DNA of 41,130 nt, from positions 1 through 41,130 of the forward strand of contig JAAWTG010000023.1 of the NCBI GenBank assembly GCA_022801925.1, in the 5' to 3' direction. Positions 1-41,130 of this stretch are shown in pieces. The position numbers and the translations under genes are program-made. How positions within the stretch are numbered: position 1 is the first letter of the stretch; each line of letters starts with the position of its first letter. The notes under the pieces are model-generated. The model was not told the origin of the DNA and made no database searches. It saw only the letters and a list, made by a program, of their open reading frames with translations. Origin of the DNA: Clostridia bacterium (lineage in GTDB: Bacteria; Bacillota; Clostridia; RUG12999).

Positions 1-18
1 AACCTTGAATTCAAGGTT
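1..18. repeat. Perfect 18-bp palindrome at the left edge
   Basis: AACCTTGAATTCAAGGTT equals its own reverse complement and starts at the first base of the window. It lies inside the coding part of the sensor gene. Confidence 0.9.
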
Positions 19-269
19 GTCTTGTCAGTGATATCGGCGGTGTAAACATTAAAAAATTTTGCAAATGTCGTGATATCCTTGTCCACTTGTTTCAGGTAAT
101 TGTTAATATTTTGAGAATAAATTTCCGCGAGTGAGGTTGCTTTGTCGGTATAATCCCGATACATAATTTGATTATAAAAAGAATAATAAACGGTCATAAG
201 AATCGATATGGTCAGAAAAATCGTAAGCGATAGTTGCAGCGTTGCGTGACGCTTTAATTTTGACAGCAT
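1..269 (-). CDS. Membrane sensor protein, N-terminal fragment (YesM-type histidine kinase or AraC-type receptor)
   Basis: The reading frame runs off the left edge, so only the first 89 residues are visible. The start ATG (complement of 267-269) is preceded by AGGAG at a normal distance. The protein begins with a short basic stretch (MLSKLKRHA), then one hydrophobic helix at about residues 12-30, then a polar helical segment rich in Asp, Lys and Asn that would lie outside the cell. This is the layout of the N-terminus of YesM-family sensor kinases and of membrane-bound AraC receptors, which often sit next to sugar ABC importers. It is divergent from the importer operon starting at 498 and has its own near-perfect promoter, so it is the likely regulator of module 1. 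The catalytic or DNA-binding part lies outside the window, so the class is not certain. Confidence 0.7.
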   Translation of the reverse strand, partial: MLSKLKRHATLQLSLTIFLTISILMTVYYSFYNQIMYRDYTDKATSLAEIYSQNINNYLKQVDKDITTFAKFFNVYTADITDKTTLNSR

Positions 270-315
270 TTCTATCCACTCCTTTTGTGTTGCATTCTGA
301 TATCTTGTATTGTTT

Positions 316-345
316 ATTATAGCGCGCTAATAATTATATTGTCAA
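316..345 (-). promoter_or_regulatory. Promoter of the divergent sensor gene
   Basis: On the - strand there is a perfect -35 box TTGACA (345-340) and a perfect -10 box TATAAT (321-316) separated by 18 bases. Transcription would start near 308, leaving a leader of roughly 40 bases before the ATG at 269. This is a consensus housekeeping-sigma promoter. Confidence 0.8.
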
Positions 346-419
346 GTAAATTACAGCTTGTAAGTCCGGTATTTCGTAAAGTCGTCACATTATGGAAAGG
401 AAATATCACATTTGTTACA

Positions 420-448
420 TTGTTTTATATTTTAGAGTGAGATATAAT
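420..448 (+). promoter_or_regulatory. Candidate promoter of the module 1 importer operon
   Basis: A perfect TATAAT lies at 443-448, with a second overlapping TATAAT at 449-454. The hexamer 17 bases upstream is TTGTTT (420-425), a weak -35. A weak -35 with a strong -10 fits a promoter that needs an activator, in line with the divergent sensor gene. The rest of the 270-497 gap shows no gene and no clear operator repeat. Confidence 0.5.
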
Positions 449-497
449 TATAATTGTACAAAACACACAAAGATACATAGGCGGAAGGAGAATGATT

Positions 498-1886
498 ATG
501 AAAAAAATGTTAGCTGTAGCACTCGGACTTACTTTAATGTTATCAGCGGTAGGATGTTCTGCTCCAAAAGAGAATACAAACTCTTCGGGGAAGACACAAA
601 TTTCTATAGGTGTATGGCCAAGAGAAAAAGACGCCGAAAGGTATGCGCAATACCAAGATTTGAAAGCGCGATTTGAAGAGGCGAATCCTGATGTTGAGAT
701 TATTCCTGACAACTGGTCTTTTAGCTTGGAAACATTCCTTGCAAAAGCGGCAAGCGGAAATCTCCCCACACTTTACGAGGTCTATTTCACAGAAGGACAG
801 CGCGTGATTAACGCAGGATATTGCGCCGACCTTACGGATGCAGTGAAAAAATATGGTTATGAGTCAAAAATTAAAGACTCCATTAAAAACCTTATCACGA
901 AAGACGGAAAATATTATATGGTGCCCCAATCCTCCTATAATATGGGACTGTATATCAATAAACCACTCTTTACAAAGGCGGGTCTTGTCAATGAAGACGG
1001 CAGTGTGAAGGTGCCGCAGACATATGAGGAACTGGCGGAGTTTGCAGGTATTATTAAAGAGAAAACGGGTCAGGCGGGTATTTGTATTTGCACGGCGAAC
1101 AATACAGGCGGCTGGAACTTCCTCAACGTCGCGTGGGCATACGGAACGGAATTTATGAAACAGGATGAGAGCGGCAAATGGAAAGCAACGTTTGATTCGC
1201 CGGAATGCGCAGCGGCGCTCCAGTGGATTAAAGATTTGAAATGGAAATACAATGCCATTCCGGAAACATCATTTGCAACCGGAACGGAACAGCAAAAATA
1301 TTTTGGCGCGGAACAAGCAGGTATGTTTATCGGTACGCCGCCGCAGGACGAGCTTATCAGCATTTACAATATGAAAGCCGATGATATTTGTATTGCTTCG
1401 CTTCCGGCGGGACCGGACGGTCGGTATTCGCAGGTCGGCGGAACTCTGTCGGTGGTCAAGGAAGGCAGCACGCCGGAGCAGATAGACGCAGTGTTCAAAT
1501 GGATTGAATTTGTGAGCAACAGTTATACAATGAGTGAAGATGCAAAACAGACAATGGAAAATTCCTATCAGATAAGAGCAAATAAAGGGCTGCCGATAGG
1601 ATTTTATCAGTATTCACCATGGGCGGACAGTGCGGAAAAAGCAACGTTTGAAAAAAGCATTGTTGACAAATATGCAAACATTCCGGCAGCAAATGTGAAA
1701 GAATTTAATAATCCGCCGGAAGATTTGAAGCTCAAACCGGAGGAACCGGTAAACTGTCAGGAACTGTATGCAGCGCTAGATGCTTGCATTCAGGAGGTTA
1801 TTACCAACAAAGACGCAGATCCGGCTGTGCTGCTGAAACAGGCGGCAGCGGATTTCCAGAGAGATTATCTGGACAGCGCAGAATAA
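498..1886 (+). CDS. Sugar ABC transporter substrate-binding lipoprotein
   Basis: This 462-residue protein is the extracellular capture component of a sugar or oligosaccharide importer. The start at 498 is chosen because GGAAGGAG (483-490) is 7 bases upstream; the ATG at 492 is too close. A lipoprotein signal peptide ends in AVGC, with the lipidated cysteine at residue 20. The mature part has the size and pattern of family 1 extracellular solute-binding proteins (MalE-like): a N-terminal lobe with the FEEANPDVEI segment, a TLYEVYF hinge segment and Trp-rich regions typical of carbohydrate sites. Two permease genes follow at once, separated by a very stable hairpin at 1901-1929. The substrate is not readable, but the downstream secreted glycosidases suggest oligosaccharides released by them. 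Confidence 0.93.
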   Translation: MKKMLAVALGLTLMLSAVGCSAPKENTNSSGKTQISIGVWPREKDAERYAQYQDLKARFEEANPDVEIIPDNWSFSLETFLAKAASGNLPTLYEVYFTEGQRVINAGYCADLTDAVKKYGYESKIKDSIKNLITKDGKYYMVPQSSYNMGLYINKPLFTKAGLVNEDGSVKVPQTYEELAEFAGIIKEKTGQAGICICTANNTGGWNFLNVAWAYGTEFMKQDESGKWKATFDSPECAAALQWIKDLKWKYNAIPETSFATGTEQQKYFGAEQAGMFIGTPPQDELISIYNMKADDICIASLPAGPDGRYSQVGGTLSVVKEGSTPEQIDAVFKWIEFVSNSYTMSEDAKQTMENSYQIRANKGLPIGFYQYSPWADSAEKATFEKSIVDKYANIPAANVKEFNNPPEDLKLKPEEPVNCQELYAALDACIQEVITNKDADPAVLLKQAAADFQRDYLDSAE

Positions 1887-1900
1887 AATTAGGATAGCTA

Positions 1901-1929
1901 TTTCAGCGGCGGGACGCCCGCCGCTGAAA
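1901..1929 (+). promoter_or_regulatory. Stable intercistronic RNA hairpin
   Basis: TTTCAGCGGCGGG (1901-1913) pairs perfectly with its complement at 1917-1929 around a 3-base loop ACG. The 13-bp stem is GC-rich. It lies 14 bases after the binding-protein stop and is followed by A-rich sequence, not a T run, so it is not a normal intrinsic terminator. Such hairpins behind binding-protein genes usually protect the upstream mRNA and make the binding protein more abundant than the permeases; that role here is inferred. Confidence 0.8.
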
Positions 1930-1955
1930 AATATAAATAATTGGAGAAATGTGTC

Positions 1956-2849
1956 GTGCTAAAAAAACACAGATTCGGAAAATTGAAAAACGATTTTTCC
2001 GCATACATACTAATGTTTCCGGCAATTTTTCTCATATTTTTGTTGATTTGGAGACCGGTATATCAGGGATTCATTTTATCTTTTTTTAAACTGCAAGGGT
2101 ATGAACCTGCTGAATTTGTCGGTTTGCAGAATTATAAAGATATCATTTCGGAAACATTGTTTAAAACAACGGTTTTCAATACTTTTAAATATGTCGGACT
2201 ATCGCTTTTGGTGGGATTTATTCCGCCGATATTTATAGCGGTGATGTTAAATGAAGTGCGTTGGTGCAAGGGATTTATTAAGTTTGCAATCTATTTCCCT
2301 GCCATTTCGCCGGTCATTGTGACGTCTTTGCTGTGGACGTTTATCTATGACCCCAGCGCGGGCGGATTGTTAAACATGATTCTGCTGAAAATGGGGCTTC
2401 CGGCGCAGCAATGGCTGAACGACGCGAATCATGCGATTTTGTATATTATTATTTCCATGACATGGTCGGGATTCGGCTCGGCAACCATTTTGTATTTGTC
2501 CAGCATCAAAGGTATCGGTACAGACATGTACGAAGCCGCCTACATTGACGGCGCGGGACTTTGGGCAAGGGTATGGCATATTACCATTCCGCAGATTTGG
2601 AGAATTGTCCTGCTGATGCTGGTGAATAATATCATCGGTGTTTTTCAGGTTTTTGCCCAGCCGCTGGCCATGACAGGCGGAGGACCTAACAATGCGACGG
2701 TTTCCCTGTCGCTTTTGGCATACCGATATGCGTTTGTATATCTAAAGAACGAAAAAGCGCTGGCAATCGGTATGATAACATTTGTCATGCTTGTGGTATT
2801 GACCGTGTTCTACTTTTTCTTAGAAAAGAGGGTGACATATGAAGACTAA
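1956..2849 (+). CDS. Sugar ABC transporter permease, MalF/UgpA type
   Basis: This is one of two membrane subunits of the module 1 importer. A GTG start at 1956 is preferred: GGAG (1943-1946) is 9 bases upstream, and an in-frame TTG at 1941 overlaps that site. The 297-residue product has a short basic N-terminus, a first membrane helix at about residues 16-37 and five further hydrophobic helices. The EAA loop that docks the ATPase starts at about residue 193 (EAAYIDGAG, later TIPQ), which fits the consensus EAA-G-I-LP. It overlaps the next permease gene by 11 bases, so the two are translationally coupled. Confidence 0.93.
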   Translation: MLKKHRFGKLKNDFSAYILMFPAIFLIFLLIWRPVYQGFILSFFKLQGYEPAEFVGLQNYKDIISETLFKTTVFNTFKYVGLSLLVGFIPPIFIAVMLNEVRWCKGFIKFAIYFPAISPVIVTSLLWTFIYDPSAGGLLNMILLKMGLPAQQWLNDANHAILYIIISMTWSGFGSATILYLSSIKGIGTDMYEAAYIDGAGLWARVWHITIPQIWRIVLLMLVNNIIGVFQVFAQPLAMTGGGPNNATVSLSLLAYRYAFVYLKNEKALAIGMITFVMLVVLTVFYFFLEKRVTYED

Positions 2850-3723
2850 AGTAAGCGAACCCTCAGGAATGATCTGTCAACTGGAATTTAAAACCACCAA
2901 GGTGAAAATCATTCACGGGATATTTTTTGCCGTGATGATGCTGTTGTGTGCGATTTGCTTGCTGCCGGTTATTTGGATGTTTTTGTCCGCGTTTAAAGAT
3001 ACAAAAGAATTTTTGAAAATACCGCCGAGTTTCCTGCCGGAAAAAATTGATTTTTCAAAAGTAGTGGATACGTGGATGCAAAACAATATTGGCAGAACCT
3101 TTTTGAACACAACATTTATGGCGGCGGGCGACATTTTGTTTACCATTGTGTCCAACGGTCTTGCAGGATATGTCATATCAAGACTGAAACCGCGCGGTTC
3201 CAAATTGTTTTTTATGCTAATCATGTGGACAATGATGCTGCCGAACAATGTGAGTCAGGTACCGCTGTTTATGACGTTTACAGACTTTCCGGTGACGCAT
3301 TGGAATTTGTCTAATACATATTTGCCCATGTGGATGCTTGCCGGTGCGAACTGCTACTATCTGCTGCTGTTTAAGAGTTTTTTCGACTCCATTTCCATAT
3401 CGTTCTTTGAATCGGCAAAGATAGACGGCGCTTCCAATTTCAAGATGTTTACCAGAATTGTGCTGCCGCTGAGCATACCAATCATGGCGGTGATTTCCAT
3501 CTTTCAGTTCAACGGCGCATGGGGAAACTATTTCTGGCCCATGCTTTTGATAAACAACCATTTGCAGGTAATCGGACAGCGGATTTTGACGATGAAAGGA
3601 CAAATGGTAATTGACAGATATGTAATGGTGATGGCGTTTGTGATTATTCCGCCGTCTGTCATTTACATCATTTTCCAAAGACATATTATCGGAGGTTTGA
3701 CACTCGGTGGAGTCAAAGGGTAG
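2839..3723 (+). CDS. Sugar ABC transporter permease, MalG/UgpE type
   Basis: This 294-residue protein is the second membrane subunit. Its ATG at 2839 lies inside the end of the preceding gene, with GAGGGTG just upstream as ribosome site. Six hydrophobic helices can be seen, the first at about residues 28-50. The cytoplasmic EAA loop appears as ESAKIDGAS at about residue 191, followed by VLPLS, and the protein ends in LTLGGVKG, a common MalG-family ending. No gene for the ATP-hydrolysing subunit occurs in the window, so a shared MsmX/UgpC-like ATPase encoded elsewhere is expected. Confidence 0.93.
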   Translation: MKTKVSEPSGMICQLEFKTTKVKIIHGIFFAVMMLLCAICLLPVIWMFLSAFKDTKEFLKIPPSFLPEKIDFSKVVDTWMQNNIGRTFLNTTFMAAGDILFTIVSNGLAGYVISRLKPRGSKLFFMLIMWTMMLPNNVSQVPLFMTFTDFPVTHWNLSNTYLPMWMLAGANCYYLLLFKSFFDSISISFFESAKIDGASNFKMFTRIVLPLSIPIMAVISIFQFNGAWGNYFWPMLLINNHLQVIGQRILTMKGQMVIDRYVMVMAFVIIPPSVIYIIFQRHIIGGLTLGGVKG

Positions 3724-3733
3724 GAGGTGTGGT

Positions 3734-6700
3734 ATGAAGAACCATATGAAAAAAATAATCAGTATTGTCATAACGTTTGTTATGCTTTTTTCTATCGGTT
3801 ATACATTTGCGGAAGAAGCGGAAGGAACGGCGAATGAAGCTTATGCGAATTTTACATCCGCTTCTGCGGAAAAGTCTAATATGAACGCAGTGCTAAGCGG
3901 CAGTTCTGCGCCGAGGATTGTGGAACGAGAGGGGAGATACGGCTGGGCATTGGGCGCAGACGAGGCGACAGCGTCCATTTGCGTTGACTTGGATAATGGT
4001 TTTGCCAATAATGTTTCCGACGGGAGCATTTTTGAAATTGAAGTGGATTACTATGATGCGGATTTGGGCGTATTCTCCTTGGTATATTCCGCACAGGACC
4101 GTCCGAACCGCTGGGCAGGTATGCAGATGACGGAAGGATTTGGCGCGAAAGGCGCGCGGAATACCACGGTGAAGGCGTGGAGAACAAAGACATTTTATCT
4201 GTATGACGCCAAGTTTAACGGCGATTTAGATGGATACGATTTCAAAGTTTCGTCTAATATATTAAATTCCAACCATGATATTACGCCCAATACGGATACG
4301 GGCTTCGGCACAAAATACAGTCGGTTTTATCCGGGCAGATACGGGCGCGTTTCCACGGTTGACGATGTAGTCATAGGCGCAGTACGTGTGAAAAAGCGGA
4401 CGGAGAAAAATCCACTTGCCATGAAAATCACTACGGAAAAACATGGTAATATCTTTTTTGACGATGAAGCGGTTGAAGTGCATACGGAGGTGACCAATCG
4501 GTTTGATATCCCCTATAATATGGACGCAAAATATTTCATTACGGACGAATACGGCAACGAAACAACGGTATATTCCGGCAAGTTGGAAATTGGTGCGAAT
4601 GAATCCAAAACCGATTCGGTTGTCCTGAAAAATGTGCCTTACGGCTGCTTTACGCTGACAGCATTATATACTGCCGAGGGAATACGGGCGCAGGCAGTGA
4701 CAGAACTTTCGCACTGCCGCGAGGCAAAGATTGCCAATCCGCGCGCCGGAACAAATGTCCACTTGGAGGGCAGCGACAGCTATAAAAATGACTATGAAGC
4801 AACGCTTGAACTTGCAAAAAAGGCGGGATACAGCAGTCTGAGAGACTCTGTCCGCTGGTTTGATAACGAGAAAGCGAAAGGTGTTTATACGCTGCGTGCA
4901 ACAACGGCAAAAGAAATTGAAATGGCGAAAGAGTATGGTTTGGATTTGCTGCCGGTACACAACTCTACGAATGAACCTGTTTACGGCGAAGCCTCCAAAC
5001 CGCTGCGGACACCGGAAATGTTGCAAACGTATCAGAATTATTGTACATGGCTGACCGAGCAATTGCAGGGCGCCTGTGTCGCGGTGGAAGCGCATAACGA
5101 ATGGAATTTACATATTCCAACCGGAACAGGCGAAGAGTATACCATGATGATGAAATCGCTCTATGAAGGAACCAAAAAAGCAAATTCGGGAATAAAAGTT
5201 GTGGGGATTGATACCGGTGGTTTGGATTTGGGACTGATGAAAAAGTATTTTGAAGCGGGCGCACTGGAATATATGGATGCGGTCAGCTATCACCCCTACG
5301 ACTGGGCGAGAAGCTTTGAGGACGGCAACCAGATGCGCGGCGCGAAAGCGGTGCGCGAATTGATGGCGGAATACGGTCATGGCGATAAGGAAATCTGGGT
5401 GACGGAAACAGGCTGGCACGAAGGGCTGAACAACAGAGTGACCCATGAGGACAAGGCGTATTATCTGTCCAGAGCGCTTTTGCAGAATGCGGCGCTGAAA
5501 ACATTCGACAGAATCTATTTCTATGAATTTGTTGACGGTGGTATGGAGCCGTCCTACGGTGAATCCTCTTACGGAACATTGAATTCTGTTTATTGCGACG
5601 TTCCCTATGGCGCACAAAAGGCATATATTGCGGCGGCGAATACCAACTGGCTTTTGGGCGGCGCAGAATTCGACCGGTCGATAGACGGCGAACCGAATTT
5701 GGACGCGGGCAAATATGTATACCGGTTTAACCGCAGCAACACAGACGGCAGAGGGAAACAGATGGTTGCGCTGTGGACGAATCAGGACGCGGTGGAGTAT
5801 GGACTGGATTTAGGTGTGGACAAGGCGACCATGATTGATATGTTCGGTAATGAACGCACACTTTACGCAGTGGATGGAAAATTTAGTTTTTGCCTGACAG
5901 ACCGACCGGTATATCTCATTGGTGACTTTAAAGAATTTAAAGCGTGCGAACCGACTGTTAAAATGGACAGACTTTCAGCAAACGCTACGGCACAGGATGC
6001 TGTCAGCATAGAACTCACGGCGGCGACTGTGGGAAATATGGCGATAACGCCCGTCAATCCGCTGGAGTTCCCTGTAGCGGAAAACGCAGGATTTTCCGGC
6101 GGTAAGGCAGTCTATACGGTAAAAACGCCAGACACACCGTTTTTTAATAAATCTGTTTTCTTTGAAATCAGCGACGGCGAAAAATTGTATTACACAGGAA
6201 AAGTGAAAGTCAATAACACCGATATACTAACGATTACAGAGCGGCATGAAATCAGTGACGCCAAAGACGTGAACAGATGGAAACTAACGCTGGACGTAAC
6301 AAATAACAAAAATGTCGATACGATAAATGCCAATATCACAATCAATAAACCGGATATTTTGGCAAAATACCGTTCATCGATTGACATTTCCGATTTAAAA
6401 CCGGGAGAGACGAGAAGCTATGTGATGTTTCTGCCTGAAATCGTGTCAAAGGAAATGCGCGACTTTGATATTGACGTAAAGATAGCGGGTCGCGATAGCT
6501 ATAAACTGTCGCACAAAATGTATTTTACAAGCGTTCCTTATGCATATACCAAACCGCAGATTGACGGCGTTGTATCGCCGGGCGAATATAGTAACGATGC
6601 ATGGTTTGATATTAAGGCGGGAGCAAATAAAGAACATTACCAGCCGCTCATAGATACCGTTCAGCACATGGGCGATGATGATTTAAGCGGCAAGGCAACC

Positions 6701-7183
6701 ATCAAATATGATGATGAGAACTTATATTTCTTTATTGAAGTAACGGATGACGTCTTTGTCAACAACAATGTCGGAGAGAATATCTGGAATGGGGACAGTA
6801 TCCAGATAGGTATTGCGGACGAAGGTGCTGAAGCCAGCAGCGCATATTGCGAACTGACTGTTGCCCTGACGCGCGAAGGACCTCAAATGTACAGGCATTT
6901 GGCGAATAATTCCAATAATCCGGTGGGAAGCGTGAAAAACTGCGAAATGCAGATTGTCAGAGATGAATACAAGACCTATTATGAACTCGCAATTCCGTGG
7001 AGCGAAGTACTCACGAATCCGGAAAATGCAGGACCGGGATATCAGCCGAGATTTGCCTTCCTGATTAATGATGACGACGGCGCAGGAAGAAACGCTTATA
7101 TGGAATATTCACAGGTACTCGGCGCAATCGGAACACATAAAAATGTTGCGTTCTTTTCTGACATGTATCTTGCTGAAAAATAG
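3734..7183 (+). CDS. Secreted clan GH-A glycoside hydrolase with C-terminal CBM9-like module
   Basis: The ATG at 3734 follows GGAGG that begins in the stop of the previous gene. The 1149-residue product has a signal peptide (about residues 1-27), an unrecognised beta module (about 40-215), an Ig-like domain (about 220-335), a TIM-barrel catalytic domain (about 336-640), a beta domain, two Ig-like segments (about 735-935) and a CBM9-like domain (about 936-1149, beginning KPQIDGVVSPGEY). In the barrel, HNEWN carries the likely acid/base Glu456 and WVTETGW the likely nucleophile Glu558; SYHPY is a typical clan GH-A strand end. The fold resembles GH39/GH5-like enzymes, but the exact family and substrate cannot be named. 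It shares its first three domains with the enzyme at 15139. It probably cuts polysaccharide outside the cell for the importer encoded just upstream. Confidence 0.85.
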   Translation: MKNHMKKIISIVITFVMLFSIGYTFAEEAEGTANEAYANFTSASAEKSNMNAVLSGSSAPRIVEREGRYGWALGADEATASICVDLDNGFANNVSDGSIFEIEVDYYDADLGVFSLVYSAQDRPNRWAGMQMTEGFGAKGARNTTVKAWRTKTFYLYDAKFNGDLDGYDFKVSSNILNSNHDITPNTDTGFGTKYSRFYPGRYGRVSTVDDVVIGAVRVKKRTEKNPLAMKITTEKHGNIFFDDEAVEVHTEVTNRFDIPYNMDAKYFITDEYGNETTVYSGKLEIGANESKTDSVVLKNVPYGCFTLTALYTAEGIRAQAVTELSHCREAKIANPRAGTNVHLEGSDSYKNDYEATLELAKKAGYSSLRDSVRWFDNEKAKGVYTLRATTAKEIEMAKEYGLDLLPVHNSTNEPVYGEASKPLRTPEMLQTYQNYCTWLTEQLQGACVAVEAHNEWNLHIPTGTGEEYTMMMKSLYEGTKKANSGIKVVGIDTGGLDLGLMKKYFEAGALEYMDAVSYHPYDWARSFEDGNQMRGAKAVRELMAEYGHGDKEIWVTETGWHEGLNNRVTHEDKAYYLSRALLQNAALKTFDRIYFYEFVDGGMEPSYGESSYGTLNSVYCDVPYGAQKAYIAAANTNWLLGGAEFDRSIDGEPNLDAGKYVYRFNRSNTDGRGKQMVALWTNQDAVEYGLDLGVDKATMIDMFGNERTLYAVDGKFSFCLTDRPVYLIGDFKEFKACEPTVKMDRLSANATAQDAVSIELTAATVGNMAITPVNPLEFPVAENAGFSGGKAVYTVKTPDTPFFNKSVFFEISDGEKLYYTGKVKVNNTDILTITERHEISDAKDVNRWKLTLDVTNNKNVDTINANITINKPDILAKYRSSIDISDLKPGETRSYVMFLPEIVSKEMRDFDIDVKIAGRDSYKLSHKMYFTSVPYAYTKPQIDGVVSPGEYSNDAWFDIKAGANKEHYQPLIDTVQHMGDDDLSGKATIKYDDENLYFFIEVTDDVFVNNNVGENIWNGDSIQIGIADEGAEASSAYCELTVALTREGPQMYRHLANNSNNPVGSVKNCEMQIVRDEYKTYYELAIPWSEVLTNPENAGPGYQPRFAFLINDDDGAGRNAYMEYSQVLGAIGTHKNVAFFSDMYLAEK

Positions 7184-7194
7184 GAGGTTAATTT

Positions 7195-8811
7195 ATGTTT
7201 AAAATCAAAAGAGCAGCGGTCATATTGGCAGCCGTTTTGTGCTTTGGCATGACGGTTTCGGCGCAAATCAGCGTAGAAAACTGCAACGCCGTATTTTCAG
7301 AAAATCAGGTTACCGTAACCGGAACCACAGATGCTGTGGGCGAAGATATATTAATAACCGTTTATTTGAAAGGGTCGGATAAAGAGAATTTTGCTGAAAA
7401 TCTCGGTTGGCAGAACATGCTGACGGCAGATGAAACCGGCGCATTTACAGAAACTTTTAAAATGAGCAGCGCAGGGATTTATACCGTCACCGTTGCGACG
7501 GCAGACGAATCTGCAAGCGTTGATTTTTCCTATACCAATAAAGACAGTGCGGTAGCGGCGATTGAGGCTGTCAACGCGGCAACAGACGTTGCAAGCGTTT
7601 TAGCCCAAAATAAAGTAGCGCTTGCCTTGGGCATTGCAGGGATTGATGCAGAGTTAAACTACAGCCATATTGCAAATTGTATCAAAAACGTGCTGCCGCT
7701 TGGCACGGCGGATATTAATGCGACGTTAAAACAACTCCAGCAGTTTTCCTTGTTTGGATATCTTAGTAGCGGTCAAATAGAAAATATATTTGACTATGAA
7801 GATATTCTTGACATCTATCAAATCGCGAACAACAATATTTTTCAGGAAGAATTTTTCACGCCGGCGCATGAACTTGCTGCGACAAGCAGAATCAGCGGAA
7901 AATCCATCAGCGATTATAATGATTTTTCGAGCAAAATCAAGGAAGCCATGATTTTGGCAGTGGTACAAAATCCAAATGGATTCGGCAATGTGAAGAAGGT
8001 TTTGGAAGTGCACAATGCGTTCATTGGAATTGATACGGCGGATACGTCCGACAGTGTATACAGAAATCTGCAAAATAAGAATTTCAGCAGTATTGCAGCA
8101 CTGAAAGAGGCGTTCACAAAAGAAAAAGCAGGTGGAACGCAAGGCGGACAGACGACGCCGGGCAACCGTCCGGGCGGCAGCAGCAGTAACCACGGCAGCG
8201 GCGGCGGTCGCGATATAAACCTCACCATTGACCCAGTCGCGCCGGTGAATCGTCCGGTTAGCAGCGGTATTGACGGAATTTTCCATGATTTGGCGGGCTA
8301 TGATTGGGCGAAAGAAGCCATTACAAGCTTATACAGCAAACAAATTATTCAGGGAAAAGCGGCGGGCGTGTTTGCCCCGCAGGATAGTGTGACACGGGCG
8401 GAATTTGTCAAAATGCTGACGGCTGCGCTGGAGATTCAGGAGGGTACGGAAGACATGAATTTCAGCGACGTTGCACAGAGCGACTGGTCGTATCCCTATA
8501 TCAAAAAAGCATATCAGGCGGGTATTGTAAAAGGTATCAGCGATACAGCGTTCGGCGGAGATACATACATTTCCAGACAGGACATGGCGGTGATGGTTTG
8601 CCGTGCGCTGGAAGCGGCGGGACGCAGCACAGCCGGCGCGGCAGAGGGAAAATTTGCCGACGACGCGTCCATTGCAGCGTATTCAAACGAGTCCGTATAT
8701 GTACTTAAAGCGATGGGCGTGTTAAACGGAGATGAGCAGGGACGTTTCAATCCGGTGAATCATGCGAGTAGAGCAGAGGCAGTAAAAGTAATTTATTTGA
8801 TATCAAAATAA
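7195..8811 (+). CDS. S-layer-anchored secreted protein with three C-terminal SLH repeats
   Basis: A 538-residue secreted protein, started at 7195 behind AGGAGG that overlaps the previous stop. The signal peptide ends near VSA-Q (residue 23-24). Residues about 24-110 form a beta-rich domain with Thr/Val-rich strands, about 115-310 an alpha-helical region, and about 315-345 a Gly/Ser/Asn-rich flexible linker. Three SLH repeats fill about 360-538 (FHDLAGYDWAKEAI, NFSDVAQSDWSYPYI and KFADDASIAAYSNESV mark their starts). SLH repeats bind pyruvylated secondary cell-wall polymer, so the protein is displayed on the S-layer. No catalytic motif is visible; a capture or scaffold role in the operon is inferred. 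Confidence 0.85.
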   Translation: MFKIKRAAVILAAVLCFGMTVSAQISVENCNAVFSENQVTVTGTTDAVGEDILITVYLKGSDKENFAENLGWQNMLTADETGAFTETFKMSSAGIYTVTVATADESASVDFSYTNKDSAVAAIEAVNAATDVASVLAQNKVALALGIAGIDAELNYSHIANCIKNVLPLGTADINATLKQLQQFSLFGYLSSGQIENIFDYEDILDIYQIANNNIFQEEFFTPAHELAATSRISGKSISDYNDFSSKIKEAMILAVVQNPNGFGNVKKVLEVHNAFIGIDTADTSDSVYRNLQNKNFSSIAALKEAFTKEKAGGTQGGQTTPGNRPGGSSSNHGSGGGRDINLTIDPVAPVNRPVSSGIDGIFHDLAGYDWAKEAITSLYSKQIIQGKAAGVFAPQDSVTRAEFVKMLTAALEIQEGTEDMNFSDVAQSDWSYPYIKKAYQAGIVKGISDTAFGGDTYISRQDMAVMVCRALEAAGRSTAGAAEGKFADDASIAAYSNESVYVLKAMGVLNGDEQGRFNPVNHASRAEAVKVIYLISK

Positions 8812-8842
8812 GGAAAATTTATTTTGGAAAGGGGAACACGAA

Positions 8843-11467
8843 ATGTTGAAAAGAATGACAGCGTTACTGATAGTAGTCTCTGTTATGCTGAGCGCATGTG
8901 TGATTCATGCGGAGCAGGAAAGTTATTCCGGCTTGGAAGAAAAACAGGCGTTGCTGACGGCATTGGACATCATAGTGCCTGATTCTTACGGACAAATTGA
9001 TAACAGCGAGGCAGTCACCAGAATTGATTTTGCGGCGCTGGCAGGAAAGATTATAGGCGTTAACCCGACCTTGGTGGGAGACGACTCCTATTATATTGAC
9101 GTTGACGGCGGACATTGGGCGTCTTATACACTGAACACGCTGGTAGACAGAGGGATTCTCCATGTGGGAGACGATAGACTCTTTCACCCATATGATACCA
9201 TTAGCGTAAACGAAGCGGTCAAGATATTGGTAAGCGTTTTGGGATATGGCGACTATGCGTATTACAAAGGCGGATATCCCATTGGATATATCACTGCTGC
9301 ATCGGAACTGAATCTTTTGAATGGCGTGAAAGCCGGTGGTGAGACGCCTGTTACCAAAGCGGTAATGACAGTATTGCTCTATAATGCAATGCACGCAAAA
9401 GTGATGGACGTTGTCGGCGTTGGCACGCAAACCATGATTTCAAATGAAGATACAGATATCATGATGAAAAAATATCTGAATATTGACTATGTGGAAGGCG
9501 TTTTAAACGGCACGGAAGGTTTTACGCTAACAGAGAAAAAGGTGGAAACCGGAAAATCTCTGGTCGGGGACGTACTCATAGAAAACGGCGATATCAAAAC
9601 GATTGCAAAACTCGGACACAGCGTCAGAGCGTATTATTACGCAGAGGACGGCGACGAAGAAAATAAAACGTTGCGGTTCATGACGGACACACGCGGGACG
9701 GAAGAATTGGTTGTGGTAGACGAAGATATCGTAAGCTATGCAAACGGCGCATTGACCTATCTGGACGAAAGCGGCAGAAAAACAACGGCGTCGCTCGCTT
9801 CCAACATGACGGTGATGCGAAACGGCGAGGTGGTTTCGGGAAACTTGGCGGAAGCCTTTGATGTGAAAAACGGTCAAATAAAACTAATTCGCAACAGCAA
9901 ATCAAGCGATATCAATGTTGCTGTCATAGAGGACTACCGGACGGTGGTTGTAAACACGGTGAACACGGAAACACTGGTCATCACAGACGATATCGAGAAA
10001 AATTATATTGATTTGTCAGGCGACGCGTGTGAACAAATTTCCGTTTTTACGGCTGAGGGAGATAAGAAGAGTTTAGCTTCGATACAGGCAAACAGTGTGA
10101 TAGACGTTGCATATTCCGCAAAGCACACCATTATCTACACCAATGTGCAAAACATTACCGGCACGGTGAATTCAATTGACTCAGGCGCGCGGGAGGTAGA
10201 CATTGACGGTAACATCTATCCATACAGCGACACATTGTTTGACAACTATGCCTGCAAGCTGGGCGCGAAAGGTTTGTTTAAGACAAACAAACGCGGCAGA
10301 GTGGTTTGTATGCTTGACCCGGCGCTGAGCGACCAGACCGGATATGTGATAGAAACAGGCGTTAAAAGCAGCATGGACACAAGCGTGCAAATGAAACTTT
10401 TAACGGCGGAGGGGACTTTTAAAGTATTCAATATTTCCTCCAAAGCGAAAATTGACGGACACAAAGCGTCCGATATCAGAAACCTTCCGGAAGCGGCGAG
10501 CAAGTTTATCGGCAAACCGATTCTATATAGAGCAAATACGGACGATGAAATCACCTATATTGATTCTCCGACCAAAAATGAACCGTTAGAGGACGAAAAT
10601 ACGCTGCAATATACAGAATCGACAGACCAAGAGACATTGGTGCAGCGGTGGAATCCGGATCAAAGCAAATTCGGTAAAACGGGACTGGTGTCTTCAGACG
10701 CAGTTGTGTTCCGTGTTCCGGCAGATACCACCGATACGGACGAAAGAAGCTATTCCATAACCACCAAAGCGTTGTTTCAGGCAAATACAGGGTATACGAC
10801 AGATTTGTATAAAGTCGGTAAAACCTCCTATAACAACATTGTTGTGCTGCGCATGTCCAGTTATGATTTGAGAGATGTAACGCCATATGTGTGGGTAAAA
10901 TCCGTTTCCAAAGCGGTTGACGCGAACGGAGAGCCGGTTGTCAGAATCAAGGCGTATAAACAGGGCGGACTTGTGGAATATGACATTGACGCAAGCTATA
11001 ACATCATTCCCGATGTGGGTGATATTGTCCGCGTCGGCACAAACGAAAAGAGAGCCTCACGCATGGTAGAAATTCACTATGATTACAGCGAAAACGGCTC
11101 CGGTCCGATGGATCCGGAAGCGCCGTTCGGCAGTTATAATTATAAGGTAATGACCTATTGGAACAGATTTATCGATATGTATCATATAAACAGATTCCTT
11201 GCAGGGTCGGCGGTAGAAATTGAAGGCAACCTTTTAAAATGGAGCATAGACGGACATGGCACAGACACAATAAGCGAAATCGGCGTCATTGACAGCGGTG
11301 TCCCGATTATTGTATATGATGCGCAAACCGAAGAGTTTTCCGCGGGCAGTTTAGCTGATGTGAAACCGAGCAAGATTTATGGCAGCGAATGTTCCGACAT
11401 TATGGCAACGACCAGATCCGGAAAAATCAATACCTTATATGTGATTAACAACAGAACCGATTATTAA
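8843..11467 (+). CDS. Large surface protein with N-terminal SLH-like repeats and beta-repeat body
   Basis: This 874-residue protein starts at 8843 after AAAGGGG. Its hydrophobic leader contains MLSAC, a good lipobox with Cys19, so it may be a lipoprotein; ordinary signal peptidase cleavage after IHA is the alternative. Residues about 30-200 hold SLH-like repeats (VTRIDFAALAGKIIG, GGHWASYTLNTLVDRGIL, SVNEAVKILVSVLGYG). The rest is beta-rich with recurring units such as ITGTVNSID...VDIDGNIY, typical of repeated small beta barrels. No catalytic residues are recognised. It has the same overall layout as the product of 28668 in the second module, with SLH at the N-terminus and then about 700 residues of beta repeats, which suggests a conserved part of a surface apparatus. 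Function unknown. Confidence 0.8.
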   Translation: MLKRMTALLIVVSVMLSACVIHAEQESYSGLEEKQALLTALDIIVPDSYGQIDNSEAVTRIDFAALAGKIIGVNPTLVGDDSYYIDVDGGHWASYTLNTLVDRGILHVGDDRLFHPYDTISVNEAVKILVSVLGYGDYAYYKGGYPIGYITAASELNLLNGVKAGGETPVTKAVMTVLLYNAMHAKVMDVVGVGTQTMISNEDTDIMMKKYLNIDYVEGVLNGTEGFTLTEKKVETGKSLVGDVLIENGDIKTIAKLGHSVRAYYYAEDGDEENKTLRFMTDTRGTEELVVVDEDIVSYANGALTYLDESGRKTTASLASNMTVMRNGEVVSGNLAEAFDVKNGQIKLIRNSKSSDINVAVIEDYRTVVVNTVNTETLVITDDIEKNYIDLSGDACEQISVFTAEGDKKSLASIQANSVIDVAYSAKHTIIYTNVQNITGTVNSIDSGAREVDIDGNIYPYSDTLFDNYACKLGAKGLFKTNKRGRVVCMLDPALSDQTGYVIETGVKSSMDTSVQMKLLTAEGTFKVFNISSKAKIDGHKASDIRNLPEAASKFIGKPILYRANTDDEITYIDSPTKNEPLEDENTLQYTESTDQETLVQRWNPDQSKFGKTGLVSSDAVVFRVPADTTDTDERSYSITTKALFQANTGYTTDLYKVGKTSYNNIVVLRMSSYDLRDVTPYVWVKSVSKAVDANGEPVVRIKAYKQGGLVEYDIDASYNIIPDVGDIVRVGTNEKRASRMVEIHYDYSENGSGPMDPEAPFGSYNYKVMTYWNRFIDMYHINRFLAGSAVEIEGNLLKWSIDGHGTDTISEIGVIDSGVPIIVYDAQTEEFSAGSLADVKPSKIYGSECSDIMATTRSGKINTLYVINNRTDY

Positions 11468-11507
11468 AAGAGAACCTGAGATTTTAAAAGAAAGGGGCGT
11501 ATCAGCA

Positions 11508-12467
11508 GTGAAAAAAATAGCAGTAAGTTTGCTTGCGGCGCTGATGGCAGTCAGCCTGAGCTTGCCCGCAGGGGCATATTCGGGCGCATCCGACTGGGCG
11601 AAAGAGGACTTAAGCAAAGCGGTGTCCTATTCCCTGATGCCGGCGGTTTTGAGCGAAAGCGACGTTTCAAAACCGATTAACCGTTTGGAGTTTGCCGCAG
11701 TGAGCGTAAAACTATATGAAGCGTTTGGCGGCGCGCCAATCAAAAACACGGAAAATCCGTTCACCGATACAGATAATGCAGAGGTCATTCAGGCGTATCA
11801 CGCCGGAATCACCACAGGGACGAGCGAAACAACGTTCAGTCCAGAAGAACTGCTTTCCAGAGAACAGGCGGCGACTATGCTGACCAGAATCTATTCCATG
11901 ACGCAGGAAAACGCGGATTTAACCACAGACAGCATAGAAAAATTTGCAGACGACGCCGACATTTCAGATTGGGCGCGGGAAAGCGTATATTTCATGTATG
12001 CAAAAGGCATTATCAACGGAATCGGCGGCAATAAATTCGCGCCGCAAAACGTGACGCCGGAGCAGGAAGCGGCGCTGTATGCAAATTCCACGCGGGAACA
12101 GTCGCTTGCGCTGGCGGTGCGTATGTATGAAAAGTTGAAACCGGAAACGAGCGGGCAGCCTGATGATAACAACAAACCGAAGGACGAGGAAAAAGATTTG
12201 CTCAGCTTTGCGCCGCAGGTTGATTTCGGAACAGAGGTTGATAAACATGCTGACAAAAACAGTGCAACGCTGACGCTCAAAGACGTTACGCGCGAAGAAT
12301 GCGTGGCATATGTGAAGCTGATGGATATGCGTTTCCAAACCCAGATTTATCTGCTGGACGAGGCGACGCAGTTCAGCAAAAAGGCGACAGACGGCACACG
12401 CATTATGACCGTGACATGGTCGGACGGAAACATGTCGATTACGGTAGAGTTGGATTTGATATCTTAA
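11508..12467 (+). CDS. Small SLH-domain surface protein
   Basis: A GTG at 11508 is used, with GAAAGGGG about 10 bases upstream. The 319-residue product has a signal peptide (MKKIAVSLLAALMAVSLSLPAGA, cleaved near residue 23), then three SLH repeats at about residues 25-205 (SDWAKEDLSKAVSYS, NPFTDTDNAEVIQAY, KFADDADISDWARESV), a short Asp/Lys-rich linker and a C-terminal domain of about 85 residues rich in beta strands (from FAPQVDFGTEV to the end) that I do not recognise. It may be an adaptor that offers this small domain at the S-layer. Close spacing to both neighbours places it in the same operon. Confidence 0.82.
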   Translation: MKKIAVSLLAALMAVSLSLPAGAYSGASDWAKEDLSKAVSYSLMPAVLSESDVSKPINRLEFAAVSVKLYEAFGGAPIKNTENPFTDTDNAEVIQAYHAGITTGTSETTFSPEELLSREQAATMLTRIYSMTQENADLTTDSIEKFADDADISDWARESVYFMYAKGIINGIGGNKFAPQNVTPEQEAALYANSTREQSLALAVRMYEKLKPETSGQPDDNNKPKDEEKDLLSFAPQVDFGTEVDKHADKNSATLTLKDVTREECVAYVKLMDMRFQTQIYLLDEATQFSKKATDGTRIMTVTWSDGNMSITVELDLIS

Positions 12468-12470
12468 CAA

Positions 12471-12486
12471 TGACAGGCTGCTGTCA
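12471..12486 (+). other. Small intercistronic hairpin
   Basis: TGACAG (12471-12476) and CTGTCA (12481-12486) form a 6-bp stem with a 4-base loop just after the stop of the small SLH gene. There is no T run, so it is not a terminator. It may mark an RNA processing site or have no role. Confidence 0.4.
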
Positions 12487-12523
12487 GTAAAGTTGAAAAT
12501 GAGCGGAGAAAGGTGACGATACT

Positions 12524-15109
12524 ATGAAAAAGAAAATAACTGCGGTTTTGCTTTTCGCGGTTTTACTCATGAACATGTCCTCGGCTTTTGCGAAATGGGA
12601 AGTGGCGCAAGCGCCCCTGCCGGAGGTTGGAATCCTCTTTCAAGATGATATGGAAGGGTATACCACGATTGAGTCCGCAAGAGCGGTAAACGGCGGCGGC
12701 TGGAACCGAAATCTTTTCCTGCCGGGCACTTTTAATAATACGACTATGCTTTATTATCCGGCGGAACTGAATAACACTGTTGTCAAAGGAAATTTTTGGA
12801 GTATCAGTGAAGGCGGTAACATTTGGGGCTATGGCGAGAACATGGACCTCAATACAGGCAAAATGAAATTTGAGTATAAAGTGTATATTCCGGAAGAAGG
12901 CGGAACGCTGCAAGAAGGTGAAAGATATTTTTACTATCTAGAGGTTATTTCAGCGGCAGGCTGGAACGACCCGGACGGGACGAAAGAGCAGGCGAACTTG
13001 TCGTCGGTAGAATTGCAGGTGGGCGCAAAACCGATTATCGGATTCGCGGAAAAAAGCGTTGTAGCAAGGCACAATGATTATACGGAAACGATTGAATTTG
13101 ACACACCCTACACGGTGACAACGATTGTAGACTATGACGCGCAGGAAGTCAGCCACTATTTGGACGGCGTTTTGAAAGCGACCTACAAAGATAACTCGGT
13201 GGTTCCTGTGAAAACGGCATATAAATTCAACTATTTTTATCCTGTCATACAGTTTTCGGGAATGAAACAAACGAACTCGAAAATTTGTATCGACGATGTG
13301 CTGGTGGAAAGAATGAGCGGAGCCGGCGTTATGTCCGCTTCTGTAGGCGAGATAGGCGAAAACTATGTTGACGTGAAATTCAGCGACGTCATTTCCGGAG
13401 AAGCGGCGGATTTTAATACAAACGAATTTTCGTTGAACGCCGTAGGAGCGACGGACGGCGTACATCCGACGAGCATTGAAAAAATCAGCGGCGGCAGCAC
13501 GCTGCGCCTGACATTTGCGGACGCATTTGAAGCCGGTGAAACCTATGAATTATCTATCAATGCCATGATAACTTCGGCGTTTAACAAAAACGCTTCCCTT
13601 CCGGCGGGAACGATTTTGTTGTTTAATATTCCGGTAGAACAACAGGAGACAGTTTTGGTGGATATGAGTTTTGACGACTACACTTTCCCGACAGACGAAG
13701 CGACAAGTACGGCAGGGGACATGACCTTATTTGCTAGCACCGTGAGAGGTGAGGATTGGAGTACCGGTTCGTACACAGAGGGAACGGATCATCTCTATGC
13801 GTATATATCGGAAGCTGCGGATGAAAACGGTGGAAAGATGATGAAATTTGAGTGTCCGGAAAATATGCTCGAGTGGGGCGGACATTCGATTTCGCTGAAA
13901 ATTCCTTTCGCGGAGGGACAGACGGTAACAGATGGAACTTTAACCGTAGAGTTCGAGGCTGCCGTTGGCGAAGGAACTCACCAGTGGGTAGACTACTCTT
14001 TCGGGCTTTCGGATAAACTGGATACATCAATGGAATATAGTTATACGAATCGGTGGGCAAATGCAGATTTATATGCAGGTCTGAGTTATGATAGCGCTTC
14101 TACGAAATTTTTTGTGCATGGTAGAAAGGATATGCCGTCACGTAATTGGGGAGGCGGGAACAGCGATTTTAAGACAGGGCACATAACGGCGATAGGAAAT
14201 GGCGGCGCGATTGAGAACGGTACGACAATGCATAAATATAAATTTGTAATAGATTTAGATAACAAGAGTTACGATATTTATTATGATGGGAGAATGGTGC
14301 AAAGTCTGGACTATCTGCCGGGCAGCAAAACGCAGATGGAATATGATGCGTTTGTTTTTGCAAAAAACTTTTTTAGCAAAACAAACATATATAGGAAAGA
14401 TCAAATTTGTATAGATAATATCAAGGTAACAAAGATGTTGCCGGCGCCTGCAATGGTCAATGAAGTGAAATTTAAAAAGTATGACGGCGCGACATATGGA
14501 TACAGCCGCAAGCTGTCTGCCGGATTGACAAGCGCGGAAGTGGAGTTCTCCAAAGAAATGGATAACGCAAACATCACGGTGGAAGGACTGAACGAGGCGG
14601 ACTACAGTGTTGCGCTGAACGAAGCAAAAACAAAGGCGGTTGTGACGTTTGCAAATTGCCTGTCACCGGATACGGATTACGCTGTTGTGATTGGAGCGGA
14701 CAGCACTGACGCGGACGGCAAACCGATTGCAAAAGGCGCGAGATATTCTTTCACCACGGACAGCGGTGAAATTATCTATGGAAAACCGGTTATCAAATGC
14801 AACGGCAATACAGTGAATACGATTGCCGACATCACAGCAGGCGGAACGCTTACCGCCGAGATTGCGGCTGTCAATACAACAGCAGAAAAAACAGGCGCAT
14901 TTGTGACGCTGGTAGCGCACAAAAACAATACTCTTGTCTACGCGACGGCGCTGGAATATGCACCAGAGGACGGTGCGCCGCGCGTTGGCGCCATCACGCT
15001 GACGGCGGAAGACGCCGCGGCATGTGCCGGAGCGGACGCGGTGAAAGTATTTGTGTTTGACAACTTGACGGATATGAAACCGTTTGTCGGCGCAGAGATT
15101 GTGAAATAG
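12524..15109 (+). CDS. Large secreted LamG-like/Ig-like protein without anchor
   Basis: This 861-residue protein starts at 12524 after AAAGGTG at 8 bases. A signal peptide ends near SAFA-K (residue 23-24). Two concanavalin/LamG-like beta-sandwich regions can be seen at about 40-265 (FQDDMEGYTTIE at the start, CIDDVLVERMSG at the end) and about 380-645 (VDMSFDDYTF to CIDNIKVTKM); both end in the same I-C-I-D-[DN]-[VI] pattern. Each is followed by an Ig-like Big_5-type domain (about 270-370 and 650-750, EVEFSKEMDNANI in the second), and a last beta domain closes the protein. LamG-like folds usually bind glycans. No SLH repeat or catalytic motif was found, so it may bind the polysaccharide and associate with the SLH proteins encoded beside it. 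Part of the 14360-14770 stretch is unusually rich in Lys/Tyr compared with its surroundings. Confidence 0.75.
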   Translation: MKKKITAVLLFAVLLMNMSSAFAKWEVAQAPLPEVGILFQDDMEGYTTIESARAVNGGGWNRNLFLPGTFNNTTMLYYPAELNNTVVKGNFWSISEGGNIWGYGENMDLNTGKMKFEYKVYIPEEGGTLQEGERYFYYLEVISAAGWNDPDGTKEQANLSSVELQVGAKPIIGFAEKSVVARHNDYTETIEFDTPYTVTTIVDYDAQEVSHYLDGVLKATYKDNSVVPVKTAYKFNYFYPVIQFSGMKQTNSKICIDDVLVERMSGAGVMSASVGEIGENYVDVKFSDVISGEAADFNTNEFSLNAVGATDGVHPTSIEKISGGSTLRLTFADAFEAGETYELSINAMITSAFNKNASLPAGTILLFNIPVEQQETVLVDMSFDDYTFPTDEATSTAGDMTLFASTVRGEDWSTGSYTEGTDHLYAYISEAADENGGKMMKFECPENMLEWGGHSISLKIPFAEGQTVTDGTLTVEFEAAVGEGTHQWVDYSFGLSDKLDTSMEYSYTNRWANADLYAGLSYDSASTKFFVHGRKDMPSRNWGGGNSDFKTGHITAIGNGGAIENGTTMHKYKFVIDLDNKSYDIYYDGRMVQSLDYLPGSKTQMEYDAFVFAKNFFSKTNIYRKDQICIDNIKVTKMLPAPAMVNEVKFKKYDGATYGYSRKLSAGLTSAEVEFSKEMDNANITVEGLNEADYSVALNEAKTKAVVTFANCLSPDTDYAVVIGADSTDADGKPIAKGARYSFTTDSGEIIYGKPVIKCNGNTVNTIADITAGGTLTAEIAAVNTTAEKTGAFVTLVAHKNNTLVYATALEYAPEDGAPRVGAITLTAEDAAACAGADAVKVFVFDNLTDMKPFVGAEIVK

Positions 15110-15138
15110 TCTCTATGCAGCCATGTAAGGGAGACGAG

Positions 15139-17871
15139 ATGATGAAGATGAAAAAAATAGTATATGTATTGCTGGTTGCAATGATAGTTTCCGTCCTTCC
15201 GAGTGTTCATGCAGCGGGGGACAGCGCTACGGCGCTGCTCTCCGCCGCTGAACCTGCTACCAACGGTATGCAGGTGGGAATGCAGCTTGGCACGAACGTA
15301 CAACTGAAAGAAAGCGGCGGGAAAACCGGCTGGGTGCTAAATCCGAAAAATGCCAGCGCGTCTTATGTCAGATGCAAACTGGACAATGATTTTATGTACG
15401 ATTTAAAGAGCGAGGACACTGTAGAAGTGACGGTGGAATATCTGGACGACAGCTACGGCGGGTTTTCTGTTTACTATGACGCGCAGGGCGGGAAACGCAA
15501 GGCGGAGTTCTGTCCGCTCACCAGAACGAACCATTGGCTGACGCACACGTTTGTTTTGTATGACGCACGGTTTGCAAACGGTATCAATACGGACGATTTC
15601 CAGATTATCACGGACGGAACAGGAAAAAGCGTTGATGAAAACGGCATTATGGACGCTTCGCCATGGCCGGTGACAATATCGGAAATCCGCGTAACAAAGT
15701 CAGCAATGAAATCGCCGTACAAAATCACAGCGGAGACGGGCAGGACGGGCAACATCTTTTTTGAAGGTGATACGATTTCATTTGATGTTTCTTTTCAAAG
15801 TGAAACAGCGGGCTTCGGCGGCGAAAATGTTACCTATCGGGCGCTGGATTTTGGCAAAAACACCGTGTTCACCAAAACATCTGCCGTAGATGCGGGCAAA
15901 GATACGCTTGTCATTCCGACGCTGAAATACGGCGTGTATTATTTAGAGATTGAAGTGACGGGCGGAGAGGTATCGCAAAAGGAAACCATTGATTTTTCCT
16001 ATTCCCGCAAGGCAGACAAGGTGAACGAATGCTTTGGCACCAATGTGCATTATGAATGGAACGGCTATGATGTGCAAAATGTTGTGGAAATGGCGGAATT
16101 GGTTAGAAACGCCGGTTACGGCTTTACGAGAACCTCCGCCCGCTGGAACGAGATGGAAAAATCCAAGGGCAGCTATCAAATGAGTGAAAACCTGATGACA
16201 AGTTTGCAGTATAATAGCGAACTAGGTCTGAAAAGCCTCATCATTTTGAATTGCGACAATCCGCTCTATGATGCCTATCCATATTGGATGGACAGCGATG
16301 CAAAACGGCAGGCATACGCTAATTACTGCAAATGGGCTGTGAAAGAAATGTCGCCGTATACCAATTATTTTGCCACTACCAACGAGTATAATTTGGAACC
16401 GGGCGGCATACATACGCCGGAAAAAGCAGAGCCGTTTGCGAAATTGGTAAAAGCGATGGCACCGGCTGTTCGGGCGGCGAATCCGAACGCGATGATTGTC
16501 GTGGGAGAAACCGGCAGATATGAACCGGAGTGGGACGCCGCTTGCTATAAAAATGGTATTTTTGATTTAGGAGATGCATACAGCTTTCATGCTTATGATT
16601 ATATGGCAGAGGCAGAGTATGCGCCGACTTTGGTGAATCTGATGCAGAACTTTACGAATTTTGTGAAAGAAAAGGATTCCAAAAAAGAAGCATGGATGAC
16701 AGAAACAGGCTGGCCGGCAGAGGACATGAGCGCAAGCGCGGCAGGCAGTATGGGTCAATCGAATCTGGAGGAGCAGGCGCGGCGGTATGCGAGGTCGTTT
16801 GCATACTACAGCAATCCGGCGTTGATTGACAAGGTGTTTCACTATGCATTCGCCGACAATCACGCAGGATGGTTTTATCAGGAAAATAAATTCGGCATTG
16901 TGCAGTCCCATGAGGACAAAACGCCCTTTGCGGCAAAACCTGCCTATATTGCCACAGCGGCATTTAACGATATTGTAGGCGGCGCGACATTCCAAAAAAA
17001 CAGATCGGATACAGCGAATGTATATGCCTATCAATTTGTGGGCGCCGATGGGGAAGAAATCATGTGTTTCTGGAAATATACGGAATATGGTTCGTCGGGC
17101 GCGCCGTCGGGAGCGCAATACACTTATCAAAGCGACAGGCCGTATTTTGAAGTCAGCGATATGTATGGCAATACGCAATATGTCAAAAACGAATCGGGTT
17201 CCTATACCGGAATTTACCAAACCGAACCTGTTTATGTCAAAGGCGTTGATTTCATAAAACAGGACTGCACCATTTCCCTTTCGGCGGACAATATGCGTTT
17301 TATGCCGGAGGGAACGGATACGGTTGACGTTGATATTCGGGCAAACGGCGCGGCAGAAGCCGCACAAATGAATGTAATTATGGCGGCATATGACCAGAGC
17401 GGCAAGCTGATTCAGAGCGACTTCAGCACCGAAACGGTAGGCAGCGGCGGTATGCTGAAGCAGTATTCCATTGCAGACATTCCGAACATGGAACGTTTTA
17501 AAATCATGGCGGTGGAAAATATGGCGACGCTCAGACCGCTCACTGCCGCGGCAACGCTGAATTATTGGGGAAGCGACGCGGGAATCAAATGTATGCAGAG
17601 CGGAGAGATGATTACCGTCAGCGGGACGGTGCCAAAAAGCAGCGCGGGCGGGGATTGCGTGATAACCGTGCTGAGTTCCGACATGAAAACAACGGTTTAT
17701 GACATGACAGCGTATTTGAATAATTTGCTATGGTCAGACGTAGCCGAGACAAATAACCGCGGGGCATATCGTTTTCGTTTTGCACTGCCGAAAGAATATG
17801 ACAAAGACCAAATATATATACAGATTTCGGCAAAAGATTATGTGGGGCGGTATACGCTTGAGGTTCAATAA
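15139..17871 (+). CDS. Secreted clan GH-A glycoside hydrolase, second copy
   Basis: The ATG at 15139 (or the next one at 15142) is favoured by AAGGGAG at 15127-15133; an in-frame ATG at 15115 lies upstream of that site. The 910-residue product has a signal peptide (cleaved near VHA-A), the same unrecognised beta module as the enzyme at 3734 (about 60-200; GWVLNPKNASAS and VTVEYLDDSYGGFSVYYDAQ match GWALGADEATAS and VDYYDADLGVFSLVYSAQ), an Ig-like domain (about 205-298), a TIM barrel (about 299-610) and C-terminal beta domains (about 610-910). TNEYN gives the likely acid/base Glu416 and WMTETGWP the likely nucleophile Glu522. It lacks the CBM9-like tail of its paralogue. The two enzymes probably act on the same or related polysaccharides outside the cell. 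Confidence 0.85.
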   Translation: MMKMKKIVYVLLVAMIVSVLPSVHAAGDSATALLSAAEPATNGMQVGMQLGTNVQLKESGGKTGWVLNPKNASASYVRCKLDNDFMYDLKSEDTVEVTVEYLDDSYGGFSVYYDAQGGKRKAEFCPLTRTNHWLTHTFVLYDARFANGINTDDFQIITDGTGKSVDENGIMDASPWPVTISEIRVTKSAMKSPYKITAETGRTGNIFFEGDTISFDVSFQSETAGFGGENVTYRALDFGKNTVFTKTSAVDAGKDTLVIPTLKYGVYYLEIEVTGGEVSQKETIDFSYSRKADKVNECFGTNVHYEWNGYDVQNVVEMAELVRNAGYGFTRTSARWNEMEKSKGSYQMSENLMTSLQYNSELGLKSLIILNCDNPLYDAYPYWMDSDAKRQAYANYCKWAVKEMSPYTNYFATTNEYNLEPGGIHTPEKAEPFAKLVKAMAPAVRAANPNAMIVVGETGRYEPEWDAACYKNGIFDLGDAYSFHAYDYMAEAEYAPTLVNLMQNFTNFVKEKDSKKEAWMTETGWPAEDMSASAAGSMGQSNLEEQARRYARSFAYYSNPALIDKVFHYAFADNHAGWFYQENKFGIVQSHEDKTPFAAKPAYIATAAFNDIVGGATFQKNRSDTANVYAYQFVGADGEEIMCFWKYTEYGSSGAPSGAQYTYQSDRPYFEVSDMYGNTQYVKNESGSYTGIYQTEPVYVKGVDFIKQDCTISLSADNMRFMPEGTDTVDVDIRANGAAEAAQMNVIMAAYDQSGKLIQSDFSTETVGSGGMLKQYSIADIPNMERFKIMAVENMATLRPLTAAATLNYWGSDAGIKCMQSGEMITVSGTVPKSSAGGDCVITVLSSDMKTTVYDMTAYLNNLLWSDVAETNNRGAYRFRFALPKEYDKDQIYIQISAKDYVGRYTLEVQ

Positions 17872-17900
17872 AAAAGAAATAGAAAAGATGAGGTTGGAGA

Positions 17901-19169
17901 ATGAAATATGATATGATAGCAGTCGGCGGCGGACTCACAGGAGCCGCGGCGGCAGTGTCTGCCGCAAGGCAGGGTATGAAGACGCTCTTGATAGAAAAAA
18001 GTGGTTTTTTGGGTGGAGCGGCGTGTAATTGTCTTGTCAATCCGTTTATGGTTTATACCGGCGAAATAGACGGAAAGACGGAACTGATTTCAGACGGAAT
18101 CTTTCGGGAAATACTGGACAGATTGCAGACGCTCGGCGGGCTGCACCGAAATAAAGTGACGTTTAACGAAGAACTATTAAAAGTGGTTCTGGACAATATG
18201 TGTATGGAGACAGGAGTGGACGTGTTGTTCCACTCCTACCTTTCCGGCGCCGTGTGCAAGGACGGGAAATTGGAGTCGGTCAGCGTTGTGAACAAGAGCG
18301 GTACGCAAAGCTATGAGGCAAATTTTTTTGTTGACGCCACAGGTGACGCCGACCTTGCAGTAATGGCAGGCTGCGTGTATCAAATAGGCAGAGAAAGCGA
18401 CAACCTTTGCCAGCCTATGACGCTTTGTTTTAGATTGGTCGACGTTGACGTTGATACAGTGTTTCAAAATCATGATAAAATCAATGCATTGTATGCACAA
18501 TTCCAAAAAGAAGGCAAAATCACAAACCCACGGGAGAATGTACTGAAATTTATCCATATGTCGGATGGTGTTTTGCATTTAAACTCTACGAGAATTATCA
18601 AAAAATCATCGGTCAATGCAAAGGATTTAAGTGACAGCGAAATCGAGGGCAGACGGCAGATGATGGAGTTGTTTACATTTTTGAAAGAGAACTGCGCAGG
18701 ATTTGAACAGGCGCAGATTCTTTCCTCGGCAGCGGACATCGGTGTGCGCGAAAGCCGCATGATAAAAGGGAAATATACGATAACTGAGCAGGATTTGTTG
18801 AATCTCACGGTGTTTGACGATGCCATTGCGGCGTGCCGGTATTCCATCGATATTCACAGTCCGGACGGGTCGGGAACGTATCTGCACGAGTTTAAAGAAG
18901 ACGAGTATTACACGATTCCGTATCGCTGTCTTGTTCCAAAAGATGGCGCGGAAAATCTTTTGGCGGCGGGCAGATGTATTTCAGCGACGCACGAGGCGCA
19001 GTCATCGCTCAGAACAATGCCGACCTGCGCGTGTATGGGACAGGCGGCGGGAATAGCGGCGGCTTTGGCAGTACAAGACGGCGTATCCGCAGCGGAAGTG
19101 GACACAAAGAAACTCAGAAAAATATTGCAGGAGCATAACGCATTTGTTGGGAAAACGCGGGAGCAATGA
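17901..19169 (+). CDS. FAD-dependent oxidoreductase (FAD_oxidored family)
   Basis: This 422-residue protein has no signal peptide and should be cytosolic. The N-terminus is a dinucleotide-binding fold: AVGGGLTGAAAA has the GxGxxG pattern at residues 9-14, and LLIEKSG supplies the acidic residue at the end of the second strand that binds the ribose. FVDATGDADLA (middle) and LLAAGRCISATHEA (near the C-terminus) are the usual ATG-type and C-terminal FAD motifs. The GGAACNCLVNP segment is typical of the PF12831 FAD-dependent oxidoreductases, a group often found in sugar-use loci and without a settled reaction. It sits in the operon after the secreted hydrolase and 20 bases before the phosphoesterase gene, so it may oxidise or epimerise an imported sugar; this is inference. 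The start at 17901 has only a weak GATGAGG site. Confidence 0.88.
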   Translation: MKYDMIAVGGGLTGAAAAVSAARQGMKTLLIEKSGFLGGAACNCLVNPFMVYTGEIDGKTELISDGIFREILDRLQTLGGLHRNKVTFNEELLKVVLDNMCMETGVDVLFHSYLSGAVCKDGKLESVSVVNKSGTQSYEANFFVDATGDADLAVMAGCVYQIGRESDNLCQPMTLCFRLVDVDVDTVFQNHDKINALYAQFQKEGKITNPRENVLKFIHMSDGVLHLNSTRIIKKSSVNAKDLSDSEIEGRRQMMELFTFLKENCAGFEQAQILSSAADIGVRESRMIKGKYTITEQDLLNLTVFDDAIAACRYSIDIHSPDGSGTYLHEFKEDEYYTIPYRCLVPKDGAENLLAAGRCISATHEAQSSLRTMPTCACMGQAAGIAAALAVQDGVSAAEVDTKKLRKILQEHNAFVGKTREQ

Positions 19170-19188
19170 CGAAAAAGGAGACGTATCA

Positions 19189-20229
19189 ATGAAAAAAGAT
19201 GTATCCTATTTAACGAACCATTATGATGCAAAAATTGAGAAAATCAAGAAAATAAACGCGCCGCTTAATTTTATTTTTTATACAGACCCCCACAACGGTT
19301 TGTCCGAGTGGGATTGCCCCAAGCATGCGGATTATGCGCCGGACGATTTTGAGTCGGCGTTAGACGCTGTGGCGTCCATGCAATATATCATAGACCGGCT
19401 GCCAAATTTGCAGTGCGTTGTTTGCGGCGGTGATTTGGGCTGTGACTATCATGACGACCCACAAAAAGCACATGAATCGATTGAAGAAATGATGGAAGCG
19501 TTATATCGGCTCACCATACCTGTTCACTGCTGTATCGGGAATCATGACGATTGCTGTACAACATCGGCGCTTGAACCGCTGAAAAGTTTTCCGAAGTTTA
19601 CGGGTGAAAAGAAGCCGGATGTTTCTGAGTACGTTTTGTATCCTGAAGATTTACATAGAATTTGCATGAAAAATAATCCGACAGAGGAAAATTATTATTA
19701 TACAGATTTTGAGGATTTGGGATATCGCTTTGTTTTTCTCAACACATCGGATTTGTGCTACGGCACCGATAACAAAGGACAAAAGATATATCCGGTCAAT
19801 GAAGTGGGCGTTTCAATGAAGCAGCTGCAGTGGTTTAAAGAAACGGTTCAAACCGACAAAAAAGTGATTGTTTTTTCACATGTGCCAATTCGTGCCAAGG
19901 GACATTTCCCGGATTGTATCAGTGAAACGGAGTATCTGGTACATGGCGACCAGCTGTGGAAGGCAATGCAGCAGGCGGACAACGTGATTGCGGCGGTAGC
20001 AGGACATTTACATTACGATAACCTCGTATATGACGGTAAAATTGTTTCGATTGATACGCAGAGCGGGACAGGCGTGGCTAAGGGAAAATGGGATCCGGCA
20101 AGCCCAGAAAGAGAGTTCGGCACCATTACGGAGACGGCGTTTGATGTCATTTCAATCACGGATAAAGTTATCTATTGTACACGCTTTGGCGTAGGAGAGG
20201 ACAGAGTGGCAAGGTGCATACGGGATTAG
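19189..20229 (+). CDS. Cytosolic metallophosphoesterase (calcineurin-like)
   Basis: The ATG at 19189 is set by AAGGAG (19175-19180) 8 bases upstream; an upstream in-frame ATG at 19144 overlaps the previous gene. The 346-residue product has no signal peptide. All metal-binding motifs of the calcineurin-like superfamily are present: D33-P-H35, GGD82, GN118-H119-D, SH231, and GH273-L-H275. The layout is closest to bacterial phosphodiesterases of the CpdA/Icc kind, but the extra inserts (residues about 125-200) leave the substrate open: a phosphorylated sugar, a cyclic nucleotide or a phosphodiester are possible. It is the last intact gene of module 1, so it may act on a product of the imported sugar. 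Confidence 0.85.
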   Translation: MKKDVSYLTNHYDAKIEKIKKINAPLNFIFYTDPHNGLSEWDCPKHADYAPDDFESALDAVASMQYIIDRLPNLQCVVCGGDLGCDYHDDPQKAHESIEEMMEALYRLTIPVHCCIGNHDDCCTTSALEPLKSFPKFTGEKKPDVSEYVLYPEDLHRICMKNNPTEENYYYTDFEDLGYRFVFLNTSDLCYGTDNKGQKIYPVNEVGVSMKQLQWFKETVQTDKKVIVFSHVPIRAKGHFPDCISETEYLVHGDQLWKAMQQADNVIAAVAGHLHYDNLVYDGKIVSIDTQSGTGVAKGKWDPASPEREFGTITETAFDVISITDKVIYCTRFGVGEDRVARCIRD

Positions 20230-20265
20230 CGCATCAATTCTGGTAGAAAGGTAAGGATATGAAAA

Positions 20266-20741
20266 ATGAAACAGAAAATTATGGATCTGCCTGCGAATAT
20301 TCAGCAACTGAAAAAAGAAAATGATATAAACTGCAGATTGTCGGAAAATGTATTTTATCTAAACGACGGCGATATTCTCTGTCTGGAGCGTTCGGCGGGG
20401 GGGGGATCACGTTACCCTTATGAGATGGATGGATTAAATCTGTGGGCGCATTCAAGCGGACACATCAATGATGCGAAAGCAATCTGGTCATTTTTCGCAC
20501 TGTCTCCGTACAGGAAGAGCCGTGTGTTGGTTTTTGGATAAGGTTAAAAGAAAAGAAATGGTTTATTTCGGTTTCCATTACAGGTGCGACCAAGCATATG
20601 TTTGAGCCTGAGAATGTTTCCAGATACACAGTCTACTCCAAAAGAACTGTATACTATAAGGAAGTAAAAACAAAAATGGAAAAATTCATAATTAACGGCA
20701 GTATTCTAATAGGGAATGCCTTGGGAACAGGAAACCTATAG
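20266..20741 (+). pseudogene. Frameshifted and truncated gene remnant, probably a cytosolic carbohydrate-active enzyme
   Basis: An ATG at 20266 with AAGG upstream opens a frame whose first part reads without break (NDGDILCLERSAGGGS, DGLNLWAHSSGHIN). After AAT at 20467-20469 there are two bases (GA, 20470-20471) where a codon is expected; from TGC at 20472 the reading continues well in the next frame (CESNLVIFRTVSVQEEP, CVGFWIR, GATKHMFEPENVSRY) to a TAG at 20739-20741. A one-base deletion explains this. Only about 155 residues remain, so the 3' part of what was probably a much larger gene is missing. A run of nine G (20397-20405) lies in the first part. The family is not certain; the style fits the N-terminal beta domain of a large glycosidase or phosphorylase, but that is a guess. 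Confidence 0.72.
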
Positions 20742-20789
20742 AAAATACTAATTGTCAGATTCCTAAAATTATGTTATTATAATAAAAAA

Positions 20790-20899
20790 TTTAGAAATAA
20801 ACATTTTTCAGGGGAAAATGTAAGTAAAGCGAGTGCATCTATATTATTTGGCTCCACCACCAACATGTTGCCGCAAGCATTGCTTACGGCAATTTTTTT
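20790..20899 (+). ncRNA. Candidate small RNA with intrinsic terminator
   Basis: A TATAAT at 20778-20783 would start a transcript near 20790; a TTGTCA at 20752-20757 is 20 bases upstream, which is longer than ideal. The 110-base transcript would carry a perfect 7-bp hairpin (ACATTTT 20801-20807 with AAAATGT 20815-20821, loop TCAGGGG), a mostly single-stranded middle with CTCCACCACCAAC, and a strong terminator. It matches no RNA family I recognise. It may instead be the leader or the 3' end of a degraded gene. Confidence 0.3.
20868..20899 (+). terminator. Intrinsic terminator
   Basis: TTGCCGCAAGC (20868-20878) pairs with GCTTACGGCAA (20882-20892) with one mismatch around a 3-base loop, followed by seven T (20893-20899). 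It would end transcription that reads through from module 1 or from the candidate small RNA. Confidence 0.82.
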
Positions 20900-21114
20900 A
20901 TAGAAGCCGCCGATGGTAGGCGTTCTGCTGCGTCTCATCTTTTCCATAGAACGGAGGTCGCTTAGTGGGCGTATGTCCTTGGAGCAGAAATTAGAATGTT
21001 TTATCAAACTTAAGAAACGGAAAGAGAAAAAATTTGAAAGGATTTGTATGTTTCAATCGTATTATAAATAAAGAGTAAAAAACTCTACTATGTAAGCACA
21101 TGGAGGAATGCAAA

Positions 21115-21357
21115 ATGAAAAAATGTATTATTGCCGCATTGGTTGTGGTAACAGTGGTATCAGGTGTATTTTCGGCAGTAGCGTCATGCCGATCTTGTCC
21201 AAATGAAGAATGTATCAATGCAGGATATTGTGTTGAGGCATGCCCGAATAACTGTACGCCGCGCCGTGACGGAACAGGAATGCATAGAGGTTGGGGAGGA
21301 GGAGAACAGCACGGCGAACGCCACTGCGGTGGTACTGCATATTGCTCATACAGATAA
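21115..21357 (+). CDS. Small cysteine-rich secreted protein
   Basis: The ATG at 21115 is chosen because GGAGG (21102-21106) is 8 bases upstream. The 80-residue product has a clear signal peptide (MKKCIIAALVVVTVVSGVF, cleaved near SAVAS). The mature part is only about 57 residues and carries many cysteines (CRSCPNEEC, YCVEACPNNC, HCGGTAYC) plus His and Gly near the C-terminus. The pattern resembles short metal-binding or disulphide-rich peptides, but no family is recognised. The broken ECF sigma gene begins 11 bases downstream, so the peptide was probably part of that regulatory unit, perhaps under its control. Confidence 0.65.
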   Translation: MKKCIIAALVVVTVVSGVFSAVASCRSCPNEECINAGYCVEACPNNCTPRRDGTGMHRGWGGGEQHGERHCGGTAYCSYR

Positions 21358-21367
21358 TAGAAAAATT

Positions 21368-21849
21368 ATGAGAAGTGCGTATGAAGTGAATTGTGCGATA
21401 GATAGATATGCCGACACGGTGCGGCGTATCTGTCTTTTGCATTTGAAAAACTATGATGATACAGAGGATATATTTCAAACGGTATTTTTAAAGCATATGC
21501 TCTACAATGGTACATTTTGTGACAAAGAGCATGAAAAGGCGTGAATTATTCGCGTCACGATAAATGCATGTAAGGACTTTTTAAAAAGTTTTTACCTAAA
21601 AAATGTTGTTTCGCTGGAAGAGGTATATGACATAGCGGATAATTCGTATACTGAAAAATCAGATGTACTCGATGCAGTTTTATCATTGCCGGAAAAGTAT
21701 AAGAATGCTGTTTACCTGCATTATTATGAAGGATATACTGCGGCGGAAATATCAAAAGTAATAGAGAAAAAGAAAATACCGTATATACGCTTCTTTTAAG
21801 GGCACGGTTGCTTTTGAAGGATAAACTCGGAGGTGAGGGTTTTGAATGA
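21368..21849 (+). pseudogene. Broken ECF-type RNA polymerase sigma factor
   Basis: From ATG 21368 the frame reads as sigma region 2 (DRYADTVRRICLLHLKNYDD, TEDIFQTVFLKHM). At 21542-21544 an in-frame TGA stands where ECF factors have the conserved Trp of the EKAWLIR motif; the same frame then continues with IIRVTINACKDFLKS and region 4 (LSLPEKYKNAVYLHYYEGYT, AAEISKVI). Near 21765-21780, in an A-rich run, the frame is lost; the usual ending NTVYTLLLRARLLLKDKLGG is found in the next frame and stops at 21849. One nonsense change plus one frameshift make this a pseudogene. TGA is used as a normal stop elsewhere in the window (19167-19169), so recoding is unlikely. Confidence 0.85.
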
Positions 21850-21958
21850 GATAAAAAGAGTTTTTGATACAATCAGCACTGAGGAAAGTCTTAAGAAAAG
21901 CACGGTGGATTTTTTAAATAATAAGCGGCACGGTGGAATCACATCATGGTTACGGTAA
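21842..21958 (+). pseudogene. Truncated anti-sigma factor remnant
   Basis: A TTG at 21842, overlapping the sigma stop in the TTGAATGA pattern usual for such pairs and preceded by GGAGGTG, opens a frame of 38 residues (MNEIKRVFDTISTEESLKK, STVDFLNNKR) that looks like the start of an ECF anti-sigma protein. It ends at TAA 21956-21958 without reaching the transmembrane segment expected for the family. Short Gly/Asn/His-rich reading in another frame follows at about 21940-22005 and may be debris of a further gene. Confidence 0.6.
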
Positions 21959-22061
21959 AAATCAGAGTGGTAGCGGCAATCAGCATCATAGAAAGAGAAA
22001 ATAAACTGACAGAGTTACTTGTTTTAATATTGCTGCAATTTTTTAAAGGGCGGTGTCAGAA

Positions 22062-22514
22062 ATGAAAATAAGCAATTGGCGGCGCGCTTTATGGATGGGC
22101 GTTATTTCAGCATTTGCGACCACTTTGGGATGTATTGTTTTTACATACATTATGAATATTTTAACCGGCGGGATAGCAGTTGTTTCTGTAAGTATGTATC
22201 CGGATATGCAAACAATTGCCAGTGTTTATGTGCCAATCGTCTTGATGAGCAGCGGTGTTTTGTCCGCTTTGATATCCTTATTGCTGCTGCGTTATACTTC
22301 CGCAAAATTTTTATTGGCGTATCTACCGGTTAGTATGACACTGTATATTGCGCTGTATCTTTCTGTATATTTTATTGTTCTGCCGTTAGCTAAAAATACT
22401 GCGCTATGTACGTGGGATTTTTTACTATACTCCACAATATTGTTTCCCGCTGGTGCGGCAGTCGGAACGCTGCTATCCATTATCATAAATCAAGTAAAAA
22501 ATCATAGAACATAA
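22062..22514 (+). CDS. Four-helix integral membrane protein of unknown function
   Basis: An ATG at 22062 with AAAGGG upstream (a GTG at 22053 is the alternative) gives 150 residues. Four long hydrophobic helices lie at about residues 9-35, 50-73, 78-105 and 112-143, with a basic C-terminal tail (NQVKNHRT). No motif allows a family or function to be named. It follows the degraded sigma/anti-sigma unit and is closed by a strong terminator at 22626, so it may have been the last gene of that unit. Confidence 0.62.
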   Translation: MKISNWRRALWMGVISAFATTLGCIVFTYIMNILTGGIAVVSVSMYPDMQTIASVYVPIVLMSSGVLSALISLLLLRYTSAKFLLAYLPVSMTLYIALYLSVYFIVLPLAKNTALCTWDFLLYSTILFPAGAAVGTLLSIIINQVKNHRT

Positions 22515-22625
22515 CAGTGTTTGTCGCATATGGAAACAAGGAAGGAAAAAGAATTGTGTAAAAGCCATGTGTTCTTTGGAAAAAGGTTCGATTAATCTAA
22601 TAAAATGATACTAATATGAAATTTG

Positions 22626-22661
22626 GAGATGATTTCTTTCAATAGAAATCATCTCTTTTTT
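22626..22661 (+). terminator. Intrinsic terminator, perfect 12-bp stem
   Basis: GAGATGATTTCT (22626-22637) pairs perfectly with AGAAATCATCTC (22644-22655) around a 6-base loop, followed by six T. It closes transcription before module 2. Confidence 0.92.
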
Positions 22662-22823
22662 CGTTTGTAACAATAAAACGAAAAAAAATAGAGAGACATT
22701 AAATTGGGCACCAAAACAGTATGAGAAAAGCGCTGTATGACCCAAGAATTGATAGAAAATGGTAAATGTAGGCGCTGGGATATGAGATGTCTTGTTTTGT
22801 TAACTAATTCTAAAAATTGTTAC

Positions 22824-22852
22824 TGGACATAGCTTTATTTTTTCTTTACAAT
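22824..22852 (+). promoter_or_regulatory. Promoter of the module 2 operon
   Basis: TGGACA (22824-22829, five of six consensus bases) and TACAAT (22847-22852, five of six) are separated by exactly 17 bases. Transcription would start near 22860, about 20 bases before the first permease ATG. Confidence 0.72.
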
Positions 22853-22880
22853 AATAAGTGAAGGAAATACTTAAGGTCTT

Positions 22881-23855
22881 ATGCCTAATAAAGGGGAAGT
22901 AGAATTGAAAGCACTGGTACAATCTAGTTCGTTGCCGATAAAAAAGAGTTGTTTAGTGCGTTTAAAAGAGGATATCAAAAAGTTCAAAATCGTTTATATG
23001 ATGGCGCTGCCCGTGATACTATACTATCTGGTATTTCATTATGCGCCAATGTATGGTGCGGTTATCGCTTTTAAGAATTTCAACCTTGCTGACGGAATTT
23101 GGGGAAGTGAATGGGTAGGGCTGCAAAACTTTATGGAGTTTTTCAACAGCAGATACTTTACAAGATTGTTGTTTAATACCTTAAATATCAGTTTAAATAC
23201 GCTTGTTTGGGGATTTCCGGCACCTATTATTTTGGCACTGTTGCTGAACGAATTGAAAGGAAAAGTTTTCTCCAAAACAGTTCAAACCATTACATATTTA
23301 CCACATTTTATATCTCTTGTTGTTATTTGCGGAATGATTCAGGACTTTACCTCGGAAAAGGGTATTATTGTTCAATTATTATCTGTGTTTGGTTTTCGAC
23401 CACAGAATATGCTGAACAACAAAAATTTATTTGTGCCGATTTATGTAATATCGAATATATGGCAGGAAGTTGGCTGGAGTTCCATCGTGTATTTGGCAGC
23501 GCTTGCCGGAATTGAACCGGAGTTATATGAAGCAGCCAAAATCGACGGCGCGGGAAAACTCAGACAGACGCTCAGCATTACCCTTCCGGGTTTGATACCG
23601 ACGATTATGGTAATGCTAATTCTCAGAGTGGGCAGTTTATTAAATGTTGGATATGAAAAAATAATTTTGCTTTATAATGAACTGACTTATGAGACAGCAG
23701 ACATCATATCATCTTTTACATACCGGAGAGGATTGCAAGAATTTGCATGGTCTTATAGTGCAGCTGTCGGATTGTTTAATGCGGTCATTAATTTCATTTT
23801 ATTAATATTGGCAAATACCATCAGTAAAAAAATGAATCATACCAGTTTATGGTAA
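22881..23855 (+). CDS. Polysaccharide-type ABC transporter permease, LplB/YteP family
   Basis: This 324-residue protein is the first membrane subunit of the second importer. LplB-family features are the YYLVFHYAPMYGAVIAFKNF segment after the first helix (about residues 39-68), six hydrophobic helices and an EAA loop at about residue 217 (EAAKIDGAG, later TLPG). The segment after the last cytoplasmic loop (GYEKIILLYNELTYETADII) is also typical. The ATG at 22881 has a close AAGG; an in-frame TTG at 22905 with AAGGGG 8 bases upstream is a good alternative that would remove eight residues. Such permeases import oligosaccharides, often uronic-acid-containing ones. Confidence 0.93.
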   Translation: MPNKGEVELKALVQSSSLPIKKSCLVRLKEDIKKFKIVYMMALPVILYYLVFHYAPMYGAVIAFKNFNLADGIWGSEWVGLQNFMEFFNSRYFTRLLFNTLNISLNTLVWGFPAPIILALLLNELKGKVFSKTVQTITYLPHFISLVVICGMIQDFTSEKGIIVQLLSVFGFRPQNMLNNKNLFVPIYVISNIWQEVGWSSIVYLAALAGIEPELYEAAKIDGAGKLRQTLSITLPGLIPTIMVMLILRVGSLLNVGYEKIILLYNELTYETADIISSFTYRRGLQEFAWSYSAAVGLFNAVINFILLILANTISKKMNHTSLW

Positions 23856-23870
23856 TGGGGAGCGCGGAAA

Positions 23871-24752
23871 ATGAAAATAAAAGAATCTGTCCCACAAAAA
23901 ATATTTCACAAGTGCAATGTTTGTTTTATGGTGTTAATGATAGTTGTAACGCTCTATCCGTTTATGTATGTGCTCTTTGCTTCACTGAGCAATGCGACGC
24001 TGCTTATGGCGCATCAAGGTCCGCTATGGTTTCCGATAGCGCCCAATTTAGAGGCATATGAAGCGGTATTAAAAAACAAAATGATTTTTTCAGGGTATAG
24101 AAACACTGTTATCATATTGGCGGTTAGCCTTATGTTAAACATCTTGCTCACATCTTTTGGCGCCTATGTGTTATCCAGAAGAGAAATTATGATAAAGAAA
24201 CCATTAATCATATACATTGTATTTACCATGTTTTTCTCAGGAGGACTGATTCCGTTTTATTATGTGGTTACATCACTGGGAATGTACGACACACTTGCGG
24301 CGGTGATATTACCGAGTGCGATAAATACCTTCAATTTGATTATACTAAGGACAGGGTTTGAGGGAATACCGGTGAGTTTAGAGGAATCGGCAAAATTAGA
24401 CGGCGCGGGAGATTTGACTATCCTGTTTAAAATTATGATGCCGCTTACACTGCCGACGATTGCAGTGGTGATACTCTACTATGCGGTGGCAACATGGAAT
24501 GCTTGGTTTCATGCAATGATTTTTATCAGAACCAGAAGCTTATATCCGTTGCAATTGGTATTGCGCGAAATACTCATCGGATGCGATACAAGTATTATGG
24601 AAAACGGAGCGGATTTGGGGGAGGCGCAAGCAGTATCCGAAACGATTCAATATGCAGTGATTATGGTGGCAACCATGCCGGTATTGATGATATATCCGTT
24701 TTTGCAAAAATATTTCGTCAAAGGTGTGTTGGTAGGAGCAGTGAAAGGGTAA
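23871..24752 (+). CDS. Polysaccharide-type ABC transporter permease, LplC/YtcP family
   Basis: The second membrane subunit, 293 residues, starts at 23871 after GGGGAG. It has the LplC-type beginning (a long first helix followed by YPFMYVLFASLSN), the FSGGLIPFYYVV loop, six helices in all, and an EAA loop at about residue 172 (ESAKLDGAG, later MPLTLPT). It ends in VLVGAVKG, the usual C-terminus for the family. As in module 1, no ATPase gene accompanies it. Confidence 0.93.
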   Translation: MKIKESVPQKIFHKCNVCFMVLMIVVTLYPFMYVLFASLSNATLLMAHQGPLWFPIAPNLEAYEAVLKNKMIFSGYRNTVIILAVSLMLNILLTSFGAYVLSRREIMIKKPLIIYIVFTMFFSGGLIPFYYVVTSLGMYDTLAAVILPSAINTFNLIILRTGFEGIPVSLEESAKLDGAGDLTILFKIMMPLTLPTIAVVILYYAVATWNAWFHAMIFIRTRSLYPLQLVLREILIGCDTSIMENGADLGEAQAVSETIQYAVIMVATMPVLMIYPFLQKYFVKGVLVGAVKG

Positions 24753-24768
24753 TTAAAGGAGATTATTT

Positions 24769-26322
24769 ATGATGAAGAAAAGGTTCATTTCTGTAGTAGC
24801 AGTGATGTGCGGCATTGTATTGTTTGCTGGCTGCAACGGAAAAAATGCATCTCGTAATGGCAGCGGGGATAATGTACTTACAATTTGGATGAGAAATTCT
24901 GCGCCAATTGGGGGATATACGGACAAATCTCAATTTCCGTTTAAAGAGGCGTTAGAGCAGGAGACAGGGATTAAATTAGATTTCATTTTTCCGGCTTTGG
25001 GCCAGGATCCGCAGCAGTTCAATTTGCTGCTTGCGTCCCGCAACTTACCGGACATTGTTTCCTATTATTGGGGGGATATTCCGGGTGGTGCGGAAAAAGC
25101 AATTAAAGATGGCTATATTTTGAAAATGGACGATGCATTTTTAAAAAAGAATTCCCCTGATTTTTATGAAATTATCAACAGCAACGAAGCATATAGGAAA
25201 CTTTCACAGACAGACAGCGGAGATTATTATTATTATCCCAGGCTTTTAGATATTGGCGGAGAGAAGGAAATTACTGCTGTTGTCAGCGGATTTGTAATGC
25301 GTGCAGACTGGCTTCGAGAATTAGGACTGGAAGCGCCGGAAACCTATGATGAATGGTACCGGGTACTCAAAGCATTTCAAGAGCAAAAAGGAGCAGCGGC
25401 GCCGTTTTCGGGAAGAGTGGCAGAAATTAAAAAAGGGTTTGAAAGCGGTTTTGGCTTTTTATTAAGTTACTATTTAGATGGCGATAAGGTAAAATACGGA
25501 TACTATACACCGCAGTATCAAGACTATTTGCGCACTATGCATAAATGGTATAATGAGGGATTGTTGGATCAAAACTTTGCGAATATTGACGAGAGAATGT
25601 TGACTGCAAAAATGTTGTCAAACGAGGTAGGTGCGACCTATGCTTGGATTGGAAGCGGTATGGGCGTCTGGTTAAAGGCTGCGCAAGAAGAAAATTTTGA
25701 TTTGGTGGGGGTGCAATTTCCGGTCATGGAAAAAGGCAGTCCGGTGGAATATGGAAGCAGAAATTTACCAGTTGCATCTCTGGGAAGTGCAATCAGTGCT
25801 GACAGTGAAAAGAAAGAGTTGGCGGCTCATTTTTTAAACTTCGGTTATACGGAAAAGGGGCATATGCTGAATAATTTTGGAATAGAAGGTCAGACATACC
25901 ATATGGAAAATGATTATCCTAGATATACGGAACTTGTGACAAACAATGTAGAGGGACTTTCCATGCAGCAGGTGCTTTCCAGCTATGCCGGACTTGATTA
26001 TTTAAACTCCTACAGACAAGACTACCGGTATATTCAGCAATATTATAATATGCCGCAGCAGCAAGCGGCACAAAAAATCTGGATGCAGACGTCAACCGAC
26101 CATATCATGCCGACCGTCTCTTTAACAGAAGCGGAGAGTAGTGAATATGCTCAAATCATGACAGAGATAACTACATATCAGAATGAAATGTATCTTAAAT
26201 TTATTATGGGTGCAGAACCTATTTCAAAATTTGATGACTACATGAATGCGTTAAAAGAAATGGGAATAGAACGGGCGATTGAGATTAAGCAAAATGCTTA
26301 CGATAGATTTTTAAACAAATAA
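24769..26322 (+). CDS. Extracellular solute-binding lipoprotein, LipO/YtcQ family
   Basis: GGAG at 24758-24761 sets the ATG at 24769. The 517-residue product has a lipoprotein signal peptide ending LFAGC, lipidated Cys22. Its length and the motifs EALEQETGIKLDFIFP, LPDIVSYYWGDIPGG and TYDEWYRVLKAFQEQ are those of the long binding proteins that partner LplB/LplC permeases. It would catch oligosaccharides made by the secreted lyase at the end of this operon. The order permease, permease, binding protein differs from module 1, where the binding protein comes first, so the two importers are not recent duplicates. Confidence 0.93.
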   Translation: MMKKRFISVVAVMCGIVLFAGCNGKNASRNGSGDNVLTIWMRNSAPIGGYTDKSQFPFKEALEQETGIKLDFIFPALGQDPQQFNLLLASRNLPDIVSYYWGDIPGGAEKAIKDGYILKMDDAFLKKNSPDFYEIINSNEAYRKLSQTDSGDYYYYPRLLDIGGEKEITAVVSGFVMRADWLRELGLEAPETYDEWYRVLKAFQEQKGAAAPFSGRVAEIKKGFESGFGFLLSYYLDGDKVKYGYYTPQYQDYLRTMHKWYNEGLLDQNFANIDERMLTAKMLSNEVGATYAWIGSGMGVWLKAAQEENFDLVGVQFPVMEKGSPVEYGSRNLPVASLGSAISADSEKKELAAHFLNFGYTEKGHMLNNFGIEGQTYHMENDYPRYTELVTNNVEGLSMQQVLSSYAGLDYLNSYRQDYRYIQQYYNMPQQQAAQKIWMQTSTDHIMPTVSLTEAESSEYAQIMTEITTYQNEMYLKFIMGAEPISKFDDYMNALKEMGIERAIEIKQNAYDRFLNK

Positions 26323-26354
26323 ATCATAGATAAATGTATTGATGGGGAGAAATG

Positions 26355-28613
26355 ATGTTTAATAAGCTGTTATCTCGAAAAAATAGTGTCATTCACAAAT
26401 GGTTCATTTCATATGTCGTTGTGTTTTTAATACCTATTCTGATTAGCGTATTCGTATATGGTTATATGCAGAGTTCTCTCAGGGAACAGATTAAAAACAC
26501 AAACCAATTGGTGCTGAATCAATTGATTCGTGAGTTTGACAATATCGTAATGGATATGGTTGGCGTTGGCGACCAACTGGAACTGAATAAAACAATTAGA
26601 AGCTATGCTTTTTCAAGTACAGAAAAAGAAAATTTGAAGCTTCTGAGTCTCAACGAAATTTCCGGTGAATTGAAAATTTTTGGGAAAAATACAGACGCGC
26701 ATTGTTTATATCTGTATTGCAGCGATATGGATATGGTGGTAACGAGCAGCGGCGTTTATCCCAGTAAATATTTTTATTCCACTTATGTCGGAAGTGATAT
26801 GAGTTATGAAGGTTGGAAGAAAATACTGTCGCAAAAGCATTATTCTGAATTAGAACTTTTGCAGTTTCAGTTTAATGAGGATACTTCTACAGACGGTATA
26901 GCGTATATCAAAACGCTGCCTGCGGACGCAGCGAATGGTAACTATATTACGATGTGCATGATGTACGATATGACGGATTTTCGCAACAAAGTGAAAAACA
27001 GTAAGTTAATTGACAATGGTATTATGTTTGCCATTGATAAAAATAATACGCGTATTCCGATTGTCAATAACACAGCGAATGAAATTGAACTGGAAGAGCT
27101 GCAATCACAGGAGATATCAAACGACAAATTTGTCGTTTCGGATACGCCTTCCAGCCTGATGAATTTGAAATATGTGAGTATTATGCCGTGCGATACGGTT
27201 GACAGCCAGATGAAATATATTATGTGGATTATTATTGTCAGTATCATAGTGGTAATCATCATCGGCTCCTTTGTGATTTTCTACTTGGTAAGGAAAAATT
27301 ATAAGCCGATTGTGAATCTGTTTTCAGCATTAAAGTTAAAATATACCGGCGAGGAAAATGAATTTTCGTTTTTAAATGATATCATTGACAAAACAGTTTC
27401 TGAGAATCGTGAAATTTCCAGTAAACTGGAGGAACAGCAGCAAATTGTACAAAGTTCTTTTTTGAGACGGTTGCTCATTGGCGGTGTGGATTATGATGCG
27501 CCAATTGAGGAAATTTTAAGTAACATGAATATTTGTATGCCATATAGCAAATATGTCCTTCTAATGTACTATGTGGACAGTTACGGTGACTTTTTTGAAG
27601 GAGCGAATTCCCTAAATGAATATAAAAGAATCGAACGGATTGATTTTGTTTTTAAAAATATTGTTGGAGAATTGCTGGGCGAACATTTTAAACATGTCTC
27701 ATTTAATGACGAAACGGTAACCTATTTTCTGTTCAACTTTGAAAATCGAAAAGATACACCCAAAATTTATGAACTCGCCAAAAAAAGTCAGAAAATTATT
27801 TTTGATAATTTTAACATTCAGTTTACCATTGCCGTAAGCGATATACATGATAGTTACCGAGGGATTGCAGAAGCCTATCAGGAGGTACTGGAGGCAATTA
27901 AATATAGGTCGCCAGCGAGCGGAGAGTTCATTGCATTTGAGGATATCAGACAGGAGGATAATAAATATAAGTATTATGAAAGCATGGATGAAGAAAATCT
28001 GATTCGCGTTATCAAATCCGGAGATGCTGCATGTGCAATTGATATTATTCAATCAAATCTTGCGCTGGATACCTATTCTTTAAAAGGCAGAAGGCGTGTT
28101 ATCTATGATATCATCAAAATTTTAATTAAGCTGATTGATGAGGCGATGCCGGAAGGATACAGCAATTTGGCATTAAGAGATAGTTTAATAGAGGTATTAT
28201 TTGAAAATAAATCGGTTGCGGAAATGGAACAGATTGTGTACGCCGCGATTGAAGATTTAGTACAATTTTTTGACAATGACGATAACAATAATATTGTGAG
28301 AGAAATTGAGAAGTTCGTAAACGATAACTATATGAATCCAAATATGAATATCGCCATGATCGGAGAACATTTTTGTTTGTCGCCTGCCTATATGTCAAAG
28401 TTATATAAGCAGGGCAAAGGAATTGGATTACTGGACTATATGAATAAAACGAGGATAGAACACGCGAAACTTCTTTTGCAAGAATCCAGAATGAATTTAG
28501 AGGATATTGCCATTCAAGTGGGCTTTGCCAACAAAATTACCTTTATGCGGGTGTTTAAAAAATATATGAGAATGACGCCGGGAAAATATAGGGAAGTGCA
28601 CCGACTGGAATAA
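26355..28613 (+). CDS. Membrane-bound AraC-family transcription regulator
   Basis: The second ATG (26355) lies 5 bases after GGGGAG; the first (26352) is only 2 bases away. The 752-residue product has a transmembrane helix at about residues 18-38, an extracellular sensing region of about 240 residues, a second helix at about 290-312 (IMWIIIVSIIVVIIIG), a cytoplasmic linker region, and a C-terminal AraC DNA-binding domain at about 655-750. Both helix-turn-helix units are visible (MNIAMIGEHFCLSPAYMSKL and MNLEDIAIQVGFANKITFMR), with the PGKYR ending. This one-component receptor type senses a sugar outside the cell or a loaded binding protein and switches on its own transporter operon. Its place inside the operon fits self-control of module 2. 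Confidence 0.92.
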   Translation: MFNKLLSRKNSVIHKWFISYVVVFLIPILISVFVYGYMQSSLREQIKNTNQLVLNQLIREFDNIVMDMVGVGDQLELNKTIRSYAFSSTEKENLKLLSLNEISGELKIFGKNTDAHCLYLYCSDMDMVVTSSGVYPSKYFYSTYVGSDMSYEGWKKILSQKHYSELELLQFQFNEDTSTDGIAYIKTLPADAANGNYITMCMMYDMTDFRNKVKNSKLIDNGIMFAIDKNNTRIPIVNNTANEIELEELQSQEISNDKFVVSDTPSSLMNLKYVSIMPCDTVDSQMKYIMWIIIVSIIVVIIIGSFVIFYLVRKNYKPIVNLFSALKLKYTGEENEFSFLNDIIDKTVSENREISSKLEEQQQIVQSSFLRRLLIGGVDYDAPIEEILSNMNICMPYSKYVLLMYYVDSYGDFFEGANSLNEYKRIERIDFVFKNIVGELLGEHFKHVSFNDETVTYFLFNFENRKDTPKIYELAKKSQKIIFDNFNIQFTIAVSDIHDSYRGIAEAYQEVLEAIKYRSPASGEFIAFEDIRQEDNKYKYYESMDEENLIRVIKSGDAACAIDIIQSNLALDTYSLKGRRRVIYDIIKILIKLIDEAMPEGYSNLALRDSLIEVLFENKSVAEMEQIVYAAIEDLVQFFDNDDNNNIVREIEKFVNDNYMNPNMNIAMIGEHFCLSPAYMSKLYKQGKGIGLLDYMNKTRIEHAKLLLQESRMNLEDIAIQVGFANKITFMRVFKKYMRMTPGKYREVHRLE

Positions 28614-28667
28614 AGGAAATGGATTTTAGGATAGATGAAACAGGAATGATAATGTGAGGAGGAATTT

Positions 28668-31391
28668 ATGATGAAAATGGGAAGGGTTAGTATTTTGATA
28701 GTGTCGTTATTATTGGCATTGCTGGGCAATGTCTCTGTAACGGCAGAAGAAAGTCCGGTAGCCCCTGAGACTTTCGATATACAAGATACAAAATATGAAC
28801 AGCCGTTGGCGACGCTGCACGCGTTTGATGTTATGCTTGCGTACAAGGAGGACGCATATAACCCCAATCAGGCAGTTACACGAGGAGAATTTGCAAACGC
28901 AATTGCAGGATTGCTTATCGATATCGGTACGGACCAAATTGCAATATTTGGGGACGTGCCGGCGGATAGTGAATTATCCAAAAATTTGGCGAAACTATAT
29001 GGACGCGGCATTATCAGCGGAACAGGAAAATGGACGTTTGAACCTGATGATGTGATTACATATCCGGAAGCGGTCAAGATGTTAGTATCCGCGTTGGGAT
29101 ATCATCATTTAGCGGAACAACTGGGCGGATTTCCCTATGGATATTTGCAGGCGGCAAATAAAATTGGATTGGAAATTGATACGAAAAATAAGCAGGGAAA
29201 CGGACTGACCTTGGGAGAGATGACCTTGCTTTTGTATAAAGCTTTGGATATTGAAGTGCCGCAGATGAAAATGGTAGGTCCCACCGTTTCCTTTATTACC
29301 ACACCAGGAGAAACTTTGCTCTACAAAGAACGCGGTATCTATAAGGCGAGAGGGTTTGTGGACGGCAACGAATATACCGCGATAAACAGAAAAAACAGTA
29401 GCTTTAAAAAGAACATCATTTCCATTGACGGAGAAGAAATGGAGACTGATTTTGCGGACATCAATCAATATCTGGGATACAATGTCATCTATTATTACAG
29501 AGCGGATAAGGGTGATAGCAAACGACTTGTGTATCTGTATCCTGATAAAGGCAGAACCAATGTGATTGATATTCCGGCGCCGATGATAAGCGCCGCGACC
29601 ACCAAGAACGCCATTTATTATTGGGTGGACGATTATATGGATAGGCAAGCATGGAAAGCGGATGTCAGTTCCACAGCAAGTGTGATTTATAACGGCGTTT
29701 ACTGCGGCAAAGTACATCTGCTGGAGGAAAAATATTTAAAACCGAACGTTGGCAGCTTGAAACTGATTGACAATGATACGGACGGACTGTATGACATTAT
29801 CAGTGTAGAAAGCTATGAAACGGTTTTTGTAGACAGTGCGCTGAAGTCAGACGAAATCATTGTAGATAAATATACCGGAAAAACCTATGAACTCAATACC
29901 ATAAGTGACGGAATCAGACCTGTTATATTGTTGGGCAGCGAAATAGTTGATTTTTCGAGTATCAGTAAAGGGTGCGTTGCTTCCGTTGCGAAAACCATGG
30001 ACGGTCAAATCATACGTGTTTTGATATTGGAAGATGAAGTAACCGGTGAAGTGAGTGAAATTTTTGATAATGATGTTGTGATTGACGGCATTCGCTACAC
30101 CATTGCTGAAAGCTATCTGGAAGCAGTACGGACAGGCGCTAAGGATGCAAAAGAAATTCGGGTAGGAACATCGGCTACATTTTATCTTGATTACAATGGT
30201 TATATAGCTGCGGTTGGGGACACGCAAAAAACTGATAAATATGGATATTTGGTAACATATGCAAGTTCGGCGCTTGGTAAAGTGGAGTTCAAGATTTTCG
30301 GCGATGACGGCAGAATGCACATTTTGGATACCGCCAAGAAAATCAATGTAGACGGACGTTCGCTTACGCCAAGCGAGACCGTTCAATATTTGCACAACAA
30401 CAAGATAACGGGCAGCACGGCAGTGGCATATAAAGTGAACGGCGCGGGTGAACTTTCATTTTTAGATACGCCAGTTTTAGGTGCAAATGAAACGGCAGAC
30501 AACAGTTTGACATTAACAAACCCATTAACCAAACGTATGTACAGAGATTATACACAAGGGTTCATATTCAGAAACGGAGAAGGAAATGAATCGTATGGAG
30601 AATTTTTCCTGCAAAACAACACTATTATATTCAGCATACCGCCGGATGAAACGGCAGATGATGAATATAAAATCATAAAATCCGGCTCCTTCCAAAGGGA
30701 TTCCTTTTATTTAATGGAAGCGTATAACGCGAATGAAGTGGGCAAGGTGAAGCTGGCTGTCTTGAAGATAGATGAAACGAATAGTTCTATTGTTGAGGAG
30801 GATAACGAAATCGGCGTAGTGACAAAAATTACAAAAGCTTATGATGAAAAACTAGGCGCTATTTCAAAAATCTATATGCTGTATCAAGGACAAGAGGTGG
30901 GCTATTTAACATCAGACAAATTAAAAACAACAAAGTATTTGCTGTATCCATCGACTGCTGGGTTAAATGTGGCAAAAGTGGAGCAAATACCGTTTAACGA
31001 AATCATTCCCGGAAGCATTGTCCAATTTTCGTTAAACAGCGCGGGAAAAATCAATGAACTGCGCAAGATAACGCCGCAGGAAAGCGAACTTTCCTTCAAG
31101 GAGCAGCATTCATGGATTACAAGGCGGCAGATGTATGAAGAAAAAATTTATGGAACGGTTGTCGCCAGAGATAACGACACCTTTAAGATAAATGCCAACG
31201 GAACAGACTATTTATATCGGATACCAAGCGGCACAACAACTTATATTTTTGATACCAAGACAGGGGAAGCATCTCTCGGTTCAACTGATGATATTATCGG
31301 TTCAGAAACAAAGGGTTCCCAAATATTTGTCATCACGCGAAATGTTCAGGTGCGTGCAGTCGTTGTATACAAATTTGAAACGGAGGAATAG
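28668..31391 (+). CDS. Large surface protein with N-terminal SLH-like repeats and beta-repeat body, module 2 copy
   Basis: GAGGAGG (28656-28662) lies 5 bases before the ATG at 28668. The 907-residue product has a signal peptide (cleaved near VTAEE, residue about 26), SLH-like repeats at about 30-200 (VTRGEFANAIAGLLIDIG, LSKNLAKLYGRGIISG, ITYPEAVKMLVSALGYH) and a long beta-rich body. Units of the type VTGEVSEIFDNDVVIDGIRY and IYGTVVARDNDTFKINANG recur, suggesting a string of small beta barrels. It has the same layout and several matching phrases (EAVKMLVSALGY with EAVKILVSVLGY) as the protein from 8843. No catalytic motif is visible. A structural or glycan-capturing role at the S-layer is inferred. 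Confidence 0.8.
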   Translation: MMKMGRVSILIVSLLLALLGNVSVTAEESPVAPETFDIQDTKYEQPLATLHAFDVMLAYKEDAYNPNQAVTRGEFANAIAGLLIDIGTDQIAIFGDVPADSELSKNLAKLYGRGIISGTGKWTFEPDDVITYPEAVKMLVSALGYHHLAEQLGGFPYGYLQAANKIGLEIDTKNKQGNGLTLGEMTLLLYKALDIEVPQMKMVGPTVSFITTPGETLLYKERGIYKARGFVDGNEYTAINRKNSSFKKNIISIDGEEMETDFADINQYLGYNVIYYYRADKGDSKRLVYLYPDKGRTNVIDIPAPMISAATTKNAIYYWVDDYMDRQAWKADVSSTASVIYNGVYCGKVHLLEEKYLKPNVGSLKLIDNDTDGLYDIISVESYETVFVDSALKSDEIIVDKYTGKTYELNTISDGIRPVILLGSEIVDFSSISKGCVASVAKTMDGQIIRVLILEDEVTGEVSEIFDNDVVIDGIRYTIAESYLEAVRTGAKDAKEIRVGTSATFYLDYNGYIAAVGDTQKTDKYGYLVTYASSALGKVEFKIFGDDGRMHILDTAKKINVDGRSLTPSETVQYLHNNKITGSTAVAYKVNGAGELSFLDTPVLGANETADNSLTLTNPLTKRMYRDYTQGFIFRNGEGNESYGEFFLQNNTIIFSIPPDETADDEYKIIKSGSFQRDSFYLMEAYNANEVGKVKLAVLKIDETNSSIVEEDNEIGVVTKITKAYDEKLGAISKIYMLYQGQEVGYLTSDKLKTTKYLLYPSTAGLNVAKVEQIPFNEIIPGSIVQFSLNSAGKINELRKITPQESELSFKEQHSWITRRQMYEEKIYGTVVARDNDTFKINANGTDYLYRIPSGTTTYIFDTKTGEASLGSTDDIIGSETKGSQIFVITRNVQVRAVVVYKFETEE

Positions 31392-31394
31392 AAA

Positions 31395-34004
31395 ATGCGG
31401 AACAAAAAAATAGGCAGTATTCTTTTAGCTGTATTTTGTATGGTAAACTTGATGACAGGCGTCATCGTCCATGGTGAAATGGGAGAAGCGCGTTATGTAT
31501 CGGCAGACGGCGCATTTGACAGAACAGACGCCGAATATGTGGACGGTGCGCTGCCTTCCGTTGCCAAAGGTTGGACCTATAGTGGAGGAACTTCTTTAAC
31601 ATGGGAGTTCGGCGTCGGCGGAAAGGCAGCAACCGACAGAAGTGCAAAAATTATTGGTGGCAGCGGTAGTCTGAACTTCCAAAAGAGATTGGAGGGAGAC
31701 GAAGGCAGAAACGTTGTTCCCGAAGGCGGATATCAGGTAGTGGAATTTAGTGTTTATTCTGAAGATATCGGTATTGAAAAACGTTTGGAACTCAAGAGCG
31801 GAAGCAATTGGTGGACAAACGGCGGTAAACAGACAATGAGGATTGGCGGCAATAGCGATTCACAAGCATTTATATTGAATGCCACTAATATCCCGACAGA
31901 TACAATTCAATTTAAAGAAAAGAAATGGTATACAATTACCATGATTTTTCAGGAGGGGTCAACGGATTACAAAGCATATATAAACGGTATTCCGGTTGGG
32001 ACATTTAAAGGTCATGTGAGCGGGGGCTATGCAGGTATTGATACAATAAAATTTTCGCTGCCCGGAAATGCAAATGCAAATTCCTTGGTGCTGGACGATA
32101 TGAAAGTATATGATTTAACAGGCGAAACAGACGGCGATGCAACGGTTTCGGAATGTACTTATACTATGGAAGCGGAGAATATTTCGGAGATTCCATATCT
32201 TACAACAGCAGCGCAATTGAAACAGGGGATTACCACAAGCAAGACAGGTGCAAGTGTGAATGTGGAATCCAAAAGTGGAATCCAACTGACGGATACCGAC
32301 TATGTTGAAACAGGTATGATAATGGTGGTAACGGCCCCCAATGGTGTTACCAAACGCCGATATACTTTAAATGTACAACCGGAATCCGGCGACAATTCCT
32401 CCAATGCCAAAGCAAGCGTGAACAATGTTTTAGCAGGAAACGCCATTGACGATGACAAGACATCCTGCTGGGTAGGGAATTGGGACACAAAAGAAGAAAC
32501 TTGGATTAGCGTAGATGCAGGAGAACCTACAGAATATAACTCTATTGCTATTACCGGCGAAAATATTTCGGAAGATATTGGGCTTATGATTTCTGATGAT
32601 GACGCTGATTATCAGCAGGTTAGCATTTTGGGAATGGAACGGGAGGAAGCTGAAAACAAAGCGACCATTTCTTTTGAAACGCTGTCAGCAAGGTATTTTA
32701 AATTGGTTATGCCGGACAGTGCGCGTCCACCGAAAATTTATGACATTGATTTTATCTATACCGATTATACACCGGAGATAAAAATCGAGGGGAAATTCTA
32801 TGCAGGGTTAAAACTAAAAGGTGTATATCAATTCTTTGATTTTGACGAAACGGTGGAGGGCAACAGCTGTGCATACAGATGGCTGGTGTGCGAAGGCGAA
32901 AGCGAGCAGCCTATTTCCGGCTCTGACAGCACAGAATATGTGCTGACGGAAAACGAAACAGGCAAAAAAATCAAATTTGAAATAACGCCTGTCAAAGGCG
33001 ATACGCCAGGAAAATCCTATACCAGCGAGGCATATGGTCCTGTGCAGCCCAATCCGGCAACCGTGGACGCAGCTGCCATTAACATTGGCGTACCTGAAAG
33101 CGACTATGAGAAAATCAAAAAAGATTTAGTGCTTGCAACACAAGGCGCCTCAGGTGCAACAATCAGCTGGGAATCCAGCAATCCGAATGTCATTGCAACG
33201 GATGGCGCGGTACTGCGGACAACAAAAAATGAACCGGTGACGCTGACCGCTACGGTTTCTTTTGAGGACGGTCCTGTCGTGAAAAAACGCTTTGATTTAG
33301 TTGTTTTGAAAAAAGAAGTTGCCAATAATAATACCGGTGGAAGTGCATCCGGCGGCGGAGGAGGCAGAGTCACAAGCAAAGGGGAAAACTACGCTGTTCC
33401 GTATTATCAACTCGGACAGCAGGATATGACACCGTTCCAAAACCAGCAGCCGGCAGTAAAAGAATTTCAGGATTTGGACAGCGTTCCGTGGGCAAAAGAT
33501 GTGATTGTGCAATTATATCATAAAGGCATTATCAACGGCACTTCCGAAACGGCATTTTCTCCCGAAAACAATATTACGCGGGCGGAATTTACTAAGATAA
33601 TTGTCACTTTGTTTGATTTAAAATTGCAAAACGGTGCTTCGGATTTTACAGATGTGGCAAATAACGAATGGTATACCGACTACATTTATACAGCTGTGCA
33701 AAATGGTATCATCAACGGATATTCTGACGAAACCTTCGGTGTGAATGACAGCATTACGCGCGAACAGGCGGCAACGATTCTATACAGAGCGCTGAAGAAA
33801 AAAGGGGAAACATTAAAAGCGGAGGAAACGGCATTTTCCGACAAAGACAATATCGCTGATTATGCGGCGGAAAGCATAAATGCGTTGACATCGAATGAAA
33901 TTTTATCAGGCAATCCTGATGGCACTTTTAACCCGAAAGGAAATACCACACGTGCTGAAACTGCAGTGATGGTATATCGGGTGTATACAAAATATTGTGA
34001 ATAA
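31395..34004 (+). CDS. SLH-anchored multidomain glycan-binding protein (LamG-like, discoidin-like, Ig-like)
   Basis: The ATG at 31395 is 3 bases after the previous stop, with GGAGG 8 bases upstream. The 869-residue product has a signal peptide (about residues 1-27), a LamG-like beta sandwich (about 35-245, ending SLVLDDMKVYDL), an Ig-like part (about 250-330), a discoidin/F5-8C-like domain (about 334-455; AIDDDKTSCWVGNWD, WISVDAGEPTEYNSI), an Ig-like domain (about 455-555), an atrophied bacterial Ig-type domain with ISWESSNPNVI (about 560-640), a Gly-rich linker (about 645-660) and three C-terminal SLH repeats (about 689-869; the last starts AFSDKDNIADYAAES). It is a display protein with several probable carbohydrate-binding units and no visible active site. 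Confidence 0.85.
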   Translation: MRNKKIGSILLAVFCMVNLMTGVIVHGEMGEARYVSADGAFDRTDAEYVDGALPSVAKGWTYSGGTSLTWEFGVGGKAATDRSAKIIGGSGSLNFQKRLEGDEGRNVVPEGGYQVVEFSVYSEDIGIEKRLELKSGSNWWTNGGKQTMRIGGNSDSQAFILNATNIPTDTIQFKEKKWYTITMIFQEGSTDYKAYINGIPVGTFKGHVSGGYAGIDTIKFSLPGNANANSLVLDDMKVYDLTGETDGDATVSECTYTMEAENISEIPYLTTAAQLKQGITTSKTGASVNVESKSGIQLTDTDYVETGMIMVVTAPNGVTKRRYTLNVQPESGDNSSNAKASVNNVLAGNAIDDDKTSCWVGNWDTKEETWISVDAGEPTEYNSIAITGENISEDIGLMISDDDADYQQVSILGMEREEAENKATISFETLSARYFKLVMPDSARPPKIYDIDFIYTDYTPEIKIEGKFYAGLKLKGVYQFFDFDETVEGNSCAYRWLVCEGESEQPISGSDSTEYVLTENETGKKIKFEITPVKGDTPGKSYTSEAYGPVQPNPATVDAAAINIGVPESDYEKIKKDLVLATQGASGATISWESSNPNVIATDGAVLRTTKNEPVTLTATVSFEDGPVVKKRFDLVVLKKEVANNNTGGSASGGGGGRVTSKGENYAVPYYQLGQQDMTPFQNQQPAVKEFQDLDSVPWAKDVIVQLYHKGIINGTSETAFSPENNITRAEFTKIIVTLFDLKLQNGASDFTDVANNEWYTDYIYTAVQNGIINGYSDETFGVNDSITREQAATILYRALKKKGETLKAEETAFSDKDNIADYAAESINALTSNEILSGNPDGTFNPKGNTTRAETAVMVYRVYTKYCE

Positions 34005-34017
34005 AGGAGGGACAGCA

Positions 34018-37000
34018 TTGAAATCTTTATGCAGTCTCATTTTGGCGGCTGTCTGCTTGTGTTCCGTCCTGCCTTCGGCCGCCGTATCTGCGACAGGTGA
34101 TGCTACATTAAATATCGCGGCGGTGACAGGAGAAATGCGCAGCGAAAAAGGCGAAACAGCCGCAAAAGATAGTGATGCACTGAAAGCCGTTGCTGACGGA
34201 AATTGGTCTACGCAGTTTTTTGCTTCGTCCGACACGCAAAGCGGCAATATTATGGCGGAGTTGTCCGCTCCTGCCACGATAAGTCAAGTGATTTTGAAAC
34301 AGGGAAACAGCGTGAGAGAACTGACTTGCAGTGTTGATGTTTCGCTTGACGGTAAAGTGTGGGAAACTGCGGTGCAGGCTGAAAAAACAAAAAATCCCAT
34401 CATTGCATTTGACGTTGACTATATGCAGGCATTATATGTGCGATTCAACATTTTGAAAATTACGGCAGTAGGACCCTATAAAGGATTTAGCATCAGTGAA
34501 TTTGAAATTTACGGCGAGAGTACAGAAACGGACGGGGAAAACAGCGGTGCGGTACAAGAACCGCAGAACAATGATTTTTATCATCAGCATCGATATGACT
34601 ATATTAGTGAAGACCAGATTCAGTCAATCAAGACGTCACTGACCGGCGGTATAGCCATGGCAATTAACAACGCCAAAGCGATTGTGGATACGAATAAAGT
34701 GTCCATAGACAGTCAAAACAGCAGTGTGGCACCTAGAATCATAGATGACATCATGTATGTTCCGTCGAAATTCACAGCGGAGCGACTGGGTGGTACCTAT
34801 GTGTTTGACAGTGAGACGGAAACAGTCACCATCAGCAGCGGCGACAACCGTGCACAGTATCGTGTGGAAACGGCGGTACGGTCAGATGATGCGCAATATC
34901 ATTTGGTTTCGGCTGAACCGGATATAGAAGAAATTATGCTTGATATAGAAGGTGTTTTGTATCTTCCGGCGACAGCGTTGGCTGAATTACTCGGAAAACA
35001 ATGTTATACGGACGAAAGAGGTTTTGTTGTCATCAGCAATGATGTGTCCATTTATGAGTTTGAAGCAAAGACAGCACTTGATACGGAGCGGAATCTTTCC
35101 AATTGGGTTGTAAATCGAATTGTGTTTGACGGAGCGGACGAAAAACAGATATTAAAAGACTTCAGCAAGACCGGCATGAAGGGACAGCATCCACGCGTTT
35201 TGGCAAATACGGATAAAGTGAATCAAATGATTGCGCTATCAGGGACAGATGAACGCATGAAAAAATACTACAATGATATTATTCAGCAAGCGGATTCGCT
35301 TCTGCCGATAGAGCCGCCCTCTTACCAAAACAGAAATCAAACAATGAACAGAATCAGAATACTGGCTATGGCGTATCAGTTGACAAAGGATTCTAAATAT
35401 GGTGCGCGCGGCTGGAAAGAAATTGAATTGTTATGCAGCTATCCCAATTGGACGCCTGCGGAAGTGTTTGATTTGTCCTATTACAGCAAAGCCGCGGCGC
35501 TTGCCTATGATTGGTTTTATGATTATATGACGCCACAGCAAAGAAAGACATTGAAAAATTCAATGGTAGAGAAGTCATTGAATGTTTTTCTGTCAGCGCA
35601 TCAAACTGCCTCACGCGGTGGGGAAAACGGCGGAAATGATACCCACCATGTTATCATTAATACGAATCATAACATCACCCAAAATACAGGGGCAATTATG
35701 CTCGCTTTGGCATTGCTGGATGAAAAAGACGTTACGGACAAATGTGCCGAAGTGATTGCATCGGCGCTCAAAGGGATTGAGTATTATTTACCTTATATGG
35801 CAATGTTCGGTTCGGGAAAAGAAAGTATTTACTATTGGTATTACCCAATGGAATCAACTGTCGAAACAATTCGTTCCTTAGAAGGTATTTTGGGCAGCGA
35901 TTATGGTATCAGTAATATGCCGGGCATGGAGGTAACAGGAAATTTTCCTATCCATATGACAGGCTCCACCGGCATGGCGTTTAACTGGGGAAATGCACAA
36001 ACGGGCTATTATGTTTCTTCTGAGGTAACTTGGCTTGGCAACCGTTACGGCGACAAAACATTATCTGCCGCCCGCATTAACGGACTTGAGGACAGAAATA
36101 TTTTGGCGCATCCCTATGATTTGTTATATTATGAACCTGAAAAATTAGATACCGATTTCCTTCCGACATTGGATAAAACCTTCGGTCGGACAGAAAGCGT
36201 GGGAATGTTTAGCGCGCTGCGTGACAGCAATGCTTTATATGTTGGCTTAAAGGGCGGATATAATAATGACGTTCATAATGCATTGAGCACCGGAGCCTTT
36301 GTATTGGACGCACTGGGAGAACGCTGGGCGTGGCTGATTGGACAAGAAAACTACAATGTGCCGGGATATTGGAATTACAGCGAGAACGGACAGCGGTGGA
36401 CATACTACAGAATGCGCGCGGAGGCGCAAAATGCTTTGGTGATTAACCCGGGAGATAAGCCTGATCAGTACCCGTTTGGTTATTCCAAAATTGAAAAATT
36501 TGAAAGTAAGCCAAGAGGCGCTTATACTATCATAGATGCAACGCCGGCATTTGCAACTGATAATAAGGTGAAAAAAGTGCGGCGCGGCGCATTTTTAACC
36601 GAAAACCGCACAAAGGTGATTATTCAGGATGAAATAGAAGCAACCAATTCCAATTACTATTTTATGATGCAAACGCAAGCAGATATCCAAATTCAGCCGG
36701 ACGGAAAAACTGCGATATTAGAACAAAACGGCAAGAAAATGTTTGTAGAACTGCAATCAACCAATCCAGACGCGAAGTTTACGACCATGGACGCTGTGCC
36801 GCTATCCACTTCGCCGCATCCGGAACAAAATTCTCCAAACAATGGTGTTCGCAAACTGGTGGTCAATGCGAAAAATACGAACGACTTAACGGTTTCGGTG
36901 ATTTTCACACCAATGACAAACGAACAAAGCAATATTACCTCCGCCAAAATGGTAAGTATGGATAATTGGGAAATTCCGGACGGAGAGTTGAAAGCAATGC

Positions 37001-37620
37001 AACTGGAAAGCTTGACGGTAGACGGAAAGATGATTGAAGGATTCGCGCCGAACCGAACAGATTATAAATTATTCCTGCCATATGACTATCCGGACACCAT
37101 TCCGGAAATTGCAGCAACATCGGAATTTGAAACCACTGTCACGCTGCCGACGGAACTGCCCGGAACAGCAACCGTGACCATGACGGATGCGGAAACAAAC
37201 CGTACTGTCATCTGCAATATTCTAATGCAGCGGGAACAAAATATCGGCGTGAAAGCAAGTGCAGTGCCTGAACCCGAAAATCCACCGACCAATACGCTGG
37301 ACTATGATTTGGGAACGCGATGGGCGGCCGAAGGAGAACAATGGATTGAATATAATTTAAAAGAATCGGTACAGTTAGAATCTGTTTCAATTGCATGGGC
37401 TTCCGGAAATGCGCGCAAAGCAATATTTGATATTGAAGTTTCCGATGACGGTGAAAACTGGACAAAAGTTTGGGGCGGAGAAAGCAGCGGCGCAACGCTC
37501 GACTTTGAAGAATTTTCGTTTAACGCTGTGCAGGCGCAATATGTGAAAATTGTCTGCCACGGAAACAGTTCCAACAAATGGAATAGCATCAATGAAATTC
37601 AATTCAAATATAAAAAATAA
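34018..37620 (+). CDS. Giant secreted heparinase II/III-like polysaccharide lyase
   Basis: A TTG start at 34018 is clear: AAGGAGG (34004-34010) lies 7 bases upstream and a signal peptide follows directly (KSLCSLILAAVCLCSVLPS). The 1200-residue product has a discoidin-like domain (about 30-170), a copper-amine-oxidase-N-like domain (about 209-345, VPSKFTAERLGGTYVFD), the alpha/alpha-toroid lyase domain (from about 385, HPRVLANTDKV), the heparinase beta domain (to about 985), a cadherin-like beta domain (about 994-1075) and a second discoidin-like domain (about 1077-1200). Likely active residues are Asn550-His551 in NTNHN, Tyr in YYWYYPMES (about 604-610) and His753 in DVHNALSTGAFVLDALGE, the usual heparinase His pattern. 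The family fold cleaves uronic-acid-containing polysaccharides; the substrate is not known. The cytosolic gene at 37723 is its paralogue. Confidence 0.87.
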   Translation: MKSLCSLILAAVCLCSVLPSAAVSATGDATLNIAAVTGEMRSEKGETAAKDSDALKAVADGNWSTQFFASSDTQSGNIMAELSAPATISQVILKQGNSVRELTCSVDVSLDGKVWETAVQAEKTKNPIIAFDVDYMQALYVRFNILKITAVGPYKGFSISEFEIYGESTETDGENSGAVQEPQNNDFYHQHRYDYISEDQIQSIKTSLTGGIAMAINNAKAIVDTNKVSIDSQNSSVAPRIIDDIMYVPSKFTAERLGGTYVFDSETETVTISSGDNRAQYRVETAVRSDDAQYHLVSAEPDIEEIMLDIEGVLYLPATALAELLGKQCYTDERGFVVISNDVSIYEFEAKTALDTERNLSNWVVNRIVFDGADEKQILKDFSKTGMKGQHPRVLANTDKVNQMIALSGTDERMKKYYNDIIQQADSLLPIEPPSYQNRNQTMNRIRILAMAYQLTKDSKYGARGWKEIELLCSYPNWTPAEVFDLSYYSKAAALAYDWFYDYMTPQQRKTLKNSMVEKSLNVFLSAHQTASRGGENGGNDTHHVIINTNHNITQNTGAIMLALALLDEKDVTDKCAEVIASALKGIEYYLPYMAMFGSGKESIYYWYYPMESTVETIRSLEGILGSDYGISNMPGMEVTGNFPIHMTGSTGMAFNWGNAQTGYYVSSEVTWLGNRYGDKTLSAARINGLEDRNILAHPYDLLYYEPEKLDTDFLPTLDKTFGRTESVGMFSALRDSNALYVGLKGGYNNDVHNALSTGAFVLDALGERWAWLIGQENYNVPGYWNYSENGQRWTYYRMRAEAQNALVINPGDKPDQYPFGYSKIEKFESKPRGAYTIIDATPAFATDNKVKKVRRGAFLTENRTKVIIQDEIEATNSNYYFMMQTQADIQIQPDGKTAILEQNGKKMFVELQSTNPDAKFTTMDAVPLSTSPHPEQNSPNNGVRKLVVNAKNTNDLTVSVIFTPMTNEQSNITSAKMVSMDNWEIPDGELKAMQLESLTVDGKMIEGFAPNRTDYKLFLPYDYPDTIPEIAATSEFETTVTLPTELPGTATVTMTDAETNRTVICNILMQREQNIGVKASAVPEPENPPTNTLDYDLGTRWAAEGEQWIEYNLKESVQLESVSIAWASGNARKAIFDIEVSDDGENWTKVWGGESSGATLDFEEFSFNAVQAQYVKIVCHGNSSNKWNSINEIQFKYKK

Positions 37621-37642
37621 ATGATACAATCCTGCAGATAGA

Positions 37643-37669
37643 TTCCTCTCCTTTTCACAAGGCGGGGAA
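37643..37669 (+). promoter_or_regulatory. Intercistronic hairpin between secreted and cytosolic lyase genes
   Basis: TTCCTCTCCTT (37643-37653) pairs with AAGGCGGGGAA (37659-37669) with one GU pair and one mismatch around loop TTCAC. It is followed by CCTATTTTGTT, a poor T tract. It may be a weak terminator that lowers expression of the cytosolic enzyme relative to the secreted one. Confidence 0.5.
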
Positions 37670-37722
37670 CCTATTTTGTTCAGCGAATATAAGGGGTTTT
37701 TGAAGGGATAAGGAGTTATGCA

Positions 37723-39636
37723 ATGAACAGTGATGTAAAATTTAAGTATGAAAGCAGACCGCAAACAAAATTATGCATAGATGGGGCGGAACCGATTCGT
37801 AAGGTGATGTACAGACACATCTCCATGGAAGAATTGAGGAAAGAATTTCATCAAAAAAATACGGGACATCCGCGTGTGCTGGCAACGAGTGGAGATTTTG
37901 AAGATATTATTGCAAGAATAAAAACCGATGCCAGAACAAAAAAGTTTTTTGATGAAGTTGTGCGGGAAGCAGAAGAACTTTTACAAACACAGCCGCCGCA
38001 AACACCGGAGCGGCATCTCAGCACAGAACGATTAAAAAATTTTTGCTTGGTATACCGGTTAACAAAGGAAGAACGGTTTGCAAACCGCGCATGGCAAGAA
38101 ATGGAGAGAATGTGTAGTTTCCAGACATGGTCGCCTACTGAAAAACTGGATATGGGGTACATATTAAAGGGCATGGCAATAGGCTATGATTGGCTATTCG
38201 ATTTTTTATCTTGCGAGCAGCGCGAGATAGTAAGAACCGCGATTCTTGATAAAGCCTTGCTGCCCGAACGTAAGGTTTATCAAAATCCTTATGAAGAAGG
38301 TGTGGACGCACATTATATTTTGCAAAACACGAATCATAACGTATCCATAAACTGTGGGCTGATGATGGCAGCGGCGGCACTGTTTGATGAATGCGAGGAG
38401 GTTTGCAGCGAGATTATAGAGAGTGCATTATGGGCGCTCGAAAACTATCTGCCGGAATTTTTGGAATATGGCGCCGGAAAAGAAGGGGTATATTATTGGT
38501 ATTGGCCCATGGAATCCACAAATGAAATCATGGGTACCCTGCGGGCGACTTTTGGGACAGACTATGGTATTAGCTGTACGTCCGGAATCGAAAAAACAGG
38601 CTATTTCCCTATATATATGACGGGTGCAACGGGAATGGCATTTAATTGGGGAAACGGACTTCCCCAAATGTATATCTCCGCTGATTTATTTCATTTGGCA
38701 AAAATACTAAATAAACCGGAACTTTGTAAGTTAAGGTTGAAAGCAATGGAAAAATATGATATAACAGCAAAGGCATATGACCTGCTTTGGTATTCGCCGT
38801 GCGGCTACGATTTGTCAGAACTTCCCAAAGATGGATATTTTCAGCGCACGGAATCAGTTGGTATGTGCAGCGACTGGGATAACAAAAATGCACTGTCGGT
38901 CTGTTTTAAAGGTGGATTTAACAGTGAGGTTCATGGCAGTTTGAACACCGGTTCGTTTGTGTTGGACGCGCTGGGAGAACGCTGGGCGTGGCTAATTGGA
39001 CAGGAAAGCTATGATGTTCCTGGATATTGGGATTATAGCGAAAACGGACAGCGGTGGACTTATTACAGAATGCGGGCGGAGGGTCAAAATGCTATGGTGC
39101 TAAATCCAAGTAATCACCCCGATCAGTATCCGCTGGCATATTCCAAAATCGAAAAATTTGAAAGCAAGCCACATGCAAGTTTTGCCATTATAGATGCCAC
39201 ACCGGCATTTTCAAATGATGAAACTGTGGCTTCGGCAAAACGTGGTTTTTATATGTTAGATAATCGGCAAAAAATAATGATTCAAGATGAAATACAAGCA
39301 CAGAATGCAGATTATTGGTGGTTTATGCAAACAAAGGCTACGATTGAGATTGTGGCAGATGGTAAAACGGCAGTATTAGAACAAAATGGTAAAAAAATGA
39401 TGGTATTTCTCCGGTCAAATGTACCTGCTGGATTTCAAGTGTTGGATGCAAAACCTTTGCCTATGTGTCCCAATCCACCGGAAAACAGTCCTAATGATGA
39501 AGTAAAAAAATTAACGGTGCATATTCCGAAGGCGAATGATATAACAGTTTCTTTGGTGTTTGTACCGTTAACCGATAGAATCGATATTGGGAGAATTCCT
39601 ACTTTAAAGACTATGGATACTTGGCATATTTTATAA
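37723..39636 (+). CDS. Cytosolic heparinase II/III-like lyase
   Basis: AAGGAG (37710-37715) sets the ATG at 37723. The 637-residue product has no signal peptide and no extra domains: it is the toroid plus beta-domain core of the preceding secreted enzyme. Matching active-site segments are Asn204-His205 in NTNHN, YYWYWPMEST, and His404 in EVHGSLNTGSFVLDALGE. From ALGERWAWLIGQE onward the two proteins are nearly identical over long stretches (YSENGQRWTYYRMRAE, YSKIEKFESKP, AVLEQNGKKM). It probably finishes degradation of imported oligosaccharides inside the cell. The pair most likely arose by tandem duplication, after which one copy gained a leader and accessory domains or the other lost them. 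Confidence 0.88.
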   Translation: MNSDVKFKYESRPQTKLCIDGAEPIRKVMYRHISMEELRKEFHQKNTGHPRVLATSGDFEDIIARIKTDARTKKFFDEVVREAEELLQTQPPQTPERHLSTERLKNFCLVYRLTKEERFANRAWQEMERMCSFQTWSPTEKLDMGYILKGMAIGYDWLFDFLSCEQREIVRTAILDKALLPERKVYQNPYEEGVDAHYILQNTNHNVSINCGLMMAAAALFDECEEVCSEIIESALWALENYLPEFLEYGAGKEGVYYWYWPMESTNEIMGTLRATFGTDYGISCTSGIEKTGYFPIYMTGATGMAFNWGNGLPQMYISADLFHLAKILNKPELCKLRLKAMEKYDITAKAYDLLWYSPCGYDLSELPKDGYFQRTESVGMCSDWDNKNALSVCFKGGFNSEVHGSLNTGSFVLDALGERWAWLIGQESYDVPGYWDYSENGQRWTYYRMRAEGQNAMVLNPSNHPDQYPLAYSKIEKFESKPHASFAIIDATPAFSNDETVASAKRGFYMLDNRQKIMIQDEIQAQNADYWWFMQTKATIEIVADGKTAVLEQNGKKMMVFLRSNVPAGFQVLDAKPLPMCPNPPENSPNDEVKKLTVHIPKANDITVSLVFVPLTDRIDIGRIPTLKTMDTWHIL

Positions 39637-39864
39637 AAAATATGAAAAAAAGCCATTGACTTTTGAAATATCAAAATTCAAAAAATGGCAGTTTATTTTG
39701 CGAAGAAATATCTCGCAGTTTGTAATCGTCTGCTGTCATTATTATTTCTCAATAATGACAGTGGGCGGTTGATGCTTTAACATATGAGAACAATGTGCTC
39801 TTTACTTCGATCTTTTTGTACGACATGACAAGATTTCTTACAGCAAGCCTATGAGAGAACACTA
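39637..39864 (+). other. Structured intergenic region, three successive hairpins
   Basis: Hairpin A: GCCATT (39652-39657) with AATGGC (39684-39689) and TTTTGAA (39661-39667) with TTCAAAA (39677-39683). Hairpin B: TGCGA (39699-39703) with TCGCA (39713-39717). Hairpin C: perfect 11-bp CTGTCATTATT (39733-39743) with AATAATGACAG (39751-39761), extended outward to about 39724-39770 by pairs that include several GU pairs on the + strand only. No T run follows A or C. Hairpin A may end or protect the lyase mRNA. All lie upstream of the promoter at 39865. Confidence 0.55.
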
Positions 39865-39892
39865 TTGACAAAGCTAAGATTTTGTGTATAAT
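39865..39892 (+). promoter_or_regulatory. Promoter of the diguanylate cyclase gene
   Basis: A perfect TTGACA (39865-39870) and a perfect TATAAT (39887-39892) are 16 bases apart. The transcript would start near 39900, about 25 bases before the ATG, so almost no leader is left for a riboswitch. Confidence 0.85.
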
Positions 39893-39924
39893 AAGGAGTA
39901 GAAGAGGAAGTGTGAGGGCAGATT

Positions 39925-41085
39925 ATGGAAAGTAAAGTAGGAATTGTAGGAAATATAACTGAAATCATCGTACTTTTTTTTAATGTATTGATATATATGC
40001 AATTAACCGTTCTCAAAAAAGATAATCGTATAACGCGTTGTTTGATGTATGGCGGTTCTGTTGTAATTATAGGACTATTTTTTGTGTTGACATATACAGG
40101 TATTTTAGCAGAGGCTTTAGCATCATTTTTATGTGTGACGGTACCGAGTTTTTTGTTGTTTTTTGCGTTATCGAAATACAAAGATTTTAGGTTCTTTGTA
40201 ACTTTTTGTTTTTTGGATACGATAACTTTTATTATCACGTTCTTTACAAGAGCGATTGACGTTGTATGCGGTATGATACCGGGCATTATTAGTTCTGTAA
40301 TTGTTTGTTTGCTGATACTGATTGTTTATATAAAGGGGAAACCGTATTTTCACAGTTATCGAAAACTGATGGAAAATGTGAAAGATGGCTGGGAGACAAT
40401 GGCGCTTTCCTCCTTTTTGATTTATATATTGCTTATCTTCACAGCAGCGTATCCGAAACCTTTAATAGAAAGAATAGAATATTTGCCGGTATATCTGTTT
40501 TTATCCATTACCGTTCTTTCATTTTATGCATTGTTTGTTGTAACACTCATGCACAAGAAAAAACTTTCCGATTTAAATGCACGATTGATGCAAGAAAAAC
40601 AGTGGCATAAAATCGCTTATAGAGATGCACTTACCGGTCTGAGAAACCGCATGTCCTATATAGAGAAAATTAATGAATTGGAGAGGACACTAGAGAAAAC
40701 AGATGTTATTTATGCCGTTATGATTGATATTAATAACTTCAAAAAAATCAATGATACATTAGGGCATCATGTTGGCGACCTGACTTTACAAAATGTTGCG
40801 AAGTTGCTCTCTGATGCTTTTTCAGAAGAACATTATACAGCATTTCGTATAGGCGGAGACGAGTTTGCAATTATTGCAAAAGATGTATCGGAAGATACAC
40901 TAAAAGAGAAAATCAAATCTATCAAAACGGCTGGGATGGACTCTGACATTGGTTGTCCGCTTTCGGTGGGATATTCTGCAGTGGATTTTGAACAAGATAA
41001 TATTATGGAAAATGCGTTCATCCGTGCTGATAATGCAATGTATAAAGATAAAGCAAAATCAAAAATGTATCAGGAGAACAAATAA
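39925..41085 (+). CDS. Membrane-anchored diguanylate cyclase (GGDEF)
   Basis: The 386-residue protein starts at 39925 with GAGGG 6 bases upstream. Residues about 10-210 form six or seven transmembrane helices without a recognised ligand motif. A short coiled stretch (KKLSDLNARLMQEKQWHK) leads to a GGDEF domain at about 225-386, with YRDALTGLRNR at its start, DINNFKKINDTLGHHVGD as metal and nucleotide loop, and an intact RIGGDEFAII motif at residues 310-314. The RxxD inhibitory site normally at nine to six residues before GGDEF is replaced (E and Y), so product inhibition at this site is not expected. It makes cyclic di-GMP, probably in response to a membrane signal. It has its own promoter and is not part of module 2; a role in attachment or surface protein control is only possible. 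Confidence 0.92.
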   Translation: MESKVGIVGNITEIIVLFFNVLIYMQLTVLKKDNRITRCLMYGGSVVIIGLFFVLTYTGILAEALASFLCVTVPSFLLFFALSKYKDFRFFVTFCFLDTITFIITFFTRAIDVVCGMIPGIISSVIVCLLILIVYIKGKPYFHSYRKLMENVKDGWETMALSSFLIYILLIFTAAYPKPLIERIEYLPVYLFLSITVLSFYALFVVTLMHKKKLSDLNARLMQEKQWHKIAYRDALTGLRNRMSYIEKINELERTLEKTDVIYAVMIDINNFKKINDTLGHHVGDLTLQNVAKLLSDAFSEEHYTAFRIGGDEFAIIAKDVSEDTLKEKIKSIKTAGMDSDIGCPLSVGYSAVDFEQDNIMENAFIRADNAMYKDKAKSKMYQENK

Positions 41086-41112
41086 ATAACGAAAATACAA
41101 CACCTTCAGATA

Positions 41113-41130
41113 TTATGACAATTGTCATAA
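41113..41130. repeat. Perfect 18-bp palindrome at the right edge
   Basis: TTATGACAATTGTCATAA equals its own reverse complement and ends at the last base of the window, 27 bases after the diguanylate cyclase stop. It looks like a dimeric-repressor operator for a gene beyond the edge, or a contig-end effect. Confidence 0.85.

Follow-up and report, generated by a model that had tools for sequence, protein, structure and literature searches.

Gene content of the two modules

The window, i.e., the whole stretch of 41,130 nucleotides that was analysed (contig JAAWTG010000023.1), belongs to the 2.95 Mb genome of an uncultured gut bacterium (Clostridia). It carries two modules for glycan use on the forward strand. 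Large proteins with N-terminal SLH motifs and a beta region are here called NSB, and large secreted proteins with three C-terminal SLH motifs CSB. Module 1 comprises the following features:

492..1886, +, sugar-binding lipoprotein (SBP) of an ABC importer (SBP_bac_1, PF01547, E=7e-28; LSAVGC lipobox)
1941..3723, +, two ABC permeases, 1941-2849 and 2839-3723 (PF00528 at C15:2229-2837 and 3163-3687)
3707..7183, +, secreted GH-clan-like enzyme with a C-terminal CBM9-like domain (CBM9_1, E=1.6e-11; weak Glyco_hydro_cc)
7195..8811, +, CSB 7195, secreted, three C-terminal SLH motifs (PF00395, E=3.4e-32, 3 copies)
8843..11467, +, NSB 8843, N-terminal SLH trimer and chain of small beta units (31-member family; AlphaFold, Foldseek)
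11508..12467, +, small secreted SLH protein (PF00395, E=1.7e-15, 2 copies)
12524..15109, +, secreted protein with Big_5 Ig-like domains, lacking SLH (PF13205, E=6e-12)
15115..17871, +, secreted GH5-like (cellulase clan) enzyme (PF00150, E=4e-9)
17901..20229, +, cytoplasmic FAD-dependent oxidoreductase and metallophosphoesterase, end of module 1 (PF12831, E=6e-120; PF00149, E=2e-12)

The module starts at the contig end, and no transcriptional regulator was seen in it. A hairpin lies between the modules, and module 2 follows:

22625..22656, +, terminator-like hairpin, 13-bp stem then T-run (hairpin count not above that of shuffled sequences)
22881..24752, +, two ABC permeases (PF00528)
24769..26322, +, sugar-binding lipoprotein (PF01547, E=1.4e-9; FAGC lipobox)
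26352..28613, +, locus regulator, membrane Cache sensor with AraC-type DNA-binding domain (PF12833, E=2.7e-16; dCache_1)
28668..31391, +, NSB 28668, N-terminal SLH and beta chain (PF00395, E=1.8e-10)
31395..34004, +, CSB 31395, F5/8C (CBM32-type), Ig-like and three C-terminal SLH motifs (PF00395, E=4e-40; PF00754; PF20578)
33997..37620, +, secreted heparinase II/III-like polysaccharide lyase with two F5/8C domains (PF16332, E=3e-12; PF00754; PF07940 below cut-off)
37723..39636, +, lyase paralogue without a signal peptide (PF16332)

An earlier note on this DNA had described two sugar-import operons, each with its own surface proteins, and the observation is partly confirmed, being real in part and larger in extent than described. 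Both modules do combine an SBP_bac_1 lipoprotein with two BPD_transp_1 permeases (492-3723 and 22881-26322), and the importers are indeed distant, with permeases 32% identical, SBPs about 23% identical over part of their length and genes ordered differently. Each module has a secreted enzyme as claimed; more exactly, there are two GH-like enzymes in module 1 (3707 and 15115, 25% identical) and heparinase II/III-like lyases in module 2, one of them secreted. The two lyases, 37723 and 33997, are 47% identical, and 37723 probably acts on imported oligosaccharides. The N-terminal-SLH/beta protein was rightly recognized in each module (8843 and 28668 are 24% identical over their full length, E=4e-39), as was the C-terminal three-SLH protein next to it (7195 and 31395).

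The two surface sets do not match one to one. Proteins 12524 and 31395 had been taken for LamG-bearing counterparts, an arrangement that gave 31395 two roles at once. BLASTP relates them with E=0.1, Pfam finds LamG in neither, and their domains are unlike, 31395 having F5/8C, aBig_2, IG_AIR9 and SLH, and 12524 having no anchor. The inventory of the surface set is extended by the small SLH protein 11508 of module 1. The term non-catalytic is correct for the SLH proteins of the window and fails family-wide, as the CSB at locus L038 bears a heparinase domain.

The NSB family and its CSB partners

The genome contains 31 NSB paralogues, including 8843 and 28668 of the window. Twenty-six of them directly adjoin a CSB gene on the same strand, where about one would be expected from 44 C-SLH genes (genes for proteins with C-terminal SLH motifs) among roughly 2,800 genes. 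The gaps between paired genes have a median of 7.5 bp (range -19 to 76 bp), and those in the window measure 31 bp in module 1 and 3 bp in module 2. Genome-wide positions were taken from family searches, the first pass of which missed some genes; the SBPs C55:33398 and C80:42907 and the NSBs at C3 and C23 surfaced only on inspection of their loci.

NSB divergence follows the C-SLH partner and not the SBP. Distances between NSBs are correlated with those between the SLH parts of their CSBs (Mantel r=0.32, p=0.003), whereas the correlation of NSBs with SBPs is not significant (r=0.19, p=0.12) and that of CSBs with SBPs is r=-0.09. Identity among NSB paralogues is 18-30% depending on the region, and an alignment of the whole family has no conserved stretch. 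A scan with a six-member NSB alignment as query retrieved 13 loci, all from MAGs labelled 'Clostridia' of gut or unstated origin. A lone NSB on contig C47 has no C-SLH neighbour and is 43-47% conserved across families; it may represent the ancestral form.

The N-terminal part of the CSBs is variable and contains Ig-like, F5/8C carbohydrate-binding-type or lyase domains. An adapter domain ahead of the SLH motifs, shared among CSBs, was considered and rejected, given that the N-terminal part of 7195 has no homologue in the sampled loci. Nor is a clade of their own supported for the NSB-adjacent CSBs: on the tree, the label has to change 9 times, yet it is more clustered than in shuffles. Several C-SLH proteins occur without an NSB.

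Structure and predicted cell-wall anchoring

According to sequence and models, the signal peptide of NSBs is followed by an SLH trimer, and the remainder is a chain of small beta units. The AlphaFold model of 8843 has a pLDDT of 78. Its SLH motifs score under the Pfam cut-off (16.3 vs 20.8 bits); the model nonetheless matches SpaA-SLH. In Foldseek, the NSB N-terminus matches SpaA-SLH bound to pyruvylated ManNAc with probability 1.00 and a TM of about 0.7-0.8 on the target, and the SLH part also matches Sap and SpaA by sequence. Both partners thus have an SLH trimer, seen as three Pfam copies in each CSB of the window and as the model match in the NSB. A single PS_pyruv_trans gene, encoding a CsaB-like pyruvyltransferase, is present in the genome.

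A whole-chain Foldseek search gave a meaningful match for the SLH part only, all others being low-TM beta proteins. A two-unit beta segment was modelled with a pLDDT of 91, and its top matches were OB-fold proteins. The two tested units thus model as OB folds, with matches of marginal quality (for the two-unit segment, best E=2e-3 and a TM of about 0.3). Ligands of OB folds may be glycans, nucleic acids or proteins. Pfam recognized no glycan-binding domain in NSBs. No Omp85 was found in the genome search, and there is therefore no sign of an outer membrane, as in a monoderm. An OmpM-like outer-membrane SLH porin was discarded as a candidate for the NSB on the same ground, and because its beta part is made of small OB-like units and not of a large barrel.

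Importers, enzymes and regulators near NSB genes

The earlier note had proposed that NSBs should lie near sugar importers beyond chance, and they do. In the own genome, 17 of 31 are within 8 kb of an SBP gene against 5.4 expected (p=3e-6, about threefold), and the excess recurs at about fourfold in two other families (6/23 in G018, p=0.004; 7/23 in G035, p=0.001). An SBP lies within 12 kb of 19 of the 26 NSB-CSB pairs. For about 40% of SBP genes there is no NSB at a distance of up to 8 kb, and an importer gene is missing at that distance for about 70% of the NSB genes in the other families. Most of the latter still adjoin a C-SLH protein, and a lyase or another glycan-type enzyme lies next to several of those sampled. 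The NSB-CSB unit is thus tied to glycan-degradation loci and not to the importer as such.

It is not the importer that constantly accompanies NSBs but the CSB, together with glycan enzymes such as secreted polysaccharide lyases. Among the neighbours, PL8 enzymes occur at 3 loci, and at least 6 loci, the window counted, have lyases of the heparinase II/III type. One family of Cache-AraC regulators has 15 members in the sampled loci of the own genome, 12 of them within 8 kb of an NSB. The earlier interpretation, a surface set paired with each importer in analogy to SusC/SusD, is partly supported. Each locus has its own diverged NSB copy, which fits a locus-specific surface set, while the importer loses its place as constant partner and the analogy survives as an idea (paired, repeated, locus-specific), with neither homology nor an outer membrane.

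Proposed function and alternatives

We consider it somewhat probable that each module is a Gram-positive polysaccharide utilization locus (gpPUL) with a locus-specific wall-anchored surface pair, in which the NSB is the scaffold and the CSB the variable module. Both would bind the pyruvylated secondary wall polymer through their SLH motifs. The NSB would be a conserved S-layer-like scaffold, duplicated and specialised from the lone C47 copy, and the CSB a variable module reaching outward that would hold, or help to cut, one polysaccharide. Together they would bring the secreted lyase and its substrate close to each other on the wall; the released oligosaccharides would pass to the lipoprotein SBP and importer of the same locus, and a cytoplasmic enzyme would complete their breakdown. 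The Cache-AraC regulator would turn the set on in response to the substrate. Since most partner enzymes in the sample are lyases of the PL8 and heparinase II/III types, the polysaccharides used are probably rich in uronic acids, like glycosaminoglycans.

Contact between NSB and CSB, like glycan binding, is something we infer; it is suggested by adjacency and correlated divergence, and linked genes duplicated jointly would give this picture even if their products did not touch. A more far-reaching version is put forward tentatively, as rather less probable: an obligate locus-specific complex, the monoderm counterpart of SusC/SusD, with an SLH-anchored OB-type chain and a variable glycan-reading CSB, present in about 26 duplicates in one genome and across a large part of uncultured gut Clostridia.

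A rival reading, unlikely overall, is that NSBs are interchangeable structural S-layer subunits, with which the lattice would be re-tiled to give room or pores for the large enzymes of each glycan locus, glycan binding, if any, being left to the CSB. As in Sap, SbsB and SpaA, an N-terminal SLH trimer precedes the beta domains, an architecture that, judged from sequence, would be compatible with an array-forming S-layer protein. The lack of a recognized glycan-binding domain in NSBs agrees with this reading, and the lone C47 NSB, conserved at 43-47% across families with no C-SLH gene beside it, is what would be expected of a general wall protein. NSBs differ from those proteins in having no sequence match outside the SLH part, OB-like tested beta units and numerous locus-bound copies, and for a general S-layer protein a single copy or a small number would suffice, in contrast to the 31 diverged copies that accompany glycan loci here.

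The NSB could also hold the lyases and hydrolases of its locus on the wall, as in a cellulosome without cohesin and dockerin, which we regard as improbable. Many partner enzymes have no anchor of their own (33997, 15115), and a precedent exists in S1 of Paenibacillus curdlanolyticus, a protein of 863 aa in which the N-terminal SLH is the only known domain. S1 is reported to assemble with a xylanase and to attach to cell wall as well as to cellulose and xylan (PMC6823336). It is a single protein, for which the part of the publication considered here reports no C-SLH partner or gpPUL, and its assembly was reported to require glycosylation (PMC6823336). NSBs and S1 (KP723173) were compared by described architecture, in which both have N-terminal SLH. 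No cohesin or dockerin modules occur in the proteins of the window or in the partners sampled elsewhere, and a cellulosome scaffoldin was rejected accordingly. Passive hitch-hiking of surface-protein genes in glycan islands, with NSBs serving variable adhesion or antigenic purposes, would agree with the 18-30% identity of paralogues and the sometimes unique CSB N-terminal part, but is very improbable in view of the direct adjacency of 26/31, the correlated divergence and the recurrence in other families, which speak for a kept functional unit.

Relation to known glycan systems

The gpPULs of Roseburia and Eubacterium rectale have been defined by a polysaccharide enzyme, carbohydrate transport and a regulator (PMC5320581). 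Polysaccharide binding was ascribed there to CBMs in enzymes, the text of the paper mentioning neither SLH nor S-layer (PMC5320581). Module 2 contains all three elements and module 1 the enzyme (3707, 15115) and transport, and each differs from those gpPULs by the addition of an SLH-anchored NSB-CSB pair. The SLH-domain glycobiome of Monoglobus pectinilyticus, also a gut member of the Clostridia, reportedly includes multidomain proteins that are anchored by SLH and serve pectin use, some of them being substrate-induced. The work on it reportedly centres on SLH proteins bearing CAZyme domains, and a repeated NSB-CSB gene pair is not known from it.

The likeness to SusC/SusD of Bacteroidota lies in the idea of an adjacent, co-diverging surface pair with locus-specific copies at many glycan loci. 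There is no homology, and the window has ABC import in place of a TonB transporter or outer membrane. SusD has an alpha-helical fold, whereas NSBs consist of SLH and beta units; membership was rejected on this ground and for the lack of Omp85 in the genome. The repeated NSB-CSB pair does not belong to SusCD and is most likely a new form of SLH-anchored glycan machinery.

How Gram-positive gut bacteria hold polysaccharides and retain sugars without an outer membrane is poorly understood beyond CBM enzymes. A paired, duplicated, wall-anchored module with mostly non-catalytic copies would, if true, constitute a countable surface-capture system. In uncultured Clostridia, PULs could be recognized and counted by their NSB-CSB pairs, as they are by SusCD pairs in Bacteroidota. 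The NSB marker would be widely usable, because 49 of the 147 genomes sampled from the class, belonging to 18 families, have full-length NSBs.

Genome and the two modules

The genome, of which the window forms contig C15, comprises 96 contigs and 2.95 Mb, and is 96% complete with 0.84% contamination. Close relatives identified by sequence are uncultured Clostridia MAGs, including one from goat cecum and an iMGMC bin, presumably from the mouse-gut catalogue. SLH repeats are abundant, with 150 scored. No Omp85 was found in the genome, and the organism is therefore read as monoderm; an OmpM-type porin was excluded on the same ground. The gene types that the earlier note named for the two modules are present in both, although some details of its description needed correcting. 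Each module contains an ABC importer, secreted enzymes, a protein with N-terminal SLH motifs and a beta region (NSB; 8843 and 28668), and an adjoining protein with three C-terminal SLH motifs (CSB; 7195 and 31395). The importers belong to different lineages. The 2.6 kb between the modules (20230-22880) hold only short ORFs, including a membrane-like one of 153 aa at 22053, and some fragments resemble gene remnants. Straight after module 2 lies a GGDEF-domain membrane protein (39925-41085), probably unrelated to it.

The NSB family and its partner

The two NSBs share 24% identity in an alignment spanning their whole length. A search of the genome with 8843 recovered 27 long members, and four more in further loci brought the total to 31. 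Most pairs are about 25% identical; conservation is highest in the SLH part (30%) and lower in the beta part (18-25%). Of 147 sampled genomes in the class, 49, from 18 families, encode full-length NSBs. Other SLH proteins with N-terminal motifs, at C73:2021-4093 (L103), C5:102091-103470 (L102) and C12:28671-29303 (L101), are not full NSBs.

A secreted C-terminal-SLH protein is encoded directly beside the NSB on the same strand in 26 of the 31 cases, against about one expected by chance, as estimated from 44 known C-SLH genes. These partners measure 456-2534 aa, lie upstream or downstream, and are separated from the NSB by -19 to 76 bp (median 7.5). The five NSBs lacking such a neighbor are on C14 (at the contig end), C42, C47, C5:107810 and C55:25469. 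In genomes G018 and G035, from two other families, a C-SLH gene was immediately adjacent to 13 of 20 sampled NSBs and within two genes of 15, counted by eye. NSB distances correlate with the distances between their partners' SLH parts (r=0.32, p=0.003); for the sugar-binding lipoproteins (SBPs) of the importers the correlation is not significant (r=0.19, p=0.12). Divergence as a unit is thus more a property of the pair than of the importer set. On a tree of C-SLH proteins the CSBs do not form a single clade; the name CSB thus denotes a role that related proteins fill, not a single line of orthologues. C-terminal SLH proteins with no visible NSB were seen at C24:19478-21370 (L104), in a sugar-import locus, at C60:9534-12359 (L092), and at or near contig ends at C49:400-4641 (L093) and C76:1-7770 (L095).

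Structure and wall anchor

The AlphaFold model of 8843 (pLDDT 78) has an SLH trimer at its N-terminus. This trimer matches structures of SpaA-SLH, some of them in complex with pyruvylated ManNAc, with a TM of about 0.7-0.8 on the target. One CsaB-like pyruvyltransferase is encoded in the genome. Sequence matches of the family to Sap, SpaA and SbsB cover the SLH part only. Beyond it, DSSP of the model divides the chain into small beta units, seven or eight in number; the order strand-strand-strand-helix-strand-strand recurs in several. Segment 433-580 modelled alone reached pLDDT 91. Almost all of its top PDB hits are OB folds, namely OB domains of the Mpa inter-domain, cold-shock, S1, ligase and PltB types, at marginal E-values of 2e-3 and worse. 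On these models, the NSB is read as OB-like units strung together behind an S-layer anchor. The OB fold does not indicate which ligand is bound.

Association with sugar importers

The proposal that NSBs lie beside sugar importers more often than chance held: they are enriched there in all three genomes, although most NSBs of other families lie away from importers. Within 8 kb of an SBP gene (PF01547) are 17 of 31 NSBs in the own genome (5.4 expected, p=3e-6), 6 of 23 in G018 (1.6 expected) and 7 of 23 in G035 (1.8 expected), and conversely 18 of 30 PF01547 genes in the own genome have an NSB within 8 kb. With iterated profiles, 19 of the 26 pairs have an SBP within 12 kb. These counts are minimum figures, as some SBPs escape the family search. 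Pairs with an SBP and no permease genes within 12 kb are those on C30 (L034), C34 (L053), C55:38069 (L050), C80:46761 (L054) and C83:65775 (L037); their SBPs may share permeases encoded elsewhere. Sampled importer-less loci of other families still encode heparinase-like lyases (L083, L087), an esterase-type domain (L078) or, at L071, a protein that combines GH141-type and CBM6 domains. The NSB is tied to loci that degrade glycans.

Partner enzymes and regulators

In the sampled loci of the own genome, NSBs are accompanied by three PL8 lyases (L039, L046, L050) and by heparinase II/III-type lyases (L036, L037, L047, L049, L053, and 33997 and 37723 in the window), several neighboring lyases carrying F5/8C or CBM96 domains. 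One CSB itself (L038) contains a heparinase domain. These neighbors point to uronic-acid polysaccharides as the probable substrates. Another recurrent domain of secreted proteins encoded next to NSBs is Cu_amine_oxidN1 (PF07833), which often lies within polysaccharide lyases (L035, L039, L040, L046, L048, L050, L071, L083, L088, and 33997-37620 in the window). Across the sampled loci there are 15 Cache-AraC regulators like 26352, and for 12 an NSB lies no more than 8 kb away. A Gram-positive polysaccharide utilization locus has been defined by an enzyme, a transporter and a regulator (PMC5320581); with its Cache-AraC regulator, module 2 has all three. Module 1 has no visible regulator, though it begins at the contig end.

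Proposed working and origin

Alongside the gene content, adjacency, repetition, correlated divergence and anchor fold observed here, a most likely way of working can be proposed. NSB and CSB would be held on the wall through their SLH motifs, as the fold and CsaB suggest, the NSB as a constant scaffold and the CSB as bearer of the variable part. Through predicted glycan binding and NSB-CSB contact, they would together hold polymer and enzyme near the lipoprotein SBP of the same locus, and the importer and the cytoplasmic lyase 37723 would complete the processing. SLH-anchored glycan machinery is reportedly present in Monoglobus. It is already known from Clostridium and Paenibacillus enzymes and from P. 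curdlanolyticus S1 (PMC6823336). Neither the repeated NSB-CSB pair nor an SLH protein with OB-like units was found described in the papers searched, a set without most subscription papers.

The NSB on C47 (9369-11933, L033; 854 aa), with no adjoining C-SLH gene in the loci checked, shares 43-47% identity with the equally lone L069 and L079 of other families and with L067, far exceeding the roughly 25% among paralogues. Judged from this similarity, it is likely the ancestral or general form of the family and a candidate for a general wall protein; the paired copies seem to be duplicates that have specialised.
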